From assembly GCF_028281565.1 (NCBI RefSeq), contig NZ_JANQJQ010000043.1, positions 124,001 to 188,000 of the forward strand: a DNA stretch of 64,000 nt, written 5' to 3'. Position 1 is the first letter of the stretch. Each line of letters opens with the position of its first letter. This stretch comes from Seonamhaeicola sp. GTDB taxonomy: Bacteria > Bacteroidota > Bacteroidia > Flavobacteriales > Flavobacteriaceae. The notes under the pieces are model-generated. The model saw only the letters and a list, made by a program, of their open reading frames with translations, was not told where the DNA came from and did not search any database. The position numbers and the translations under genes are program-made. Below are positions 1-64,000 of this stretch, piece after piece.

Positions 1-659
1 CTATTGATGCTATTCATGAAGACGCTTTTTTGTTGGAAATGGCTTTGATTTCCAATAACATTAAAAAAGAATTGAGGACTACGGAACCCGATTTGAATAT
101 TGCCGTTACCAAATGCGAAACTCCAAAAATGATCATGGATTTAGGCGTTCAGGAGGGAGTTACCAGAGCACTTTATGCAGCTCAAAACGGGGTTTACAGC
201 ATGAGTGCCGACATTCCCGATTTAGTGGAAACGTCTAACAATATGGCCAGGGTACTCATCAAAGATGGTGAAATAAAAGTGTTGTGTTTAACACGTTCGT
301 CAGTTGAAAGCGCTAAAATGGATTTAGCCAATACCTTGCGGGCTGCTTTTGAATTAACAGGTTGTGAAGTAGAGTTCTCAGGAGATTATCCGGGGTGGAC
401 ACCCAATATGGATTCGGCTATCTTAAAGGTTATGACCAGACTTTATGAAGAACTGAATGGTGAAAAGCCACATGTGGCTGCCTGTCATGCCGGTTTGGAA
501 TGCGGTATTCTGGGAACTAATTACCCGGATATGGATATGATCAGTTTTGGACCTAATATTAAAGGGGCCCATTCACCGGATGAGCGTACTCAAATTTCCT
601 CAGTGCAAAAATATTGGAAGTTTGTGTTGGAGATTTTAAAGCAGATTCCGGAGAAGTGA
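1..659 (+). CDS. pepD: Aminoacyl-histidine dipeptidase PepD, C-terminal part (cut by window start)
   Basis: This is the last 218 codons of a PepD-type (M20C) zinc dipeptidase that hydrolyses Xaa-His dipeptides such as beta-Ala-His in the cytoplasm. The frame is open to the window edge, so the true start lies upstream and the internal TTG/ATG codons near position 30-39 are not starts. Visible family motifs are YPGWTPN, the metal-site region CHAGLECG, and GAHSPDER near the C-terminus, which carries the late zinc-ligand His. The C-terminal catalytic half looks intact and ends at a TGA two bases before the convergent amidohydrolase gene. Identification from the motifs is firm. Nothing can be said about the N-terminus or promoter. 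Confidence 0.93.
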   Translation, partial: IDAIHEDAFLLEMALISNNIKKELRTTEPDLNIAVTKCETPKMIMDLGVQEGVTRALYAAQNGVYSMSADIPDLVETSNNMARVLIKDGEIKVLCLTRSSVESAKMDLANTLRAAFELTGCEVEFSGDYPGWTPNMDSAILKVMTRLYEELNGEKPHVAACHAGLECGILGTNYPDMDMISFGPNIKGAHSPDERTQISSVQKYWKFVLEILKQIPEK

Positions 660-661
660 AA

Positions 662-2389
662 TTATTCAGCTCGGGAATAAACAATGGTTCCATTAAAGAT
701 GGTCATTTCTATTTTTGTTTCCAGGATTTTATTTTCTTCCACTGTCATCAGGTCTTGATTATAAATTGTGAAATCAGCTAATTTTCCAACACTGATAGAG
801 CCTTTAATGGCTTCTTCAAAGGCTCCGTAAGCAGCATCTATTGTGTAAGATTTTAATGCCTGTTCTCTTGTCATTTTTTGTTCGGGCTCATAACCACCTT
901 CCGGTGTGCCATTTAATGTTTTTCGACTAACACTGGCATAAAAGCTTGCAATTGGATTTATTGGCTCTACAGGAACATCGGTTCCGTTCACAATTGGAAT
1001 TCCGGTTTTAAGTAAGGTCTGCCACATATACGCACCTTCTTTTATACGTTTTTCACCTAGGCGATCTATGGCCCATGGCCGGTCTGATGACATATGTATC
1101 GCTTGCATAGCCGGTATAACCTTTAGTTGGGCAAAACGTGGGATGTCTTCCGGATGTAAGTGTTGCGCGTGTTCTATCCTGAACCTGTGATCCAGGGCTT
1201 TTTCCGGTAACTTCTTAAAGGCGGATTCATAACGGTCCAGTATTTCTCTGTTAGCTCTGTCCCCTATAGCATGAGAGCAAACCTGAAAACCATTTTTAAG
1301 CCCGTTTAATGCCGTTTTTTCTACAAATTCCATAGGTAATGTTTCATGACCAAAATGGTCTTTCCTATCGGAATAAGGTTCTAATAACCAGGCTCCTCTG
1401 GATCCTAAAGCACCGTCACAGTTTAGTTTTACAGATCTGATAGTCAATAAGTGACTGGAATCAATAGAGGGCCCTTTTAAGTACCACTCATTTAATAATG
1501 CCTCATCCCATCCTGTTAACATGGCGTATATACGCGTATTCATTTTTCCATCTTGCCTCATTTTTTCATACAAAGCGATGGTTTCTTTTGGGATACCTGC
1601 ATCATGAAAACTTGTAATACCGTTTTTTTGACATGCTTTTATAGCTAGCTCAAAGGCTTCAATATCAGATTCGGGTGTCTTATCCGGAATATGTTTGTAA
1701 ATAATGGATTGTGCGCGTTCGTTAAAAATACCGGTAGGCCTTCCAAATGCATCTAAAATAACTTCGCCGCCTTCGACTTTAAAAGATTTAATACCTTCCT
1801 TAGCCAAACCATGTAACCCCGCTACTTCCATAGCCTTTGCATTAGCAAACCCTGCATGACCGCTGGCATGACTTAAATAAACCGGGTTTTCAGGAGACAC
1901 TGCACTTAACTTATGGTGGGTTTGAAATCCTTTTACCATTTTAGAGGGTAAGGAGTCCCATTTGCTTTGATGCCAACCTCTGCCAATAACCCATTCTCCG
2001 GGCTTAATTGTTTTAACACGTTCTCCAACAGCATTTACTATATCCTCATAGCTTTTAGTATTTGATAGATCAAGGTTTAATTCATTATAACCTAAGCCCA
2101 TGAAATGACCATGCCCTTCAATTAAACCGGGTGTCATGGTTTTTCCTTTTAGATCGATAAGTTTTGTTTTGTCATTTTTATAGGGCTCAGCTTCTTTTAG
2201 ACTCCCGACAAACACAATCTTATTGTTTTTAATAGCCACTGCTTCAGCCATAGGTTGATTGGCATCCACCGTATAAATGGTGCCGCCATAAATAAGCATT
2301 GTTGCGAAATCCTTTTTAGGGCTGGAACAAGAGAAAACAAAAAGTAAAACCAAAGTTATACCGGAGAAAAGAAAACAGCGTAATTTCAT
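662..2389 (-). CDS. Amidohydrolase family lipoprotein (YtcJ-like)
   Basis: A 575-residue metal-dependent amidohydrolase of the Amidohydro_3/YtcJ type. It starts with a lipoprotein signal (hydrophobic run then LLFVFSC, Cys about residue 21), so it is probably anchored in the periplasm or outer membrane. After a short beta-sandwich start (LIYGGTIYTVDANQP) comes the metal-binding GHGHF motif near residue 93, then HAIGDRAN, EHAQHL and GTDVPVEP, the usual His/Asp ligand positions of the TIM barrel. Substrate is not predictable; relatives act on N-acyl or cyclic amide bonds. It lies downstream of yidD on the same strand and may be the last gene of the folE-cysS-yidD string. It is convergent with pepD with only 2 bases between stops. 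Confidence 0.85.
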   Translation of the reverse strand: MKLRCFLFSGITLVLLFVFSCSSPKKDFATMLIYGGTIYTVDANQPMAEAVAIKNNKIVFVGSLKEAEPYKNDKTKLIDLKGKTMTPGLIEGHGHFMGLGYNELNLDLSNTKSYEDIVNAVGERVKTIKPGEWVIGRGWHQSKWDSLPSKMVKGFQTHHKLSAVSPENPVYLSHASGHAGFANAKAMEVAGLHGLAKEGIKSFKVEGGEVILDAFGRPTGIFNERAQSIIYKHIPDKTPESDIEAFELAIKACQKNGITSFHDAGIPKETIALYEKMRQDGKMNTRIYAMLTGWDEALLNEWYLKGPSIDSSHLLTIRSVKLNCDGALGSRGAWLLEPYSDRKDHFGHETLPMEFVEKTALNGLKNGFQVCSHAIGDRANREILDRYESAFKKLPEKALDHRFRIEHAQHLHPEDIPRFAQLKVIPAMQAIHMSSDRPWAIDRLGEKRIKEGAYMWQTLLKTGIPIVNGTDVPVEPINPIASFYASVSRKTLNGTPEGGYEPEQKMTREQALKSYTIDAAYGAFEEAIKGSISVGKLADFTIYNQDLMTVEENKILETKIEMTIFNGTIVYSRAE

Positions 2390-2450
2390 GTCAGTTGAAT
2401 TAGGACTCTGAATTTACAATAATTATATAAATTGAGGTGATGAGAGGATA

Positions 2451-2675
2451 TTACGGCACCGGATCATGCCCCGAACCACCCCAGGGATGGCAACTAAAAA
2501 TACGTTTTAAAGCCAGCCAGCCACCTTTTAAAAGGCCGTGTTTCCTTAATGCTTCTTTACTATATTGCGAGCACGTTGGGGTATACCTGCATGTGGCAGG
2601 CGTTAACGGAGATATAAGGGTTTGGTACACTTTTATCAAAAACAAAAACGGTGCTATGAGTAGTCGTTTAATCAT
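2451..2675 (-). CDS. yidD: Membrane protein insertion efficiency factor YidD
   Basis: A 74-residue YidD protein, a small membrane-associated factor that helps insertion and folding of inner-membrane proteins through the YidC pathway. Diagnostic features are the N-terminal amphipathic/hydrophobic stretch ([14 protein letters not shown]), the core [18 protein letters not shown] with its two conserved Cys, and the C-terminal [13 protein letters not shown] signature. Length is normal for the family. It lies between cysS and the amidohydrolase on the same strand. Unlike in many bacteria, it is not next to rpmH/rnpA/yidC. Confidence 0.96.
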
Positions 2676-2680
2676 TTTTT

Positions 2681-2759
2681 GTCATTCCCGCGAAGGCGGG
2701 AATCCACATTAGAGTATTAAGCGTCATTAAAAAGATCCCTGCTTTCGCAGGAATGACAT
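2681..2759. repeat. GTCATTCC-type inverted-repeat pair between cysS and yidD
   Basis: Two arms, 2681-2704 and 2734-2759, both start (on opposite strands) with GTCATTCC. Each contains its own small hairpin (CCCGC-GAAG-GCGGG and CCTGC-TTTCGC-type), and the two arms are also inverted copies of each other, so the whole unit can fold into one long stem. The sequence TTTTTT precedes the left arm. It resembles small dispersed palindromic elements with relatives in this window at 16380, 25267 and 26611. It may also act as a transcript-end hairpin for cysS. Confidence 0.7.
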
Positions 2760-2764
2760 ATAAT

Positions 2765-4246
2765 TTAATTCACAGAATAGGTAGTGCCGTCTTTCCCATC
2801 TTTAAGCTGGATACCAACTTTTACTAATTCATCCCTGATCTTATCAGATAACGCAAAATCTTTATTGGCTCTGGCTTCTTGTCTTAGCTTGATCAATATC
2901 TCTACAGCACCTGATAATTTATCACTGTCCGATTGGCTTTCGGATTCCTTTAAAAGCCCTAAAACATCAAAAACAAAGGTGTTTAAGCTGTTTTTTAATA
3001 GTTCCAGGTCTTCTGCAGTTAACGTTTCGCTACCCTCTTTTATTTGATTGATATATTTAGCCCCTTCAAATAAATTGGCTATTAAAATGGGGGTGTTAAA
3101 ATCATCGTTCATGGCATCATAACACTTTTGAAGCCATTCGCTAATGTTAATTGATGATGTGTCGGATGTTTTCAAATTAGACATTAATGCCATAGCTTCC
3201 ACAAGCCTGTTATAGCCTTTTTCACTGGCTTTTAAACCGTCATCTGTTAAATCCAGTACACTTCTGTAAGACGATTGCGCCATAAAGAAACGAATCACAC
3301 TTGGTGAATAGGCCTTGCTCATTTTGTCATTATCTCCAGATAATAATTCATGAGGAGTAATGGTGTTTCCGGTAGATTTAGCCATGCGTTGTCCGTTCAT
3401 CTCCAGCATGTTAGCATGCATCCAGTAATTTACCGGTGATTTACCAAGGGCGGCTTCGTTTTGAGCTATTTCACATTCGTGGTGCGGAAATTTTAAATCC
3501 ATACCGCCACCGTGAATATCAAAAGTTTCTCCTAGATACTTGGTGCTCATAGCGGTGCACTCTAAGTGCCAACCCGGAAAGCCGTCACCCCAGGGAGAAG
3601 GCCAACGCATAATGTGTTGCGGTTCAGCTTTTTTCCAAAGGGCAAAATCCTGAGGATTCTTTTTGTCGCTTTGTCCATCCAAAGTACGTGTGTTGTGAAT
3701 TAAATCTTCAAGTACTCTTTTACTCAGCTTACCATATATACTGGTTTCATTAAATTTGTGAACATCAAAATATACAGAGCCATTGACCTCATAAGCAAAT
3801 CCGTTATCAATTATAGCCTTTACCAGCTCAATTTGCTCAATAATATGTCCTGTAGCTGTGGGTTCAATACTAGGCGGTAAAAAGTTTAGTATGCTTAAAA
3901 CGTTGTGAAAATCTACGGTATAGCGTTGTACTACTTCCATAGGTTCAATTTGCTCTAAACGCGCTTTTTTAGTGATTTTATCTTCCCCAACATCAGCATC
4001 GTTTTCTAAGTGACCGGCATCTGTGATATTTCTAACATACCTAACTTTATAGCCTAAATGTTTCAGGTATCTGAAAATAACATCAAAAGACATAAAAGTT
4101 CTCACATTACCCAAATGCACATTGCTGTAAACGGTTGGTCCGCATACATACATCCCTACATGGCCATCGTTAATAGGTTTGAATATTTCTTTTTCTCCGG
4201 TAAGTGAATTGTATATTTTTAATTCCTGATTTTTGTACAATTGCAT
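2765..4246 (-). CDS. cysS: Cysteine--tRNA ligase
   Basis: A 493-residue class Ia aminoacyl-tRNA synthetase that charges tRNA-Cys. It shows the zinc-site Cys in YVCGPTVYS, the HIGH-like HLGNVRTF near residue 41, later zinc ligands in [10 protein letters not shown] and HHECEIAQ, and the KMSKS-type loop MAKSTGN near residue 289. The C-terminal DALR-type helical domain ends [12 protein letters not shown], as in full-length bacterial CysRS. The ATG start leaves no room upstream for a longer N-terminus. It lies 35 bases downstream of folE on the same strand and may share its transcript. Confidence 0.97.
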
Positions 4247-4281
4247 GGTTAGTAAATGGGAAATCAGTTTATGAAATTTAA

Positions 4282-4959
4282 CTAAAATTTGGTGTCCAAC
4301 TTAATATAGTCCAGAAATTCACGACGTGTTGCTTTGTCTTTAAATCGACCTCCAAATTCCGAAGTAACCGTACTGCTTTCAATATCTCTAATACCTCTGG
4401 AGTTAACACATAAATGTTTAGCATCTATAACACAAGCTACATCTTTAGTTTCTAAAACTTCCTGAAGTTCTTTTACAATTTGAATGGTTAAACGCTCCTG
4501 AACCTGCGGACGTTTAGCATAATAATCAACAATACGGTTCATTTTTGACAAACCTACAACCGTACCGTTAGAAATGTAGGCAATATGAGCTTTCCCTACT
4601 ATAGGAAGTAAATGATGCTCACAGGTTGAATATACAGTAATGTTTTTTTCAACCAACATCTCACCGTATTTGTATTTGTTTTCAAAGGTTGACGCACTGG
4701 GCTTTTTTTTGGGGTCTAAGCCTCCAAAAATTTCTTTGACAAACATTTTTGCAACACGACTCGGAGTACCTCTTAAACTATCATCAGTTAAGTCTAAACC
4801 AAGCGTTTCCATAATATGGCGGACATCGTCTTTAATGATATCTATCTTTTCCTCTTTTGTCAATTTAAAAGCATCACTACGCATAGGTGTATTTTGTGAT
4901 GTTCCAATGTGCTCATTTCCTATGGCATCAAAATCTTCAAAATCTTTATCAAATTTCAT
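4282..4959 (-). CDS. folE: GTP cyclohydrolase I
   Basis: A 225-residue FolE that converts GTP to dihydroneopterin triphosphate, the first step of folate/pterin synthesis; folP of the same pathway lies at 21387. Motifs include the zinc and active-site [31 protein letters not shown] and CVNSRGI. I place the start at the ATG at 4959 rather than the longer in-frame codon at 4998. The longer reading frame contains a TAnnTTTG promoter element (4986-4993), and homologues begin near this point with a variable acidic N-terminus. The leader would then be about 20 bases. Confidence 0.95.
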
Positions 4960-4985
4960 CTTTATTGAGTCAATAATTGAGTTTG

Positions 4986-4993
4986 CAAAGATA
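4986..4993 (-). promoter_or_regulatory. -7 promoter element (TATCTTTG) of folE
   Basis: On the minus strand the sequence reads TATCTTTG, a perfect match to the Bacteroidota -7 consensus TAnnTTTG, 26 bases upstream of the chosen folE ATG. No TTG at the expected -33 spacing is seen. Its position inside the longest possible reading frame is the main argument for the shorter folE start. Confidence 0.55.
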
Positions 4994-5083
4994 AGCATTA
5001 TACTTTTCTTATGCTTAATGTTAGCAAATAATTAATATTTCAGGCTTAGTCTCAGTTTTAATAATATAATTACAGAAAAAAAT

Positions 5084-5113
5084 AAAGCTTGAATAACGCG
5101 TTATTCAAGCTTT
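5084..5113 (-). terminator. Perfect 30-base palindrome, terminator of the OmpP1/FadL gene
   Basis: Positions 5084-5098 and 5099-5113 are exact reverse complements (AAAGCTTGAATAACG and its complement), with A-rich sequence to the left that becomes a U-tract in the minus-strand transcript. It lies 21 bases beyond the stop of the porin gene at 5135, so it fits a Rho-independent terminator for that gene. Confidence 0.8.
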
Positions 5114-5134
5114 CAAAATAGATCGGCTTATTTT

Positions 5135-6667
5135 TTAAATATTGAAGCTTAAAGACACGGTAATATTTGCATTTTTTCTGTCTACAGTAGCCTGAGGGGC
5201 ATTGCCAAGGTCTAAATTGTACAGATTATTATTAAATGATCTTTCAGCCTGGTCATAGGTAACATCCAGTTTTGTATTTCCAAAGTTATAACCTAAACCT
5301 AATGAGAAGCCATTTAAGTCACCTACAGTAACGCCATCGGCGTATGGACTTTCTTCAAACCTGTAACCACCTCTAAAGCTAAATTGTTTGTGCTTATATT
5401 CGCCACCAATTCTATAGGTTGAGGCGTCGGTAAGCATATCACTAATATTGGCATTCAAATCCTGATAATAGGCGTCATTTTCCGGTTTGAATTTAGTACT
5501 GCCGTAATCTTTTCTTGCATAATCAAAACTGATTAAACCTTGTTTTGCAAAAACATAAGCTATACTACCTGTAATTTGCGAAGGGGTTTGTAATCTGTAT
5601 CGAGGATAGACATTTATTACCTGTGGAAAAATTTCCATAAAGCCATTATCACCATCCGTCGCTAAGTATTGTGATGTTTCTTCTTCAATGATATACCATA
5701 TAGGCGAATCGTAAGTAATGCCAACTCTAAACTCCTGGCTTAATTTCATGATACCACCTACTTGAAAAGAGAAACCATTACCAGAAGTAGATAAGGTGTT
5801 TTCAAATTCAACAAAATTTACTGTAGAACCTGTATTGTTATTGTCTTCAAATAATAAGGTAGTACGTTGATAGTCTATAAAGTGCGAGTTTAAATTTATT
5901 CCCAGGTATAAATTGTCTTCATATTGAGTGGCCAGATTAAAAGATACTTTACCATTAAATCCGGTTGCCAGATAAGAGTAATCGTGCATAAAACTACCCG
6001 GAGCAATATTTGATGTGTATAACGTATTGGCATCATCATTAATGTCGTCTGGTTCTAAAATAAAAGATTCAAAGCCTAAAAATGCTTGTTGATGTGCAAA
6101 CCCATAAACGCTCCCAATGTCTCGATAAGCATCTGCTAACGATTCCCCCGGCAAAGCCGAAATCTCGTCCAGTCTTTTTCCATCGGCAAAATCATAAAAA
6201 TAACTGGCTATGGAATTACTGAAGTTGGGATCATTAGTAGTGTTGGTGCCAACTGCAAACCAGTTGTCCTCATGATTATTTGTTCTTTCGTAAGCCACAG
6301 CTAATGAAAATTTTCTCCAGGGCGAATTGCTATTGGTTGCAAAAACAAAAGTAGCACCGGCTTGATTGATGTCGAAATTAGACCTATCCGTAGTTCTTAA
6401 ACCACCAAAATAGTTAGAATTATTCTCTACATCTATATTTGAGCCGGATATGGAGGCATGACTTCTGCTAAAAACTGCAGAACTTGCCGGGTTTAAACTA
6501 ACTGCACTCATATCACCACCTAAAGCTCCAAAGGCTCCGCTAAGGGCTCTAAAACGAGCTGTTCCCTGAATGTTATCTTGAGAATATCGTAGGGCATCAG
6601 TTAAATCCTGAGCGTAAATTGAGGACATAGATAGCAAACCTATGAATAGTAAATATAACTTTTTCAT
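5135..6667 (-). CDS. OmpP1/FadL/TodX-family outer-membrane transport protein
   Basis: A 510-residue outer-membrane beta-barrel with a cleavable signal peptide (LLFIGLLSMSSIYAQ, cleavage near residue 19). The mature start (DALRYSQDNIQGTARFRA, then SGAFGALGGDMSAVSLNPAS) is the conserved N-terminal hatch region of FadL/OmpP1 relatives in Bacteroidota, often annotated as hemin receptors. The protein ends with alternating strands and a C-terminal aromatic-type strand (ANITVSLSFNI). Family members let hydrophobic compounds across the outer membrane; the substrate cannot be named. It is monocistronic by appearance, with a perfect palindromic terminator downstream and a long inverted repeat upstream. 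Confidence 0.88.
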   Translation of the reverse strand: MKKLYLLFIGLLSMSSIYAQDLTDALRYSQDNIQGTARFRALSGAFGALGGDMSAVSLNPASSAVFSRSHASISGSNIDVENNSNYFGGLRTTDRSNFDINQAGATFVFATNSNSPWRKFSLAVAYERTNNHEDNWFAVGTNTTNDPNFSNSIASYFYDFADGKRLDEISALPGESLADAYRDIGSVYGFAHQQAFLGFESFILEPDDINDDANTLYTSNIAPGSFMHDYSYLATGFNGKVSFNLATQYEDNLYLGINLNSHFIDYQRTTLLFEDNNNTGSTVNFVEFENTLSTSGNGFSFQVGGIMKLSQEFRVGITYDSPIWYIIEEETSQYLATDGDNGFMEIFPQVINVYPRYRLQTPSQITGSIAYVFAKQGLISFDYARKDYGSTKFKPENDAYYQDLNANISDMLTDASTYRIGGEYKHKQFSFRGGYRFEESPYADGVTVGDLNGFSLGLGYNFGNTKLDVTYDQAERSFNNNLYNLDLGNAPQATVDRKNANITVSLSFNI

Positions 6668-6693
6668 GTGATAATTTTTTATTGTTTTTAAAT

Positions 6694-6707
6694 GGTCACA
6701 TGTAACC
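6694..6707. promoter_or_regulatory. GGTCACATGTAACC dyad upstream of the porin gene
   Basis: A 14-base near-perfect palindrome (one mismatched pair) lies 27 bases upstream of the OmpP1/FadL start codon, where an operator would be expected. No promoter consensus was found close by, so the regulatory role is a guess. Confidence 0.3.
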
Positions 6708-6711
6708 TTTG

Positions 6712-6759
6712 ATATTTAAAATCATTATTAAACATACAAGGAATAATGATTTTAAATAT
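6712..6759. terminator. Perfect 18-bp inverted repeat with 12-base loop
   Basis: Arms 6712-6729 and 6742-6759 are exact reverse complements over 18 bases, separated by 12 bases. The element is downstream of the lipoprotein gene ending at 6799 and upstream of the porin gene, both on the minus strand. A terminator for the former is most likely, although no clear U-tract follows the stem on the minus strand. Confidence 0.5.
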
Positions 6760-6798
6760 GTCGGGTTTCATCTGTGAATTTTTATTTGTTTATAAAGA

Positions 6799-8028
6799 TT
6801 ATCGGCGTCTTCCTCCACCACCACCTGATGAACCTCTGCTACTTCCACCACCGCCTGATGAACCTCTGGACATAGAACTCGAGCCTCTACTGCTTGAAGA
6901 ACCGTAAGAACTTCTTGAAGAAGATGATGAAGGTGATGAATATGAAGATCTCCTTGAAGAACCGCTATAGGTACTTGTAGGTTGTCTGTAAGTGGAACTT
7001 CTTCTCGCCGTAGATGATGATCTACTGGTAGAGTTTGATGAAGGTGTTCTGGACATTGTTGTTGTTCTTCCCTGAGAATTTCTGTATCTGCTCACAGTAT
7101 TAGGACTAGTAGACCGTCTAACACTGTAATTATTAGAAGGATTTCTATTAATACTGCTAATACGAGATGTTCTTCTGTTACCATTATTTGAAGCGGTCGT
7201 TGTTCTGTTAGAGTACCTGGTAGCTCTACTGGAAGTTGTAGAAACACTACTTCTGCGAGCCGTATTGTACTTTGATGTGGTGTTTCTATTGATGTTGGAT
7301 ACACTACTTCTTCTTGATGTGTAATTTCTGCTACTTAAATTATTTCTTGAACTATTATTGGCGTAATAACTGCCTCTTCGGCCGGTATTATATGCTAAAC
7401 CACGATTACTGTAAAACCTGTTTCCAAATCTCCATGGACTATTGAAGGCCCAGCCACCGTAATAAGGAGGGCACCAAAATGGATCATAGAAGCCCCAGCC
7501 CCAATTGTTCCAGCCCCAGCCCCAATTATTCCAGCCCCAGCCCCAGTCATTCCAACCCCAGCCCCATCGGTTCCATCGGTTCCAGCGCCAGTTATTCCAG
7601 CCCCAGCCAAATCCTACATTCCAACCCCAGTTGTTCCAACCGTTGTCAATATAGTTTATGGTTACAGAATTACTGTTTTGACCCCAACCGGCATAGCCTT
7701 GATAGTCATTATATATGGTGTCGTTTGCAACATAATTATCCGAATAATAAGAATCTATATCAGTGAAAATAGAGTCATTTTGCATGAGATGATCATATTC
7801 CAGACCTTTATCCCTAAAATAGTTTTTGTAATACTCACTATTAGATTGATTGGGCACTTCAACAACTGTTTCAGTAGGTGTATTTGTTACTATTACCTGT
7901 GAATCACCATAAATACCATCATCATCGCCACCAACATATTGATAAGAACCACATGACACTAAGCCAAACATTAAACCAACCAGGGCAATGAATGACACTT
8001 TTCTTTTGGAGTAGTTATTAAAGCGCAT
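6799..8028 (-). CDS. Trp/Gly/Asn-rich and Ser/Arg-rich lipoprotein of unknown function
   Basis: A 409-residue lipoprotein: basic N-terminus, hydrophobic core and the lipobox GLVSCGS (Cys near residue 26). Three parts follow: an acidic Tyr-rich region (to about residue 110); a tandem block of WGWNN/WGWGW units (about residues 128-182) with almost every third residue Trp; and a long Ser/Arg/Thr/Tyr-rich tail ending in SSRGSSGGGGG and RRR. The tail is probably disordered and strongly basic. I know no function. Flavobacterial relatives next to proS are sometimes mislabelled prolyl-tRNA synthetase because of this neighbour, but there is no synthetase domain here. It is divergent from proS and has its own -7 element at 8057-8064. 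Confidence 0.75.
   Translation of the reverse strand: MRFNNYSKRKVSFIALVGLMFGLVSCGSYQYVGGDDDGIYGDSQVIVTNTPTETVVEVPNQSNSEYYKNYFRDKGLEYDHLMQNDSIFTDIDSYYSDNYVANDTIYNDYQGYAGWGQNSNSVTINYIDNGWNNWGWNVGFGWGWNNWRWNRWNRWGWGWNDWGWGWNNWGWGWNNWGWGFYDPFWCPPYYGGWAFNSPWRFGNRFYSNRGLAYNTGRRGSYYANNSSRNNLSSRNYTSRRSSVSNINRNTTSKYNTARRSSVSTTSSRATRYSNRTTTASNNGNRRTSRISSINRNPSNNYSVRRSTSPNTVSRYRNSQGRTTTMSRTPSSNSTSRSSSTARRSSTYRQPTSTYSGSSRRSSYSSPSSSSSRSSYGSSSSRGSSSMSRGSSGGGGSSRGSSGGGGGRRR
7490..7645 (-). repeat. Tandem Trp-Gly codon repeats inside the lipoprotein gene
   Basis: A short-period array built from CCAGCCCCA and CCAATTRTT units (plus-strand reading) encodes the WGWNNWGWGW block. Units are close to 24 bases. Near-identity of units at DNA level makes copy-number change likely. 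Confidence 0.7.
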
Positions 8029-8056
8029 ATCTCTAGAATTTTATTGTTGGACATAA

Positions 8057-8064
8057 CAAAAATA
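8057..8064 (-). promoter_or_regulatory. -7 promoter element (TATTTTTG) of the lipoprotein gene
   Basis: Minus-strand TATTTTTG matches the Bacteroidota -7 consensus and sits 28 bases upstream of the lipoprotein ATG at 8028. The -33 TTG is not evident. Confidence 0.45.
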
Positions 8065-8127
8065 GTTAGTTTTGCTGAACTATTTTTTTATTTAACATAG
8101 TCACAATATTTGTGCCAAAAAAAAGTT

Positions 8128-9606
8128 ATGAGTAAAAAACTTACCAGTAGAGCAGAAGATTATTCCAAATGGTATAACGAATTGGTTGTAAAAGCTGACC
8201 TGGCGGAGAATTCGGCGGTTAGAGGATGTATGGTGATTAAGCCTTACGGATATGCTATTTGGGAAAAAATGCAGGCAGAATTGGATCGAATGTTCAAAGA
8301 AACAGGACATCAAAACGCGTATTTTCCGCTTTTTGTGCCTAAAAGTTTGTTTGAAGCCGAAGAGAAAAATGCCGAAGGTTTTGCAAAGGAATGTGCGGTT
8401 GTTACCCACTACAGATTACAAAATGATCCTGATAAACCTGGTAAGCTTCGAGTTGACCCGGAAGCCCGATTGGAAGAGGAGCTGGTAGTAAGGCCAACCA
8501 GTGAGGCTATTATTTGGAATACTTATAGAAACTGGATACAATCCTACAGAGATTTACCAATTTTAGTAAACCAATGGGCTAATGTGGTGCGCTGGGAAAT
8601 GCGGACCCGTTTGTTTTTGCGTACTGCTGAGTTTTTATGGCAGGAAGGCCATACCGCACATGCCACCAAAGAAGAAGCTATTGAAGAGACCAAACTAATG
8701 AACGACGTATATGCCAGGTTTGTTGAAAATTTTATGGCTATTCCGGTAATACAGGGTGTTAAAACCGAAAGTGAGCGTTTTGCCGGAGCGGAAGACACTT
8801 ATTGTATTGAAGCCTTAATGCAAGATGGAAAAGCTTTGCAAGCCGGTACGTCACACTTTTTAGGGCAGAATTTTGCAAAAGCCTTTGATGTAAAGTTTGC
8901 GAATAAAGAAGGTAAACAGGATTATGTTTGGGCAACCTCATGGGGTGTTTCCACAAGGCTGATGGGAGCGCTTATCATGACCCATAGTGATGATAACGGA
9001 TTGGTATTACCACCAAACCTGGCGCCGTATCAGGTTGTTATTGTGCCTATTTATAAAAATGAAGAACAGTTTGAAGCTATAAGCAAGGTTGCCGAGGATA
9101 TTATAAGTGATCTTAACGAAAGAGGTATTTCAGTAAAGTTTGATAAACGCGATACGCTTCGTCCGGGAGCAAAATTTGCACAATATGAACTGCAGGGCGT
9201 GCCGTTGCGTATTGCCATTGGGCCTAAAGACCTGGAAGATGAAACGGTTGAAGTAGCCAGAAGAGATACTTTAACCAAGCAAACGGTGATTTTAGACAGA
9301 ATAACAGTGGTGATAGAAGATTTGTTGGAAGACATCCAGGAAAACCTTTACAACAAAGCCTTAGAATTTAGAAATACTCATATTACCAAAGTTGAAACGT
9401 TTGATGAATTTAAAGACGTTTTAGAAAACAAAGGTGGTTTTATTTCGGCGCATTGGGATGGTACCAATGAAACCGAAGATAAAATAAAGGGACTTACAAA
9501 GGCTACTATCAGATGTATTCCTTTAGATGCAGAAGCGGAAGAAGGGGTTTGTATATACTCCGGAAATCCTTCAAAAGGAAGGGTATTATTTGCTAAAGCC
9601 TATTAA
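8128..9606 (+). CDS. proS: Proline--tRNA ligase (short, archaeal/eukaryotic-like type)
   Basis: A 492-residue ProRS of the short ProS type 3 class, lacking the large editing insertion of E. coli-type enzymes. Class II motifs are visible: [13 protein letters not shown]-type motif 1 region, [23 protein letters not shown] with motif 2 [20 protein letters not shown], and the motif 3 Arg in [15 protein letters not shown]. Then come an anticodon-binding domain and the zinc-domain-like C-terminus ending in the typical final Tyr (FAKAY). I use the ATG at 8128; a TTG at 8110 in the same frame would add six residues with no family support. It is transcribed away from the lipoprotein gene. Confidence 0.96.
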
Positions 9607-9639
9607 TTCAATTTTTTTTTAAAAAACATTGGATAAGTA

Positions 9640-9669
9640 TTGCAACATTTAAAAATAGTTGTATTTTTG
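9640..9669 (+). promoter_or_regulatory. Consensus promoter of the tRNA-Glu/rpsT unit
   Basis: TTG at 9640-9642 and TATTTTTG at 9662-9669 are separated by exactly 19 bases, a full match to the Bacteroidota TTG-N19-TAnnTTTG promoter. tRNA-Glu begins 52 bases further on. Confidence 0.85.
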
Positions 9670-9720
9670 CATCCGCAATCAAGAATTGCAGGTTCATTAA
9701 ATAATTGAAGTAACCTAAAT

Positions 9721-9792
9721 GGCCCGTTCGTCTATCGGCTAGGACGCCAGGTTTTCATCCTGGTAAGAGGGGTTCGATTCCCCTACGGGCTA
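9721..9792 (+). tRNA. tRNA-Glu (anticodon UUC)
   Basis: A 72-base cloverleaf: acceptor GGCCCGT pairs with ACGGGCT, the anticodon stem CCAGG/CCTGG encloses loop TTTTCAT with anticodon TTC, and the T-arm reads GGGG-TTCGATT-CCCC. The discriminator is A and the 3' CCA is not encoded. It is followed 26 bases later by rpsT, probably on one transcript. Confidence 0.97.
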
Positions 9793-9818
9793 CAATTTTT
9801 TAATAAGAAAAAAACAAA

Positions 9819-10070
9819 ATGGCAAATCATAAGTCAGCATTAAAAAGAATTAGAAGTAACGAAGCTAAACGCGTGTTAAACAGATACCAGCACAAAACTA
9901 CACGTAATGCTATTAAGAAGTTACGTGAGCTTACTGATAAGAAAGAAGCCGAGGCTTTATTTCCGCAGGTGGTTTCTATGTTAGATAAATTAGCTAAGAA
10001 AAATGTTATTCATGCTAACAAAGCGGCTAACCTTAAATCTGGTTTAGCTAAACATGTTGCTGCTTTATAA
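9819..10070 (+). CDS. rpsT: 30S ribosomal protein S20
   Basis: An 83-residue, strongly basic S20 protein that binds 16S rRNA in the small subunit body. The start [18 protein letters not shown] and the later [17 protein letters not shown] block are diagnostic, and length is typical. It follows tRNA-Glu under the consensus promoter at 9640-9669 and is followed by a clear terminator. Confidence 0.98.
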
Positions 10071-10092
10071 AGATAAGCTTTAAAGAATATTT

Positions 10093-10125
10093 AAAAAGCC
10101 TTTCATTTCTGAAAGGCTTTTTTTG
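10093..10125 (+). terminator. Rho-independent terminator of rpsT
   Basis: The stem AAAAAGCCTTTC / GAAAGGCTTTTT with a short ATTTCT-type loop is followed by a run of T, 22 bases after the rpsT stop. The A-rich left flank would let it act in both directions, also ending the convergent acetyltransferase transcript. Confidence 0.88.
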
Positions 10126-10130
10126 TGGGT

Positions 10131-10661
10131 TTAGGTTGATTTAGACCAATTTTTTTTACTTATTCCATAGGTCCAATCTGATTCATTTTCTTTTACAAGG
10201 TGTTTTAAATGGGGATCAGTAATTTTTTTTCCTCCTAATTTTTCTACAGCGCTTTGGGAGCGCTTATTGTTTTTACCAATGTAGAAGATAACATGGTCTA
10301 CATATTGAAAGGCGTAGTCCATCATTAATTGCTTCATTGCCTTATTGTATTTTCCACCCCATTTATCTCTAGATAAAAACGACCATCCTATTTCAATAGC
10401 ATTTTTTGAATTAGATATTTGTTTGAATCTTGTGCTTCCTATAACTTTTTTGGTTGATCTGTCAATGATTATAAAAGCACCGTTAGAATTTATGGAGTCT
10501 GTGAAAAAATCAGAATAGACAGCTTTCTTATATCTGTCTGAAATTGGATGTTGTTCCCAAATTAACGGATCTTTTGCTACTTCATATAAGGCATCATAAT
10601 CCGCTTCAGTAAGCGGCCTGAGCATAATTAATTCGTTTTCTAATGTTGGTTGCAGGTTCAT
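10131..10661 (-). CDS. GNAT-family N-acetyltransferase (RimJ/RimL-like)
   Basis: A 176-residue GNAT acetyltransferase of the Acetyltransf_3 (RimJ/RimL-like) group, transferring acetyl from acetyl-CoA to an amine of an unknown substrate. Seen are the N-terminal LRPLTEADYDALYEVAKDP, the central IGSTRFKQI strand, the cofactor-loop region SRDKWGGKYNKAMKQLM, and the C-terminal KNNKRSQSAVEKLGGKK. No signal or extra domain is present. It is convergent with rpsT; 163 bases of featureless AT-rich sequence separate it from the next gene upstream. Confidence 0.85.
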   Translation of the reverse strand: MNLQPTLENELIMLRPLTEADYDALYEVAKDPLIWEQHPISDRYKKAVYSDFFTDSINSNGAFIIIDRSTKKVIGSTRFKQISNSKNAIEIGWSFLSRDKWGGKYNKAMKQLMMDYAFQYVDHVIFYIGKNNKRSQSAVEKLGGKKITDPHLKHLVKENESDWTYGISKKNWSKST

Positions 10662-10824
10662 TATACATAAATTAATAGGAAGAGAATTTCAAGTAGTAAC
10701 CATTGGGCCTTGATACATCACAGCCTTTGCGGTACTCCAAATTTTTTAAGTACATCAAATATACTTAAAGGTTTTGATAATCCTCGTTAGTGATGGGCAT
10801 TTTGACTGCCTCAGACATTAAGAT

Positions 10825-12066
10825 CTAAAGCCTTGTATTGATTATGTTGTTGAATGCTGACCCAAAGGTATAGGACATACCAACTGAAAAGCCTAAATCA
10901 AAATCGGTGGCAATTTGCTTTTGTTGTAGTAATACATCTTCTAACGAGGCATCACCAGCCGGGAGGTTAACCTGGTCATGAATAAACTCGAGGTTACCGG
11001 AAAACCTGACTGAGAACCCTTTAATAACCCTTACCGACACACTGCTATTCATTTGAAGCCTGTTCTTTGAAAAGTCTTCTAAAAAACTGGAAGCCCGGAT
11101 TCTGGAAAAAACATTTCCCCATGGCTGACGGTATCGTACCTGGATATCGAAAGAGTGGTTCCAGATAGACTCATCTTCTACACCAAAAATGGTTCTTTCT
11201 ATATAATTATTGTACCGGTAGCCAATTTTATAAGCAAATACAATTTCTCTCTTTAAAACTTCGCTATAGGGAAAAATGTTATACTCTATGGCGGGAGAAA
11301 ACCCCAGAGATAAGTCCATATTAGTATAGGTATCATGGCTCAGGTTGCCAAAAATACCGGTGGACCAATGATCTGATATACTGCGAACTATACTGGCAGA
11401 TCCCCAATAGCGGTCTCTTGTACTTGTGAATTCTTCATCGTTTCTAATAAACTTGCTGTTGGAGTGACTTAATTGTGCATCGGCTCTTACGCGCCAGTTT
11501 TCGGTCACTTTATCACTCTCCAGACCTACTTTATAATCAAACCGCTTTCGGCTGGACTCTTTATTGAATTTCCCTTCTCCGTACACCTCAAAGATCCAAT
11601 TTCTCCAGGGGTCATTAATTTCAACCTCTTCGTTTTTTGGAGCTCCTTTTATTTTATAGGTCACTCTGTTTTCTAAATTTGATTCAATGATATAAGGCAA
11701 CAGACCTCGGCCAATGCGCCATGTTAGCCTTTTGCGCACATCATCTGCGGTCATGTTAGCATTGGAGTCGAAAGTAAGTGTTCTGGTAATGCCTTCAAAA
11801 GATGAAGCACCTGTAAATTCCAGTTTGTAGGTTCTACCACCACTGCCGTTAGCAATATCATAAATAAAAAGGATGACATTAGCTAAGCCCTGATCGCGTA
11901 CATGGTCTATATGCTTTATTTCCTGACGGATGTAGGCTTTGTCACAATTGCAATCTACAAATAATTTAATGCCTTCTTTTTCTTGATTTTCTTTTGATTG
12001 CGCGTTGGAAAATAACGGGAGTAAAAGGACAAAAATGAAGAGACTTCTTATCAAGATCGATGGCAT
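10825..12066 (-). CDS. Outer-membrane beta-barrel protein of unknown function
   Basis: A 413-residue exported protein. The signal peptide is clear (hydrophobic LFIFVLLLPLFSNAQS, cleavage near residue 22). Residues about 30-130 form a soluble domain beginning FVDCNCDKAYIRQEI with a Cys-x-Cys pair. The remainder alternates polar and aromatic residues with many short Trp/Tyr strands (RYWGSASIVRSISDHWS, WNHSFDIQVRYRQPWG), ending YTFGSAFNNIINTRL, as expected of an outer-membrane barrel. I do not recognise a named family. It is monocistronic and flanked by long AT-rich spacers. Confidence 0.7.
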   Translation of the reverse strand: MPSILIRSLFIFVLLLPLFSNAQSKENQEKEGIKLFVDCNCDKAYIRQEIKHIDHVRDQGLANVILFIYDIANGSGGRTYKLEFTGASSFEGITRTLTFDSNANMTADDVRKRLTWRIGRGLLPYIIESNLENRVTYKIKGAPKNEEVEINDPWRNWIFEVYGEGKFNKESSRKRFDYKVGLESDKVTENWRVRADAQLSHSNSKFIRNDEEFTSTRDRYWGSASIVRSISDHWSTGIFGNLSHDTYTNMDLSLGFSPAIEYNIFPYSEVLKREIVFAYKIGYRYNNYIERTIFGVEDESIWNHSFDIQVRYRQPWGNVFSRIRASSFLEDFSKNRLQMNSSVSVRVIKGFSVRFSGNLEFIHDQVNLPAGDASLEDVLLQQKQIATDFDLGFSVGMSYTFGSAFNNIINTRL

Positions 12067-12228
12067 TAGTGAATTTGTTAGATAAGCAGCAAATATACAT
12101 TTAATAAGGAATAAAAGTAAAGTGCACTTGTGTGAATTGATAGGTAATTATGGTTTTGTACACAATTAATGAAGTTTGCATAAGGTTTGTACAAGATTTG
12201 CATAGCCTAAAGCATATTCAAAACTGAG

Positions 12229-12248
12229 ACCCTGATATGCATCAGGGT
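12229..12248. other. CCCTGAT-ATGC-ATCAGGG hairpin
   Basis: A 20-base element with an 8-bp stem (ACCCTGAT/ATCAGGGT) and a 4-base loop, in the 297-base spacer between the outer-membrane protein gene and rho. No T-tract follows. Apart from this and the rho terminator, I see nothing in the spacer. Confidence 0.45.
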
Positions 12249-12306
12249 TAGTTCAACTGATAATTTTGAATGCATTACTCCGTAATTTTTCAAAAAGTAT
12301 TTCACT

Positions 12307-12336
12307 AAAAAAAGCCTTGACATTACTGTTAAGGCT
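12307..12336 (-). terminator. Rho-independent terminator of rho
   Basis: Minus-strand reading gives AAGCCTTAACAG, a short loop, then TGTCAAGGCTT and a run of T from 12314 leftwards. It lies 28 bases beyond the rho stop codon. Confidence 0.82.
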
Positions 12337-12363
12337 TCATTTAGTTAGTTTAGTTAGTATAAA

Positions 12364-13956
12364 CTATCCATTCATGGATATTAAAAATTCTTCGTTATTT
12401 CTGGTTTGTTTAAAGCGTTCGTTTGTGAATTCCATGGCCTCCACCGGATTCATATCCGCAAGGTATTTACGTAATACCCACATGCGCTGAATGGTGTTTT
12501 CATCAAGTAACAGATCATCTCTACGTGTACTTGATGACGTAAGGTCGATAGCAGGGAAAATTCTACGATTAGATATTTTTCTATCCAATTGAAGTTCCAT
12601 ATTACCGGTTCCTTTAAATTCTTCAAAGATCACCTCGTCCATTTTAGACCCGGTTTCTGTAAGTGCTGTGGCTATAATAGTTAATGACCCGCCATTTTCA
12701 ATATTTCTGGCAGCGCCAAAGAACCGCTTTGGTTTATGCAGTGCATTGGCATCTACACCACCACTTAATATCTTACCTGATGCCGGTTGAACCGTGTTAT
12801 ATGCTCTTGCTAAACGGGTGATAGAATCTAACAGGATCACTACATCGTGTCCGCATTCTACCAAACGTTTTGCTTTTTCTAAAACAATGTCGGCAATTTT
12901 GACATGCTCATGCGCTTCTTTGTCAAAAGTGGATGAAATAACTTCACCTCTTACGCTACGTTGCATATCGGTTACCTCCTCAGGGCGCTCGTCTATTAGC
13001 AGAATCATTAAATACACTTCCGGGTGGTTTGCAGCAATGGCATTGGCAACATCTTTAAGCAACATAGTTTTACCGGTTTTTGGTTGCGATACAATCATAC
13101 CACGTTGCCCTTTACCAATAGGAGCAAACAGATCCATAATCCTGGTAGAGATAGTGCTTTGCTTTTCTGCAATATTGAACTTGTCTTTTGGGAATAATGG
13201 TGTCAGGTGCTCAAAAGATACACGGTCTCTAACCACTTCAGGTTTTTGCCCGTTAATTTTATTAACCTTAATTAAAGGGAAGTATTTTTCACCTTCTTTA
13301 GGCGGCCTTACATTACCAAGAACCGTATCACCTTTCTTTAATCCAAATAATCTTATTTGTGATTGCGACACATAAATATCATCCGGTGAAGACAGATAGT
13401 TATAATCTGAAGATCGTAAAAACCCGTACCCATCCTGCATGATATCTAGTACGCCTTCACTTTCAATAATGGCATCAAATTCATAATCAGGTTCGCGATA
13501 GCGGTTTCTATTGTCCTTATTGCCACTGTCAACGTTACCATTTTTTTGACTCTTATGTTGATTCTTTTGCTGGCTTTTATGTTGATGTTTTTGCTGATTA
13601 CTTTGAGGTTTAGGATTGTCTTGCTTTTTTTCCTGAACATCCTGCTTTTGCTCAGGAGCAGGAGCAGGAGTAGCTTCCTTTTTTTCAGTAGTTTCTGCAG
13701 CAGCTGGTTTTTCCTGATTGGTTTGAGGCTTTTGTATGCGTTGCCTTTGTCTTCTGGGCTTTGGCTTGTTTTCTTGTGTTGCAGTTTTCTTTTCTGAAGA
13801 TTCCGTAACCGTTTTTGGATTAGCAGCTTGATGATCCAGTATTTGATAAACCAAGTCTAATTTTTTTAGAGAACGGTACTTAGAAATACTTAGTTCTTTT
13901 GCAATCTCTTGTAAATCAGAGAGTTTCTTTTCTTTTAATTGCGAAATTTCAAACAT
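12364..13956 (-). CDS. rho: Transcription termination factor Rho (with Bacteroidota insert)
   Basis: A 530-residue Rho helicase, the hexameric RNA-dependent ATPase that ends transcription. Residues 1-45 are the Rho_N helical domain ([18 protein letters not shown]). Residues about 50-160 form a low-complexity insert rich in Lys, Gln, Pro, Glu and Asn. The RNA-binding CSD follows ([15 protein letters not shown]), then the ATPase with Walker [12 protein letters not shown], Walker [17 protein letters not shown] and the Q/R-loop [21 protein letters not shown]. The catalytic core looks complete. The insert is typical of the phylum, and in other bacteria such inserts modify RNA binding or promote phase separation. 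It is divergent from the DUF4293 gene. Confidence 0.97.
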
Positions 13957-14037
13957 TGACGTTTATATTGAATATATTTTTTTTGAGTATAAATTTTGAG
14001 TAATTCTGAGAAAAAAATGATTTTATTCTGGAGAATT

Positions 14038-14057
14038 TATCGCTTGTAACAGCGATA
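14038..14057. promoter_or_regulatory. TATCGCT-TGTAAC-AGCGATA dyad upstream of rho
   Basis: A perfect 7-bp dyad with a 6-base spacer in the rho/DUF4293 divergent region, 82 bases upstream of the rho start. It could be an operator or a leader hairpin involved in rho autoregulation; nothing else supports either. Confidence 0.3.
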
Positions 14058-14126
14058 GTTGAGAATTATTACTGCAATTATACAACTTTATTTTAAGTTT
14101 TAGTACTTATTTCTACAAGAAACTGT

Positions 14127-14134
14127 TATTTTTG
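14127..14134 (+). promoter_or_regulatory. -7 promoter element (TATTTTTG) of the DUF4293 gene
   Basis: TATTTTTG matches TAnnTTTG and lies 23 bases before the ATG at 14158. No TTG at 19-base spacing is seen. Confidence 0.5.
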
Positions 14135-14157
14135 CTGTCCAGTTTTAAAAAACTTAC

Positions 14158-14568
14158 ATGCTACAGCGAATACAAACCGTTTATTTAATACTTGCAGCTG
14201 CGGTTTCCGGTGGACTCATTTATGTCTTTGAATTATGGACATTGCCGGAAGAAGTGAAAGTGTTTGCAAAAGATATTAATTACGTGTTTGCCGGATTTAT
14301 CACCTCGGCTTTTTTTTCTGTAGTTACCATTTTTAGATACAAAAACAGGAAGTCTCAGTTTATGTTGGGGCGTCTGAACATCATATTAAACTTTATTTTA
14401 CTAGGATTTTTTGTATATCAATCTCTAAATTTATCTGGAGAAACTAACATTTCTGAGAAAGGTATTGGGATGCTCATTCCTATTATTTCTATCGTGTTTT
14501 TGGCGTTAGCCAATAAAGCCATTAAAAAGGATGAGGATCTTGTAAAATCTGTAGATCGATTACGATAA
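14158..14568 (+). CDS. DUF4293-family membrane protein
   Basis: A 136-residue integral membrane protein with four predicted hydrophobic segments (starting near residues 8, 43, 76 and 107). It begins MLQRIQTVYLILAAAVSG, the hallmark of DUF4293, a family found almost only in Bacteroidota beside rho. Function is unknown. It ends in a charged tail (KKDEDLVKSVDRLR) and is followed by a strong terminator. Confidence 0.88.
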   Translation: MLQRIQTVYLILAAAVSGGLIYVFELWTLPEEVKVFAKDINYVFAGFITSAFFSVVTIFRYKNRKSQFMLGRLNIILNFILLGFFVYQSLNLSGETNISEKGIGMLIPIISIVFLALANKAIKKDEDLVKSVDRLR

Positions 14569-14598
14569 AACCTAATATCTTAGTAGTATTAGTGCGTA

Positions 14599-14627
14599 AG
14601 CCCAAGGTGAAGACCTTGGGCTTTTTT
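14599..14627 (+). terminator. Terminator of the DUF4293 gene
   Basis: AGCCCAAGGT-GAAG-ACCTTGGGCT followed by TTTTTT; a 10-bp GC-containing stem, 30 bases after the stop codon. Confidence 0.9.
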
Positions 14628-14682
14628 AGTGAAATGCTGTTTTGAAAAGCCAAAGGCGCATTTAAAATAACTAGTTGAACTA

Positions 14683-14702
14683 ATCCCGATGAAAATCGGG
14701 AT
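14683..14702. repeat. ATCCCGAT-GAAA-ATCGGGAT hairpin
   Basis: A perfect 8-bp stem with a GAAA tetraloop. A related CCCGAT palindrome occurs at 40907-40924. It is a common small hairpin type in flavobacterial intergenic DNA, here between DUF4293 and the phosphodiesterase gene. Confidence 0.6.
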
Positions 14703-14724
14703 CTCATATTTTTTGTCTTATTTA

Positions 14725-14826
14725 GGGCGTTCCCCTTTCGGGTCGGGCTTTCCGCTAATAGTTTTGGTTCGATGCTCGCCTCACCAAAAGCTGCCGCTGC
14801 AATCCCTATCGCAGCCATCCGCTAAA
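14725..14826. repeat. GGGCGTT..TCGGGCTTTCCGC..CTGCAATCCCT dispersed element
   Basis: About 100 bases that are much more GC-rich than the surroundings and contain the landmarks GGGCGTTCCCC, GGTCGGGCTTTCCGCT, GCCGCTGCAATCCCTATCGC and CCATCCGCTAAAG. I recall strings of this kind recurring in intergenic regions of many flavobacterial genomes. It is a candidate repeat or structured RNA, occupying much of the 302-base gap between two convergent genes. No coding frame explains it. Confidence 0.5.
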
Positions 14827-14850
14827 GTCATCAATACAAACACCCCTGTA

Positions 14851-14866
14851 GTCCCCTCAAGGGGAC
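14851..14866 (-). terminator. GTCCCC-TCAA-GGGGAC hairpin after the phosphodiesterase gene
   Basis: A perfect 6-bp GC stem with tetraloop TCAA, 4 bases past the stop codon at 14871. It lacks a strong T-tract, so terminator function is only likely. Confidence 0.5.
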
Positions 14867-14870
14867 ATTA

Positions 14871-15365
14871 TTACCGTTTATTGAATTCTATGACTTCTAA
14901 ATTATCAATCTTATTACCATCAATAGTAAACCGCAACATGGTACGTGTTTTATGAAAGCCGTGTTTCCCCACAGCACCTGGGTTCATATGAATCAGATTC
15001 AAATTTTTATCGGGCATAACTTTTAGTATATGTGAATGCCCACAAATAAATAACCTGGGCGGGTTTATTTTAATAGCCTCCCTAATGCGTAGGTTATAGG
15101 CTCCCGGGTAACCACCAATATGGGTGATCCAAACATCAACACCCTCACACATAAACCGGTTGTGTTCCGGGAATTCTACTCTAACTTTAGCATCATCAAT
15201 ATTACCATAAACCCCTTTTAGTGGTTTTAAGGCTTTAATAGCATCGGTCACTTTTAAATCACCAATATCGCCGGCATGCCAAACTTCATCGGCTTGTTTT
15301 ACATATTTAAGAATATCGTTGTCAATATAACTGTGTGTATCTGAAAGCAAGAGTATTTTGGTCAT
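14871..15365 (-). CDS. YfcE/MJ0936-family metallophosphoesterase
   Basis: A 164-residue calcineurin-like phosphodiesterase of the YfcE/MJ0936 group, a one-domain dinuclear metal enzyme acting on phosphodiesters; the physiological substrate is unknown. Metal-site motifs in order are LSDTHSY, WHAGDIGD, GNIDD, THIGGYPG and CGHSHILKV. The protein ends soon after the last motif, as usual for this short family. It starts at the ATG at 15365 and is divergent from the next gene. Confidence 0.9.
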   Translation of the reverse strand: MTKILLLSDTHSYIDNDILKYVKQADEVWHAGDIGDLKVTDAIKALKPLKGVYGNIDDAKVRVEFPEHNRFMCEGVDVWITHIGGYPGAYNLRIREAIKINPPRLFICGHSHILKVMPDKNLNLIHMNPGAVGKHGFHKTRTMLRFTIDGNKIDNLEVIEFNKR

Positions 15366-15492
15366 GTTTGTTTAACTGAAATTATGTTATAAAAATATTG
15401 ATAATTGTCTTAATGTTTTCAAGCTTATGAATTTTGGAATTTGTACAAAATTTCGACTAAATTAGTTTATTCAATTTTTAAAGAGTATAACT

Positions 15493-16284
15493 TTGGAGGA
15501 TTTGATTAAGGAGTTTAAAGATATTGAGGAAAAATTAATTACTAATAGACCTGAATTAACAAAAGCTGAATTTTTAGTGGAGCCTTTTGACCCTGAACTT
15601 CCAGGTATTTATGATTTATTCATTTCCTATAACAACAGGTCTTGTCGATTTCATAATGTAAATTCCAATTCTGAGGCTGAGTTTAGTTTCTTTTGGGATG
15701 GCTGTAAGCTTTTTGAAATAAAAAATAGCTTGCCCATAATGTCTAATGTTATTTACGATTGGTTAATCTCCAATATAAAACCATCTGAACTTGAAAAGAA
15801 ATATAATTGGATTAATACGGGTAAGGTAGCAGGTTATTATGAAAAAGGAGAAGGTGTTAAAGGTGAATTTATTGATAGTTGGGATAAGATTGAAGCATTT
15901 TATAAACAGTTTTTAAATGAGGAGTGGCATCGTTCGGGAGAAGATGCGCTCAAATTAATTAAAGAAATGAGGGGTGTGGGGCTAGATGAGCAATTAAGAG
16001 CTGGACAATCCTTATGGCATTGTTTTCTTTCTAGATCAAGAAGACATGGGCTAACTCTCAATGCTCCTTATCTACGAATTACATTTTTAGGTAATAATAA
16101 AATGGTGGTGAGACCGTATTTTGGAAAAGGAGATTCTTATTTTAAAGATTTAGAAAATTTTAATGTTGATGAGCCAGAAAATTTTGGCTTTAAAGGAGAA
16201 GATGAACGTTTTGAATTCGAAGTGAAATATGAAAGGGAATTTGAAAAGCTAGTCAAGAAATTATTAAAAGAAAAAATAGAATAG
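15493..16284 (+). CDS. Unrecognised protein, start uncertain
   Basis: A 263-residue soluble, acidic protein that I cannot assign to a family. No signal peptide or membrane segment is seen. Residues 30-105 (FLVEPFDPELPGIYDLF to WLISNIKPSELEKKY) and a central Arg-rich stretch (LSRSRRHGLTL, near residue 180) before a beta-rich end stand out. No ATG occurs in frame until well inside the protein. The TTG at 15493 is the longest choice, but it overlaps a TAACTTTG promoter-like element (15488-15495), so the TTG at 15502 may be used instead. The gene is strongly AT-rich and sits alone between a phosphodiesterase gene and truA, consistent with an accessory insertion. Hypothetical. Confidence 0.6.
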   Translation: MEDLIKEFKDIEEKLITNRPELTKAEFLVEPFDPELPGIYDLFISYNNRSCRFHNVNSNSEAEFSFFWDGCKLFEIKNSLPIMSNVIYDWLISNIKPSELEKKYNWINTGKVAGYYEKGEGVKGEFIDSWDKIEAFYKQFLNEEWHRSGEDALKLIKEMRGVGLDEQLRAGQSLWHCFLSRSRRHGLTLNAPYLRITFLGNNKMVVRPYFGKGDSYFKDLENFNVDEPENFGFKGEDERFEFEVKYEREFEKLVKKLLKEKIE

Positions 16285-16345
16285 TGTTTAATCAATTTAA
16301 TATATAATTAAGATTTTCGACTGTCGACTGAAAGCCAAAACTATC

Positions 16346-16353
16346 TATCTTTG
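16346..16353 (+). promoter_or_regulatory. -7 promoter element (TATCTTTG) upstream of truA
   Basis: TATCTTTG matches TAnnTTTG. It would give truA a leader of about 110 bases that contains the inverted repeat at 16380-16436. Confidence 0.45.
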
Positions 16354-16379
16354 CTGTTTCAATAATCTATCCACCTTTT

Positions 16380-16436
16380 GTCATTCTGAATTCATTTCAG
16401 AATCTTATGAGAAACTGAAACAAGTTCAGTTTGACA
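16380..16436. repeat. GTCATTCTGAA-type inverted repeat
   Basis: The left arm (GTCATTCTGAATTCATTTC...) and the right arm, read on the opposite strand (GTCAAACTGAACTTGTTTC...), are diverged copies that can pair over about 24 bases. This is the same architecture as the elements at 2681 and 26611. It lies in the likely truA leader. Confidence 0.65.
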
Positions 16437-16470
16437 AGGTCTTTAGGTTTTTAAATTATAGATTAAGGCT

Positions 16471-17220
16471 TTGAGGTATTTTATAGAACTCTCTTATAAT
16501 GGTAGTGCTTACCACGGTTGGCAGAATCAGCCCACCGATATTTCTGTACAGGAAGTTATAGAGAAAGCGTTAACCGCACTTTTAAAAGACCCCATTGCTA
16601 TTGTGGGTGCCGGGCGTACAGATACCGGTGTGCATGCCTCCCAAATGTTTGCGCATTTTGATACTGATGTTAAGTTTGATGAAGATCAGCTAGCGTATAA
16701 ATTGAATTCATTTTTGCCAAAAGATATTGCTATTCACGATATTTTTGAGGTGAACAATGAGGCTCATGCCCGTTTTGACGCTTTAAGCAGAACATATTTA
16801 TATAAAATTACCTTAAAGAAAAATGTGTTTACATTTGATAACACGTTATACATGAAACAAGATCTGGATGTGGACAAAATGAAAAAAGCCTCAAAAATTT
16901 TATTTCAGTATAAAGATTTTCAATGCTTTTCAAAAAGTAATACGGATGTAAAAACGTATTATTGTGATATTATGAAAGCCGATTGGTCTTTTAATGAGGA
17001 TGAGTTGCACTTTGTTATTAAAGCTGACAGGTTTTTAAGAAATATGGTAAGAGCTATCGTTGGAACCATGATTAATATTGGTTTAGGAAAAATGAAGGTA
17101 GAAGATTTACATACCATAATTCAATCAAAAAACAGGAGTGAGGCCGGATATTCAGTGCCCGCACACGCCTTATATTTAACTAAAGTAGAATACCCGGACA
17201 GTATACAACTAGATGAGTAA
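16471..17220 (+). CDS. truA: tRNA pseudouridine(38-40) synthase
   Basis: A 249-residue TruA, which converts U38-U40 of the tRNA anticodon stem to pseudouridine. Markers are FIELSYNGSAYHGWQNQP at the N-terminus, the catalytic-Asp loop GAGRTDTGVHA (Asp near residue 52), and the C-terminal RFLRNMVRAIVGTMINIG. Length and start fit the family, with TTG at 16471 as initiation codon; no ATG is available upstream in frame. It overlaps the ABC transporter gene by 8 bases, implying translational coupling. Confidence 0.96.
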   Translation: MRYFIELSYNGSAYHGWQNQPTDISVQEVIEKALTALLKDPIAIVGAGRTDTGVHASQMFAHFDTDVKFDEDQLAYKLNSFLPKDIAIHDIFEVNNEAHARFDALSRTYLYKITLKKNVFTFDNTLYMKQDLDVDKMKKASKILFQYKDFQCFSKSNTDVKTYYCDIMKADWSFNEDELHFVIKADRFLRNMVRAIVGTMINIGLGKMKVEDLHTIIQSKNRSEAGYSVPAHALYLTKVEYPDSIQLDE

Positions 17221-18982
17221 AAAGAAAAAAGAGAACATATTTGATTTTGTACTATTCAAACGCCTGTTTCAGTATATCAAACCTTATAAAGCCATATTTG
17301 TAGGGCTATTTGCTCTGGTTATTTTTTTAGCCGGTTTAAGTGCTGCCACACCTAAAATTACTGAGTTAGCAATTGATCAAGGTATTGGAGCCAATGAGGC
17401 CGATACGTTTTTGTTTTACGTAACCCTCATGTTTGGAGTATTAATTCTGCAAACTGCTTTTCAACTGACCTTTATTTACTACGCCGCCTGGTTAGGGCAA
17501 AACCTGGTAAAGGATGTCAGGATAAAGTTATTCAATCATCTGCTTCGCTTTAAAATGAAGTATTATGATAATTCTTCCGTTGGGGTTTTAATTACCAGGT
17601 CTGTTACGGATATGGAGCGTATTGCGGATATTTTTGGACAGGGTTTGTTCATGATCTTTAGGGATATTTTGACCATGACCGTTGTTTTCGGGGTGATGAT
17701 CTATACCAATTGGAAGCTTAGTTTGATCGTGTTTATCATGCTTCCAATTTTGTTATATGCCACCCGGCTTTTTCAAAAATATATGAAGAAAGCGTTTGAA
17801 GAAGTTAGAACGGAAGTGTCTAACCTGAACTCGTTTGTACAGGAGCGGTTAACAGGTATGAAGATCCTGCAACTTTTTACGCGTGAAAAAATTGAGCAGG
17901 AAAATTTCAAAACCATAAATGAACGCCATAAGAAAGGTTGGTTAAAAACGGTATGGTATAACTCGTTTTTCTTCCCAATAGCAGATCTGGCATCATCGGT
18001 TACCATAGGTTTGGTGGCCTGGTACGGTGGACTTAATGTCATTGAAGGCACTGTTACACAAGGGGTTTTAATAGCCTTCATTATGTACATACCCATGTTG
18101 TTCAGGCCGTTGCGTCAGATAGCGGATAAGTTTAATACACTGCAAATGGGCATGGTGGCTGCAAATCGTGTGTTTAATGTCTTGGATACTACCTCTCAAA
18201 TTGATGATAAAGGGACTATGGTGGCAGAACATTTTAAGGGGAACATCAGGTTTGATAATGTACACTTTAGCTATGTAGAAGATGAAGAAGTTTTAAAAGG
18301 CATTTCGTTTAAGGTAAATGCAGGAGAAACCGTGGCTATTGTTGGAGCTACCGGAGCTGGAAAATCTACGATAATTAACTTGTTAAATCGTTTTTACGAA
18401 ATTAAGGACGGTGCTATTTTAGTGGATGATATTGATATCAGAGAAGTGACTTTAGCGTCCTTAAGAACTCAAATTGCCATTGTATTACAGGATGTGTTTT
18501 TATTTGCCGATACTATTTTAAGCAACATAACCCTCAATCATCCCGAAATTACCGAGGAACAAGTGCAACAGGCGGCAAAAGATATTGGTATTCATGAGTT
18601 TATTATGAGCTTACCTAACGGATATCACTATAACGTAAAAGAACGGGGTGTCATGTTATCATCCGGTCAAAGGCAGTTAATTTCATTTTTAAGGGCTTAT
18701 GTCACCAACCCGAGTATTTTGGTGTTGGATGAAGCTACTTCGTCTGTGGATTCATATTCGGAACAACTCATTCAAAATGCTACCGATAAAATTACCAAGG
18801 GAAGAACCTCTATTGTTATAGCACATCGTTTAGCTACGGTTAAAAAAGCGGATAAAATTATTGTTATGGATGCCGGAACTATTGTAGAACAAGGGACCCA
18901 TGATGAACTTCTTAAAAAGAAAGCGGGGTATTATAAAAACCTTTACGAAGTACAGTTTTTACAGGAAGAAGCTATGGTTTAA
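17213..18982 (+). CDS. ABC transporter, fused permease and ATPase (MsbA/LmrA type)
   Basis: A 589-residue half-transporter: six transmembrane helices in residues about 20-320, then an ATPase. The ATPase shows Walker A GATGAGKST (about residue 379), Q-loop VLQDVFLFADT, signature LSSGQRQLISF, Walker B ILVLDEATSSVD and H-loop IAHRLATV. Such exporters work as dimers and move lipids, lipid-linked sugars or drugs; the substrate cannot be told. The start overlaps truA, and the 3' end overlaps the convergent DUF3667 gene by 4 bases, so no terminator fits between them. Confidence 0.92.
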   Translation: MSKKKKENIFDFVLFKRLFQYIKPYKAIFVGLFALVIFLAGLSAATPKITELAIDQGIGANEADTFLFYVTLMFGVLILQTAFQLTFIYYAAWLGQNLVKDVRIKLFNHLLRFKMKYYDNSSVGVLITRSVTDMERIADIFGQGLFMIFRDILTMTVVFGVMIYTNWKLSLIVFIMLPILLYATRLFQKYMKKAFEEVRTEVSNLNSFVQERLTGMKILQLFTREKIEQENFKTINERHKKGWLKTVWYNSFFFPIADLASSVTIGLVAWYGGLNVIEGTVTQGVLIAFIMYIPMLFRPLRQIADKFNTLQMGMVAANRVFNVLDTTSQIDDKGTMVAEHFKGNIRFDNVHFSYVEDEEVLKGISFKVNAGETVAIVGATGAGKSTIINLLNRFYEIKDGAILVDDIDIREVTLASLRTQIAIVLQDVFLFADTILSNITLNHPEITEEQVQQAAKDIGIHEFIMSLPNGYHYNVKERGVMLSSGQRQLISFLRAYVTNPSILVLDEATSSVDSYSEQLIQNATDKITKGRTSIVIAHRLATVKKADKIIVMDAGTIVEQGTHDELLKKKAGYYKNLYEVQFLQEEAMV

Positions 18983-19791
18983 CTTCCTGAGGCTGCTCTT
19001 TTAGCTTCAATCATTTTATCAAAAGTTCCGTCAAAATACATGATAACCCCCATAATGATTGAGATAATAATAAATGCCACACCTAAAACGGCCAGGAATA
19101 AGATGGTCCTTAGAAGCATACCGGAAAAATTAAGTTGATATAATCTTTTAAGGGTATAAGCACAATAAAGTATCATTAAGGGAATGAATATGATACTCAT
19201 TGTTCCCTGACTAAAGCTCAAAAAAGCACACAGAACTCCCGCAACGGCAGTAACAATTGACATTTGAGCTTGTAAATACAAAAAAACTACTAATAATTCT
19301 GTGTAATTAAATTTTTTAATTCCGATAAACGAAACTCTGGCCATTAAAGCATATAAAGGAACGTACAACATGGTGAATAATGACATGTATTCTTGCACAA
19401 AACTTACATTCTTTTTTTGAAGTTCACTTTGAATTTCTCTTTGAGCTTCATCCTGACCAGGAATTGTAAACGAATAATCTATACTTTCAGGAAAAAACTT
19501 TTTTATGACAAATAGATATAAACCGGTAAAAGTAAGGGCAATTGCAAAATAACTTATGACATTTACATACTTTTTCCTGGTGCCATTGATATAGGTATCT
19601 ATAACATCTTCAGGCTTTCTAAAAAGTGCTAAAAAAGTTTGAAGAAATTTATTGTCGTAATTAAGAAAGGTTACTGTAAAATGCTCAAATAGATTTTTAA
19701 CGGTTAACCGGTTTCGTATCACCTTTGCCCCGCAGTTGTGGCAGTAATCACTTCCATCGGCTAATATGGTACGGCAGTTTTTACATGGCAT
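18979..19791 (-). CDS. DUF3667-family membrane protein with zinc ribbon
   Basis: A 270-residue protein with an N-terminal zinc ribbon (CKNCRT ... CHNCGA, four Cys), the DUF3667 signature region LTVKNLFEHFTVTFLNYDNKFLQT followed by a PEDVIDTYINGTRKKYVNV box, and then about five hydrophobic segments. The family is widespread in Bacteroidota; function is unknown. Its start shares one base with the cdaA stop, so the two are probably co-translated; its stop overlaps the convergent ABC exporter gene. Confidence 0.88.
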   Translation of the reverse strand: MPCKNCRTILADGSDYCHNCGAKVIRNRLTVKNLFEHFTVTFLNYDNKFLQTFLALFRKPEDVIDTYINGTRKKYVNVISYFAIALTFTGLYLFVIKKFFPESIDYSFTIPGQDEAQREIQSELQKKNVSFVQEYMSLFTMLYVPLYALMARVSFIGIKKFNYTELLVVFLYLQAQMSIVTAVAGVLCAFLSFSQGTMSIIFIPLMILYCAYTLKRLYQLNFSGMLLRTILFLAVLGVAFIIISIIMGVIMYFDGTFDKMIEAKRAASGS

Positions 19792-20576
19792 TACACCAGA
19801 TCTTTTTTAATCATTAACGCTAGTTGATTGGTGTCTTCAAAAGCCACAAATTCACCATCTTTAAAATAGGAGACATGGCCGGTCTCTTCACTCACAGCCA
19901 ATGCCAGAGCATCGGTTTTTTCGGTAACGCCAATTGCAGCCCGATGACGTAAACCAAAGCGTTGCGGTATTTTCTTTTCGTTGTTAACCGGCAGAATAAC
20001 ACGAGTGGCTTTTACAATATTATTACTAACTATAATGGCCCCATCGTGTAACGGACTGTTCTTAAAAAAGATACTTTCAATAATAGGTTGCGTGACCTTT
20101 ATATTCATTTCATCACCGGATGATGTTAAAAAATCCAGATTGTTATTACGTTCAAATACAATCAATGCGCCCGTTTTTGACATGGACATTTTATTACATG
20201 CCGAAACAATGGCATCAACATCAGTAGTGTTGGTAGCATCAGTTTTTAGAAATTTAAAACGTTGTAAAAACTTGATGCGTTTCCCAAAATTGGTAGAACC
20301 AACCATTAATAAAAACTTCCTGATCTCCGGTTGAAAAACCACTATTAATGCAATCAATCCAACCTTCATAAAACCACCAAAAATTCCTGAAAGTAATTCC
20401 ATATCAAGGAACTCGGTCAATTTCCAGGCACCGTAAATAATGATAATACCCAGAAAAATGTTAATTGCCACCGTGCCTTTAACCAGTTTATAAAGGTAGT
20501 AGAGTAGTAGTGCCACCAGGACAACATCCAGATAATCTATAAAACGTAGGTTTAAAATGTCGTCAAAGATGTCCAA
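19791..20576 (-). CDS. cdaA: Diadenylate cyclase CdaA
   Basis: A 261-residue membrane-anchored diadenylate cyclase that makes c-di-AMP from two ATP. Three transmembrane segments lie in residues about 14-85, followed by the DAC (DisA_N) domain. The two catalytic motifs are present: DGA in SPLHDGAIIV and RHR in FGLRHRAAIGVTE. Length is typical of CdaA (TIGR00159). The neighbourhood differs from Firmicutes, where cdaA precedes cdaR and glmM; here it is coupled to DUF3667. Confidence 0.95.
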   Translation of the reverse strand: MDIFDDILNLRFIDYLDVVLVALLLYYLYKLVKGTVAINIFLGIIIIYGAWKLTEFLDMELLSGIFGGFMKVGLIALIVVFQPEIRKFLLMVGSTNFGKRIKFLQRFKFLKTDATNTTDVDAIVSACNKMSMSKTGALIVFERNNNLDFLTSSGDEMNIKVTQPIIESIFFKNSPLHDGAIIVSNNIVKATRVILPVNNEKKIPQRFGLRHRAAIGVTEKTDALALAVSEETGHVSYFKDGEFVAFEDTNQLALMIKKDLV

Positions 20577-20612
20577 TAGGAAATAGGTTTTGGTAAATTT
20601 AAGAAATTACGT

Positions 20613-21332
20613 TTAAAACAAAATGAATTCTTCATTCCATACTTTGAAATTCGGAATATTAATATTAGAAATTTCACTTTTGAAAAATATATAGTCTTGA
20701 AAAGTTAAGTCTTTGTCGAAATATAAAATTATATCCCCTAGAAAATTTTGTTTAGTTTCAATTCTTGATTCTAAGGCTGAATTAATGGCTTTTCGCAATT
20801 CACTAATTTGTGTCTTCTGATTTTCAAACTCTATGAGTTTATCTTCGTTAATTTTAAGGAAGATATTGAACTTAATAGTGTCAGAATCATGGAGCTGGTT
20901 TTTTTTATAGAGTAACCGAAAAATGTTGTTAATTGAATCTTCCACATCTCTTCTTCCTTCATAATAAATATTGGTAAATTCCACAAACCCCAAATTATTT
21001 CTACCGGTATCGTGGCAGGTAAAATAGTTTTTAGCCTTTTCGTTTTTATGAGCTCCGTTTGCTTTCTTCTCTTGTAGAAACTTAATATGTGGAATGACTT
21101 GTTTTAAGGTTAATCGTTTATCCACATTAACCAACCAATTGGTGGTACTAATTAAATTCTTTCGGTTTAATTCCACACTGTCCGGTTGCGCTTCGTTATA
21201 AAATAAATAAGCTGCCGATACATCCTGAATCTCTGTGATATCTGAATAACTGATCTCCGGCAATTCAATCACTTTTTTTTCACCGCAAGACAATAAACAC
21301 ACTATGGAGATCAATAAAATATAATATTTCAT
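20613..21332 (-). CDS. Lipoprotein of unknown function
   Basis: A 239-residue lipoprotein with a short signal and lipobox (VCLLSCGEKK, Cys near residue 16). The mature part is helical and charged and includes YFTCHDTGRNNLGFV with one Cys-His pair. Family unknown; I recall it as conserved near folP/cdaA in related bacteria but cannot name it. Its ATG directly follows the 77-base heptamer array, so the repeat supplies its whole proximal leader, including AGAAG 2 bases before the ATG. Confidence 0.7.
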   Translation of the reverse strand: MKYYILLISIVCLLSCGEKKVIELPEISYSDITEIQDVSAAYLFYNEAQPDSVELNRKNLISTTNWLVNVDKRLTLKQVIPHIKFLQEKKANGAHKNEKAKNYFTCHDTGRNNLGFVEFTNIYYEGRRDVEDSINNIFRLLYKKNQLHDSDTIKFNIFLKINEDKLIEFENQKTQISELRKAINSALESRIETKQNFLGDIILYFDKDLTFQDYIFFKSEISNINIPNFKVWNEEFILF

Positions 21333-21409
21333 AACTTCTAACTTCTAACTTCTAACTTCTAACTTCTAACTTCTAACTTCTAACTTCTAACTTCTAACTT
21401 CTAACTTCT
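21333..21409. repeat. Heptamer microsatellite, 11 perfect copies of AACTTCT
   Basis: Eleven uninterrupted AACTTCT units fill 77 bases. On the minus strand the unit reads AGAAGTT. The array fills the whole gap between folP and the lipoprotein gene: the last codons and stop of folP lie in copies 8-11, and the lipoprotein ATG starts at the next base. With a 7-base period, stop codons (TAG) occur in every frame, so no read-through fusion is possible. Copy number will change spacing, however. Confidence 0.97.
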
Positions 21410-22229
21410 GAACCAATTTAATGCACTCCACAGCTTCTTTTACATCGTGCACCCTCAAAATAGAAGCCCCTTTTTGTAAGGCTACTGTATTTAATACTGT
21501 AGTAGCATTTAAAGCATTACCGGGTTTAGTATCTAATAATTTGTAGATCATGGATTTTCTGGATATGCCAACCAATACGGGTTTGTCAAGCATATCAAAA
21601 AGTTCTAACTTATTCAGGAGTTCATAATTCTGTTCTAATGTTTTTGAAAAACCAAATCCGGGATCAACAATCATATCAATAATACCTAATGATTTTGCGG
21701 CTGCCAGACGTTCCGAAAAATAAAATAGAAGGTCTTTAACCAAGTCATTATAATCTGTTTGTTGTTGCATCGTTTGTGGATTTCCTCGCATATGCATCAT
21801 GATATAAGGCACCTGTAAATCGGCAATGGTCTGTAGCATATGATCATCCAGTTTTCCTGCGGAAATATCATTAATCAGAGCGGCACCGGCATCCATGCAT
21901 TGTTTAGCAACTTCGCTTCTAAAGGTATCTATGGAAAGCAAGGTTTCAGGAAAATGTTTCAGAATTAAAGTTACAATGGGAACTATGCGTTTTAGTTCAT
22001 CGGCTTCACTTACAAAATCAGCACCGGGACGTGAACTGTAAGCACCAACATCAATAAAAGTGGCACCTTCATTAAGCATGCGGTCTACTTGTTTTAAAAT
22101 CTCTTTTTCGTCATTGTACTTACCACCGTCGTAAAAAGAATCCGGTGTAATATTTAAAATTCCCATTATCCTGGGTGATGATAAATCTATTAGTTTTCCT
22201 TTGCAATTTATAGTATATGTATGGGCCAC
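21387..22229 (-). CDS. folP: Dihydropteroate synthase
   Basis: A 280-residue DHPS that joins pABA to dihydropterin pyrophosphate in folate synthesis. Signature regions are MGILNITPDSFYDGG, FIDVGAYSSRPGAD, LSIDTFRSEVAKQ, LINDISAG, MHMRGNPQTMQ, DPGFGFSKT and VLVGISRKSM. The C-terminal residues KLEVRS are encoded inside the heptamer array, so the natural end has been overwritten by repeat sequence without harm to the barrel. It is divergent from the DUF1599 gene. Confidence 0.96.
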   Translation of the reverse strand: MAHTYTINCKGKLIDLSSPRIMGILNITPDSFYDGGKYNDEKEILKQVDRMLNEGATFIDVGAYSSRPGADFVSEADELKRIVPIVTLILKHFPETLLSIDTFRSEVAKQCMDAGAALINDISAGKLDDHMLQTIADLQVPYIMMHMRGNPQTMQQQTDYNDLVKDLLFYFSERLAAAKSLGIIDMIVDPGFGFSKTLEQNYELLNKLELFDMLDKPVLVGISRKSMIYKLLDTKPGNALNATTVLNTVALQKGASILRVHDVKEAVECIKLVQKLEVRS

Positions 22230-22413
22230 GAATTCACTAATTTTAATAGAATTTATTGTGTGCTAAAATAAAATTTTAATCGCTGTTTGTACAGTTTTAA
22301 GTAGCAGCTAAACAAATAAAAAAGTTATTCGTGTATTAGTGGTAACTTTTAAAACGTTCAACTTTGAACTTTGAACTATTTAAGCGAAATTTACGCAAAA
22401 TTCAATTTAATAC

Positions 22414-22953
22414 ATGCAAGATACTTCAAAACAATACAATGCCGTAATTGATACCTGTAAAAGTTTATTTAAAAAGAAGATGACCGATTATGGCAGTGCC
22501 TGGAGGATATTACGCTTGCCTTCTTTAACTGATCAGATCTTTATAAAAGCACAGCGTATCAGAAGTCTCCAGGAAAATGATGTTAGAAAGGTTGATGAAG
22601 ATGAAGTGAGTGAGTTTATAGGCATCATAAACTATTGTATCATGGCATTGATTCAAATTGAAAAAGGTATTGTTGAGCAACCGGATTTATCGACCGATGA
22701 AGCCGTTGAGTTATATGAAAAACATGTAGCCATCACCAAAAAATTAATGGAAGACAAAAACCATGATTATGGTGAAGCGTGGCGTGACATGAGAGTGAGC
22801 AGCTTAACCGATTTGATCTTGCAAAAACTATTACGTGTAAAGACGATTGAGAATAACAAGGGGAAAACCATTGTGAGTGAAGGTATTGATGCCAACTATC
22901 AGGATATGATCAATTATGCTGTTTTTGCCATGATTCATTTAAACGAGGAATAG
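22414..22953 (+). CDS. DUF1599-family protein with internal duplication
   Basis: A 179-residue soluble protein of the DUF1599 family (Bacteroidota, unknown function). It consists of two copies of one unit: KKKMTDYGSAWRILRLPSLTD near residues 24-43 is matched by DKNHDYGEAWRDMRVSSLTD near residues 112-131. Each copy is followed by an IINY/MINYA helix. It leads a same-strand series running to tpiA. The 184-base region upstream holds two AACTTTG heptamers but no promoter I can call. Confidence 0.87.
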   Translation: MQDTSKQYNAVIDTCKSLFKKKMTDYGSAWRILRLPSLTDQIFIKAQRIRSLQENDVRKVDEDEVSEFIGIINYCIMALIQIEKGIVEQPDLSTDEAVELYEKHVAITKKLMEDKNHDYGEAWRDMRVSSLTDLILQKLLRVKTIENNKGKTIVSEGIDANYQDMINYAVFAMIHLNEE

Positions 22954-22961
22954 CTTATACA

Positions 22962-23032
22962 GGTCGCTGAGGCTCTCGAAGCGACTGTTTAAATATAAAA
23001 ACCCCGGATGACTTCGAGGGCCTCAGTCACCG
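22962..23032. repeat. GGTCGCTGAGGCTCTCGAAG-type inverted repeat
   Basis: The left arm 22962-22987 (GGTCGCTGAGGCTCTCGAAG...) and the right arm 23008-23032, read on the opposite strand (GGTGACTGAGGCCCTCGAAG...), differ at only a few positions, with a 20-base AT-rich centre. It is much more GC-rich than its surroundings. It is probably a small dispersed palindromic element lying between DUF1599 and the next gene. Confidence 0.7.
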
Positions 23033-23044
23033 GACATCATTTTT

Positions 23045-24139
23045 ATGAAAATATTAGTTAACGCATCCAGATTATTTGTTGGAATTCTATTCATCATTTC
23101 AGGTTTTATAAAACTGAATGACCCGCTTGGCTTTTCATATAAGCTACAGGAATACTTTGGAGCAGATGTCTTGAATCTTCCTTTTTTAGAACCTTATGCT
23201 CTGGGGATATCCATATTTGTAGTTGTTTTTGAAGTGGTTTTGGGGGTGTTTTTACTAATAGGTTATAAACCCAGGTTTACCATTTGGAGTTTACTCTTAA
23301 TGATTGTCTTTTTTACCTTTTTAACTTTTTATTCGGCTTATTTTGATAAAGTTAAAGACTGTGGCTGTTTTGGTGATGCTTTAAAGTTGACCCCCTGGGA
23401 AAGCTTTACTAAAGATCTGGTGTTATTGGTGCTTATTTTGGTCTTGTTTTTTGGTTTAAAACAAATCAAACCACTTTTTGGCAAACTGCCTACCACTGTT
23501 TTAGCCTTATTGAGTTTTGTGGTTAGCTTATGGTTTGGATACCATGTGTTAATGCATTTGCCTGCTATAGATTTTAGGGCCTATAAGATTGGAAAAAACA
23601 TTACTGAAGGCATGACCATTCCGGAGGATGCACCAAAACCGATTGTTGAATATTCCTGGAAGTTCAACGTTAACGGCGAAGAAAAGATAATTAAAACAAA
23701 CGGATCCTATCCCTCTGTTGAAGGTGAGTTTATAGGTGTTGAAACCAAAGAAATTGAAAAAGGTTATGAGCCTCCCATTTATGATTTCTCTATTGAAAGC
23801 GATGCTGAAGATTTAACCGAATACTATTTAAATCAGGAAAACCTTATTGTCATAGTATCCTATAGTTTGGAAAAGCTTGAAAAGGATGGTGCTAAAAAAC
23901 TGAGAACGCTATCTGAGGCAGCAGTCAAAAAGGGATATCAGGTTATTGGTTTGACAGCTTCGGGAGAAGAAGCGAAACAAACTATCAACAACACTTACGG
24001 TTTAAATTTCGAGTGGTATTTGTGTGATGAAAAAGCCCTTAAGACAGTGGTGCGCTCTAATCCGGGAATTTTAGAACTGGATAAAGGCACCGTGAAGCAA
24101 AAAGTACATTGGAATGATATTGAGGATTTGGAATTATAG
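23045..24139 (+). CDS. DoxX/MauE-like membrane protein with C-terminal thioredoxin-like domain (BT_3928 family)
   Basis: A 364-residue protein. Residues 1-140 hold four transmembrane segments of the DoxX/MauE type (RLFVGILFIISGFIKLNDP) with a periplasmic-loop DCGCFGD containing a Cys-x-Cys pair. After a fifth hydrophobic segment, the C-terminal half (to residue 364) is soluble and ends in a thioredoxin-fold-like region (LIVIVSYSLEKLEKDGAKKLR). The BT_3928 family commonly precedes tpiA in Bacteroidota. A role in thiol/quinone redox is plausible from the MauE relation, but unproven. Confidence 0.8.
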   Translation: MKILVNASRLFVGILFIISGFIKLNDPLGFSYKLQEYFGADVLNLPFLEPYALGISIFVVVFEVVLGVFLLIGYKPRFTIWSLLLMIVFFTFLTFYSAYFDKVKDCGCFGDALKLTPWESFTKDLVLLVLILVLFFGLKQIKPLFGKLPTTVLALLSFVVSLWFGYHVLMHLPAIDFRAYKIGKNITEGMTIPEDAPKPIVEYSWKFNVNGEEKIIKTNGSYPSVEGEFIGVETKEIEKGYEPPIYDFSIESDAEDLTEYYLNQENLIVIVSYSLEKLEKDGAKKLRTLSEAAVKKGYQVIGLTASGEEAKQTINNTYGLNFEWYLCDEKALKTVVRSNPGILELDKGTVKQKVHWNDIEDLEL

Positions 24140-24184
24140 TTGGCAGTAGGCAGCTGCAGTTTTCAGTTAAACAAATAAACATTA

Positions 24185-25261
24185 TTGATTAGTTACATAT
24201 TAAATAAAATTACTTACGCCTTACTCACTTTATTTGGAGTGATCACCGTTATTTTCTTTTTATTTAATGTACTTCCCGGTGATCCGGCTCAAATGATGCT
24301 GGGGCAAAATGAAGATACCGAGCAACTAAAATTAGTAAAACAAAAATACGGATTTGATAAGCCCGTTTCTACTCAGTATGTCTATTATTTAAACGATTTG
24401 TCGCCTTTATCATTTCACTCAAATTTAAAAGAGGATTACACCTCGTTAGAAAGCGGAAAGTATTCGGCAACAAGGCTATTTACCATTGGTAATACAACCA
24501 CAGTTTTAAAATTCCCATATTTAAGGGAATCCTTTACCAAACAGGGAAAAAGAGTCACTGAAGTTTTGGGAGAAACACTTCCAAACACCTTTGTATTAGC
24601 AGTGTCAGCCATTTTGATCGCTATTGTTTTAGGTGTTGTTTTGGGGATTGTATCGGCGCTTTATAAGGATACATGGCTGGATAAAGTTATCCAGGTAGTA
24701 AGTACTTTCGGAATGAGTGTACCGTCGTTCTTTAGTGCTATTCTGTTTGCCTGGTTATTTGGCTTTGTATTGCATAAATACACCAATTTGGAAATGACCG
24801 GTAGCCTGTATGAATTGGATGATTTTGGCGAGGCCATGCATATTAAATGGAAAAACTTAATCCTGCCGGCAATCGTATTGGGAATTCGCCCGTTGGCGGT
24901 AGTTATTCAACTGATGCGAAATTCTTTGTTAGAAGTATTCAATCAAGATTATATAAGAACTGCCAGGGCCAAGGGTCTGAGTGAGTTCCAAATTATAAAA
25001 AGGCATGCTATAAAAAATGCCATGAATCCGGTGGTGACAGCTATTTCAGGTTGGTTTGCGTCTATGCTGGCAGGGGCTGTTTTTGTGGAATATATTTTCG
25101 GTTGGAACGGTTTGGGTAAAGAAATAGTTAACTCCCTTAATACTTTAGATTTACCGGTCATTATGGGATCGGTACTGGTAATTGCAACTCTATTTGTAAT
25201 GATTAATATTTTTGTCGACTTAATCTATGCCTGGTTAGATCCAAAAGTAAAACTTAGTTAA
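24185..25261 (+). CDS. ABC transporter permease (DppB/OppB type), orphan
   Basis: A 358-residue inner-membrane permease of the binding-protein-dependent peptide/nickel class. It has the N-terminal segment with VLPGDPAQMMLGQ, a long periplasmic loop (about residues 50-125), and a BPD_transp_1 domain. The EAA loop reads YIRTARAKGLSEFQIIKRHA. The start codon is TTG at 24185; no ATG precedes the conserved first helix. No DppC, ATPase or binding protein lies nearby, so partners must be encoded elsewhere. It belongs to the DUF1599-tpiA same-strand series. Confidence 0.88.
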   Translation: MISYILNKITYALLTLFGVITVIFFLFNVLPGDPAQMMLGQNEDTEQLKLVKQKYGFDKPVSTQYVYYLNDLSPLSFHSNLKEDYTSLESGKYSATRLFTIGNTTTVLKFPYLRESFTKQGKRVTEVLGETLPNTFVLAVSAILIAIVLGVVLGIVSALYKDTWLDKVIQVVSTFGMSVPSFFSAILFAWLFGFVLHKYTNLEMTGSLYELDDFGEAMHIKWKNLILPAIVLGIRPLAVVIQLMRNSLLEVFNQDYIRTARAKGLSEFQIIKRHAIKNAMNPVVTAISGWFASMLAGAVFVEYIFGWNGLGKEIVNSLNTLDLPVIMGSVLVIATLFVMINIFVDLIYAWLDPKVKLS

Positions 25262-25266
25262 GTTTT

Positions 25267-25286
25267 ATTTCCGCAAAGGCGGAAAT
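25267..25286. repeat. ATTTCCGC-AAAG-GCGGAAAT hairpin
   Basis: A perfect 8-bp stem with a 4-base loop directly after the permease stop codon. It matches the left-arm hairpin at 2681 (ATTCCCGC-GAAG-GCGGGAAT) with compensating changes on both sides of the stem, so it is probably the same element family. Confidence 0.6.
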
Positions 25287-25307
25287 CTCAATAATCAAAA
25301 TGATAAA

Positions 25308-25796
25308 ATGAAGAAAATGAATATACTTTTAGTTTTATTGATTAGTCTTTTTAGCTGTGCTGAGCCGCCAACACAGTTTAGTGAAGCCGCTTTAAATGAT
25401 ACGTTTATTACCCTGGATGGCGATGAGATCCCATTTCAATCTATTTTGGAAAAACATAAGGGAAAAACCATTCTTATTGATGTTTGGGCCTCGTGGTGCG
25501 GTGATTGTTTAAGAGGCATGCCAAAAGTTAAAGAACTACAAGGGGAGTATGACGACGTGGTTTATGTGTTTCTATCCTTAGACAGAGGACAGGACGCCTG
25601 GAAAAAAGGTATTAAAAAGCACCATGTGGTTGGAGACCATTACTATATGCAATCCGGATGGAAAGGACCATTTGGAAATTTTCTGGATTTAGACTGGATT
25701 CCCAGATATTTGGTGATAAATGAAGCTAGCGAAATCGTTGTATTTGATGTTATTAAAGCTAATGACAAAAAACTTATTCAGGCTCTAAAAAAATAA
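25308..25796 (+). CDS. TlpA-like thioredoxin-fold lipoprotein
   Basis: A 162-residue lipoprotein (signal LLVLLISLFSCAEPP, lipobox Cys about residue 17) with a TlpA/ResA-type thioredoxin domain. The redox motif is WASWCGDCLRGMPK (CGDC), followed by YVFLSLDRG and the cis-Pro region DWIPRYLVIN. It probably acts as a periplasmic thiol reductant. It lies 50 bases upstream of tpiA. Confidence 0.88.
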   Translation: MKKMNILLVLLISLFSCAEPPTQFSEAALNDTFITLDGDEIPFQSILEKHKGKTILIDVWASWCGDCLRGMPKVKELQGEYDDVVYVFLSLDRGQDAWKKGIKKHHVVGDHYYMQSGWKGPFGNFLDLDWIPRYLVINEASEIVVFDVIKANDKKLIQALKK

Positions 25797-25846
25797 GTAC
25801 TTTAGCAGCGTTTACAAAACTCAAATAACCATAAATACAAGATTTT

Positions 25847-26596
25847 ATGAGAAAGAATATCGTTGCAGGAAACTGGAAGATGAATAATGATTTATCGCAA
25901 ACTGAGGCATTACTGGCCGATTTAAAAAATCAAACAAAAACCTCTAATGCAGACGTAATGGTGGCACCTACCTTTACGAATTTATATCATGCATACGAAG
26001 CCTTAAGAACGACAGATATTGAGGTGGCTGCTCAAAACATGCACTTTGCGGAAAATGGTGCTTACACCGGTGAAATTAGCGCAAGCATGTTAAAGAGTGT
26101 AGGGGTGGAAACCGTTATTTTAGGACATAGTGAGCGTAGAGAATATTTTAATGAAACAGATGAATTATTAGCTAAAAAAGTAGATGCTGCTTTAGCAAAT
26201 GATATGACTGTTATTTTCTGCTTTGGTGAGGAGTTAGCGGACAGAAAAGCCGGTAACGAAGAAACTGTGGTTGAAAGTCAAATAAAAAATGCACTGTTTC
26301 ATTTAGAAGCTTCTGCTTTCAAAAACATTATTTTAGCCTATGAGCCGGTTTGGGCCATTGGTACCGGGGAAACTGCAACACCGGAGCAAGCTCAGGATAT
26401 GCATGCGTTTATCAGAAAAACATTGGCCGATAACTATGGTGCGGATGTTGCGGATTCAGTATCTATCCTTTATGGAGGTAGTGTGAAACCTGCAAATGCA
26501 CAAGAGATTTTCTCTAAGCCGGATGTTGATGGAGGTTTAATTGGAGGTGCTTCTTTAAAAGCAGAAGATTTCTTTGCTATTGTTAATGCATTTTAA
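25847..26596 (+). CDS. tpiA: Triosephosphate isomerase
   Basis: A 249-residue TIM that interconverts DHAP and glyceraldehyde-3-phosphate in glycolysis. Active-site residues are visible: NWKMN (Lys12-equivalent), ILGHSERREYF (His), AYEPVWAIGTG (Glu), and the phosphate-binding ILYGGSVKPANA plus GLIGGASL. Length is standard. It is last in the series from DUF1599. In related genomes prmA often follows, whereas here a 5.3-kb block intervenes. Confidence 0.97.
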   Translation: MRKNIVAGNWKMNNDLSQTEALLADLKNQTKTSNADVMVAPTFTNLYHAYEALRTTDIEVAAQNMHFAENGAYTGEISASMLKSVGVETVILGHSERREYFNETDELLAKKVDAALANDMTVIFCFGEELADRKAGNEETVVESQIKNALFHLEASAFKNIILAYEPVWAIGTGETATPEQAQDMHAFIRKTLADNYGADVADSVSILYGGSVKPANAQEIFSKPDVDGGLIGGASLKAEDFFAIVNAF

Positions 26597-26610
26597 TTAA
26601 AGAAATTTAT

Positions 26611-26640
26611 GTCATGCTGAACTAGTTTAAGCATCTCATT
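26611..26640. repeat. GTCATGCTGAACTAGTTTAAGCATC palindromic repeat
   Basis: An imperfect hairpin of the GTCAT-nCTGAA family seen at 16380 and, in GC-richer form, at 2681. It stands directly after tpiA, at the left edge of the block that separates tpiA from prmA. Confidence 0.5.
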
Positions 26641-26657
26641 TAAGAATATAAATTATC

Positions 26658-26692
26658 AAAACGTTCAAATTATTTAATTTGAACGTTTTTTT
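26658..26692 (+). terminator. Terminator after tpiA
   Basis: AAACGTTCAAATTA and TAATTTGAACGTTT pair over 14 bases with a 1-3 base loop, followed by TTTT. It lies 62 bases past the tpiA stop. Confidence 0.85.
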
Positions 26693-26707
26693 GTGAATAG
26701 ACTTCCT

Positions 26708-26757
26708 AAGGGCATTCCCTGATTTTTTATAAATCAGGGAATGCCCTTACTTTTTTT
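26708..26757 (+). terminator. Second, stronger stem-loop (18-bp perfect stem) with T-tract
   Basis: Arms 26708-26725 and 26731-26748 (AAGGGCATTCCCTGATTT and its complement) are perfect over 18 bases with a 5-base loop. ACTTTTTTT follows. It sits 16 bases after the first terminator, so tpiA transcription appears doubly insulated from the next genes. Confidence 0.8.
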
Positions 26758-26813
26758 CTGTTTGTTGATGATACCTTGTACTTGAAAAAATGTGAAACCA
26801 ACAATACATCATT

Positions 26814-27899
26814 ATGAAAAATTCAACTCTCTTTTTTGTTGTGCTATTCAGCATATGTACAACAATACAGGCACAAAATGTTCTTATAGTAGATAATAAC
26901 CAGGGTTCAGGAGCACAATACACCACGCTTCAAACTGCAGTAGATGCTGCCAACCCTGATGATATTATTTATATACAACCATCACCAAACAGTTATGGCG
27001 ATGTTTATATGAAAAAGCCCTTGAAGATCTATGGGATTGGACATAACCCCCAGCTTAATGCCGGGCAATACGCCAGGGTAAGCAGTGTTTTATTCAGAAA
27101 CGCCAACGCATCAGGATCGCAAATATCGGGGCTTTATATTTCAAATATCTATTTAGACGATACCAACTATAGTAATCACGATATTGTCATTACCAACAAT
27201 CGCCTCTATACAGTATATGGGAATAGCCACACCGGAAGAGCTAATAACGTTATTATCTCAGGGAATTTCTTTTATCATAATTCTTCCAGGGCCCTGGATA
27301 ATTATAATTCGCAAAACTGGATCATTTCCAACAACACTTTCTCCAGGCCTAATAGCTATTGGGGTTATGATATTTTTTACAGGCTTAACAGCTCCACTAT
27401 ATTTAATAATAACATCATTTTATCACGACAAGCCGGAGATAGTAATGGGGCCATTACGTTGTTTAATAGTTGTAGTGGTACACAGCTTACAAACAATATT
27501 TTCATATTTACAGGAAACAATGTAGAAAACTTTAACCTTGGCGGGAATAGTGCCCTGAATTTTCAACATAACTTAACTTATAGTTATAACTCCACCCTGG
27601 ATGCTTTATCCGGAACCAATAATATTAATAATACCGATCCGCAATTTGTTGCCTTTAATCCGAATACCTCTTTAAATAGCACGGCTAACGATTATCATAT
27701 TCAGGGTGGTTCACCGGCTGAAGATGCAGGAACAGATGGTAACGATCTTGGAGTGTTTAATGGTGCTTACCCGTTTAGCCTTAGGGGCTACCCAACACAG
27801 TTACCTTACTTAACAGACTTTGTGATTCATAACAATATCATTACAGCAGGAACCCCATTAAACATCAACATAAAAGCTAATGCTAATATCAACAACTAA
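26814..27899 (+). CDS. Secreted right-handed beta-helix protein
   Basis: A 361-residue exported protein: signal peptide (FFVVLFSICTTIQAQ), then YTTLQTAVDAANPDDIIYIQP, the usual beginning of pectate-lyase-like parallel beta-helices. Many short Asn-rich rungs follow (NNRLYTVYGNS, NNIILSRQ, NNIFIFTGNN) to about residue 300. It ends LNINIKANANINN and has no T9SS sorting domain of its own. No catalytic residues can be assigned, so it may be a binding or structural protein. It is 11 bases upstream of, and surely co-transcribed with, the tandem-repeat T9SS protein gene. Confidence 0.78.
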   Translation: MKNSTLFFVVLFSICTTIQAQNVLIVDNNQGSGAQYTTLQTAVDAANPDDIIYIQPSPNSYGDVYMKKPLKIYGIGHNPQLNAGQYARVSSVLFRNANASGSQISGLYISNIYLDDTNYSNHDIVITNNRLYTVYGNSHTGRANNVIISGNFFYHNSSRALDNYNSQNWIISNNTFSRPNSYWGYDIFYRLNSSTIFNNNIILSRQAGDSNGAITLFNSCSGTQLTNNIFIFTGNNVENFNLGGNSALNFQHNLTYSYNSTLDALSGTNNINNTDPQFVAFNPNTSLNSTANDYHIQGGSPAEDAGTDGNDLGVFNGAYPFSLRGYPTQLPYLTDFVIHNNIITAGTPLNINIKANANINN

Positions 27900-27910
27900 T
27901 AAATTTAACA

Positions 27911-29326
27911 ATGAAACGGGCAATAATTTTATTAAGCTGGTTATGTTTTGTTTTTGGACAGGCTCAAATAGCGTCGGGAGAGTATTTTTTCGATACCGAT
28001 CCGGGTGTTGGTAATGGCACAGTATTAGCCGTTTCAGGTAATGTCATAGATCAGGATTTAAACATCCCTACAACGGGGCTTTCAGAAGGGATTCATAAAC
28101 TATATGTAAGATTGATCAATAATGACGGGACCTGGAGTTTATACGATAAGAATGTGTTTTATGTTAGTGCTAATACTGAAAATACAGCCAATATAGCCTC
28201 AGCAGAATATTTTATGGACACCGATCCGGGCGTTGGTAATGGTACTGCTCTGGCAGTTTCGGGTAATGTCATAGATCAGGATTTAAACATTCCTACAACG
28301 GGGCTTTCAGATGGAGTTCACAAGCTATACATCAGGTTAATAAATGATGACGGCAGTTGGAGTCTATATGACAAGAATGTGTTTTATGCCAGTCCGAATA
28401 ATACAAACACGGCCAATATAGCTTCAGCAGAATATTTTATGGATACCGATCCGGGCGTTGGTAACGGCACCGCATTGACGGTTTCGGGCAATGTCATAGA
28501 CCAGGATTTAAATATTCCTACCACCGGACTTTCAGATGGAATTCATAAGCTATACATCAGGTTAATTAATGATGATGGTAGCTGGAGTTTATACGATAAG
28601 AATGTATTCTATGCCAGCCCCAATAATACAAACACGGCCAATATAGCCTCAGCAGAGTATTTTATTGATACCGATCCCGGCGTTGGTGATGGCACCGCAC
28701 TAACCGTTTCGGGTAATGTGATAGACCAGGGGTTTAACATCTCCACTACCGGGTTATCTGATGGGGTTCATAAGCTATACATCAGGTTAATTAATGACAA
28801 CGGTAGCTGGAGTTTATACGATAAGAATGTATTTTATACCAGTCCTGACAATAGTAATACAGCTTTAATTACGGCGGCAGAATATTTCTTTGATATCGAT
28901 CCGGGAATTGGAAATGCCAGCCCCATAGATTTAACCGACGCCACGAACTTTGATTCCGATTTTGACATACAGGTTCCGAATGATTTACCCGATGGAGATC
29001 ATGTGCTTTATATCCGGGTTCTTAATACGGATGGAACCTGGAGTATCTACGCGCAGTCTGAAATATTACCATCCTTGGATACCGATGAGCATAGTTTCAA
29101 CAACACATTTAAATTGTACCCTAATCCCGTTGTTGATGTTTTAAATGTGAATACTAATAAAGAAACGATCAGAGCACTTAAAATTATTGATCTTACCGGA
29201 AAGGTGGTGTACGATCTGAAACCTGAAAACTTCAGGATAGACCTAAGTAGTTTAAACCCGGGAACCTATTTGCTTCAATTAAAGACCGATCTGGGAAGTG
29301 TTTCAAGAAAAATTATTAAACAATAA
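27911..29326 (+). CDS. T9SS cargo protein built of 75-residue tandem repeats
   Basis: A 471-residue secreted protein. After a 19-residue signal peptide come four nearly identical 75-residue units (residues about 20-319), each with EYFxDTDPGVGxGT, NVIDQxxNIxTTGLSDG, HKLYIRLIND and GSWSLYDKNVFY. A fifth, diverged unit follows (EYFFDIDPGIGNAS). Residues about 400-471 are a type A T9SS C-terminal sorting domain (LYPNPVVDVLNV ... PGTYLLQLKTD ... SRKIIKQ). It is thus sent across the outer membrane and probably fixed to the surface. Each unit looks like a beta-sandwich; function unknown. It is partnered with the beta-helix protein upstream. Confidence 0.85.
   Translation: MKRAIILLSWLCFVFGQAQIASGEYFFDTDPGVGNGTVLAVSGNVIDQDLNIPTTGLSEGIHKLYVRLINNDGTWSLYDKNVFYVSANTENTANIASAEYFMDTDPGVGNGTALAVSGNVIDQDLNIPTTGLSDGVHKLYIRLINDDGSWSLYDKNVFYASPNNTNTANIASAEYFMDTDPGVGNGTALTVSGNVIDQDLNIPTTGLSDGIHKLYIRLINDDGSWSLYDKNVFYASPNNTNTANIASAEYFIDTDPGVGDGTALTVSGNVIDQGFNISTTGLSDGVHKLYIRLINDNGSWSLYDKNVFYTSPDNSNTALITAAEYFFDIDPGIGNASPIDLTDATNFDSDFDIQVPNDLPDGDHVLYIRVLNTDGTWSIYAQSEILPSLDTDEHSFNNTFKLYPNPVVDVLNVNTNKETIRALKIIDLTGKVVYDLKPENFRIDLSSLNPGTYLLQLKTDLGSVSRKIIKQ
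27968..28867 (+). repeat. Four tandem 225-bp coding repeats
   Basis: Units at about 27968-28192, 28193-28417, 28418-28642 and 28643-28867 are nearly the same at DNA as well as protein level, with mostly silent differences. A fifth, diverged unit continues to about 29075. This points to recent duplication or ongoing gene conversion. Confidence 0.85.
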
Positions 29327-29368
29327 GTACTTAAAAATCACTAAATTGATATTCTAAAGCATTGAGGT

Positions 29369-31303
29369 TTGAAACTAAGGTTAACATGTTTGTGTCTGTG
29401 TCTAACTATTTGTACTGCTGCACAAAACCGTCAGGTGATTATTGATAGTTTAAAGATTATAACACAAACTACCGGCAACGATTCTATTAAGGCCACGGCT
29501 TATGGTAAGTTAGGCTGGTTAACTATAAACAGGGACGTAGAACGGGCCAAGGCCTATGTAGATTCATCATATGCCCTTTTTCAGAAATTAAATGATCAAA
29601 ATGGTATGGCGGTTAATGATTACAGGTATGGTGTCATTAACCGGGTTTCGGGCAATTATGCTTCTGCGCTGGAGTCGATGGATAAATATTTGACCTATGC
29701 AGAAATTAAAAGCGATTCGTTTAACCTGGCTAATGGCTATTATCAAAAAGGCGTTATATATAGCTTACAGGGCGATTATGAAAGGTCCTTAAAAGAATAT
29801 CATAAAGCACTTAATATCTATGAAGCCCAGAACAATGCCACAGGGATCGGTTTTACACTCAACAGTCTGGGCATAGTTTATAAGAATCTTAAGAAGTATC
29901 CCGAAGCCATTGAAAGTTATCAGAGAGCGGTAAAGATACACGAGAAAAATGAAGACCTTAACAATTTGGCCAATGTGTATAATAGTATAGGAGCCGTATA
30001 TGCTGAACAAAATAAAAGCGATCTGGCCCTTGAGTACTATAATAAAACTTTAGCAATTGATATTGAAATTCAAAACAATTGGGGTACGGCTAAAGTCAGC
30101 AAGAATATAGCACTCATTCACATTGATAAAAAGAAGTATAACGAGGCCTTAAAGTTCCTTAATAATGCCTTAGAGATACAGAAGCAACATAATTATTCCT
30201 CGGAAATAGCGGAAACTTTAGCCCAGTTAAGCAAAGCCTATATGGAATTGGGCGATCTGGATCAAAGTGAATCACTTATTAAACAAGTGTCTCAACATAA
30301 AATACCTTCTAAGAAGGTACATCAGGATGTGCATTTACAGGCATTCAGTTTGTACGATAAACTCGGTAATACCAGGCAGGCCTTATATCATCATAAAAAA
30401 TATACCGTATATAAAGATAGTATTTTTAATGAGAATAATATTAAGAACATCAATACACTTCAGGTGCAATATGAAACCGAAAAAAAAGATAAGGCCCTCT
30501 TACAGCAACAGCTGCAGATTGAACAGAATGAAAATGCTTTACGGAAGAAAAAAACACAATATAATTATATGACCGGGATCGCCATCTTTTTTCTTTTGAG
30601 TGTCTTATTAACCTGGTTGATATACCGGCAACGGCAAAAACGAAAAGACCAGGAGATATTAACGCTTAAAAGAGAGCACCAGATAAAAACTCTGGAAACC
30701 TTAATTGAAGGGGAGGAGAAGGAACGGTTACGCATTGCCAAGGAACTTCATGATGGCGTAAATGGTGATCTTTCAGCCATTAAATTTAAGTTAGTGTCTC
30801 TACAGGAAATGAATAACAGAGTAATTAATGAGGCTGTAGAGATGATAGATAAATCATGTCAGCAGGTACGTGCCATTTCACATAATCTTATTCCGCCTTC
30901 GTTAGAGAGTTTTAGCCTGGTAGAGGCTATAGACATGTTTTGCCAGAACATAAACAATAGTTACGATATCAAAGTAGATTTTCATTTTATTGGAAATAGT
31001 ATTAATTTAAGAAAAAAAGAAGAAGTCAATATTTTTAGAATCATCCAGGAATTGGTCTCCAATAGTATCAAACATGCTGAAGCCTCTGAGATCAATGTGC
31101 AAATGAGTCATAGGGAGCAAAGTATTTTTATTATTGTTGAAGATGATGGAAAAGGATTTGATTTTAACAATGTTAAGTCTGAAGGCATTGGCTTAATGAA
31201 TTTAAGATCCAGGGTGGAGTTTTTACAGGCCGAAATGGATGTGATCTCTAACGATAAAGGGACCTCATTTACCATTGAAATTGATACGCAGAAATTAGAA
31301 TGA
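29369..31303 (+). CDS. TPR sensor histidine kinase (NarL/LuxR-type partner)
   Basis: A 644-residue sensor kinase common in Bacteroidota. The parts are a signal peptide (LCLCLTICTAAQ), a periplasmic tetratricopeptide array (about residues 30-370; IGFTLNSLGIVYKNLKKYPEA is typical), a coiled coil (about 375-400), one transmembrane helix (MTGIAIFFLLSVLLTWLIY), a HisKA_3 domain with the phosphorylated His in RIAKELHDGVNG (near residue 458), and a HATPase_c domain with DDGKGFDF and GIGLMNLRSRV. The start is TTG at 29369. It overlaps the response regulator by 4 bases and follows the two secreted-protein genes, which may be its targets. Confidence 0.9.
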   Translation: MKLRLTCLCLCLTICTAAQNRQVIIDSLKIITQTTGNDSIKATAYGKLGWLTINRDVERAKAYVDSSYALFQKLNDQNGMAVNDYRYGVINRVSGNYASALESMDKYLTYAEIKSDSFNLANGYYQKGVIYSLQGDYERSLKEYHKALNIYEAQNNATGIGFTLNSLGIVYKNLKKYPEAIESYQRAVKIHEKNEDLNNLANVYNSIGAVYAEQNKSDLALEYYNKTLAIDIEIQNNWGTAKVSKNIALIHIDKKKYNEALKFLNNALEIQKQHNYSSEIAETLAQLSKAYMELGDLDQSESLIKQVSQHKIPSKKVHQDVHLQAFSLYDKLGNTRQALYHHKKYTVYKDSIFNENNIKNINTLQVQYETEKKDKALLQQQLQIEQNENALRKKKTQYNYMTGIAIFFLLSVLLTWLIYRQRQKRKDQEILTLKREHQIKTLETLIEGEEKERLRIAKELHDGVNGDLSAIKFKLVSLQEMNNRVINEAVEMIDKSCQQVRAISHNLIPPSLESFSLVEAIDMFCQNINNSYDIKVDFHFIGNSINLRKKEEVNIFRIIQELVSNSIKHAEASEINVQMSHREQSIFIIVEDDGKGFDFNNVKSEGIGLMNLRSRVEFLQAEMDVISNDKGTSFTIEIDTQKLE

Positions 31304-31935
31304 CAACCAGAATAGCCATAACGGACGACCATGAAATGGTATTAAAAGGTCTGGAAACCATGCTTTCCGACACTGGAGAAGTCGTAGTTATAGCAACTTA
31401 TAACAATGCGGAAGCTACTTTAAAGGGGTTTGCAAAGGAAGTTCCGGATGTGCTGTTGCTGGATATTAACTTACCCGATATCAATGGCATAGATTTAAGT
31501 AAACAGCTCCTGAAAAAATATCCTGATCTAAAGATCATCGCCCTCACCAATTTTGAAGATGTATCGTTTGTAAAACGTATGCTTAAACAGGGTGTACATG
31601 GATATTTGCTAAAGAACACAGATAAAATGGAGCTGATAGAAGCTCTAAAAACTGTGCTTTCGGGTGAGTTGTATTTACAAAAGGATATCCAGAGGAAATT
31701 GTTAAGTCAAACAAACAGAACGCCGTCAAATTCCGGGTTAATTACTAAACTAACAAGAAGGGAGCATGAAGTTCTTGTAGCTATTTCAGAGGAATTAACC
31801 ACCCAGGAGATCTCTGAAAAACTATTTATAAGTCCTAAAACCGTTGAAACCCATCGTATGAATATTATGAGCAAACTGGGAGCAAAAAATAGCGTGGGGA
31901 TTATAAAAATAGCCATAGAGAAGGAGCTGTTGTAG
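31300..31935 (+). CDS. LuxR/NarL-family response regulator
   Basis: A 211-residue two-component regulator: receiver domain with acidic pocket ITDDHEMV, phospho-Asp in VLLLDINLPD (about residue 53), the Thr/Lys positions in ALTNFEDV and YLLKNTD, then a LuxR-type HTH (LTRREHEVLVAISEELTTQEI ... SPKTVETHRMNIMSKLG). The ATG overlaps the kinase stop (ATGA), so the two are translationally coupled. This gene marks the right edge of the block inserted between tpiA and prmA. Confidence 0.94.
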   Translation: MTTRIAITDDHEMVLKGLETMLSDTGEVVVIATYNNAEATLKGFAKEVPDVLLLDINLPDINGIDLSKQLLKKYPDLKIIALTNFEDVSFVKRMLKQGVHGYLLKNTDKMELIEALKTVLSGELYLQKDIQRKLLSQTNRTPSNSGLITKLTRREHEVLVAISEELTTQEISEKLFISPKTVETHRMNIMSKLGAKNSVGIIKIAIEKELL

Positions 31936-31944
31936 ATTTACTGC

Positions 31945-31952
31945 TATCTTTG
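31945..31952 (+). promoter_or_regulatory. -7 promoter element (TATCTTTG) of prmA
   Basis: A full TAnnTTTG match 21 bases upstream of the prmA ATG, so prmA-lactonase(-clpS) probably has its own promoter independent of the preceding two-component genes. Confidence 0.5.
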
Positions 31953-31972
31953 AGGTCGAAATAAAATCGACT

Positions 31973-32806
31973 ATGTCAAATAGCATCTATATAGGTTACG
32001 AGTTTAAGGTAAAACCTTTACAACCGGCAGTTGAAATATTAATTGCGGAATTAGGATATGCCGGATTTGAAAGTTTTGTTGAAAACGAAGCAGGTGTTAC
32101 CGCTTATATTCAAAAAGACGATTGGCATGACAGTGTTTTAGATGCCATTCACATTTTAAACTCCGGTGAATTTGAGATCACTTATACCTTTTCAGAAATA
32201 GAACAAACCAATTGGAATGCCGAATGGGAGAAGAACTTCAATCCCATCGTGGTGGACAATATTTGCGCTGTAAGAGCGCCTTTTCACGATAAGTTTGACA
32301 CCAGGTATGACATCATTATAGAACCCAAAATGAGCTTTGGTACAGGGCATCATGAAACCACACATATGATGATCCAGCATCTTTTAAAAGCGGATTTAGA
32401 AGGTAAATCGGTTTTGGATATGGGCTGTGGAACTGGTGTTTTAGCTATTTTAACAGAGTTAAAAGGGGCCATACCCATTGAGGCTATCGATATTGACAAT
32501 TGGTGTTATTTGAACAGTTTAGAAAATGTGGAGCGTAATAATTGTAAGCATATTTCAGTTTTTGAAGGGGATGCTTCACTATTGAGAGGTAGATTGTATG
32601 ATGTCATCATTGCGAATATCAACCGGAATATTTTGCTTCAGGATATGCAAACCTATACGACTTGTTTAAATAAAGACGGTGTGTTATTTTTAAGCGGATT
32701 TTATAACAGCGACATACCAACGATTGATGCCGAGGTTTCTAAATACGGACTTAAAATTCAGGAAACTCTTGAACGCAATAATTGGGTAGCCTTAAAATAT
32801 CAATAA
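31973..32806 (+). CDS. prmA: Ribosomal protein L11 methyltransferase
   Basis: A 277-residue PrmA that trimethylates ribosomal protein L11 using S-adenosylmethionine. The N-terminal L11-binding domain includes NWNAEWEKNFNPI. The catalytic domain begins MSFGTGHHETTHMM and carries motif I VLDMGCGTGVLAIL, the acidic DID loop and the motif IV IIANINRNIL. Length is typical for Bacteroidota. It is followed after 3 bases by the lactonase gene. Confidence 0.95.
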   Translation: MSNSIYIGYEFKVKPLQPAVEILIAELGYAGFESFVENEAGVTAYIQKDDWHDSVLDAIHILNSGEFEITYTFSEIEQTNWNAEWEKNFNPIVVDNICAVRAPFHDKFDTRYDIIIEPKMSFGTGHHETTHMMIQHLLKADLEGKSVLDMGCGTGVLAILTELKGAIPIEAIDIDNWCYLNSLENVERNNCKHISVFEGDASLLRGRLYDVIIANINRNILLQDMQTYTTCLNKDGVLFLSGFYNSDIPTIDAEVSKYGLKIQETLERNNWVALKYQ

Positions 32807-32809
32807 CAC

Positions 32810-33850
32810 ATGATTTTATATACGGGTTCTTATACTAATGAAGTGCTTCCCGGACTGGAAGGTTTTGGTGAAGGCATTTCAGCTTTCAATTTTGATGAAG
32901 AAACGGGTGAGTTAAAGCGTTTGCAGGTTGAAGAAGATATAAATACAGCGTATTTAGCCATATCAAAAGACGGGCAGTATTTATATAGTTTCCAGGAAGT
33001 CATGCCGGAAAAGCATCCGCATGTTTTGGCCTATAAGATCCATGATGATAAAAGCTTAACGCTTATTAATAAACAGCCTATTTTGGGAGGCTTGCCTTGT
33101 CACATCAACTTTGTTGATGATAAAACACTGGTTGTTGCTTGTTATTGGACAGGGAATGTGCATGTATATCCAATTAATGAGGATGGTTCAATAGATCCAC
33201 ATTCGCAAATATTACAACATGAAGGAAGTAGCGTGAATAAAGACCGTCAGGAAGCGGCGCATACGCATATGGTGTATAAGCATGACGATCAGGTTTTTGT
33301 GCCGGATTTAGGGATTGATAAAATTGTGGTTTACGATATTGATAACAGTAGATTAACCGAAGCTTACCGAATTGATACGCCATTAGGCGGAGGACCAAGA
33401 CATTTAGATATACATCCTAACGGGAACTATGGATTTTTAATGAATGAACTTACGGGGGATGTTTCCATCTTAAAATTGAATAATGGAAGATTCGAAGTCA
33501 TTAAAAACATGAATTCTCTACCTGAAAGTTATAAAGGGATACCCTCTAGTTCAGCAATAAAACTATCTAAAGACGGCAAGTATCTATACTGTTCCAACCG
33601 CGGGAGTGAAACCATTACCATTTTCAAATTTAATGAAGACGCAGAAGTGTTAGAGTTAATTGGCTATCAGGATGTGTTTGGAAAAACCCCCAGAGATTTT
33701 GCTATATCACCCTGCGGTAATTGGTTATTAGTGGCAAACCAGGATTCATTTACCATTGAGGTTTTTAAGATAGATCATGTTACCGGATTGTTAAATAAAG
33801 TATCTTCTAACGCAGAATCTAAATCTATTTCGTGCTTAAGGTGGTTATAA
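32810..33850 (+). CDS. Lactonase-family beta-propeller (6-phosphogluconolactonase-like)
   Basis: A 346-residue seven-bladed propeller of the Pgl/YbhE lactonase family, which hydrolyses 6-phosphogluconolactone in the oxidative pentose phosphate pathway or acts on related lactones. Recurring blade motifs include LAISKDGQYLYSF, GGGPRHLDIHPNGNYGF, IKLSKDGKYLYCSNRG and TPRDFAISPCGNWLLVANQD. No signal peptide is present, so it is cytoplasmic. The exact substrate is inferred. It is tightly linked to prmA. Confidence 0.86.
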   Translation: MILYTGSYTNEVLPGLEGFGEGISAFNFDEETGELKRLQVEEDINTAYLAISKDGQYLYSFQEVMPEKHPHVLAYKIHDDKSLTLINKQPILGGLPCHINFVDDKTLVVACYWTGNVHVYPINEDGSIDPHSQILQHEGSSVNKDRQEAAHTHMVYKHDDQVFVPDLGIDKIVVYDIDNSRLTEAYRIDTPLGGGPRHLDIHPNGNYGFLMNELTGDVSILKLNNGRFEVIKNMNSLPESYKGIPSSSAIKLSKDGKYLYCSNRGSETITIFKFNEDAEVLELIGYQDVFGKTPRDFAISPCGNWLLVANQDSFTIEVFKIDHVTGLLNKVSSNAESKSISCLRWL

Positions 33851-33880
33851 AATAAATTTTTATTACTTTGGCAGTAAGCT

Positions 33881-34159
33881 ATGATGAATACCAGAGAAAA
33901 AATACAAGAGGAATTTGATGTCTTAGAACAAGAAGCACATCTTAACGAAATTGTGTTATATAATGATGATGTCAATACATTCGACCACGTTATAGAAACA
34001 CTGATCCACGCCTGTGATCATACGCCGGAACAAGCCGAACAATGTTCCATTATTGTACATTACAAAGGGAAGTGTACGGTTAAAACCGGAGAATATGATG
34101 ACTTAGAGCCTCGTTGTACCATGTTATTGGATGCGGGCTTAAGTGCCGAGATTGTCTAG
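33881..34159 (+). CDS. clpS: ATP-dependent Clp protease adaptor ClpS
   Basis: A 92-residue ClpS, the N-recognin that hands N-degron substrates to ClpAP. The peptide-binding core is NEIVLYNDDVNTFDHVIETL, followed by ACDHTPEQAEQCSIIVHYKGKC and the C-terminal MLLDAGLSAEIV. Length and start are normal. A TTACTTTG sequence 15 bases upstream resembles, but does not fully match, a -7 element. It is convergent with the metal-binding gene, with 1 base between stops. Confidence 0.95.
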   Translation: MMNTREKIQEEFDVLEQEAHLNEIVLYNDDVNTFDHVIETLIHACDHTPEQAEQCSIIVHYKGKCTVKTGEYDDLEPRCTMLLDAGLSAEIV

Positions 34160-34160
34160 A

Positions 34161-34430
34161 CTATTTGTTCATTCTTCCAATAGCGCAACTCACAAAAGAT
34201 TTGGCTTTTGTAGTAAAGGCGTTTTTGTTCCCAACTTCCGGGTATCCCAGTTTTGCAAGTAGGTTTTTAACGGTATTTAAAGTGTCTCCATCTTTATATG
34301 AGAAAGTCACGGTATCCTCTTCATTGTTAACCTTTACGTCATCAACAAATTCCAATTCAGATAATCTGGTAGTGATTGTATTGGCACATCCGCCACATTT
34401 TAAGTTTTGTATTTCCAGGGTTGCTTTCAT
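34161..34430 (-). CDS. Heavy-metal-associated (HMA) domain protein
   Basis: An 89-residue HMA/CopZ-like protein. The metal-binding loop LKCGGCANTI (CxxC) sits at residues 12-15, in the first loop of the ferredoxin-like fold. Residues 70-89 form a tail with an extra Cys (TKAKSFVSCAIGRMNK). It could be a copper chaperone, but no transporter or copper-responsive regulator is adjacent, so the role is open. Confidence 0.85.
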   Translation of the reverse strand: MKATLEIQNLKCGGCANTITTRLSELEFVDDVKVNNEEDTVTFSYKDGDTLNTVKNLLAKLGYPEVGNKNAFTTKAKSFVSCAIGRMNK

Positions 34431-34492
34431 AACAAGGCATTTTATGCAAAATTACCGTAAATGTCCCTGTTTTAAGATGATAAATGTTAGCT

Positions 34493-35092
34493 TTAACTGT
34501 ATTTCAAAACATTCTTTACAATCCCTTCTATCTTAAAATAGTCATCTACAATAATGGGTGGATGATGTTCGCTGTTTAAGGATGTTAGTGTAATGGTATC
34601 GTTTTGTTTAAAGAACTTTTTTATGAGTACTTTTTCACCATAAACACATACGATCTTTTCACCATTTTCAGCGTCGTTCTTCTTTTGGGCAATTACCAGA
34701 TCACCTTCCCTGATAAGAGGTTCCATGGAGTTGCCTTTTGCTGTAACTATAAACCCGTCAAGAGCTGGAAATTTTAGTAACCTGGATGCAATAGGGATCT
34801 TGTCTATGGGGTTGCCATCCAGTATGGTACCGTTCTTACCACATTGTGCATTTCCATAGAGATTCAAATAGATTATGGGACGTTCCGGATTAAGAAAAAC
34901 CTGGTAATCCCTGGGGTTATGTGGGTTGCGTTTTAAATAACCTTTTTGTTCTAGTTTTTGAATATGGTGAGCCACCACACTTGATGAAGAAAAATTCAAT
35001 GTTTCCTGAATTTGCCTTATGGTAAGCGGGTTGTCAATCTGCTCATTTAGCAGTTTTAAAAGTGCTATTTGATTTTCATGTAAATCAGTCAT
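34493..35092 (-). CDS. LexA/UmuD-like S24 autocleaved repressor
   Basis: A 199-residue repressor with an N-terminal winged helix (IRQIQETLNFSSSSVVAHHIQKLEQKG, residues 24-50) and an S24 peptidase domain. Catalytic residues are Ser122 (GNSMEPLI) and probably Lys158 (KVLIKKF). The scissile bond is probably Cys84-Gly85 (NAQCGKNG), the Cys-Gly type used by UmuD and some LexAs. It should repress the divergent dinB-dnaE genes and itself until RecA-stimulated cleavage, because operator-like half-sites overlap both promoters. It need not be the cell's global LexA. Confidence 0.9.
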   Translation of the reverse strand: MTDLHENQIALLKLLNEQIDNPLTIRQIQETLNFSSSSVVAHHIQKLEQKGYLKRNPHNPRDYQVFLNPERPIIYLNLYGNAQCGKNGTILDGNPIDKIPIASRLLKFPALDGFIVTAKGNSMEPLIREGDLVIAQKKNDAENGEKIVCVYGEKVLIKKFFKQNDTITLTSLNSEHHPPIIVDDYFKIEGIVKNVLKYS

Positions 35093-35144
35093 CTACAATA
35101 CATTTTAAATGAAAAACAGGTTTTTTTAATAATTTAAGTCCATA

Positions 35145-35152
35145 CAAATATA
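35145..35152 (-). promoter_or_regulatory. -7 promoter element (TATATTTG) of the lexA-like gene
   Basis: Minus-strand TATATTTG fits TAnnTTTG. It overlaps the outer operator half-site TAGAA at 35151-35155, which would allow autorepression. Confidence 0.55.
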
Positions 35153-35164
35153 GAATATTTGTTT

Positions 35165-35188
35165 TTGTTCTATATTTTTGTAGAACAA
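35165..35188. promoter_or_regulatory. LexA-like operator: TTGTTCTA-N8-TAGAACAA
   Basis: A perfect 8+8 inverted repeat, with half-sites at 35165-35172 and 35181-35188. The 8-base centre (35173-35180) is TATTTTTG, itself a complete TAnnTTTG -7 element for dinB on the plus strand. A third half-site TAGAA lies at 35151, 30 bases from the one at 35181. Bound repressor would cover the promoter core directly. The GTTC/GAAC halves resemble LexA recognition in Gram-positive bacteria, but with wider spacing. Confidence 0.75.
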
Positions 35189-35214
35189 CATATTTAATTG
35201 CTATTTTGTTTTCC

Positions 35215-36435
35215 ATGAAACGTACTATTTTACATTTCGATTTGGATACCTTTTTTGTCTCTTGCGAACGGCTCTTAGATAGTAGACTGAATCATAAGCC
35301 TGTTATTGTTGGGGGAACAGGTGATCGTGGTGTGGTAAGTGCTGCTAGTTATGAAACACGTGCTTATGGTATACATTCCGGGATGCCCGCAAAAATGGCT
35401 AGGCAATTATGTCCACACGCTATTTTTATCAAAGGGAACGCCGGTACCTATACAAAATATTCCAAGCTTGTTACAGAGATCATACAAAGTGAAGTGCCGG
35501 TTTTAGAAAAGGCAAGTGTAGATGAATTTTATGCAGACCTTTCCGGAATGGACCGTTTTTTCGGATGCTACAAATATGCCACAGAATTAAGACAAAGAAT
35601 AATTAAAGAGTCAGGGTTGCCCATATCATTTGGGCTTTCGGAAAATAAAACCGTTTCTAAAATAGCGACCAATGAAGCCAAGCCTAATAACCAGCTAAAG
35701 ATTGAATTTGGAGCAGAAAAACAATTTTTGGCACCGCTTTCCATTAAAAAAATACCCATGGTGGGCGAGAAGACATTTCGGGCTTTCTGTAATATGGGAA
35801 TAAAAACGGTACATATGGTACAACAAATGCCTGTGGAGATAATGACCTCGGTTTTTGGTAAGAACGGACGTGTTATTTGGCAGCGTTCCAATGGTATTGA
35901 TAATACGCCTATTATAGAATATCATGAACGAAAATCTATTTCCAGCGAACGTACTTATGGGCGAGATACTATCGATATTTCAAAAATAAGAACCACACTG
36001 GCGGCTATAGCAGAGGATTTGGCATTTCAGTTACGCCGTGGAGGTAAGCTGGCATCAGTGGTTACTGTGAAAATTAGGTACTCCGATTTTCAAACTTACT
36101 CTAAACAGATAAAAATACCTTATACATCGGCAGATCATCATTTAATTCCCCTGGTGCAGGAATTATTTGATAAGCTGTATGACAGACGCGTACTTATTAG
36201 ACTGGTTGGAGTAAGGTTTAGTGGTATTACGTCCGGTACGTACCAGATTAATTTGTTTGATGATGAAAAAAGAACGGTTGACCTGTATAACGCTATGGAT
36301 AAAATCCGCCTTAGGTACGGTTCCCGAAGTGTTGTAAGGGCATCAGCATTAGGGGAAGGCGCAAGGTCGGTCGGGAATTTTACCAATCCTTTCAATGGAG
36401 AACCTCCCATTGTATTGGCACATCGTACGCAATAG
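35215..36435 (+). CDS. dinB: DinB-type Y-family DNA polymerase IV
   Basis: A 406-residue translesion polymerase. Catalytic acidic residues are in LHFDLDTFFVSCERL near the start and KASVDEFYADLSGM near residue 100; YETRAYGIHSGMP is the classic fingers motif, and KIPMVGEKTFRAFCNMGI an HhH region. The C-terminus (GNFTNPFNGEPPIVLAHRTQ) does not show an obvious beta-clamp peptide. I choose the ATG at 35215, since the TTG at 35206 adds only MFS and lies close to the likely transcription start. It is followed after 5 bases by the DnaE-type gene and is under the dyad operator upstream. Confidence 0.94.
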   Translation: MKRTILHFDLDTFFVSCERLLDSRLNHKPVIVGGTGDRGVVSAASYETRAYGIHSGMPAKMARQLCPHAIFIKGNAGTYTKYSKLVTEIIQSEVPVLEKASVDEFYADLSGMDRFFGCYKYATELRQRIIKESGLPISFGLSENKTVSKIATNEAKPNNQLKIEFGAEKQFLAPLSIKKIPMVGEKTFRAFCNMGIKTVHMVQQMPVEIMTSVFGKNGRVIWQRSNGIDNTPIIEYHERKSISSERTYGRDTIDISKIRTTLAAIAEDLAFQLRRGGKLASVVTVKIRYSDFQTYSKQIKIPYTSADHHLIPLVQELFDKLYDRRVLIRLVGVRFSGITSGTYQINLFDDEKRTVDLYNAMDKIRLRYGSRSVVRASALGEGARSVGNFTNPFNGEPPIVLAHRTQ

Positions 36436-36440
36436 ACATT

Positions 36441-39400
36441 ATGTTTCTGAATAACCATACATATTATAGCTTACGTTACGGCACCATGTCGGAAAAAGAA
36501 CTTTTGGCATTAGCACAGGCCTATGGTTGCAACGTATTTCCGCTTACCGATATTAATAATACCTCCGGATGTTTAAATTTCATCAGGCGGGCACCGGAGT
36601 ATGGAATAAGGCCCATTGTTGGTATAGATTTTAGAAATAAAGCGCAACAATCTTATGTGTGTTTAGCTATTAATAATCAGGGGTTTTTAGAGTTAAACAA
36701 CTTTCTGTCAAAACATTTGCATAATGATGAACCGTTTCCCGATGTGGCACCCGGGTTTCAAAATGCCATAACTGTTTATCCGTTTCAGAAGCTGTTGGAA
36801 ATAAAAAAAACTGTTTTTGCCGAAAATGAATTTATAGGGGTATCCATTGATGATATTAATAAACTTCAATTTTCGAAATACATCCGGTTTAAAGATAAAC
36901 TCGTGTTGTTACATACGGTAAGCTTTAGAAATAAACGCGATTATAATGTACACCGATTGTTAAGGGCTATTGACAATAACGTGCTTTTAAGTAAGCTTTC
37001 CAAAACACAACAAGGCGCACCGGAGCATCAAATAATGCCTATATCCGAAATAGAAAAGCACTTTCAGGATTTTCCACGTATTTTAAAAAATACGAAACAA
37101 TTATTGGAGCGTTGTAGCATTCAATTTGATTTTTCCAATAATAGGAAAAACCAAAACCTATCGACACTTTACGACTGCAAAGAAAAGGATTTTGAAGTGT
37201 TAGCGAAGCTTTGTTACCAGGGTTTGCCTAAGCGTTATGATACCGTTTCAGAAACTATAAAACAACGGTTGGAAAAGGAATTGAACCTTATAAAGCAACA
37301 AGATTATGTAAGTTTCTTTTTAATTAACTGGAAGATCATTCAATATGCAAAATCAAAGGGGTACTACTATGTGGGCAGGGGTAGTGGTGCTAATAGTATT
37401 GTGGCTTACCTGTTACAGATCACAGATGTAGATCCTATAGAATTAGATCTGTATTTTGAGCGGTTTATGAATTTATATCGTGCTACACCGCCGGATTTCG
37501 ATATCGATTTTTCAACCTGGGACCGGGAAGATGTCACGCGCTTTATTTTTGAGGAATTTGGAGCCCATGGACAAGTAGCGCTTTTGGGAGCCTACGTGAC
37601 GTTCCAGTACAGGGGCGCCGTACGGGAATTGGGTAAAGTTTTTGGGGTGCCCAAATATGAGATTGATAAGTTATGTTCGGGGAAGTTCGGTTATGATCAG
37701 CTTGACGGATTGTCTAAACTGGTATTGCGTTATGCTAAGTATTTGGAAGGCCGACCCAACTATATAAGTATCCATGCTGCGGGGATTTTAATTTCGGATG
37801 CTCCCATGCATTATTTTTCTGCTACTAATATGCCTCCCAAAGGGTTTCCTACGGTGCAGTTTGATATGCATATTGCCGAAGATGTAGGCCTGTACAAGTT
37901 TGATATTTTAGGGCAACGTGGTTTGGGCAAAATAAAGGATGCCATAGCTATAATCAAAGAAAACAGACCGGGGGTCAATTTACCGGATATACATAATGCC
38001 AAGCCTTTTTTTGTTAATGAACGTATTAATGCCATGATAGAACGTGCAGAGTGTATAGGTTGTTTCTATGTAGAGTCTCCGGCCATGCGTATGCTCCTTA
38101 AAAAATTGGGAGTCAGGGATTACTTGACCTTGGTGGCTGCAAGTTCCATTATTAGGCCCGGCGTGGCTAAAAGCGGTATGATGCGTGAGTATATTTTACG
38201 CCATAAAAACCCGGAACGGCGAAAGCGTGCACATCCTGTTTTATGGGATCTTATGGAAGATACTTACGGTGTTATGGTATATCAGGAAGATGTTATTAAA
38301 GTGGCGCATCATTTCGCGGGTTTGGATTTGGGTGAAGCCGATGTGTTGCGTCGTGGCATGAGTGGAAAATACCGGTCCAGAGAAGAGTTTTTGGTGGTTA
38401 AAGAAAAGTTTATTTCAAATTGCAGGGAACGGGGTGAACAGGATGCTGTCATTTTTGAAGTATGGCGTCAAATTGAAAGTTTTGCAGGATATGCGTTTGC
38501 TAAAGGACATTCGGCCTCTTATGCCGTTGAGTCTTATCAGAGTTTGTTTTTAAAATGTTATTACCCTTTGGAATATATGGTGGCCACCGTAAATAATGGT
38601 GGTGGTTTTTACAGGACCGAACTCTATTTACATGAAGCCAAAAAGCTGGGGGGCAATATCCATCTGCCTTGTGTAAACCGAAGTCGTATAGAGACCATTA
38701 TTCACGGTATTGATATTTACCTGGGGTTTCAACATTTACAGGGGTTTGAAAAACGCAACATGATTAGTTTGTTGCAAGCCAGAATACATGGGGACTTTGA
38801 ATCTTTGGACGATTTTATGGAGCGCGTTCCGATGTCTATTGAGCAATTGGATATTTTAATAAGAATTGATGCTTTTAGGAGTTTAGGAAAAGATAAACGT
38901 ACGCTGTTATGGGAAGCGTATTATAAGTATAATCATTTAGCTATTGATGACTTACAGCCGCAGTTATTTAGGCTTGGAGCCAGAGAATTTATGTTGCCGC
39001 AATTTACCATAACGGATCTAGAGAATGCTTTTGATCAACTGGAACTGTTAAACTTTACTATGTATGATGTGTATTCACTTCTTGAGACACCTCCTACCAG
39101 TAATCTTTTAACAAGAGATTTGGTAGTTTATAAGGGTAAAGTAATCACTATTTATGGCTATTTGATCACAGCTAAGAATACAAGTACGCACAAAGGCGAC
39201 CGTATGTATTTTGGTACTTTTTTAGACCAGGAGGGACAATGGTTGGATACAGTTCATTTTCCCCCGGTAGCAAAACGTTACCCCTTTAGAGGTAAAGGCA
39301 TTTATCGCATTACCGGGAAAGTGGTTGAGGAATTTGATTTTTTAAGTGTTGAAGTGATAAAACAAGAACGCATGCCTTATGTGTCCGATCCCAGATTTGA

Positions 39401-39452
39401 TATCACATACAATAGAAAAGACTTTCCTAAATTAAATACTGTATTTGGTTAG
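36441..39452 (+). CDS. Error-prone DNA polymerase III alpha subunit (DnaE2-like)
   Basis: A 1003-residue C-family polymerase, shorter than replicative DnaE (about 1150-1450 in this phylum). The N-terminal PHP domain is degenerate (NNHTYYSLRYGTMSE, then LTDINNTSG), missing several metal ligands, so no proofreading is expected. Catalytic Asp are in PPDFDIDFS (near residues 352-354) and in YKFDILGQRGLG (near residue 487). An HhH region and an OB-fold (VITIYGYLITAKNTSTHKGDRM) close the protein. Together with dinB and the LexA-like repressor it forms a damage-inducible mutagenesis cassette comparable to imuA-imuB-dnaE2, without imuA. Confidence 0.93.
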   Translation: MFLNNHTYYSLRYGTMSEKELLALAQAYGCNVFPLTDINNTSGCLNFIRRAPEYGIRPIVGIDFRNKAQQSYVCLAINNQGFLELNNFLSKHLHNDEPFPDVAPGFQNAITVYPFQKLLEIKKTVFAENEFIGVSIDDINKLQFSKYIRFKDKLVLLHTVSFRNKRDYNVHRLLRAIDNNVLLSKLSKTQQGAPEHQIMPISEIEKHFQDFPRILKNTKQLLERCSIQFDFSNNRKNQNLSTLYDCKEKDFEVLAKLCYQGLPKRYDTVSETIKQRLEKELNLIKQQDYVSFFLINWKIIQYAKSKGYYYVGRGSGANSIVAYLLQITDVDPIELDLYFERFMNLYRATPPDFDIDFSTWDREDVTRFIFEEFGAHGQVALLGAYVTFQYRGAVRELGKVFGVPKYEIDKLCSGKFGYDQLDGLSKLVLRYAKYLEGRPNYISIHAAGILISDAPMHYFSATNMPPKGFPTVQFDMHIAEDVGLYKFDILGQRGLGKIKDAIAIIKENRPGVNLPDIHNAKPFFVNERINAMIERAECIGCFYVESPAMRMLLKKLGVRDYLTLVAASSIIRPGVAKSGMMREYILRHKNPERRKRAHPVLWDLMEDTYGVMVYQEDVIKVAHHFAGLDLGEADVLRRGMSGKYRSREEFLVVKEKFISNCRERGEQDAVIFEVWRQIESFAGYAFAKGHSASYAVESYQSLFLKCYYPLEYMVATVNNGGGFYRTELYLHEAKKLGGNIHLPCVNRSRIETIIHGIDIYLGFQHLQGFEKRNMISLLQARIHGDFESLDDFMERVPMSIEQLDILIRIDAFRSLGKDKRTLLWEAYYKYNHLAIDDLQPQLFRLGAREFMLPQFTITDLENAFDQLELLNFTMYDVYSLLETPPTSNLLTRDLVVYKGKVITIYGYLITAKNTSTHKGDRMYFGTFLDQEGQWLDTVHFPPVAKRYPFRGKGIYRITGKVVEEFDFLSVEVIKQERMPYVSDPRFDITYNRKDFPKLNTVFG

Positions 39453-39463
39453 ACAGTCAAACT

Positions 39464-40873
39464 TTATAACGTTGTCGGGCATACATAATCTGTTTTAGGT
39501 AAATCGGTCTTCTTTAGAGCAGCATATCCGCCGGCCACATCAATAACATCAAACCCCCTGGCTTTTAAAATAGAAGCGGCAATAACCGACCTGTAACCAC
39601 CGGCACAGTGCAGGTAATAGGTTTGCTTTTGATCTATGGTGTTCATGTTATCGTTTATATAATCTAAAGCAAAGTGGTGTACGTTATCACCCTCTAAATG
39701 TTCGGATTTATATTCGCCGTCCTTTCTCACATCGAGAATTTCAATGTTGCCGGTTTTGTTTCTATTGGCTAATGCATCAGCTGAAATAGATTCGATAGTT
39801 TCAATATCTTTCCCGGCAGCTTTCCAGGATGCTAAGCCCCCTTTTAAATACCCCAACGTATTATCATAGCCTACACGAGATAGTCTGGTTACCGTTTCTT
39901 GTTCTTTTCCTTCAGGGACTACCAATAAAATAGGTTGTTGCAGATCGGTTATTAAAGCCCCGACCCAGGGAGCAAATCCGCCATGAATCCCAATGAAAAT
40001 AGAGTTGGGAATGTGTCCCTTTACAAATTCCTGTTCGGTTCTGACATCCAGAACCAAAGCACCTTCCTGATTGGCTATGCTTTCAAATTCGTCAGGATTT
40101 AAAGCCACGTCCCCTTTTTTAAGGACAGATTCAAAATCGGTATATCCGGACTTGTTCATCATGGCATTTTTAGCAAAATATTGAGGCGGTGGTAAAATAC
40201 CGTCCAATACTTCTTTAACAAACTCGTCTTTGGTCATATCTGCTCTTAAAGCATAATTGGTTGCTTTTTGGTCACCCAGAATACCAACGGTTTCTTTGCT
40301 TAGATTCTTTCCACATGCAGAACCGGCACCGTGGGCAGGATATACAATAACATCATCGGCTAAAGTCATGATTTTATTTCGTAACGAATCGTAGAGCATG
40401 CTTGCCAAATCTTCTTTAGTTAAATCAGATTTAACCGCTAGATCCGGTCTTCCAACATCGCCTAAAAACAAGGTGTCACCAGAGAAAATAGCATGATCTT
40501 TTCCATTTTCATCAATTAAAAGAAAGGTAGCCGATTCTAGAGTATGTCCGGGTGTATGAAGTACTTTAATAGTGATATTTCCCAGTTTAAATTCTTCATT
40601 GTCTTCAGCCACATGAGCTTCGTAATTTGTCTGAGCCCCAGGTCCAAACACAATAGTCGCCCCTGTTTTTTTAGCCAGGTCTACATGACCCGAAACAAAA
40701 TCGGCATGAAAATGGGTTTCAAAAATATACTTGATCTTAGCATTTTCACTATTGGCTTTATCCACATATTGCTGTGTCTCACGTAAAGGGTCAATAATGG
40801 CTACTTCACCATTCGATTCTATATAATAAGCTCCCTGAGCTAAACATCCCGTATAAATTTGTTCTATTTTCAT
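39464..40873 (-). CDS. MBL-fold hydrolase fused to two rhodanese domains (persulfide dioxygenase-like)
   Basis: A 469-residue protein. The metallo-beta-lactamase domain (residues 1-235) carries ETHFHADFVSGH, the ETHE1-type iron site pattern, and later HTPGHT, FSGDTLF and YPAHGAGS. Two rhodanese domains follow. The first (about 260-355) has a loop GIHGGFAPWVG with no Cys and is probably inactive; the second (about 370-460) has the active loop YLHCAGGYRS. Such fusions oxidise glutathione-type persulfides to sulfite and pass sulfane sulfur on. I start at the ATG at 40873; the TTG at 40906 adds 11 unlikely residues. It lies downstream of the TauE/YeeE genes on the same strand. Confidence 0.9.
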   Translation of the reverse strand: MKIEQIYTGCLAQGAYYIESNGEVAIIDPLRETQQYVDKANSENAKIKYIFETHFHADFVSGHVDLAKKTGATIVFGPGAQTNYEAHVAEDNEEFKLGNITIKVLHTPGHTLESATFLLIDENGKDHAIFSGDTLFLGDVGRPDLAVKSDLTKEDLASMLYDSLRNKIMTLADDVIVYPAHGAGSACGKNLSKETVGILGDQKATNYALRADMTKDEFVKEVLDGILPPPQYFAKNAMMNKSGYTDFESVLKKGDVALNPDEFESIANQEGALVLDVRTEQEFVKGHIPNSIFIGIHGGFAPWVGALITDLQQPILLVVPEGKEQETVTRLSRVGYDNTLGYLKGGLASWKAAGKDIETIESISADALANRNKTGNIEILDVRKDGEYKSEHLEGDNVHHFALDYINDNMNTIDQKQTYYLHCAGGYRSVIAASILKARGFDVIDVAGGYAALKKTDLPKTDYVCPTTL

Positions 40874-40906
40874 CTGTTTAAATTTTTTTGATTTCTGAAT
40901 ATTCAA

Positions 40907-40924
40907 TCCCGATAGCTATCGGGA
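40907..40924. repeat. TCCCGATAGCTATCGGGA perfect palindrome
   Basis: An 18-base perfect palindrome in the 205-base gap between the TauE gene and the MBL-rhodanese gene. It is related to the CCCGAT hairpin at 14683. It may be an attenuating hairpin within the operon or a repeat copy. Confidence 0.55.
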
Positions 40925-41075
40925 GAATACATTCAGCTGCTCACATAAATTTTAATTATTCATTGGTGTGAATTTAGAATGAATAAAATATATGTTCGTT
41001 TCATTATCAATAATCTTAATTTTTCTCAAAAATACTAAACCCAAACAGGTTGCTTTGTGACATTTGTAACATAAC

Positions 41076-41870
41076 CTATAAGCTGGTCTCTCTGTACACA
41101 ATATAAATAGCCATGATCAGTGTAAAAATGCCAAAACTTCGTTTCAACTTTTTGCTACTTATGAATTTTGAAAGGAACACGCCCAGTAGTATTCCAACAA
41201 CTGATATCAGGGTGAATAATAATAGGAAACGCCATTCAATTTCTAAAGTTTGAATATCACCCATAAAGCCAATTAAAGAGTTTATGGTCACTATAATTAA
41301 AGAGGTTCCAACCGCTCTTTTCATAGGAATATTGGCCCAAAGTACTAAAGCAGGAACATATAAAAAACCCCCTCCGGCACCAATAATTCCGGTAATGGTT
41401 CCAATAATTAAGCCTTGAACAAACGTTTTGTAATAAGCTTGTTTGGTACTTGGAACGTCCTCATTATTTTTATTTTTTATCATTGAAATGGCTGCCAATA
41501 GCATAATAAATGAAAAGAATATCATAATGCCCATTTCTTTGGTAAGCGTAAAATCACCTATACTAAAAAGATTGTCGGGAATATTGGGGACCAAATACCT
41601 TCTGGATAAATAAACGGCCACAAATGATGGAAATGAAAAGGCCAGACCGGTTTTAACGTCAACGAGTCCTTCTCTATATTTTTGAAAGGTTCCAACTAAT
41701 GACGTTGTACCCACTACAAATAAGGAATACGCTGTGGCTATAATTGGATTATAACCCAAAAGATAAACCAACAGCGGCACGGTAAGTATAGACCCGCCAC
41801 CACCTATAAGTCCTAAAACCAGGCCAACTACTAAAGCGCCAAAATAGCCTAAGATCTGGGTGTTATCCAT
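41076..41870 (-). CDS. TauE/SafE-family sulfite/organosulfur exporter
   Basis: A 264-residue membrane protein with about eight hydrophobic segments and the family's repeated motif, GLVLGLIGGGGSILTVPLLV near the start and GTITGIIGAGGGFLYVPALV after the middle, reflecting the ancient duplication in TauE/SafE. The family exports sulfite, sulfoacetate and similar anions. Next to a persulfide dioxygenase, export of the sulfite formed is a reasonable inference. It is contiguous with the YeeE half upstream (no gap). Confidence 0.9.
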   Translation of the reverse strand: MDNTQILGYFGALVVGLVLGLIGGGGSILTVPLLVYLLGYNPIIATAYSLFVVGTTSLVGTFQKYREGLVDVKTGLAFSFPSFVAVYLSRRYLVPNIPDNLFSIGDFTLTKEMGIMIFFSFIMLLAAISMIKNKNNEDVPSTKQAYYKTFVQGLIIGTITGIIGAGGGFLYVPALVLWANIPMKRAVGTSLIIVTINSLIGFMGDIQTLEIEWRFLLLFTLISVVGILLGVFLSKFISSKKLKRSFGIFTLIMAIYIVYRETSL

Positions 41871-42284
41871 TTAGTGAGGAAGTTTATCTTTTAAAATACC
41901 GTAAAGAAAAGTACCTATTAAAGCAGCTATAATTACAATAATCATGCTGTAAACACCGGTTCCTAATAAAATGTACATGGGGCCGGGGCAGGCACCAATC
42001 AGTGCCCAACCGAAACCAAAAATGGTACCGCCAACAATAAACCTGATAAAGCCTTTATCTTTTTTAGGGGCGTCTATTTGTCTGCCTTCAGTATTTTTTA
42101 GATGTTTTCTTTTTGAAACCTGTAAGAACAATATGCCTGAAGCTATGGCCGTACCAATGATACCGTACATATGAAAGGACTGAAACCTGAACATTTCATA
42201 AATACGAAACCAGGATACCGCTTCGGATTTTACCAAAACAATTCCGAAGAAAATACCAACCAATAAAAATTTTAAATATTTCAT
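41871..42284 (-). CDS. YeeE/YedE-family half protein (DUF6691 type)
   Basis: A 137-residue membrane protein with four hydrophobic segments. The conserved motif is GGTIFGFGWALIGACPGPMYILLGTG, with the Cys typical of YeeE/YedE thiosulfate transporters. It is the second half of a split transporter; the first half is the next gene upstream, 3 bases away. Together they match the length of one full YeeE. Uptake of thiosulfate or related sulfur is the expected role. Confidence 0.87.
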   Translation of the reverse strand: MKYLKFLLVGIFFGIVLVKSEAVSWFRIYEMFRFQSFHMYGIIGTAIASGILFLQVSKRKHLKNTEGRQIDAPKKDKGFIRFIVGGTIFGFGWALIGACPGPMYILLGTGVYSMIIVIIAALIGTFLYGILKDKLPH

Positions 42285-42287
42285 AGC

Positions 42288-42845
42288 TTAAAAGATTAAG
42301 GGTAAAATAATATTGGCCATGACCAAACCACCAATGAAAAAGCCAATAACAGCTATTAAAGACTGTTTTTGTAAACTACTTAAACCCGTAATGGCATGAC
42401 CGGATGTACAACCACTGGCATAACGGGTACCAAACCCTACCAACAGGCCTCCAACGATTAGAAGAAGCAGTATTTTAACCGAAGCCAAAGCATCCAGGCT
42501 AAATAGTTCATCCGGAACCAGGGTGGCTCCTGAGTTTTCAAAGCCCATTTGTTGTAACTCCGTAACAGTAACCGGATTTAAATCGGTTGGGACATTATTT
42601 GAAAGATACTGGGTAGCAATAAAGCCACCGATAATAGATCCTAAAACTATGGTTAGATTCCATTTTTGGGTTTTCCAGTCGAATCTAAAAAAATCTGCAA
42701 ATCTATCAGCTCCTAAAGCTGTACACATGGTTTTCAGGTTTGACGACATGCCAAACGTTTTACCAAAGTACAGCAACAAAGCCATAACAATAGCTATTAG
42801 GGGTCCTGATACATACCAGGGCCACGGATTTAAAATAATTTCCAT
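42288..42845 (-). CDS. YeeE/YedE-family half protein
   Basis: A 185-residue membrane protein, the first half of a split YeeE/YedE transporter. Hydrophobic segments begin at YVSGPLIAIVMALLLYFG. A Cys-containing TMCTALGAD loop and the core GFGTRYASGCTSGHAITGLS, with conserved Cys, identify the family. The ATG at 42845 begins MEIILNPWPWY, directly ahead of the first helix; the longer in-frame start at 42899 would add 18 residues and run close to the crp stop, so I prefer the shorter. Confidence 0.88.
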   Translation of the reverse strand: MEIILNPWPWYVSGPLIAIVMALLLYFGKTFGMSSNLKTMCTALGADRFADFFRFDWKTQKWNLTIVLGSIIGGFIATQYLSNNVPTDLNPVTVTELQQMGFENSGATLVPDELFSLDALASVKILLLLIVGGLLVGFGTRYASGCTSGHAITGLSSLQKQSLIAVIGFFIGGLVMANIILPLIF

Positions 42846-42905
42846 TTTTCTTAATTTAAGTGTAAAAATATAATGTTGAAAAGTGATACGTGTAACCAAT
42901 GTTAC

Positions 42906-43541
42906 TTAAACAGAAAGTACCTCAATTTTATTTCTGCCAAGTTTTATTTTATTTTCGTTCTCAAGCTGCTTTAAAAGCCTTGAAATAACTACACGGGAGG
43001 TGTGCAGGTCTTCGGCAATATCCTGGTGTTTAATTAAGATGGTATCCGTATCATTAAGCATGGCTTTGTTGACCAGGTATTTGTACAAACGCTCATCCAT
43101 TTTTAAGAAGGCAATACTGTCAATGGCATCCAGCATTTCATCAAACCGGGTTTGATAACTTTCCAGGATAAAATTTCGCCAACTTTCGTTACCGTGAAAC
43201 CAATCCTGCATTTTTTGCACAGGTATCATGATGAGCTCAGAATCCTGTTCTGCAACAGCTCTGATCTTACTTTTTGAAGTCCCCATACAGCAGGTAAGCG
43301 ACATGGTACAGGTTTCACCGGCTTCTAAAAAGTAGATAAGCAGATCATTACCCTCATCATCTTCCCTTAAGATTTTGATGTGCCCGCTTAATAAGAGCGG
43401 AATATAAAGCATGGGTTGGTTCACATCAATTATGATGTCATCTTTTGAAAACGACCTGAATATACCAACATCAAAAATCTCATTAATAAGATCGTCATCT
43501 AAGATATAACTAAACTTTTGGTGCAATATTTCTTTTGTCAT
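42906..43541 (-). CDS. Crp/Fnr-family transcription regulator of the sulfur cluster
   Basis: A 211-residue regulator: cyclic-nucleotide-type sensor barrel (IIDVNQPMLYIPLLLSGHIKIL, LIYFLEAGETCTMSLTCC) then a winged helix (HQDIAEDLHTSRVVISRLLKQLE). The sensor carries a Cys cluster (C-x5-CC near residues 75-82) where cAMP receptors have phosphate-binding residues, so it probably senses something else, perhaps thiol/persulfide state. I start at the ATG at 43541. The longer frame to 43619 would run through a TATTTTTG element (43546-43553). It heads the YeeE-YeeE-TauE-MBL string. Confidence 0.9.
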   Translation of the reverse strand: MTKEILHQKFSYILDDDLINEIFDVGIFRSFSKDDIIIDVNQPMLYIPLLLSGHIKILREDDEGNDLLIYFLEAGETCTMSLTCCMGTSKSKIRAVAEQDSELIMIPVQKMQDWFHGNESWRNFILESYQTRFDEMLDAIDSIAFLKMDERLYKYLVNKAMLNDTDTILIKHQDIAEDLHTSRVVISRLLKQLENENKIKLGRNKIEVLSV

Positions 43542-43545
43542 ATTC

Positions 43546-43553
43546 CAAAAATA
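43546..43553 (-). promoter_or_regulatory. -7 promoter element (TATTTTTG) of the Crp/Fnr gene
   Basis: Minus-strand TATTTTTG lies only 4 bases from the ATG at 43541, so the transcript would be leaderless or nearly so if this is the true promoter. Confidence 0.4.
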
Positions 43554-43580
43554 CGGATTTATAAATTTGAAATAAATAGT

Positions 43581-43610
43581 TTGGTATAGTTTTAATAAAT
43601 AGTATATTTG
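43581..43610 (+). promoter_or_regulatory. Consensus promoter of tRNA-Arg
   Basis: TTG at 43581-43583 and TATATTTG at 43603-43610 with exactly 19 bases between, a full Bacteroidota promoter. The tRNA starts 14 bases further on. Confidence 0.85.
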
Positions 43611-43623
43611 CACCCACAAAAAT

Positions 43624-43697
43624 GGCCACGTGGCGCAACTGAATAGCGCATCTGATTACGGCTCAGAAGGTTGCAGGTTTGAATCCTGCCGTGGTCA
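43624..43697 (+). tRNA. tRNA-Arg (anticodon ACG)
   Basis: A 74-base cloverleaf: acceptor GGCCACG/CGTGGTC (one G-T pair), D-arm GCGC..GCGC, anticodon stem TCTGA/TCAGA with loop TTACGGC (anticodon ACG), T-arm GCAGG-TTTGAAT-CCTGC, discriminator A, no encoded CCA. Its 3' end is the source of two further copies downstream. Confidence 0.97.
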
Positions 43698-43698
43698 C
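43682..43698 (+). other. Candidate att core 1 (tRNA-Arg 3' end)
   Basis: AATCCTGCCGTGGTCAC, the last 16 bases of tRNA-Arg plus one. The same 17 bases recur at 43798 and 43878, which marks this as a likely integration site for mobile DNA. Confidence 0.6.
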
Positions 43699-43706
43699 GA
43701 ATAAAT

Positions 43707-43760
43707 AAAAAAACTCGACATCAAATCAAGCTCGCTTGAATTTGTAAGTGGAGTTTTTTT
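43707..43760 (+). terminator. Long imperfect hairpin after tRNA-Arg
   Basis: AAAAAAACTC...AAGC and GCTT...GAGTTTTTTT pair over about 25 positions with a few mismatches and a TC turn. It ends in a T-run and is a likely terminator for the tRNA transcript. Confidence 0.75.
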
Positions 43761-43797
43761 ATTTTCAAAGCGGAGCTTTGTCAGGAACATCAAAGAT

Positions 43798-43814
43798 AAT
43801 CCTGCCGTGGTCAC
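43798..43814 (+). other. Candidate att core 2
   Basis: A second exact copy of the 17-base tRNA-Arg 3' core, 116 bases after the first. Copies 2 and 3 share 19 bases (TAATCCTGCCGTGGTCACT). Confidence 0.65.
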
Positions 43815-43877
43815 TTAGAGCATGTCAAATCATGGATTTTGTATTGTAAGGTGGGATTGGCTGGGATCAACGTAGTT

Positions 43878-43894
43878 AATCCTGCCGTGGTCAC
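43878..43894 (+). other. Candidate att core 3
   Basis: A third exact copy of the core, 80 bases after the second. The 64 bases between copies 2 and 3 show no gene. The sequence from here to the GH123 cluster could be the left end of an integrated island or a stack of old scars. Confidence 0.65.
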
Positions 43895-43920
43895 TGAAAT
43901 ACTTTCAATTAAATTCATTA

Positions 43921-43951
43921 CCCCGTAGTTTGTAGGAACTACGGGGTTTTT
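43921..43951 (+). terminator. CCCCGTAGTT-AACTACGGGG hairpin with T-tract
   Basis: A perfect 10-bp stem (43921-43930 and 43937-43946), 6-base loop, then TTTTTG. A textbook terminator with no gene directly upstream, apparently orphaned in the att region. Confidence 0.8.
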
Positions 43952-44065
43952 GTTTTCAGTTGGTTTCGAAACAATTTGTGCAATTTTACTTTGTTGTTTC
44001 ACCATTGCTTCACTTGATTTGCTCAATAGTTTAATAAACCACTCTAAATAAGGTGTTTCGGTTTA

Positions 44066-44087
44066 CGTTCAAATCCCGTCGCAATTA
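44066..44087 (+). pseudogene. Fragment resembling a tRNA 3' end
   Basis: CGTTCAAATCCCGTCGCAATTA has the T-loop TTCAAAT, the 3' T-stem strand CCCGT and an acceptor-like tail CGCAATTA, but the upstream T-stem strand and the rest of a tRNA are missing. It could be a scar from integration at a different tRNA. The 516 bases between tRNA-Arg and the first GH123 gene otherwise hold only the att copies, hairpins and the regulatory motif listed. Confidence 0.3.
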
Positions 44088-44125
44088 TAACTTTTTGCAA
44101 TTAGTTTTTACTTAGTAGTCAAAAA

Positions 44126-44148
44126 CACCACCCTTTTATTACGAAAAC
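44126..44148 (+). promoter_or_regulatory. Shared upstream motif, copy 1 (GH123 operon)
   Basis: ACCACCC-TTTTATTA-CGAAAAC, 65 bases before the first GH123 start codon. It resembles copies at 48896 and 56335; here the spacer between CCC and CG is 8 instead of 7. Confidence 0.4.
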
Positions 44149-44213
44149 CCGAGCTTTCATTTAGGACGATATGGTTTTTCTTTGAATGGCAATAAAGTTT
44201 CAAAATTAAAACT

Positions 44214-46142
44214 ATGTTTAATATAAAAAAGATTTCCTTTTTAGGAGGTGTTTTAATCTTATTATCAGGCTGTTTCAGTAAGACCATTGAAACTAAGAAT
44301 GAGCAGGTTTTGGATAATGTCAAAAATGTGCCTGAATGGTTAAGAATGAATGTCGATGAAGCTTTACCTTTCGATAGCTTAAATATTTGGATCCCTACAA
44401 ATAATTTTCAGACTTCTTCACTGATAAGAGTACCTAGGTTTCCTAGAAAGATATCGGATAAAGAAATAAGGAAAAATAATGCGCTAACCGATTTTAATAT
44501 TTCTCCATTGCAACAAGGAGAAATCCTCCATTTAAAAGCCGTTAAAAATGAACAAGTGTCTGCACAATTGGCAATAGGAGCAAAACTTCGATTAAGAAAT
44601 TTAGAGATTGAGGTTGGAGATTTATCGAATGATAAAGGGGAAGTTTTTAAAGCTTCGAATATCAAAATAAGATATGTTAAATATTTACCAGTTCAAAGAT
44701 CAAGGAGTGAATACAAGTGGTCCCCCAAACTTGAAAGTATAGTAGGTGAGGGGACTTCTGGAAACATGAGCCCAAATGTGATTGGTGACCCTTTAGTGGA
44801 GGCAGCCAAAATAGACATACCGGCCTATAGGGCGCAACCTGTTTGGTTTACGTTTACTATACCGAAGAATTCAAATCCCGGACTTTATAGCGGAGTTGTA
44901 ACCGTGAAAATTGATAAGGTTGAAGTAGCCTCGTATGTACTTGAATTGGATGTTTTGGATATGGAAATACCAGACCCCATTGATTATAGTTTTCATTTGG
45001 ATCTTTGGGTTAATCCAAGTGCAATTGCAGGTTATTATAAATTAGAGCACTGGTCCGAAAAGCATTGGGATTTAATTTCTGAATATCTTAAAGAATATGC
45101 TTCAAGAGGCGGAAAAAATATCACAGCTATAATTACTCAAGAACCTTGGCATAAACCATGGATAGGTGATACCACCCATTCTCAGGTAACTTTTGGTTAC
45201 CAAAGTATGGTCAAGTGGATTAAGACCACAGATAATAATTGGGAATTTGATTTTTCAGTTTTTGATAAATATGTGGAAGTTGCTACCAAGGCAGGAATTA
45301 CAGGCATTATAAATGCTTTTTCCATGACTCCTTTCCAGACAGACCAGGCTATTCATTATTTAGATACAGAGGACAACCAGAATAAGGTTGTTAAATTACG
45401 TTTGAACGAACCTGCATATGAGAATGCATGGACCGCCTTTTTAATAAAATTCAAAAAGCATTTAAAAGCTAAAAATATACTTGACAGAGTTTATTTAGCC
45501 TTTGATGAAAAACCGGAAGAAGATATGGAGATTCTGCGCAGTATTATTGCGAACGCAGCCCCAGAGTTTTTAGGCAAAATAACAATTGCAGGACACCCTG
45601 AAATGGGAAAGTATTCCGATAATTTATCAATATCCTATATGTTCTTTCCAGGACAGTCTTTGGAAGGAAAGGGAAAAGTACCTGTTTTACCAACTATTGG
45701 AGAAAGGATTAAACAAGATAAACTAACGACGTTTTATTTATGTGCAGAGCCTTCTCACCCTAATACAATGACCTATTCACCTGCTATTGAGGGACAGTTG
45801 ATTCCTTGGCTGGCATTGAAGTATAATATCGATGGATATCTTAGATGGGCTTTTAATGATTGGACTATGGATCCTTTCAATGAGCCAGTTTTTAATCACG
45901 CTCAAGGTGATGATTACCAAATATATCCCGGTAAAAATGGGCCTATTTCTTCTATTCGCTGGGAGTTGCTAAAAGAAGGAATTGAAGATTATGAATTATT
46001 TAATGTTATCAGAGAAAAGGGCTTCGTTTCACCGGAAGGTTTGTCCGATATAATTGATTTGGCTACTAGAAATCAAGATGGTAGATATAAGAATGCCTCT
46101 GACTTTTTGGAAGTTAGAAATGAATTATTGCAGATTAAATAA
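44214..46142 (+). CDS. GH123/DUF4091-family glycoside hydrolase lipoprotein (paralog A1)
   Basis: A 642-residue lipoprotein (lipobox LILLSGC, Cys about residue 20). The N-terminal part (to about 250) is beta-rich with LNIWIPTNNFQTSSLIRV, YRAQPVWFTFTIP and an IPDPIDYSFHLDLWVNP linker into a TIM barrel. The barrel contains the adjacent Asp-Glu pair of GH123 (LAFDEKPEE, D431-E432) and ends with GYLRWAFNDW and SSIRWELLKEGIEDYELF. GH123 enzymes are retaining, substrate-assisted beta-N-acetylgalactosaminidases. Predicted to act at the cell surface or periplasm. First gene of a three-gene operon; closely similar to the next gene. Confidence 0.88.
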   Translation: MFNIKKISFLGGVLILLSGCFSKTIETKNEQVLDNVKNVPEWLRMNVDEALPFDSLNIWIPTNNFQTSSLIRVPRFPRKISDKEIRKNNALTDFNISPLQQGEILHLKAVKNEQVSAQLAIGAKLRLRNLEIEVGDLSNDKGEVFKASNIKIRYVKYLPVQRSRSEYKWSPKLESIVGEGTSGNMSPNVIGDPLVEAAKIDIPAYRAQPVWFTFTIPKNSNPGLYSGVVTVKIDKVEVASYVLELDVLDMEIPDPIDYSFHLDLWVNPSAIAGYYKLEHWSEKHWDLISEYLKEYASRGGKNITAIITQEPWHKPWIGDTTHSQVTFGYQSMVKWIKTTDNNWEFDFSVFDKYVEVATKAGITGIINAFSMTPFQTDQAIHYLDTEDNQNKVVKLRLNEPAYENAWTAFLIKFKKHLKAKNILDRVYLAFDEKPEEDMEILRSIIANAAPEFLGKITIAGHPEMGKYSDNLSISYMFFPGQSLEGKGKVPVLPTIGERIKQDKLTTFYLCAEPSHPNTMTYSPAIEGQLIPWLALKYNIDGYLRWAFNDWTMDPFNEPVFNHAQGDDYQIYPGKNGPISSIRWELLKEGIEDYELFNVIREKGFVSPEGLSDIIDLATRNQDGRYKNASDFLEVRNELLQIK

Positions 46143-46162
46143 CAGGATTTTAAAATTTAAAT

Positions 46163-48142
46163 ATGAAAATATTAATTAAAATGAAGGATGGCAAAGTGGC
46201 TAAAAGCATTTTGGTGGTCTTGATAGTGTTGATTATTTCCTGTCAGCCTAAGAAAAAAAATAATACTGATGAGTTAGATGCTGAAATAGCTCAAACGATG
46301 GATCCAATTAATAGAATCCCCGAGTGGTTACAGTTTGAAATTGAGAACAATCTACCATCAGAGGATTTAAATGTATGGGTTCCAACTGGCGATCTACAAA
46401 CCTCTTCAATGATTAGGGTACCAAGATTTCCTGTAAAGTATACAAAGGAGAGATTTGAAAGTACACCTTATAGTTTAGATCGGTTTAAAATTAATTTGAT
46501 TGATGAAACCACTAATCTTAAACTGTCAGGAGTTAAAAATGAACAGATTTCTGTTCAGATTGCCATCGCAGCTAAAAAGAATGTCAATAATTTAAGGGTA
46601 GATGTTAGTGATTTTTTGTCGGAAAGCGGTGGGCATATTGCTGGTAGAAATGTTCAAATTAGGTATGTTAAATACGTCCCAGTTCAAAGAGCACGGAGTG
46701 AATTGTCCTGGACGTTGAAACCAGAAGAAATATATGGACCGGAAGTGTCCGGTTTTGGATCACCAGATATTGTAGGAGACCCATTGGTTGAAGTTTCTGA
46801 AGTTTATGTGCCAGCGTTTCGGGCACAACCTGTATGGTTTACTGTTTCCATTCCAAAAGATGCCAAATCGGGAATTTATAAAGGTACTATCAGCATGGTA
46901 TCAAAGGAATTTCCAAAAAAAGAAATCCCAATTACCCTAGAAGTTTTGGACAAAGAAATACCGGATGCAAAAGATTACAAGTTCTTTTTGGACTTATGGT
47001 TAAATCCGAATGCTATTGCAGTTGCTAATAACATAGAGCTATGGTCAGAAAAGCACTGGGATTTGGTTGAAAAATACATGGACGATCTAGTGTCTAGAGG
47101 TGCTAAAACCATAACCACCACCATAACCCACGACCCTTGGAAGATAGAATGGATTGATAATACAAGGCATTCGCAAACTGGTATCGGATATACGCCAATG
47201 ATTCAATGGAAATTGTTAAAAGATAATACATGGACATATGATTATTCCATATTTGATAAATATGTAACCTTAGCACTAAATACTGGTCTTAGGGAGCGTA
47301 TAGATGTATTTTCATTAACGCCTTTTGAATGGGGCGGAAAGCGATACGTAACCTATTTTGATGAAGAAAAAGGTGAAATTATAGAAGAAGATTTTGAGCC
47401 ATCAGATGAAAAATATGAAGCCTTATGGATTGCCTTTTTAAAAGACTTTGAAGTGCATCTTAAAAGTAAGGGTTGGTTTGAAAAGACCTATTTGAGTTTT
47501 GATGAAAGTCCTAAGGATGTTATAGAATCTATTCTTAAAATAGTAAAATTAGGAGCGCCAGATTTTTTAAATAGATTTTCAATAGCAGGTAAGCCTCATA
47601 CTTCTAGTTTAGCCCAATCCTTGTCAATCTTCTATCTACATTTTACATCGGAATTCAATAAAGAAAAACCAGTTGAGGATTTATTAAGGGAAAGAAAAGA
47701 ATCGGACAAAACAACTACCGTATATTTATGTGGAGAGCCGGCATACCCTAATACCTTTACGTATTCTCCGGCTATAGAATCTCAACTGATACCATGGTTA
47801 GCTCTAAAAATGAAGACCGATGGCTATTTAAGATGGGCTTACAATAGTTGGTCTGATAAAGACCCATTTAACAATCCTGTTTTTAATTTTATCCAAGGTG
47901 ATGATTATTATGTTTACCCAGGTGAGGACGGTCCGGTGTCATCAATTAGATGGGAGTTGATGAAAGAAGGTATAGAAGATTATGAACTTTATAAGATTCT
48001 AGAAGAGCAAGGAAACGTTTCTGAAGAGGTCCTTCAAAATGTTATAGAACTGGCAACTAGAAATGAAAATGGGAAATTTAAAAGTATTTATGATTTTATT
48101 AAAGCCAGACAAATGCTTTTACAAAATGAAAATGTGGAATAA
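46163..48142 (+). CDS. GH123/DUF4091-family glycoside hydrolase lipoprotein (paralog A2)
   Basis: A 659-residue lipoprotein (lipobox VLIIISCQ; an internal Met at residue 7 could be the true start). It shares the whole plan of A1: LNVWVPTGDLQTSSMIRVPRFP, PAFRAQPVWFTVSIP, the Asp-Glu pair in LSFDESPKD (D447-E448), YLCGEPAYPNTFTYSPAIE and GYLRWAYNSW. It starts 20 bases after A1 and overlaps the SGNH gene. The two presumably differ in linkage or aglycone preference. Confidence 0.88.
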   Translation: MKILIKMKDGKVAKSILVVLIVLIISCQPKKKNNTDELDAEIAQTMDPINRIPEWLQFEIENNLPSEDLNVWVPTGDLQTSSMIRVPRFPVKYTKERFESTPYSLDRFKINLIDETTNLKLSGVKNEQISVQIAIAAKKNVNNLRVDVSDFLSESGGHIAGRNVQIRYVKYVPVQRARSELSWTLKPEEIYGPEVSGFGSPDIVGDPLVEVSEVYVPAFRAQPVWFTVSIPKDAKSGIYKGTISMVSKEFPKKEIPITLEVLDKEIPDAKDYKFFLDLWLNPNAIAVANNIELWSEKHWDLVEKYMDDLVSRGAKTITTTITHDPWKIEWIDNTRHSQTGIGYTPMIQWKLLKDNTWTYDYSIFDKYVTLALNTGLRERIDVFSLTPFEWGGKRYVTYFDEEKGEIIEEDFEPSDEKYEALWIAFLKDFEVHLKSKGWFEKTYLSFDESPKDVIESILKIVKLGAPDFLNRFSIAGKPHTSSLAQSLSIFYLHFTSEFNKEKPVEDLLRERKESDKTTTVYLCGEPAYPNTFTYSPAIESQLIPWLALKMKTDGYLRWAYNSWSDKDPFNNPVFNFIQGDDYYVYPGEDGPVSSIRWELMKEGIEDYELYKILEEQGNVSEEVLQNVIELATRNENGKFKSIYDFIKARQMLLQNENVE

Positions 48143-48836
48143 GTTCATTTTGATTTTATTTTTCGTTTTTACAAATTGTAAATCCGTTAGTAATTATAGA
48201 CAAGAAATCAATGGATTGTATCCTCCTTCCAACGTCAATATCCCGTATCATACTGAATGGGCAAGGCATCATTATCCCTTAAGAATAAGGCACTTCAAAA
48301 AGAACCCTTTAAATTATGATGATATTGTTTTTATCGGAAACAGCATTACTGAAAGTGGAGGAGATTGGGGAAAAAGGTTGGGACTTGAGAATGTGAAAAA
48401 TAGAGGTATTTCTGGTGATGTTACAGAAGGGGTTTTAAGTAGATTGAACGAAATAGTACATTATAATCCTAAGGCTGTTATCATTTTAATTGGAATAAAC
48501 GACATGTTTAATGAGGAATTATCTCCGGAATATATAGCAAATAATATATTTAAAATAACAGATGTTATAGTAAGGAAGTCTCCTAAAACAGCCATTTATG
48601 TTCAAACTATTTTGCCAACTTCAAATCAACATTTGATTGAAAAAATCCTAAAGACCAATAAAATTCTTAAAGAGAAAAAAGGGGCATTTGAGTTAATAGA
48701 TATTTATGAGATATTTGTGGATAACTCTAATGGTTTAATACAAGAGAAGTTTACCTATGATGGTACTCATCTAACAGAAATAGGTTACAATCATTGGGCT
48801 CATTACTTGAAAAGTACAATTTTAAATAAGCCATAA
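48126..48836 (+). CDS. SGNH/GDSL-family hydrolase lipoprotein (probable carbohydrate esterase)
   Basis: A 236-residue lipoprotein (MKMWNKF, then ILFFVFTNCKS). The four SGNH blocks are visible: IGNSITESGG (nucleophile Ser), GDVTEG, LIGINDM and DGTHLTEIGY with the catalytic Asp-His. Such proteins de-esterify sugars, commonly removing O-acetyl groups. I choose the ATG at 48126, which overlaps the GH123 A2 stop by 17 bases; the longer frame from 48063 lies wholly inside A2 and lacks a signal at its start. Deacetylation ahead of GH123 action is inferred from the operon. Confidence 0.87.
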   Translation: MKMWNKFILILFFVFTNCKSVSNYRQEINGLYPPSNVNIPYHTEWARHHYPLRIRHFKKNPLNYDDIVFIGNSITESGGDWGKRLGLENVKNRGISGDVTEGVLSRLNEIVHYNPKAVIILIGINDMFNEELSPEYIANNIFKITDVIVRKSPKTAIYVQTILPTSNQHLIEKILKTNKILKEKKGAFELIDIYEIFVDNSNGLIQEKFTYDGTHLTEIGYNHWAHYLKSTILNKP

Positions 48837-48895
48837 ATGAAATAAGCTTTTATTTACTTTTAAGGATTGTTGGTTTTTTTACCTAAATTTAAAAA

Positions 48896-48921
48896 TACCT
48901 ACCCTCTTTTACGAAATTACC
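48896..48921 (+). promoter_or_regulatory. Shared upstream motif, copy 2 (GEVED protein)
   Basis: TACCTACCC-TCTTTTA-CGAAATTACC, 57 bases before the start codon at 48979. Best match to copy 3 at 56335 (about 18 of 23 positions). Confidence 0.5.
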
Positions 48922-48978
48922 AATCTATTACTTTTCATTTCATAATTAGTTTTAGGCTTAATCTAAAATTAATTAATC

Positions 48979-49818
48979 ATGAAGAAAATTACATTGAAAG
49001 TTTTAACAGTAATAATAGTTACTATTAGTTTTCAGGCACAAGCCCAGTATTGTTCTGCATCTTGTACGGGGGCAAATTATGGTCTTTATGTGGAAACAGT
49101 TGTTACTACTGGGGGTACAACGAACATTAATCATACGGGTGGTTCTGGAACAGATTACTATTTGTCAGTGGCTGAGACTTTGACCATTCCGGCAGGGGAG
49201 ACCTTTAATATAGCAACAACACCTGGGGGCGCTGGTGCGCCAGGAGTTCGTGCAGTGATTTATATTGACTATAATGGAGATGGTGATTTTGAGGATTCAG
49301 GTGAACTTGTAGGTGCTATGAGCCCAGAAAAGGTTTGGAGAGATCCGGCACCAACAGACAATATGGATGTAACTGTACCTGTTAATGCTGTAGTTGGAGC
49401 AACTAAAATGCGTATTTTAGGAGGAGATGCATGGGCTTATAATGATGATATGAGTGGAAATGATCCGGATGGTCCCGGTATACCTGCTTCGCCTTGTGGA
49501 GATCTGGCTAATGCCTCTTTTAAAGATTTTGATGTGCAAATTGAGGCCTCTTTGGGAGTAGATGATTTATCAAATGACCTGCAATTTTCAGTTTACCCTA
49601 ACCCCTTAAAAGGAGATTTTATAAATTTAAGTATGAATGCTCAAAATCAAATAGTAGATATTAAACTGTATAATATTACCGGAAAGATGATTTTTAAGAC
49701 CACATACAAATCTTTTATGGGACACGAAGAAATTCAAATTCCTTCATTAGTAAGTGGTGTTTACTTATTGAATGTGAAAACTAATAATGGTTCATTTACA
49801 AAGAAAATTATTAAGTAA
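48979..49818 (+). CDS. Secreted GEVED-domain protein with T9SS sorting signal
   Basis: A 279-residue exported protein. The signal peptide (IIVTISFQAQAQ) is followed by one GEVED domain (about residues 24-190) with the acidic repeat YIDYNGDGDFEDSGE, likely calcium-binding, and ending CGDLANASFKDFDVQIE. Residues about 205-279 are a type A T9SS sorting domain (VYPNPLKGDFINLS ... SGVYLLNVKTNNG ... TKKIIK). No catalytic domain is present, so it may be a binding or adhesion module. It resembles the third GEVED domain of the 1139-residue GH123 further on. Confidence 0.85.
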   Translation: MKKITLKVLTVIIVTISFQAQAQYCSASCTGANYGLYVETVVTTGGTTNINHTGGSGTDYYLSVAETLTIPAGETFNIATTPGGAGAPGVRAVIYIDYNGDGDFEDSGELVGAMSPEKVWRDPAPTDNMDVTVPVNAVVGATKMRILGGDAWAYNDDMSGNDPDGPGIPASPCGDLANASFKDFDVQIEASLGVDDLSNDLQFSVYPNPLKGDFINLSMNAQNQIVDIKLYNITGKMIFKTTYKSFMGHEEIQIPSLVSGVYLLNVKTNNGSFTKKIIK

Positions 49819-49969
49819 TCCTTCATAACACTTAAGTAATTTGACTGTTGAAGAATCTCATTATATTAATATATTGAGGTTCTTCTATTTACTAAAAAAA
49901 GCATAACATTTAAAATGGTTACAGTAATGGAAAACAATATTGTCAACACTAAAATAGAAAATAATTAAA

Positions 49970-51964
49970 ATGAATATAAAGGCCATTTTTAAGTATGGAA
50001 TCATGAGGGGAAATCCATTTTTGATTGTTGTTTTATTAATTGGATTAATTGGACAAGCTCAAAATATTCATGGTTCTTTTGAGTCAAAATTCAAACGCTA
50101 TCAAAAAGGAGAAAGGTTTCAAGGTGAATCCACATTGCAATGGGAGGCTGTAGCTTGGAAGGGAGAACGTATCAACAAGCAGATAGTTTTATGGAGTGAT
50201 AGCCCTCATGAAAACCTTGAATATAGGATAGAGTCATTTAAGAGCGTAAATGATGGTAATAGTACAATTGACACAGAGTTTATCTCTTGGAGGTTTCCTT
50301 CATATGTAAAAGGTGATACAGAGGCAAGAAGTTGTACAACAGTGGCAGAAGGGCAAGGGTTTGATAGTATAAGGCCTTTTGTTGAAATTGCGGATGCTTT
50401 AATTGAGACACCTGTTAATACAATACCCATTAATGAGCCATTAAAGATATGGCTTACCATAGATGTTCCTGTTAACCAAACCTCTGGAAAATATGTCGGA
50501 AGTTTTGTGGTTAGTCAAGGTGAAAAAGAACTAAAGACATTTACTATAAATCTTCAGGTTTTAGATTATGAATTGCCCAAACCAAAAGACTGGAACTTTC
50601 ATTTAGATATTTGGCAATGGCCATTGCAGCCTTTAGAATATTATAATATGGCTGAAGACAAGAAAATAAAGGCTTGGTCTAAAGAACATTTTGAATTATT
50701 AAAACCATTCTATAAAGCTTTAGCCAACATGGGACAAAAGGTGATTTTTACTCAGATAAATGATAGTAAATCCCCTTTGGTTAAATGGATAAGGGATGAT
50801 AAGGGTAACTGGAGCTTTAATTTCGAGGCATTTGATGCATATGTTGCCCAAATGCAAAAATGGGGGATTAGAAAGCAGATTAGCTGCCACGTTAAGCTGG
50901 GAAGCAAACACAGTGATTTACCTTATTATTCGAAAGGGGAAGAAAAAATAAAGCATTTAAGTTTAAAAAAGTGGTCTCCTGAGTATAATAGTATTTGGAA
51001 ATCCTTTCTTAATAACTTTAAGGCGCACCTTATAAAAAAAGGCTGGTATGATAAAACAACATTGTTTTTTGACGAGCTAAGACAGGAAGAAATGATTGAC
51101 CTTATTGACTTTATGCAAGGCTTTGACCCAGATTGGAACTTGGCTATGGCTTATGGGCATGTTCAAAGTGAAAAGGTAATGAATTTACTTAGTGATGCCT
51201 CAGGTATTTTAGGTGTTGCGAACAATACAGGGAGAAAAGAAAAAACAAATACGTTTTATACAAGCTGTACGGAAACGATTCCCAACAATTATGTTACCCC
51301 TGTCAATAATGTAGCAGAAATGACCTGGATGCCTTGGCATGCTGCAAGAGAAGGTTTTGATGGGTATTTAAGATGGGCCTATGATTATTGGACTAAAGAG
51401 GACCCATTTGATACTCGTGATGGAGGATTTACTTCTGGAGACTTTTCAATGGTTTATAGGTCCAAAAACGGAAAGGGAATGAAGCCCATTATGGGTATTA
51501 GAACGGAAATGCTTCGAGAAGGAATTCAGGATTTTGAAAAGATTGAAATATTAAGGAGAACGTTTAGGGCAAATGGGGATTCATTAAGATTAAAGAAAAT
51601 AAATGATGTTGTCAACCTTTTTTCAGCATCTAGTGGATCTCAGGCATTAGAATTGGTCAGTAAGGCACAAAAAACACTCGAACAACTTTCTCTTAAGAAA
51701 GAAATTCAGCATAAAGCTAAAACGCTTAAAAATAATGTGGAGGTTAAAGTAAATAAAGATATTAATGAAATTACCATTACGACAAAAAAGGCTGTTTTTG
51801 AGGTGGAGATTTTAACCTATGAAGGCAAAAGAATTTATCTTCAACAATTTGAACAGCCAAATAATGGTAGTGAAATTAAGCTATCTAATCTTGTCCCCGA
51901 TTATTACTTGATAAGAGTTGTTTCAAAAAATGAAGTTTTTGTTGAGGTAGTATATTTTGAATGA
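49970..51964 (+). CDS. GH123/DUF4091-family glycoside hydrolase (paralog B1)
   Basis: A 664-residue exported enzyme (signal ending LIGLIGQAQ). It begins IHGSFESKFKRYQKGE, almost the same as paralog B2. The beta-rich N-terminal domain leads through PKPKDWNFHLDIWQWP into the barrel with the Asp-Glu pair LFFDELRQEE (D368-E369), GYLRWAYDYWTKEDPFDTRDGG and MGIRTEMLREGIQDFE. The last about 75 residues (KAVFEVEILTYEGKRIYLQQ ... YLIRVVSKNEV) look like a degenerate T9SS-type or Ig-like end. Predicted secreted GalNAc-releasing enzyme. Confidence 0.86.
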   Translation: MNIKAIFKYGIMRGNPFLIVVLLIGLIGQAQNIHGSFESKFKRYQKGERFQGESTLQWEAVAWKGERINKQIVLWSDSPHENLEYRIESFKSVNDGNSTIDTEFISWRFPSYVKGDTEARSCTTVAEGQGFDSIRPFVEIADALIETPVNTIPINEPLKIWLTIDVPVNQTSGKYVGSFVVSQGEKELKTFTINLQVLDYELPKPKDWNFHLDIWQWPLQPLEYYNMAEDKKIKAWSKEHFELLKPFYKALANMGQKVIFTQINDSKSPLVKWIRDDKGNWSFNFEAFDAYVAQMQKWGIRKQISCHVKLGSKHSDLPYYSKGEEKIKHLSLKKWSPEYNSIWKSFLNNFKAHLIKKGWYDKTTLFFDELRQEEMIDLIDFMQGFDPDWNLAMAYGHVQSEKVMNLLSDASGILGVANNTGRKEKTNTFYTSCTETIPNNYVTPVNNVAEMTWMPWHAAREGFDGYLRWAYDYWTKEDPFDTRDGGFTSGDFSMVYRSKNGKGMKPIMGIRTEMLREGIQDFEKIEILRRTFRANGDSLRLKKINDVVNLFSASSGSQALELVSKAQKTLEQLSLKKEIQHKAKTLKNNVEVKVNKDINEITITTKKAVFEVEILTYEGKRIYLQQFEQPNNGSEIKLSNLVPDYYLIRVVSKNEVFVEVVYFE

Positions 51965-52091
51965 AAGCTGTACGTTTCATAAATACTTTCCTTCCATAAA
52001 ACTTAGAATACGAATTCACCCTACTACAATTACAATATTACACAACATAAATCTAGTATTCATAGGCTTCTTTTGTAATTAAAAGAATTGT

Positions 52092-55000
52092 ATGTTTCGA
52101 TTTTCAGTATTTTTAGTGCTAATCCTCTCCTTCTCTTTGAATTCGTTCTCGCAAACCCTTAATGGTTCATTTGAATCAAAATTCAAGCGTTATCAAAAAA
52201 ATGAAAGTTTTTCAGGAACGGAAAGTCAGGATTGGAACACCGTGGCATGGAAAGGGGATCGTATCCATAAACAAATAGTCTTATGGAGTACGTCTAACAT
52301 TAATGGCTTAAGTTATAGTGTTAGTCCTTTAGTTAAGGGGGGTGATCAAATAATTACATCAAATATTGAATTACGTTTTGGACAATATATCAAGGGAGAT
52401 CCAGAAGCTAGAAGTTGTTCTGGTTACCCCACACATCCATCATTTGTAGAAATAATTGATGCGTTAACAGATGTGACAATCACATCTTTATCAGCTACAG
52501 ACCCATTGAAATTGTGGTTAACCATAGATGTACCAAGTACCACACCAATAGGTGTCTATACTGGTACCATTACGGTCAATGGAGGAGTAACACCTCTTGT
52601 ATTTAATATATCAGTAAATGTGGTTGACTATACGTTGCCAGATATAACTAATTGGGATTTTCACTTAGATTTATGGCAGTTCCCCGCCAAAGTTTTAGAT
52701 CATTATAATACGGCAAATCCGGCTAGTCAAATAGACATTTGGTCAGACCAACATTTTGATTTGTTTGAGCCGGGATATAGAATTTTAGCTGATATGGGAC
52801 AAAAAGCCATTGCAGCGCAAATAAAGGAAAATGCTTTAGGAATGCCTTCTATGATACGTTGGATTAAAAAAACCAATGGTACTTGGGAGTATGATTTTAC
52901 AGCATTTAATAAGTATGTAACAGCCTTGATGTCTTGGGGTATTGATAAACAAATAAATTGTTTTTCACCTGTGGGATGGAATGAAGATGAAATTCCTTAT
53001 TGGGATGAAGCAACAAGTTCTATGCTAAATTTAAGCGCTGCCATAGGTTCAGCAACATACAATACCCGTTGGGACCATTTTTTAACGGCTTTTAAAATCT
53101 TTTTAGATACTAAAGGTTGGTTTAATAAAACCGTTTTATATCTAGACGAAGTACAACAAAGTAAACTAAATGATGTGTTTACTGTAGTTCAAAATAATAA
53201 CAGTGCTTGGAAAATTGGTATAGCACATACAACAGCGTTGTCTGCCTCGAATAGCAGCCAATTATATGATGCATCAGGTATATTAGGTACAACCTCTACA
53301 GCCGGTAGGTCAGGAAAAATAACTACATTTTATACCAGTTGTACGCAAGCTAAGCCTAACAGCTACGTAACACCAGAAACCAGTCTAGCAGAAATGGTAT
53401 GGATGGGATGGCATAGTACAAGAGAAGGGTTAGATGGTTATTTAAGATGGGCTTTTGACTATTGGCAGTCTTCAGACCCTTTTGATATACGTGATGGTGC
53501 TCACACTGCGGGAGACTTTGCTATGGTTTATAGAAGTTCCAATAACAGCCCTTCAAAATATCTGCCTAGCTTAAGGGGTATATTATTGAGAGACGGTATT
53601 CAGGATTATGAAAAATTAAAAATACTGAGAGCCTCATTACAGGCATCATCAAACCCACATGATCAGATTGTATTAACTGGGTTGAATACAATCATTGATG
53701 ATTTTAATAGTACTAGCGGTTCAGCTGCAGAGCAATTGATTATTGAAGGACAACAAGCCATAAAGGATATTGTACTAGGAACCTTTGGTTATTGTCAAGT
53801 CAATGGAGTGAGTGATACAAATTACTATGTAAAATCATTATCAACTACCGGAGGAACAGAAAACATAAGTTTTTCAACAAATCAATATCCAAGCAATGGG
53901 TATGAACACCATACAACGACAAAGGTAACGGCAATAGCCGATAGCAACTTTACAATTAATTTAGAAAACTCATCAGCATCTAATTGTGCAAGAGCAAAAG
54001 TATGGATAGACTGGAATGGCGATGAAGATTTTGAAGATGCAGGAGAAGAAGTATTCAGTGGAGGTAATCCAAATGTTTGTACCAATAGCACGTCCTATAA
54101 TATTCCAGTAACCGTGCCTTCAAATACCGCTTTAGGTGATAAAAGAATGAGAATTCAGGTAAGAGATGCTTCAGATCCAGAACCTGTGGCTTGTGGTATA
54201 AATGACAAAACAGGAACGGCAGATTTTAATTTAGAAGTTATAATTGATAATCCCTATTGTAAGCCTAAAAACGATGGAGCCAATATGGATTATTATGTAG
54301 AAGGATTAACTACAACAGGGGGAGTAAACGCTACCAGTATAAACTTTAACGGAGCTGGTTTTCCAGCAGATGGGTATCAATACCACACCGCTACAAGTGT
54401 AGATGTAGTTAGAGAAAGTACATTGGTTCTAAATCTTGAAAATTCTTCAACATCAAATTGTGCAAGAACAAGAATATGGATAGACTGGAATAATGATGAA
54501 GATTTTGATGACGCCGGAGAATTGGTGTATGATGAAGACACTTTTCAATCTTGTACAAATACAACTAGCAAAACAATAAATGTGCAAGTACCTGCTACGG
54601 CTGTATTTGGAGAAACTCGTATGCGCGTGCGCCTAAGAGATGCATGGCTTGCAGAACCGGAGCCTTGTAATACATTTAGTTTTACCGGAGCAGCAGATTT
54701 TAATATTAATGTTGTTGACGCGCCACTACCACCACCAACTTATTGCGATGCTTCTGGTACAGACCATGCCGATGGTGTGACACATTACTATACTTCTGCA
54801 GTAACAACTACAGGAGGTTCTACCAACATAGCTTATTCAAGTTCTAGTTACCCAGCAGGAGGATATATATCCAGTGCTCAAAAAGTAATAGTGAAACAAG
54901 GAGAGTCGTTTACAATGGATGTTTCATTAGCCAGTCCATGGTCTTTAAGTGATGTATTTATAGATTGGAATTATGATGGTGATTTTGATGATTCAGGTGA

Positions 55001-55511
55001 ACAAGTAGCTACCTTTGGAATGGAGACACCTCCAGGGGGCGGTAATGATGCATCACCCTATTCACAAACCATATCGGTACCAGCAGATGCTACTATTGCG
55101 ACGCTAAAAATGAGAGTTTTAAATGGCGATGCGTGGACCTATGGAAGTCCTTGGCATAATACCAACAGCCCTTGTGGAACATTTTTAGCGAATTCATCTT
55201 TTCTGGATTTTGCAATAGAAGTCACCGAAGCTTTAAGTACCAATGATAACAATTTGAATATACTTGATGTTAAAGTATACCCTAATCCAACAACGGGCCG
55301 TGTTACTATTAAAACTAAGGATGCGGTAACTACTAAAACAAAAGTTCAGATTATAAATACCCTAGGGCAAGTGGTATACAAAAAGACTAATGATTCTGGA
55401 AAAATAGAGCATATAGTTTTACCGGAGTCGCTAAAAAATGGATTGTATTTTTTAAAGATTCATTTGGGTAAGGATAAAACATTCTCAAGAAAAATAATCC
55501 TTAGAAGGTAG
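52092..55511 (+). CDS. Multimodular GH123 enzyme with three GEVED domains and T9SS sorting domain (paralog B2)
   Basis: An 1139-residue secreted protein. Signal peptide (LILSFSLNSFSQ); GH123 module (about residues 25-560) with LNGSFESKFKRYQKNE, the catalytic Asp-Glu in LYLDEVQQSK (D352-E353) and GYLRWAFDYWQSSDPFDIRDG. Then follow three GEVED domains starting near residues 566, 720 and 883, each with a WIDWNxDEDFxDAGE-type acidic motif. Last, a type A T9SS domain from about residue 1060 (VYPNPTTGRVTIKT ... SRKIILRR). The enzyme is probably displayed on the cell surface. The GEVED modules may bind glycans or calcium. Confidence 0.9.
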   Translation: MFRFSVFLVLILSFSLNSFSQTLNGSFESKFKRYQKNESFSGTESQDWNTVAWKGDRIHKQIVLWSTSNINGLSYSVSPLVKGGDQIITSNIELRFGQYIKGDPEARSCSGYPTHPSFVEIIDALTDVTITSLSATDPLKLWLTIDVPSTTPIGVYTGTITVNGGVTPLVFNISVNVVDYTLPDITNWDFHLDLWQFPAKVLDHYNTANPASQIDIWSDQHFDLFEPGYRILADMGQKAIAAQIKENALGMPSMIRWIKKTNGTWEYDFTAFNKYVTALMSWGIDKQINCFSPVGWNEDEIPYWDEATSSMLNLSAAIGSATYNTRWDHFLTAFKIFLDTKGWFNKTVLYLDEVQQSKLNDVFTVVQNNNSAWKIGIAHTTALSASNSSQLYDASGILGTTSTAGRSGKITTFYTSCTQAKPNSYVTPETSLAEMVWMGWHSTREGLDGYLRWAFDYWQSSDPFDIRDGAHTAGDFAMVYRSSNNSPSKYLPSLRGILLRDGIQDYEKLKILRASLQASSNPHDQIVLTGLNTIIDDFNSTSGSAAEQLIIEGQQAIKDIVLGTFGYCQVNGVSDTNYYVKSLSTTGGTENISFSTNQYPSNGYEHHTTTKVTAIADSNFTINLENSSASNCARAKVWIDWNGDEDFEDAGEEVFSGGNPNVCTNSTSYNIPVTVPSNTALGDKRMRIQVRDASDPEPVACGINDKTGTADFNLEVIIDNPYCKPKNDGANMDYYVEGLTTTGGVNATSINFNGAGFPADGYQYHTATSVDVVRESTLVLNLENSSTSNCARTRIWIDWNNDEDFDDAGELVYDEDTFQSCTNTTSKTINVQVPATAVFGETRMRVRLRDAWLAEPEPCNTFSFTGAADFNINVVDAPLPPPTYCDASGTDHADGVTHYYTSAVTTTGGSTNIAYSSSSYPAGGYISSAQKVIVKQGESFTMDVSLASPWSLSDVFIDWNYDGDFDDSGEQVATFGMETPPGGGNDASPYSQTISVPADATIATLKMRVLNGDAWTYGSPWHNTNSPCGTFLANSSFLDFAIEVTEALSTNDNNLNILDVKVYPNPTTGRVTIKTKDAVTTKTKVQIINTLGQVVYKKTNDSGKIEHIVLPESLKNGLYFLKIHLGKDKTFSRKIILRR

Positions 55512-55597
55512 CCCGGAAGCTCTATTAGAATTATAAAACTTTGAGTAATTGTATTCGTTGAACCTAGAGATTTTGGAATAAGGTATTTATATAGAAT

Positions 55598-56248
55598 ATG
55601 GATAATATTTATATAGTAAATAAAATTACCAAGGGAGAGTTGCAAATAAACGGTAAGGCTGATAGCCATATCTGGCAACAAGCTAATATACTTGAGAGCT
55701 TCCGTTCTCCATGGGATTCAAAGGTTATTAAAAAAATTGATTTCAGAGCTCTTTGGGATGAATACAAGTTGTTTTTTTGCTTTAAAGTATATGATTCCGA
55801 AGTACATATTCATCCTTCCAAAAATATAAATGATAGTATAAATAATTCAGATAGGGTTGAATTGTTTTTCAAAAAAGATGATACTATGAATCCCTATTAT
55901 TGCCTTGAAATTGACCCTACTTCAAGGATAATGGATTTTAAGGCTTATCCTCAAAAAGTATTTGATTTTGATTGGGAATGGCCTAGTAAGGATATAGTGG
56001 TTAAATCATCTATCGAGAAACAATACTTTATTGTAGAAATAGCAATAAGTATAAATTCCTTGGAAAGCTTTAATTTAATTAAGGATGGAAAAATCGAAAC
56101 AGGGATTTATCGTGCCAAGTATAATAAAAATGAAAAAGGCGTTTATGAGCCAACTTGGATTTGCTGGATTGACCCCAAAACAGAATCCCCTAATTTCCAT
56201 ATTGCAACTTCTTTTGGAGTACTTCAACTTGAAAATTATTTTGAGTAA
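55598..56248 (+). CDS. CBM9-like (DOMON-type) carbohydrate-binding protein without signal peptide
   Basis: A 216-residue protein resembling CBM9-like domains: INGKADSHIWQQANIL at the start, FRALWDEYKLFFCFKVYDSEV, NSDRVELFFKKDD and the tryptophan-rich EPTWICWIDPKTESPNFHIATSFG at the end. No signal sequence precedes the domain, and there is no in-frame extension upstream, so it is either cytoplasmic or exported in an unusual way. Relatives are usually secreted modules of glycan enzymes. It sits between the GH123 genes and the sugar-phosphate genes. Confidence 0.75.
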   Translation: MDNIYIVNKITKGELQINGKADSHIWQQANILESFRSPWDSKVIKKIDFRALWDEYKLFFCFKVYDSEVHIHPSKNINDSINNSDRVELFFKKDDTMNPYYCLEIDPTSRIMDFKAYPQKVFDFDWEWPSKDIVVKSSIEKQYFIVEIAISINSLESFNLIKDGKIETGIYRAKYNKNEKGVYEPTWICWIDPKTESPNFHIATSFGVLQLENYFE

Positions 56249-56334
56249 ACATATTTTTATTGAATCAAGATAGTTTTCACTACAGCTTGTTGTGCAAATT
56301 CGTTTTTACACTTCTCCTTACTTTTTTCTTAAAA

Positions 56335-56361
56335 CACATACCCTTTTTTGCGGAAATATGG
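56335..56361 (+). promoter_or_regulatory. Shared upstream motif, copy 3 (GalNAc catabolic operon)
   Basis: CACATACCC-TTTTTTG-CGGAAATATGG, 77 bases upstream of the nucleotidyltransferase gene. A separate dyad TTTGTC-TAA-GACAAA follows at 56390-56404 and could be a second operator. Confidence 0.5.
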
Positions 56362-56438
56362 CACGCCGGTCAGAGGTATTCATTCTTACTTTGTCTAAGA
56401 CAAACATTAATAGACATCATATTAAATAAAATACCATA

Positions 56439-57347
56439 ATGAATAAAGAAAAACCAACTTTAGTAGTACTGGCGGCCGGAATGGGTAGCCGCTATGGTGG
56501 ATTAAAACAGATAGATTCCTTTACTCCAGAGGGGGATACTATCATAGATTTTTCACTATATGATGCATTGAGAGCAGGCTTTGGAAAGTTTGTCTTCATT
56601 ATAAGGAAAAGCTTTGAAAAAGAGTTCAAGGAAATATTCAATAAGAAACTTGAAGGGAAGGCAGAGGTCGATTATGTGTATCAAGAGCTCGATAGTGTGC
56701 CAGAGAAGTTTATAAACCCAGAGCGTACCAAACCATGGGGGACTGGTCATGCCCTTTTAATGGCTAAAGGTGCTGTAAAGGAGAATTTTGCCATAATCAA
56801 CGCAGATGATTTTTATGGCCAGGAGGCATTTGAAACCATGGCCAAACATTTAATGGAAACCGATAAGAAATCGTACGATTTTAGCACCATGGCATACCTT
56901 TTAAAAAATACCGTATCTGAATACGGATTTGTGTCAAGGGGAGAATGTAGTGTTGATAATGAAGGTTATTTAACAGATGTAACTGAACGTACCCATATTG
57001 AAAAAGTTAATGGAAAGTTGATGAGGAAAGATGATAATGATGATTTTATTCCTATAGATGAGAATACGGTGGTTTCCATGAATTTTTGGGGATTCACGCC
57101 TAAGTGTTTTGAGTTTGGCGGAAAATTGTTTGAAACATTTCTTGAAAAAAATAAGGAAAACCTAAAAGCGGAGTTCTACTTGCCCTCAATAGTCAATGAG
57201 ATTTTAAAATCGCGTATGGCAAAGGTGGAAGTGTTGAAGTCCGATGCCAAATGGTTTGGGGTTACCTATAAAGAAGATAAGCCCATAGTGCAGAGTGCAA
57301 TTGAAGAATTGAAATCAAAAGGGGTTTACCCAAAACAACTATGGTAG
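56439..57347 (+). CDS. Sugar-1-phosphate nucleotidyltransferase
   Basis: A 302-residue NTP_transferase enzyme. The nucleotide-binding loop is LAAGMGSRYGGLKQ; KPWGTGHALLMAKG and INADDFYG (metal-binding Asp) follow, then SEYGFVSRGE and NFWGFTPKCFEF. It is expected to join UTP with a hexose-1-phosphate. Since the next gene is an N-acetylhexosamine 1-kinase-like protein and an epimerase follows, I infer GalNAc-1-P/GlcNAc-1-P uridylyltransferase activity. No acyltransferase domain is fused, unlike GlmU. Only one base separates its stop from the kinase start. Confidence 0.85.
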   Translation: MNKEKPTLVVLAAGMGSRYGGLKQIDSFTPEGDTIIDFSLYDALRAGFGKFVFIIRKSFEKEFKEIFNKKLEGKAEVDYVYQELDSVPEKFINPERTKPWGTGHALLMAKGAVKENFAIINADDFYGQEAFETMAKHLMETDKKSYDFSTMAYLLKNTVSEYGFVSRGECSVDNEGYLTDVTERTHIEKVNGKLMRKDDNDDFIPIDENTVVSMNFWGFTPKCFEFGGKLFETFLEKNKENLKAEFYLPSIVNEILKSRMAKVEVLKSDAKWFGVTYKEDKPIVQSAIEELKSKGVYPKQLW

Positions 57348-57348
57348 T

Positions 57349-58419
57349 ATGATAGAGGAACAATTGAAATACATATTTAATCAATTTGATCACAAAGGAG
57401 AGTACAAGTCGTTTAAGGAATTGGCGTCAGGTCATATTAACGACACTTATTTGATAAAGACGGTGAGGAAGCCATACTTCGTCTTGCAGCGAATAAATCA
57501 CGGAGTTTTCAAGGACGTACCTGGTCTTATAGAAAACAAAGTAGCAGTGAGTTGCCATATCCAAAAAAAACTCGAAAACAAATCCAAGAAAAAGCAGGAA
57601 AGAGGCGTATTGGCTTTTGCCAGGACCAAAGGTGGATCGGCCTACTATAGAGGTCATGAAGGAAATTATTGGAATTTAATGTACTTCATTGATAAAAGTG
57701 TTACTCACGAAACCGTTAAAAGCGGGGATATAGCTTATGAAGGAGGGAAACTAATGGGTAAATTCCTGATGCTTACCAAAGACTTTGACGTTAATAAGTT
57801 AATAGAGGTTATACCTAAGTTTCATGATATGTCTTTTAGGTATACTCAGTTTGAAGAAGCAGTAACAAAGGCTTCCAAAGAAAGATTGGAGGCTTCAAAA
57901 GAATATATAAAGATTATAAATGACTCTAGGCAAGAGATGCATATTCTGCAGTCCTTGAAGGAGTCTGGAGCAATAAGAACCAGGGTTACCCATAATGATA
58001 CTAAGATTTCAAATGTGCTTTTCAATAAAAATAACAAAGGGATTTGTGTTATAGATACAGATACCGTTATGCCCGGCATAATCCATTATGATTTTGGAGA
58101 TGCTATTAGGACCATATGTAATACAGCTGCAGAAGACGAAACAAATCTGGAGTTGGTTGAGTTTAATGTGGATTTTTATAAGGCCTATACCAAAGGGTTC
58201 CTCAAACATATGAAATCTTCAATTTCTCCCTTGGAACTTAAGTATCTACCCCTAGGTGCCAAAACCATGATATTCATTATGGCCTTGCGCTTTTTAACAG
58301 ATTATTTGAACGGCGATATATATTATAAAACCAAGTATCCAGATCATAATCTAGATAGGACCAAAAACCAATTCAAGCTTTTGCAGAGTTTGTCAAATCA
58401 ATTATCAAAAATAGAATAA
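57349..58419 (+). CDS. APH-family kinase, probable N-acetylhexosamine 1-kinase (NahK-like)
   Basis: A 356-residue aminoglycoside-phosphotransferase-fold kinase. The N-lobe has GHINDTYLIKTVRKPYFVLQRIN; the catalytic loop is TRVTHNDTKISNVLFN (Asp in HND), with the metal-binding Asp in CVIDTDTVMPG and DFGDAIR. NahK of bifidobacteria, which phosphorylates GalNAc/GlcNAc at C1, has this size and motif set. Pairing with the nucleotidyltransferase (1 base apart) and the epimerase (4 bases) supports a Leloir-like role. Substrate is inferred, not proven. Confidence 0.82.
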   Translation: MIEEQLKYIFNQFDHKGEYKSFKELASGHINDTYLIKTVRKPYFVLQRINHGVFKDVPGLIENKVAVSCHIQKKLENKSKKKQERGVLAFARTKGGSAYYRGHEGNYWNLMYFIDKSVTHETVKSGDIAYEGGKLMGKFLMLTKDFDVNKLIEVIPKFHDMSFRYTQFEEAVTKASKERLEASKEYIKIINDSRQEMHILQSLKESGAIRTRVTHNDTKISNVLFNKNNKGICVIDTDTVMPGIIHYDFGDAIRTICNTAAEDETNLELVEFNVDFYKAYTKGFLKHMKSSISPLELKYLPLGAKTMIFIMALRFLTDYLNGDIYYKTKYPDHNLDRTKNQFKLLQSLSNQLSKIE

Positions 58420-58423
58420 GAGT

Positions 58424-59362
58424 ATGAAGAAATATGTAGTTACAGGAGGAGCAGGGTTTATTGGAAGTCATATCACAGAGTATTTGTTGAAGAATGGACA
58501 TCAAGTTACTGTCATAGATAACCTAAGAACAGGCTTTGAAAAGAACCTTAAAGGTTTAAATGCCAGATTTTTTGAAGAGGATATAAGAAACAAAGATCTT
58601 ATCAACAGAATTATTACCAACACAGATGCTGTTTTTCATTTAGCCGCACTTGTAAGCGTTCCGGAATCTTTATTGAAAATTGATGAGTGTATTGAAATAA
58701 ATACAATGGGGACCATTAACATTTTGGAAGCGGCCAGACAAAATGATAATTGCAAAGTGGTGCTTTCTTCATCTGCCTCAAATTATGGCGATAATCCAGT
58801 TTTGCCAAAAGTAGAAAGTATGATTCCTGAACCAATGACACCATATGCAATCACCAAACTAGATGGAGAATATTACCTAAGGATGTATTATGATCAATAC
58901 AATTTGCAAACGGCCTCATTAAGGTACTTTAACGTTTTTGGTCCTAGACAAAACCCAAAATCAGCTTATGCAGCTGCAGTTCCAATTTTTATAGATAAAG
59001 CATTAAAAAATGAGCCCGTATCAATTTATGGAGATGGTAAACAAACTAGAGATTTTATTTATGTAAAGGATGTGGTAAGGGCGAATGTTTTGGCATCAGA
59101 AAAAGGGAACGAAACCTATAATGTTGCCTTAGGGCATAGTACGAGTATTTTGGAATTGGCCGAAAGGATAATTGATATAACAAATTCAAAATCAGAGATT
59201 AAATTTTTAGAAGAGCGCCCTGGGGACATAAAGCATTCCAAAGCCGACCCTTCAAAGTTCAACAAATTAGGTTTTAAGCCACAATATACTATAGAAGAAG
59301 CATTGGTAGAAACTATAAATCATTATGAAAAGGAGTTAATAACTAAGTCAAACAAATTCTAA
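58424..59362 (+). CDS. NAD-dependent UDP-sugar 4-epimerase (WbpP/GalE-like)
   Basis: A 312-residue short-chain dehydrogenase/reductase of the extended epimerase class. NAD-binding GGAGFIGSHI at the N-terminus, LSSSASNYGDNP with the catalytic Ser, and YAITK (Tyr-x3-Lys). The substrate region RYFNVFGPRQNPKSAYAAAVPIF and LGFKPQYTIEEAL are closer to UDP-GlcNAc/GalNAc epimerases (WbpP type) than to classical GalE. In this operon it would turn UDP-GalNAc into UDP-GlcNAc. It is 4 bases after the kinase. Confidence 0.87.
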   Translation: MKKYVVTGGAGFIGSHITEYLLKNGHQVTVIDNLRTGFEKNLKGLNARFFEEDIRNKDLINRIITNTDAVFHLAALVSVPESLLKIDECIEINTMGTINILEAARQNDNCKVVLSSSASNYGDNPVLPKVESMIPEPMTPYAITKLDGEYYLRMYYDQYNLQTASLRYFNVFGPRQNPKSAYAAAVPIFIDKALKNEPVSIYGDGKQTRDFIYVKDVVRANVLASEKGNETYNVALGHSTSILELAERIIDITNSKSEIKFLEERPGDIKHSKADPSKFNKLGFKPQYTIEEALVETINHYEKELITKSNKF

Positions 59363-59372
59363 AAAGAAAGAT

Positions 59373-60683
59373 ATGGGTTCAAAGAAAAACAGTAATACCA
59401 TCCCAATTTTTATCATAGGCACAATGTTCGCCATATTCGGTTTTGTGACTTGGATTAACGGCACTTTAATACCTTTTATGAAGACGGTTAACGAACTCAC
59501 AGAGGCACAGTCCTATTTGGTTGCATCGGCTTCATATATCAGCTTTGTAGTAATGGCTCTTCCGGCATCCTATCTATTGAATAAGATAGGTTACAAAAAG
59601 GGTATGTCGGTTGGCCTTTTAATCATGGCACTTGGAGCATTGGTGTTTATCCCAGCAGCCCATGCTAGGACTTATTGGATTTTTCTATTGGCTATTTTCA
59701 TCCAGGGCATTGGGATGACCATTTTACAGACAGCGGCCAATCCATATATTACCATATTGGGACCCATAGAGAGCGGTGCCAAACGTATAGCCATAATGGG
59801 GATTTCTAATAAGGCGGCTGGTATCATAGCCAACATCATATTCGGAGCTCTATTGTTGACTGGGATAGATGATGTTAAAGAACGTTTGCTTACAGCGACA
59901 GAATCTGAAAAGGGAGCATTGCTTGACACTATGGCAGATAGCGTTGTAACGCCGTATATTGTTATGGCCTTAGCCCTATTTGTATTTGGGCTTCTTATAA
60001 GGAAGGCACCATTGCCTGAGGTGGAGGCCGAGGAGTCTAAAGAAGCGACGAAAAAAGTCACTGTAAAGACCCATATCTTCCAGTTCCCGCATCTGTGGTT
60101 CGGTGTATTGACCCTGTTCGTCTATGTGGGGGCAGAGGTGATTGCGGGAGATTCCATTATCGCTTATGGTCTGTCTCTTGGCTTTCCGGCAGAGTATGCA
60201 AAATATTTTACTCCATTTACTTTAACAGCTATGATTTCCATGTATGCTTTAGGGGTATTCTTGATTCCTAAATATATCAAACAGGAAAAGGCATTGATAA
60301 TAAGTGCTGCCTTAGGGGTGGTGTTCAGTATAGGTATTTTGTTGACAACAGGTATCACTTCAGTGTTGTTTGTAGCAGCTTTAGGAATAGCAAATGCATT
60401 GGTCTGGCCTGCAGTATGGCCGTTGACTTTAGACGGTCTTGGGAAATTTACAAAAACGGGATCCGCCCTTTTGATTATGGCCATAGCTGGAGGGGCTATT
60501 ATCCCTCCCCTGTACGGTAAGTTCGTAGATGCGAGTAAGCATGGCTTGATTACCTCAGGAGTACTAGAATCAGAGGCTCTGGCAAGAGCCTCAACCAGCA
60601 GCTATTGGATACTCTTACCGTGCTATACGATCATATTGTTATTCGCCCTTTGGGGCCACAGAATAGGAAAGAAGAAAAAATAG
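59373..60683 (+). CDS. FHS-family sugar importer (FucP/NagP type)
   Basis: A 436-residue major-facilitator protein with about twelve hydrophobic segments. FAIFGFVTWINGTLIPFMK near the start and GIGMTILQTAANPYITILGP are characteristic of the FucP/NagP/GluP branch (fucose, N-acetylglucosamine or glucose with protons). Position between the epimerase and NagB points to N-acetylhexosamine, most probably GalNAc. It is part of the operon 56439-63119. Confidence 0.9.
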   Translation: MGSKKNSNTIPIFIIGTMFAIFGFVTWINGTLIPFMKTVNELTEAQSYLVASASYISFVVMALPASYLLNKIGYKKGMSVGLLIMALGALVFIPAAHARTYWIFLLAIFIQGIGMTILQTAANPYITILGPIESGAKRIAIMGISNKAAGIIANIIFGALLLTGIDDVKERLLTATESEKGALLDTMADSVVTPYIVMALALFVFGLLIRKAPLPEVEAEESKEATKKVTVKTHIFQFPHLWFGVLTLFVYVGAEVIAGDSIIAYGLSLGFPAEYAKYFTPFTLTAMISMYALGVFLIPKYIKQEKALIISAALGVVFSIGILLTTGITSVLFVAALGIANALVWPAVWPLTLDGLGKFTKTGSALLIMAIAGGAIIPPLYGKFVDASKHGLITSGVLESEALARASTSSYWILLPCYTIILLFALWGHRIGKKKK

Positions 60684-60707
60684 AAACAAACATAAACGAT
60701 AATCAAG

Positions 60708-62636
60708 ATGTTACAAAGTATTATAGATAAGTCCACTGGATTCGAAAAAAGGTTCGAGAATGTAGATACTGTGGTATTCCAGGATTCAGAAAAAGCCTCA
60801 AGGGCCGTAGCCAGTGAGATTGCCGACCTTATTAGGGTCAAGCAGGCACAGAAACAGCCCTGTGTACTAGGGCTTGCGACTGGTTCTACCCCAAAAGGGT
60901 TGTATGCTGAACTTGTTCGCCTGCACAAGGAAGAAGGCCTAAGTTTTAAAAACGTTATAAGCTTTAACCTAGACGAATACTATCCAATGCAACCGGATTC
61001 CATACACAGCTATGTATATTTCATGAATGAGCTGCTTTTTAAGCACGTGGATATCTTGCCGGAGAATGTGCACATACCAGACGGGACCCTTTCCAAAGCC
61101 GATATATCTGACTACTGTGATCGCTATGAGTCGAAAATAGAACGCCTCGGAGGTATAGACCTTCAGGTCCTTGGAATTGGAGGCAACGGTCACATTGGTT
61201 TCAACGAATCGGGTTCTTTGCAGAATTCCAGGACCAGGTTGGTGGCCCTTGACCATATCACTAGGGTAGCTGCAAGTAAGGATTTTTCTGGATTAGGAAA
61301 TACGCCCCGGACAGCTATAACCTTGGGTGTGAAAAAAATCATGGAGGCCAAAAGGGTCATTTTAATGGCATGGGGAGAAGGCAAGTCAGATATAGTGAAA
61401 TCATCTGTAGAAGGCCCGGTAACTAGTCAGGTGCCGGCGTCCTACCTTCAAGAACACCATAATGCAACCTTTGTCCTCGACAAGGGGTCTGGGTCTAGGT
61501 TGACCCGTGTTGATACGCCATGGCTTGTTGAGAAAATAAACTGGACTGACAGGTTAATAAAAAAAGCGGTTTTGGGACTTGCGCTGCATTTGGATAAGCC
61601 AATCTTAATGCTTACAGATGCGGACTATATCGAAAATGGGATGAGCGACCTATTGACAGCATCTGGCCCGGCCTATGATATCAACATCAAGATATTCAAC
61701 GAGCTTCAGAACACCATTACTGGTTGGCCGGGAGGTAAACCCGGGGCAGACGATTCCAAACGTCCCGAACGTGCCGAACCGGCGAGTAAGCGGGTTTTGA
61801 TATTCAGCCCACATCCCGATGACGATATCATCAGTATGGGCGGAACGTTCAAACGGCTTGTGGATCAAGGACATGAGGTACATGTGGCATACCAGACTTC
61901 TGGTAATATAGCAGTGGCTGATGATGAGGCACATAGGTTTGCCAGTTTTGTTTGTGATTACAACGAGCATTTCAGTATAGAGAGCCCCGAAGCTATTAAG
62001 ATATATAAGGAAGCCACCAAATTCCTTGAAAGAAAGAAATCTGGCGATGTCGATATTCCGGAAGTTAGGGACATCAAAGGGCTCATTCGTAAAGGGGAGG
62101 CTAGAGCCACTAGTTATTTTGTGGGACTTAAGGAGGAACAAATACACTTCATGAACTTACCTTTCTACGAAACGGGAACCATTGAGAAGAGACCTATTGG
62201 AGAAGAGGATATAAAGATAACAGTGGATTTGATAGAGCAAATAAAACCGCATCAAGTCTATGCGGCAGGAGACCTTGCAGATCCACATGGTACTCATAAG
62301 GTGTGTTTGGATGTTATATTCGAGGCCATGAAGTGTCTTAAGCCAAAGAAATTCATGAAGGAATGTTGGCTGTGGCTTTACAGAGGTGCATGGCAGGAAT
62401 GGGGTATTGACGAGATAGAGATGGCCGTACCTATGGGGCCAGACCAAGTATTGGACAAGCGTTACGGGATTTTTAAGCATCAGTCGCAAAAGGATGGGGT
62501 GGTGTTTCAAGGAACTGATAGCAGAGAGTTTTGGCAACGTGCAGAGGATAGAAACAGTGAGACTGCCGAAATTTATGATAAGCTTGGGCTATCTCATTAT
62601 GCGGCTATGGAAGCTTTTGTAAGATGGGAATACTGA
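60708..62636 (+). CDS. nagB: Glucosamine-6-phosphate deaminase fused to PIG-L/LmbE deacetylase
   Basis: A 642-residue bifunctional protein. Residues about 20-275 are a NagB deaminase/isomerase: GLATGSTPKGLYAEL, FNLDEYYPMQPDSIHSY and GIGGNGHIGFNESGS (the His is kept; the Asp usual two residues before it is Asn). Residues about 363-610 are a PIG-L/LmbE zinc deacetylase: FSPHPDDDIISMGGTF and DLADPHGTHKVC. The fusion could convert GlcNAc-6-P to Fru-6-P by deacetylation and deamination, which would explain why no nagA lies nearby. The same fusion is common in Bacteroidota. Base composition looks richer in GC than neighbours. Confidence 0.9.
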   Translation: MLQSIIDKSTGFEKRFENVDTVVFQDSEKASRAVASEIADLIRVKQAQKQPCVLGLATGSTPKGLYAELVRLHKEEGLSFKNVISFNLDEYYPMQPDSIHSYVYFMNELLFKHVDILPENVHIPDGTLSKADISDYCDRYESKIERLGGIDLQVLGIGGNGHIGFNESGSLQNSRTRLVALDHITRVAASKDFSGLGNTPRTAITLGVKKIMEAKRVILMAWGEGKSDIVKSSVEGPVTSQVPASYLQEHHNATFVLDKGSGSRLTRVDTPWLVEKINWTDRLIKKAVLGLALHLDKPILMLTDADYIENGMSDLLTASGPAYDINIKIFNELQNTITGWPGGKPGADDSKRPERAEPASKRVLIFSPHPDDDIISMGGTFKRLVDQGHEVHVAYQTSGNIAVADDEAHRFASFVCDYNEHFSIESPEAIKIYKEATKFLERKKSGDVDIPEVRDIKGLIRKGEARATSYFVGLKEEQIHFMNLPFYETGTIEKRPIGEEDIKITVDLIEQIKPHQVYAAGDLADPHGTHKVCLDVIFEAMKCLKPKKFMKECWLWLYRGAWQEWGIDEIEMAVPMGPDQVLDKRYGIFKHQSQKDGVVFQGTDSREFWQRAEDRNSETAEIYDKLGLSHYAAMEAFVRWEY

Positions 62637-62765
62637 TTGTAAATATTAAATTAAGATTAATAGCGCTCTTAATAGTTTAGTTTAGTTGATAGGCCGTTTC
62701 CCAATGAGTTAACCATGATTGTTCAAACTAGGGGCGGTCTTCTTAAGAATTTAGGGTAATTAGTC

Positions 62766-63119
62766 TTGAAACAGAGAATAAATATGATGTTCAAGGGGGA
62801 AATAGAATACAGGTCACCCTATTATAGTTGGAAGCATAGTGAGCCGGGGATTTCGGTTGAACGCTATGAGAAGTTCGTCAACTGGGTTTCAGGTGAGTAC
62901 GACCTGTTACTCCAGGATGAAACGGACGGGCTCATTGTATTCAGTCCCAATGGCTGGGTAAGCATAAACAATGCCCCCGATACCGGTGGCCAAATTAATT
63001 TAATGTTGACCGTCAACCATAAATCAAAAAAGGAATCCGACAAGATTATTTCAGAGCTCTGTGAAATATATCGGCACGTACTGAGAATAATGGAAAAACC
63101 TGTAATGATTGCTAAATAA
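62766..63119 (+). CDS. Small unrecognised protein
   Basis: A 117-residue soluble protein I cannot assign. It has a mixed charged/aromatic N-terminus (EIEYRSPYYSWKHSEPGIS), a central VFSPNGWVSINNAP, and a helical end (KKESDKIISELCEIYRHVLRI). The frame opens with TTG at 62766; the ATG at 62784 (MMFKGEIEY) is an equally good start and would give 111 residues. It lies 20 bases before the mutase gene, on the same strand and within the amino-sugar operon, so a role tied to that pathway is possible. Confidence 0.6.
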   Translation: MKQRINMMFKGEIEYRSPYYSWKHSEPGISVERYEKFVNWVSGEYDLLLQDETDGLIVFSPNGWVSINNAPDTGGQINLMLTVNHKSKKESDKIISELCEIYRHVLRIMEKPVMIAK

Positions 63120-63139
63120 AAATAATAACAAAATATAGA

Positions 63140-64000
63140 ATGGCATTAATAAAATCGATTTCCGGAATTAGGGGAACCATTGGTGGAAGCGTAAATGATA
63201 ATTTAACGCCAATAGATGCGGTTAAGTTCGCCGCCTCTTATGGAACTTGGATAAAAAGAAGAAATACTAAAAAAGACCTTACTATTGTAATAGGTAGAGA
63301 TGCCAGAATCTCTGGAGATATGATAAGTAGTTTAGTAAGTAATACCCTGGTGGGTTTGGGAATTCATGTTAAGGATATTGGGCTGTCAACGACTCCAACA
63401 GTTGAAGTAGCCGTTCCCAAAGAGTCTGCCGATGGAGGTATTATCATAACTGCTAGCCATAACCCAAAGCAATGGAATGCTCTTAAACTCTTAAATGAGA
63501 AAGGTGAGTTTTTAAATGCTGAAGACGGATTAGAAATTCTAAAAATAGCGGACCAAAATGACTATATCTTTGCTGAGCTTGATGATTTAGGTAGTTACAA
63601 TGAAGAAAATGGCTATATAGATAGACATATTGATGAAGTTCTGAAACTGGGTTTGGTTAATGTTCACGCAATCAAACAATCAAAATTTAAAGTTGTAGTT
63701 GATGCTGTAAATTCAACTGGAGGAATAGCTATACCTGCATTATTAAAAAAGTTAGGAGTAGAATGTACAAAGTTATATTGCGAACCTAATGGCAAATTTC
63801 CTCATAACCCCGAACCGTTAAAGGAACACTTAACAGATATATCCGAATTGGTTATCAAGGAAAAGGCTGATTTTGGTATTGTTGTAGATCCTGATGTAGA
63901 TAGATTAGCCATTGTATGTGAAGATGGTTCTATGTTTGGAGAAGAGTATACCTTGGTGGCATGTGCTGATTACGTGCTTGGTCAATCTAAAAACAAACAT
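63140..64000 (+). CDS. Phosphoglucosamine/phosphoacetylglucosamine mutase-type enzyme, N-terminal part (cut by window end)
   Basis: The first 287 codons of an alpha-D-phosphohexomutase, beginning MALIKSISGIRGTIGGS. Present are the substrate loop VIGRDARISG, the phosphoserine loop TASHNPKQWNALK (active Ser near residue 105) and the metal-binding loop VDPDVDRLAIV. The sugar-binding and C-terminal domains are outside the window. It resembles the GlmM-type enzymes of Bacteroidota. In this operon, conversion of GlcNAc-1-P to GlcNAc-6-P would complete the route to NagB; alternatively it is the housekeeping glmM. Confidence 0.88.
   Translation, partial: MALIKSISGIRGTIGGSVNDNLTPIDAVKFAASYGTWIKRRNTKKDLTIVIGRDARISGDMISSLVSNTLVGLGIHVKDIGLSTTPTVEVAVPKESADGGIIITASHNPKQWNALKLLNEKGEFLNAEDGLEILKIADQNDYIFAELDDLGSYNEENGYIDRHIDEVLKLGLVNVHAIKQSKFKVVVDAVNSTGGIAIPALLKKLGVECTKLYCEPNGKFPHNPEPLKEHLTDISELVIKEKADFGIVVDPDVDRLAIVCEDGSMFGEEYTLVACADYVLGQSKNKH

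What the first reader, a model, noticed from the sequence alone, without database searches (positions are those of the whole stretch)
44214..64000. A Leloir-like GalNAc salvage pathway coupled to GH123 hydrolases
Within one continuous same-strand region the sequence shows four GH123 enzymes, an SGNH esterase, an FHS sugar importer, an APH-fold NahK-like kinase, a sugar-1-P nucleotidyltransferase, a WbpP-like 4-epimerase, a phosphohexosamine mutase and a NagB-PIG-L fusion. From known families: GH123 releases beta-GalNAc; NahK plus uridylyltransferase plus epimerase is the bifidobacterial lacto-N-biose/galacto-N-biose strategy. Inference: this flavobacterium uses GalNAc -> GalNAc-1-P -> UDP-GalNAc -> UDP-GlcNAc -> GlcNAc-1-P -> GlcNAc-6-P -> GlcN-6-P -> Fru-6-P rather than the AgaA/AgaS tagatose route. 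I do not know of a description of such a unit with GH123 in Bacteroidota.
Basis: partly seen in the sequence, partly recalled or inferred. Interest (0 to 1): 0.85.

Follow-up and report, generated by a model that had tools for sequence, protein, structure and literature searches.

The report
GalNAc-eating gene cluster in flavobacteria
A bacterium of the flavobacteria carries, in one row of genes, what looks like the whole toolkit for releasing the sugar GalNAc from glycans and burning it by way of UDP-sugars, which may supply the undescribed later steps of GalNAc use in its phylum, gut species included.

Summary
One + strand run (44214 to the window end and on to about 78.5 kb in window coordinates) holds four GH123, an SGNH esterase, a CBM9-like protein, a PF00483 nucleotidyltransferase, NahK-type kinase, WbpP-like epimerase, FHS transporter, NagB-PIG-L fusion, GlmM-type mutase, then sensor and SusCD-like genes. 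The pathway inference is largely supported. The genome has no NagA or AgaS match near the family cut-offs. Of 62 kinase loci surveyed, 22 have a GH109 alpha-GalNAcase within 10 kb and 26 touch the transferase (0 of 20 control stretches for either); 19 show none of the queried partners. The same catabolic operon recurs in three other Flavobacteriaceae and, reshuffled, in Marinilabiliales. Corrections: GH123 is a rare partner (2 of 62), GH109 the more frequent one. The transferase is of the pyrophosphorylase type, not GalT, so the route is Leloir-like only in outline. The kinase step is already published for B. theta (BT4240, PMC11992087); the parts of that paper I saw leave the later steps undefined. 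Whether the PIG-L domain deacetylates GlcNAc-1-P or GlcNAc-6-P is open.

The parts
44214..46142 (+). GH123 beta-N-acetylgalactosaminidase a; N-terminus looks like a lipoprotein signal
   Evidence: PF13320 290.6 bits; BvGH123 5l7v E 5e-84, DE pair aligned
46163..48142 (+). GH123 b; N-terminus looks like a lipoprotein signal
   Evidence: PF13320 275.8 bits; DE motif
48063..48836 (+). SGNH/GDSL esterase; true start probably near 48135
   Evidence: PF13472; lipoprotein-like stretch after the inner Met
48979..49818 (+). GEVED protein with T9SS C-terminal tail
   Evidence: PF20009, PF18962
49970..51964 (+). GH123 c
   Evidence: PF13320 199 bits; 5l7v E 1.4e-75, DE pair aligned
52092..55511 (+). GH123 d with three GEVED stretches and T9SS tail
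   Evidence: PF13320 198 bits, PF20009, PF18962; DE motif
55598..56248 (+). CBM9-fold protein without an obvious signal peptide (by eye), recurrent companion of the kinase
   Evidence: PF06452 E 1.9e-12; relatives beside kinases; model pLDDT 96, Foldseek to 4jpq and CBM9
56439..57347 (+). sugar-1-phosphate nucleotidyltransferase (NTPT), predicted UTP:GalNAc-1-P/GlcNAc-1-P uridylyltransferase
   Evidence: PF00483; 3pnn E 8e-99; adjacent to kinase in 26 of 62 loci
57349..58419 (+). NahK-type N-acetylhexosamine 1-kinase, predicted GalNAc 1-kinase
   Evidence: GH109 within 10 kb in 22 of 62 loci
58424..59362 (+). UDP-HexNAc C4-epimerase, WbpP/WbgU-like (group 3 pocket residues)
   Evidence: Ala184 and Ser272 the same in 4 of 4 operons
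59373..60683 (+). FHS-family (NagP-like) inner-membrane sugar importer
   Evidence: NF046060 402 bits (cut-off 625), TIGR01272 above cut-off
60708..62636 (+). NagB-PIG-L fusion: GlcN-6-P deaminase plus PIG-L deacetylase domain
   Evidence: NF002557 1048 bits; PF01182 and PF02585; HPDDD/HGTH motifs in 10 of 10 copies checked
63140..64000 (+). GlmM-type phosphohexosamine mutase, cut by the window end (runs to window position 64525, read in L011)
   Evidence: TIGR03990 517 bits; paralogue 69% identical elsewhere in the genome

Best explanation
This is a polysaccharide-utilization locus for a beta-GalNAc-containing glycan with its own intracellular GalNAc pathway. Outside and in the periplasm, four GH123 enzymes (with the esterase) release GalNAc; SusCD imports oligomers and the FHS carrier brings GalNAc into the cytoplasm. 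There GalNAc -> GalNAc-1-P (kinase, ATP) -> UDP-GalNAc (NTPT, UTP) -> UDP-GlcNAc (epimerase) -> GlcNAc-1-P (NTPT in reverse with PPi, or GlmU). GlcNAc-1-P then reaches Fru-6-P through the GlmM-type mutase and the NagB-PIG-L fusion, which deacetylates and deaminates. Shown here: gene content, order, families, motifs, lack of Aga-route markers, recurrent clustering. Inferred: every substrate, direction and cell compartment. The same route, built from reshuffled genes and more often beside GH109 than GH123, appears widespread in Bacteroidota and would supply the steps after the published B. theta GalNAc kinase.
For: Families and motifs. No NagA (best 22.9 bits, cut-off 225.65) and no AgaS (best 34.9 bits, cut-off 529.2) in the own genome. 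NTPT is in 57 of 62 genomes with the kinase and 37 of 333 without. Of 62 kinase loci: NTPT adjacent in 26, GH109 within 10 kb in 22, one or the other in 41, both in 7; all 22 GH109 carry PF21252, and their profile matches the alpha-GalNAcase 2ixa; NagB type in 8, mutase in 3. None of the 20 control stretches carries kinase, NTPT, GH109, NagB, mutase, FHS or GH123 at the same cut-offs. 18 closest kinase loci: NTPT 18, NagB-PIG-L 15, FHS 14, CBM9 9, mutase 7, epimerase 4. The B. theta GalNAc 1-kinase is needed for growth on GalNAc (PMC11992087).
Against: No activity of any enzyme here was tested. 36 of 62 kinase loci lack an adjacent NTPT, 19 of 62 show none of the queried partners, and 14 of 18 closest loci lack the epimerase, so the full chain in one place is the minority. 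Epimerase proximity by itself says little: 5 of 62 kinase loci but also 1 of 20 controls at the same cut-off. NTPT also occurs in 37 genomes without the kinase; among 30 of these that I looked at it lies near a GlmM-type mutase in 2 (L121, L122) and near galK in 1 (L128), so it may not be GalNAc-specific. A second kinase-NTPT pair in the same genome lies beside galT-galK-galM. GlmM-type mutases are, as I recall, poor on GlcNAc-phosphates. In B. theta, deletion of the transporter gene of the kinase operon had no effect on growth on GalNAc (PMC11992087, passage). No expression data.
Confidence: 0.8

Rival explanations
1. The kinase, transferase and epimerase salvage GalNAc into UDP-GalNAc/UDP-GlcNAc for cell-surface glycans and wall, not for energy.
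For: Several kinase-NTPT loci carry none of the queried catabolic genes (for example L050, L080, L081, L087). UDP-HexNAc are end products of the three core enzymes.
Against: In the window the trio sits in one tight gene run with FHS and NagB-PIG-L and, after a gap, a second GlmM-type mutase; 15 of 18 closest loci carry NagB-PIG-L. B. theta without the kinase does not grow on GalNAc and reaches about half of the wild-type level on chondroitin sulphate (PMC11992087, passages).
Confidence: 0.1
2. The kinase-NTPT pair serves galactose or another neutral sugar (an Isselbacher-type route; the GalY idea of PMC5583593).
For: The own second pair lies beside galT-galK-galM; NTPT sits near galK in L128; GalY is a PF00483 protein proposed to replace GalT (PMC5583593, passages; whether NTPT is its orthologue was not tested).
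Against: Only 1 of 62 kinase loci has galK or galT within 10 kb, against 22 with GH109. The kinase matches NahK, and PMC11992087 reports no activity of the B. theta homologue on the other monosaccharides tested.
Confidence: 0.06
3. The pair is an AmgK-MurU-like peptidoglycan recycling module (recalled: anomeric MurNAc/GlcNAc kinase plus MurNAc-1-P uridylyltransferase).
For: Same fold classes as I recall them: APH kinase plus PF00483 transferase.
Against: phmmer in the PDB found the N-acetylhexosamine kinases at E 1e-63 and no entry labelled AmgK; NTPT matched 3pnn and GalU entries and none labelled MurU; GH109 or GH123 lie near the kinase in many loci.
Confidence: 0.03

Closest known systems
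Bifidobacterial lacto-N-biose/galacto-N-biose pathway (NahK, uridylyltransferase, GalE)
   Same: 1-kinase of the NahK family, uridylyl transfer, UDP-HexNAc 4-epimerization; net GalNAc-1-P to GlcNAc-1-P
   Different: Here the transferase is PF00483 (pyrophosphorylase type) rather than GalT type (recalled for bifidobacteria); epimerase is WbpP-like (group 3) rather than group 2 (PMC6668579); FHS carrier and GH123 rather than ABC importer and GNB/LNB phosphorylase (recalled); mutase and NagB-PIG-L sit in the same cluster
B. thetaiotaomicron PUL BT4240-50 (GalNAc 1-kinase BT4240, GH109 BT4243; PMC11992087)
   Same: GalNAc 1-kinase with a GalNAc-releasing glycosidase and an inner-membrane sugar transporter in a Bacteroidota PUL
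   Different: In the passages I read no transferase, epimerase, NagB or mutase is named in that PUL (not every gene of it was described there), and it releases alpha-GalNAc from mucin; the window has those genes and GH123
Aga pathway (AgaK/PTS, AgaA, AgaS, tagatose route)
   Same: catabolic end use of GalNAc
   Different: phosphorylation at C6, no epimerization (recalled); no NagA-type deacetylase or AgaS found in this genome
Flavobacterium johnsoniae chitin locus ChiUL (NagB Fjoh_4557; PMC5127042)
   Same: PUL with SusCD, inner-membrane sugar transporter and a nagB gene predicted to feed Fru-6-P
   Different: chitin/GlcNAc substrate; NagK Fjoh_4589 and NagA Fjoh_3974 predicted there; no 1-kinase or UDP-sugar steps in the passages seen

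Membership tests
NahK N-acetylhexosamine 1-kinase | near full-length match, with THNDTK, DFGD, GHIN and RFL stretches kept | tested here: met
   (which residues are catalytic is recalled)
NahK N-acetylhexosamine 1-kinase | 1-phosphorylation of GalNAc/GlcNAc | not testable with these tools
   no assay
GH123 | PF13320 above cut-off and a DE pair | tested here: met
   (4 of 4); DE aligned to BvGH123 for 2 of the 4
WbpP-type (group 3) UDP-HexNAc epimerase | small residue (Cys or Ser) in the C5 pocket and Ala in the C2 pocket, criteria of PMC6668579 | tested here: met
   Ser272 and Ala184 by alignment with WbgU and the same in 4 of 4 operons; the mapping of WbpP numbers to these columns is mine, partly from memory
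WbpP-type (group 3) UDP-HexNAc epimerase | preference for UDP-GlcNAc/UDP-GalNAc | not testable with these tools
   no assay
Bifidobacterial GNB/LNB pathway | GalT-type hexose-1-P uridylyltransferase in the cluster | tested here: not met
   the transferase matched PF00483 only; a GalT-like gene, named from its translation, lies on another contig
Bifidobacterial GNB/LNB pathway | GH112 GNB/LNB phosphorylase | not tested
   not searched
Aga pathway | NagA/AgaA-type deacetylase and AgaS | tested here: not met
   TIGR00221 and TIGR02815 in the own genome (100% complete by the tool); an AgaA model of its own was not run
NagB-PIG-L (PRK02122) | NF002557 above cut-off, both domains, PIG-L metal motifs | tested here: met
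Phosphoglucosamine mutase | TIGR03990 Arch_GlmM above cut-off | tested here: met
NagP GlcNAc transporter | NF046060 above cut-off (625) | tested here: not met
   402 bits; gluP subfamily TIGR01272 is met
AmgK-MurU module | MurNAc 1-kinase and MurNAc-1-P uridylyltransferase | tested here: inconclusive
   no entry so labelled among PDB sequence matches; AmgK and MurU themselves were not compared

The most novel reading that the evidence does not exclude
Bacteroidota burn GalNAc by running UDP-GlcNAc biosynthesis backwards. One PF00483 enzyme both makes UDP-GalNAc and, after epimerization, pyrophosphorolyses UDP-GlcNAc with the PPi it just made, so UTP is only a catalyst. The PIG-L domain of the NagB fusion deacetylates GlcNAc-1-P (PIG-L enzymes act on 1-O-substituted alpha-GlcNAc, recalled) to GlcN-1-P. 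The GlmM-type mutase then works on its normal substrate pair in reverse, giving GlcN-6-P for NagB. This would be a NagA-free route, general in the phylum, and the missing part of the B. theta GalNAc pathway.
Probability: 0.3. Interest if true: 0.75.

Novelty: new variant of a known kind. Interest (0 to 1): 0.62.

Why it matters
A 2017 survey of human gut genomes found the largest numbers of GalNAc-releasing enzymes in two Bacteroides genomes, but the GalNAc catabolic pathway (AgaS/AgaA) only in Actinobacteria, Firmicutes and Proteobacteria (PMC5583593, passages). [quoted passage not shown] theta on GalNAc, with 'downstream metabolism' left open in the passages I read (PMC11992087). The window and its relatives give a concrete, gene-by-gene answer that can be tested in culturable strains, and suggest what the NagB-PIG-L fusion may be for in genomes where no NagA was found (29 of 66 fusion-bearing genomes). 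It also marks a stand-alone CBM9-fold protein as an unexplained companion of the pathway.

Tried and rejected
GH123 as the general partner: rejected. In the family survey GH123 is in 9 of 205 genomes and the kinase in 65 of 205; both in 6 (G000, G392, G400, G407, G549, G589; Fisher p 0.03), but close together only in the window and, about 11 kb apart, in G400. In the named scan one of 80 loci (L247) has a weak GH123 match, 49 bits.

NagB-PIG-L as a simple replacement of NagA: not settled. NagA is found in 41 and the fusion in 66 of 395 genomes, together in 37; 29 fusion genomes show no NagA, 4 NagA genomes no fusion. In the class-wide searches at most 4 (NagA) or 3 (fusion) first-look candidates per genome were scored and the E-value limits differed (1e-25, 1e-100), so absences there are softer than in the own genome, where 9 of 9 NagA candidates were scored.

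Five kinase genomes without NTPT at E 1e-20 (G008, G227, G238, G311, G350): in G008 and G238 a distant NTPT (64 and 77 bits) does lie beside the kinase (L091, L092), and G227 is a weak kinase match.

Unbiased look at neighbours: 69 of the 71 same-strand neighbours listed (nearest gene on either side of the kinase after skipping NTPT, GH109, GH123, NagB and mutase; 115 neighbours on either strand in all) were scanned: CBM9_2 in 8, LacI in 7, then smaller groups (DUF2490, helicases and GntR in 4 each, fucosidase and sulfatase in 2 each) among 120 families, of which 25 were shown.

Tree of 158 kinases (FastTree; counts repeated over all rows): GH109 proximity (32 rows; those from L170 on not Pfam-checked) changes 16 times (14 when only loci of 12 kb or more count), NTPT adjacency (60 rows) 13 times, against shuffled means of 29.6 and 48.5. 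The associations are in part inherited but arose more than once. Fisher tests treat related loci as independent. The control stretches were placed by me at round positions on long contigs of kinase genomes, not drawn at random.

Rows dropped: of the 62 kinase genomes, G227 (weak match) and G308 (fragments) were not fetched; the 62 loci are the window, the own C42 copy and 60 others (G231 twice). NTPT-only loci: 30 of 37 kinase-negative genomes, plus 10 from kinase-positive genomes with NTPT elsewhere. One search found no taxonomy entry for the name Labilibaculum euxinus.
Full report
WHAT IS THERE. Between 44214 and the window end all substantial genes lie on the + strand. The short - strand ORFs at 59672, 61650 and 62157 lie inside long + strand genes and were taken as spurious. 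Pfam and NCBIfam confirm four GH123 catalytic domains, a GDSL esterase, GEVED/T9SS proteins, a CBM9-like protein, a PF00483 nucleotidyltransferase (NTPT), an APH-fold kinase, an SDR epimerase, an FHS-type transporter and a NagB-PIG-L fusion. Phosphomutase domains are found in the cut gene at 63140; the complete gene passes the archaeal-type GlmM model. Spacing from transferase to NagB-PIG-L is 1, 4, 10 and 24 bp. Beyond the window follow what look like a hybrid two-component sensor, a GEVED protein, SusC, SusD and a large regulator (named from the translations, not from a family scan). So this reads as a complete PUL, not just a catabolic operon.

THE ENZYMES. The kinase aligns over nearly its whole length with solved N-acetylhexosamine 1-kinases (B. 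longum, recalled), E 3.5e-64, with the THNDTK, DFGD and GHIN stretches kept. The transferase has the LAAGMGSRYGGLK stretch and matches an uncharacterized structure, 3pnn, at E 8e-99 and GalU proteins only weakly. The epimerase matches WbgU and WbpP among the top PDB hits, though the best two are other SDR epimerases. PMC6668579 (passages read) says that group 2 and 3 enzymes carry a small Cys or Ser in the C5 pocket and that WbpP has Ala209 in the C2 pocket. The aligned residues here are Ser272 and Ala184, the same in all four operons that carry this gene; the exact mapping to WbpP numbering is mine. Each GH123 keeps a DE pair (aligned to BvGH123 in two).

WHAT IS NOT THERE. In the own genome (5.27 Mb, 100% complete by the tool) the NagA model reaches only 22.9 bits (cut-off 225.65) and AgaS only 34.9 (cut-off 529.2, in a 624-aa open frame). 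AgaA is, as I recall, a NagA homologue; no AgaA model was run. The fusion occurs four times in the genome, in one place beside an FHS-like carrier (named from its translation) and a kinase with a weak NagK match of 37 bits, so the window copy looks like a duplicate of a GlcNAc pair recruited to GalNAc.

COMPARISON ACROSS BACTEROIDOTA. In an even draw of 395 genomes of the window's class, the kinase is in 62 (E 0.001), NTPT in 94 (E 1e-20), the NagB-PIG-L fusion in 66, NagA in 41. NTPT is in 57 of the 62 kinase genomes and in 37 of the 333 others. I fetched 60 neighbourhoods and added the window and the own second copy. Of these 62, NTPT is adjacent on the same strand in 26, GH109 lies within 10 kb in 22, FHS in 11, a NagB type in 8, an epimerase in 5, the mutase in 3, GH123 in 2, galK or galT in 1; 41 have an adjacent NTPT or a GH109, 7 have both, 19 show none of the queried partners. 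All 22 GH109 carry the GH109 C-terminal domain, and their profile matches the solved alpha-N-acetylgalactosaminidase 2ixa. Neither the 20 control stretches nor the 40 NTPT loci away from a kinase hold a GH109. The epimerase count is not informative by itself, since 1 of 20 controls has one too. By my reading of the handles the GH109 cases fall in 7 family codes. This is the strongest evidence that the sugar is GalNAc.

THE SAME UNIT ELSEWHERE. Among the 18 loci closest to the window kinase, window included, NTPT is present in 18, NagB-PIG-L in 15, FHS in 14, the CBM9-like gene in 9, the mutase in 7 and the epimerase in 4. In Marinilabiliales, Plebeiobacterium marinum (L206) and, by its record title, Labilibaculum euxinus (L194) carry NTPT, mutase, transporter, kinase, a 772-775-aa NagB-related protein, CBM9 and a GalE in different orders; Draconibacterium mangrovi (L192) carries transporter, kinase, NTPT, mutase and a GH109-like gene at 236 bits that I did not check further. 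Loci of another family (Sphingobacteriaceae, inferred from matching contig lengths) join the kinase to GH109, FHS, GalE, NagB-PIG-L and mutase in part (L060, L061, L066). Every proposed step is thus found beside the kinase in more than one arrangement, though seldom all together.

LITERATURE. PMC11992087 (abstract, section 12 and passages read): BT4240 is a GalNAc 1-kinase with about 275-fold preference over GlcNAc, 39% identical to the B. longum enzyme; its deletion prevents growth on GalNAc and leaves about half growth on chondroitin sulphate; deletion of the transporter BT4242 had no effect; the word starts uridyl, nucleotidyltransferase, epimerase, Leloir and UDP have no occurrences in the main text. 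PMC5583593 (passages): GalNAc pathway in 76 genomes of Actinobacteria, Firmicutes and Proteobacteria only; GalY proposed. PMC12118421 (passages): no occurrence of Bacteroid. PMC11087588 (passages): GH123 enzymes, no occurrence of kinase. PMC5127042 (passages): F. johnsoniae NagB could not be expressed; NagA predicted. My ten searches listed no paper that I could recognise, by title, start of abstract or the passages read, as describing a GalNAc-1-P uridylyltransferase/epimerase catabolic unit in Bacteroidota; several listings showed only the best 20-25 rows, and most subscription papers and all preprints are not covered.

MECHANISM. Best reading: GalNAc -> GalNAc-1-P -> UDP-GalNAc -> UDP-GlcNAc -> GlcNAc-1-P -> GlcN-6-P -> Fru-6-P. 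Because NTPT is of the pyrophosphorylase class, the first uridylylation makes PPi that can drive the release of GlcNAc-1-P; bifidobacteria, as I recall, use a GalT-type exchange instead. The GlmM class of the mutase and the liking of PIG-L enzymes for 1-O-substituted GlcNAc (recalled) favour the second; the presence of the fusion in a locus with a presumed GlcNAc 6-kinase favours the first.

VERDICT. Observation confirmed; interpretation partly supported and extended. New variant of a known kind: the logic is that of the NahK pathway, with a different transferase class, epimerase group, importer and end section, and wide spread in the phylum. GH123 coupling is a local speciality.

Noticed in passing
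window 55598-56248; L061:10515-11180, L066:10498-11154, L172:7172-7804, L194:13621-14265 and others: A stand-alone CBM9-fold protein without an obvious signal peptide (by eye) recurs beside the GalNAc kinase: within 70 bp in 8 of the 60 fetched loci, none in 20 controls or 40 NTPT-only loci. Confident model (pLDDT 96) resembles 4jpq of Bacteroides uniformis and CBM9; role unknown.
   Followed up: partly
L012:9409-11413 (G000 C42): Second NTPT-kinase pair (65-66% identical) facing a galT-galK-galM-GntR-like run and an SSS-like transporter (named from translations); function may differ from the window pair.
   Followed up: partly
L194:11230-13554 and L206:6354-8669: NagB-related proteins of 772-775 aa, only 188-190 bits to NF002557 (cut-off 384), in otherwise well-stocked GalNAc clusters; possibly another deaminase architecture.
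   Followed up: no
L128; L121 and L122: In genomes without the kinase, NTPT lies near galK once (in line with the GalY proposal) and near a GlmM-type mutase twice.
   Followed up: no
L252:7383-8426, L172:7813-8856, L178:7821-8867: LacI-type regulator (Pfam-checked in L252 only) divergent between the CBM9-like gene and NTPT in relatives; absent there in the window, which has a sensor-like gene after the mutase instead.
   Followed up: no
window 62784-63119: Small ORF of about 111 aa read by eye in the 503-bp gap between NagB-PIG-L and the mutase; the same gap is roughly 13, 95 and 220 bp in L178, L172 and L252.
   Followed up: no
window 39464-43619: On the - strand just upstream: metallo-beta-lactamase/rhodanese-like, TauE-like and YeeE-like genes and a Crp-like regulator, seemingly a sulphur module unrelated to the PUL (named from translations only).
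   Followed up: no
L250-L251 (G400): A related cluster with GH20 (Pfam), NTPT, kinase, an FHS type, NagB-PIG-L, a sulfatase-like gene (by eye) and GH123 within about 18 kb, possibly for sulfated GalNAc glycans.
   Followed up: partly
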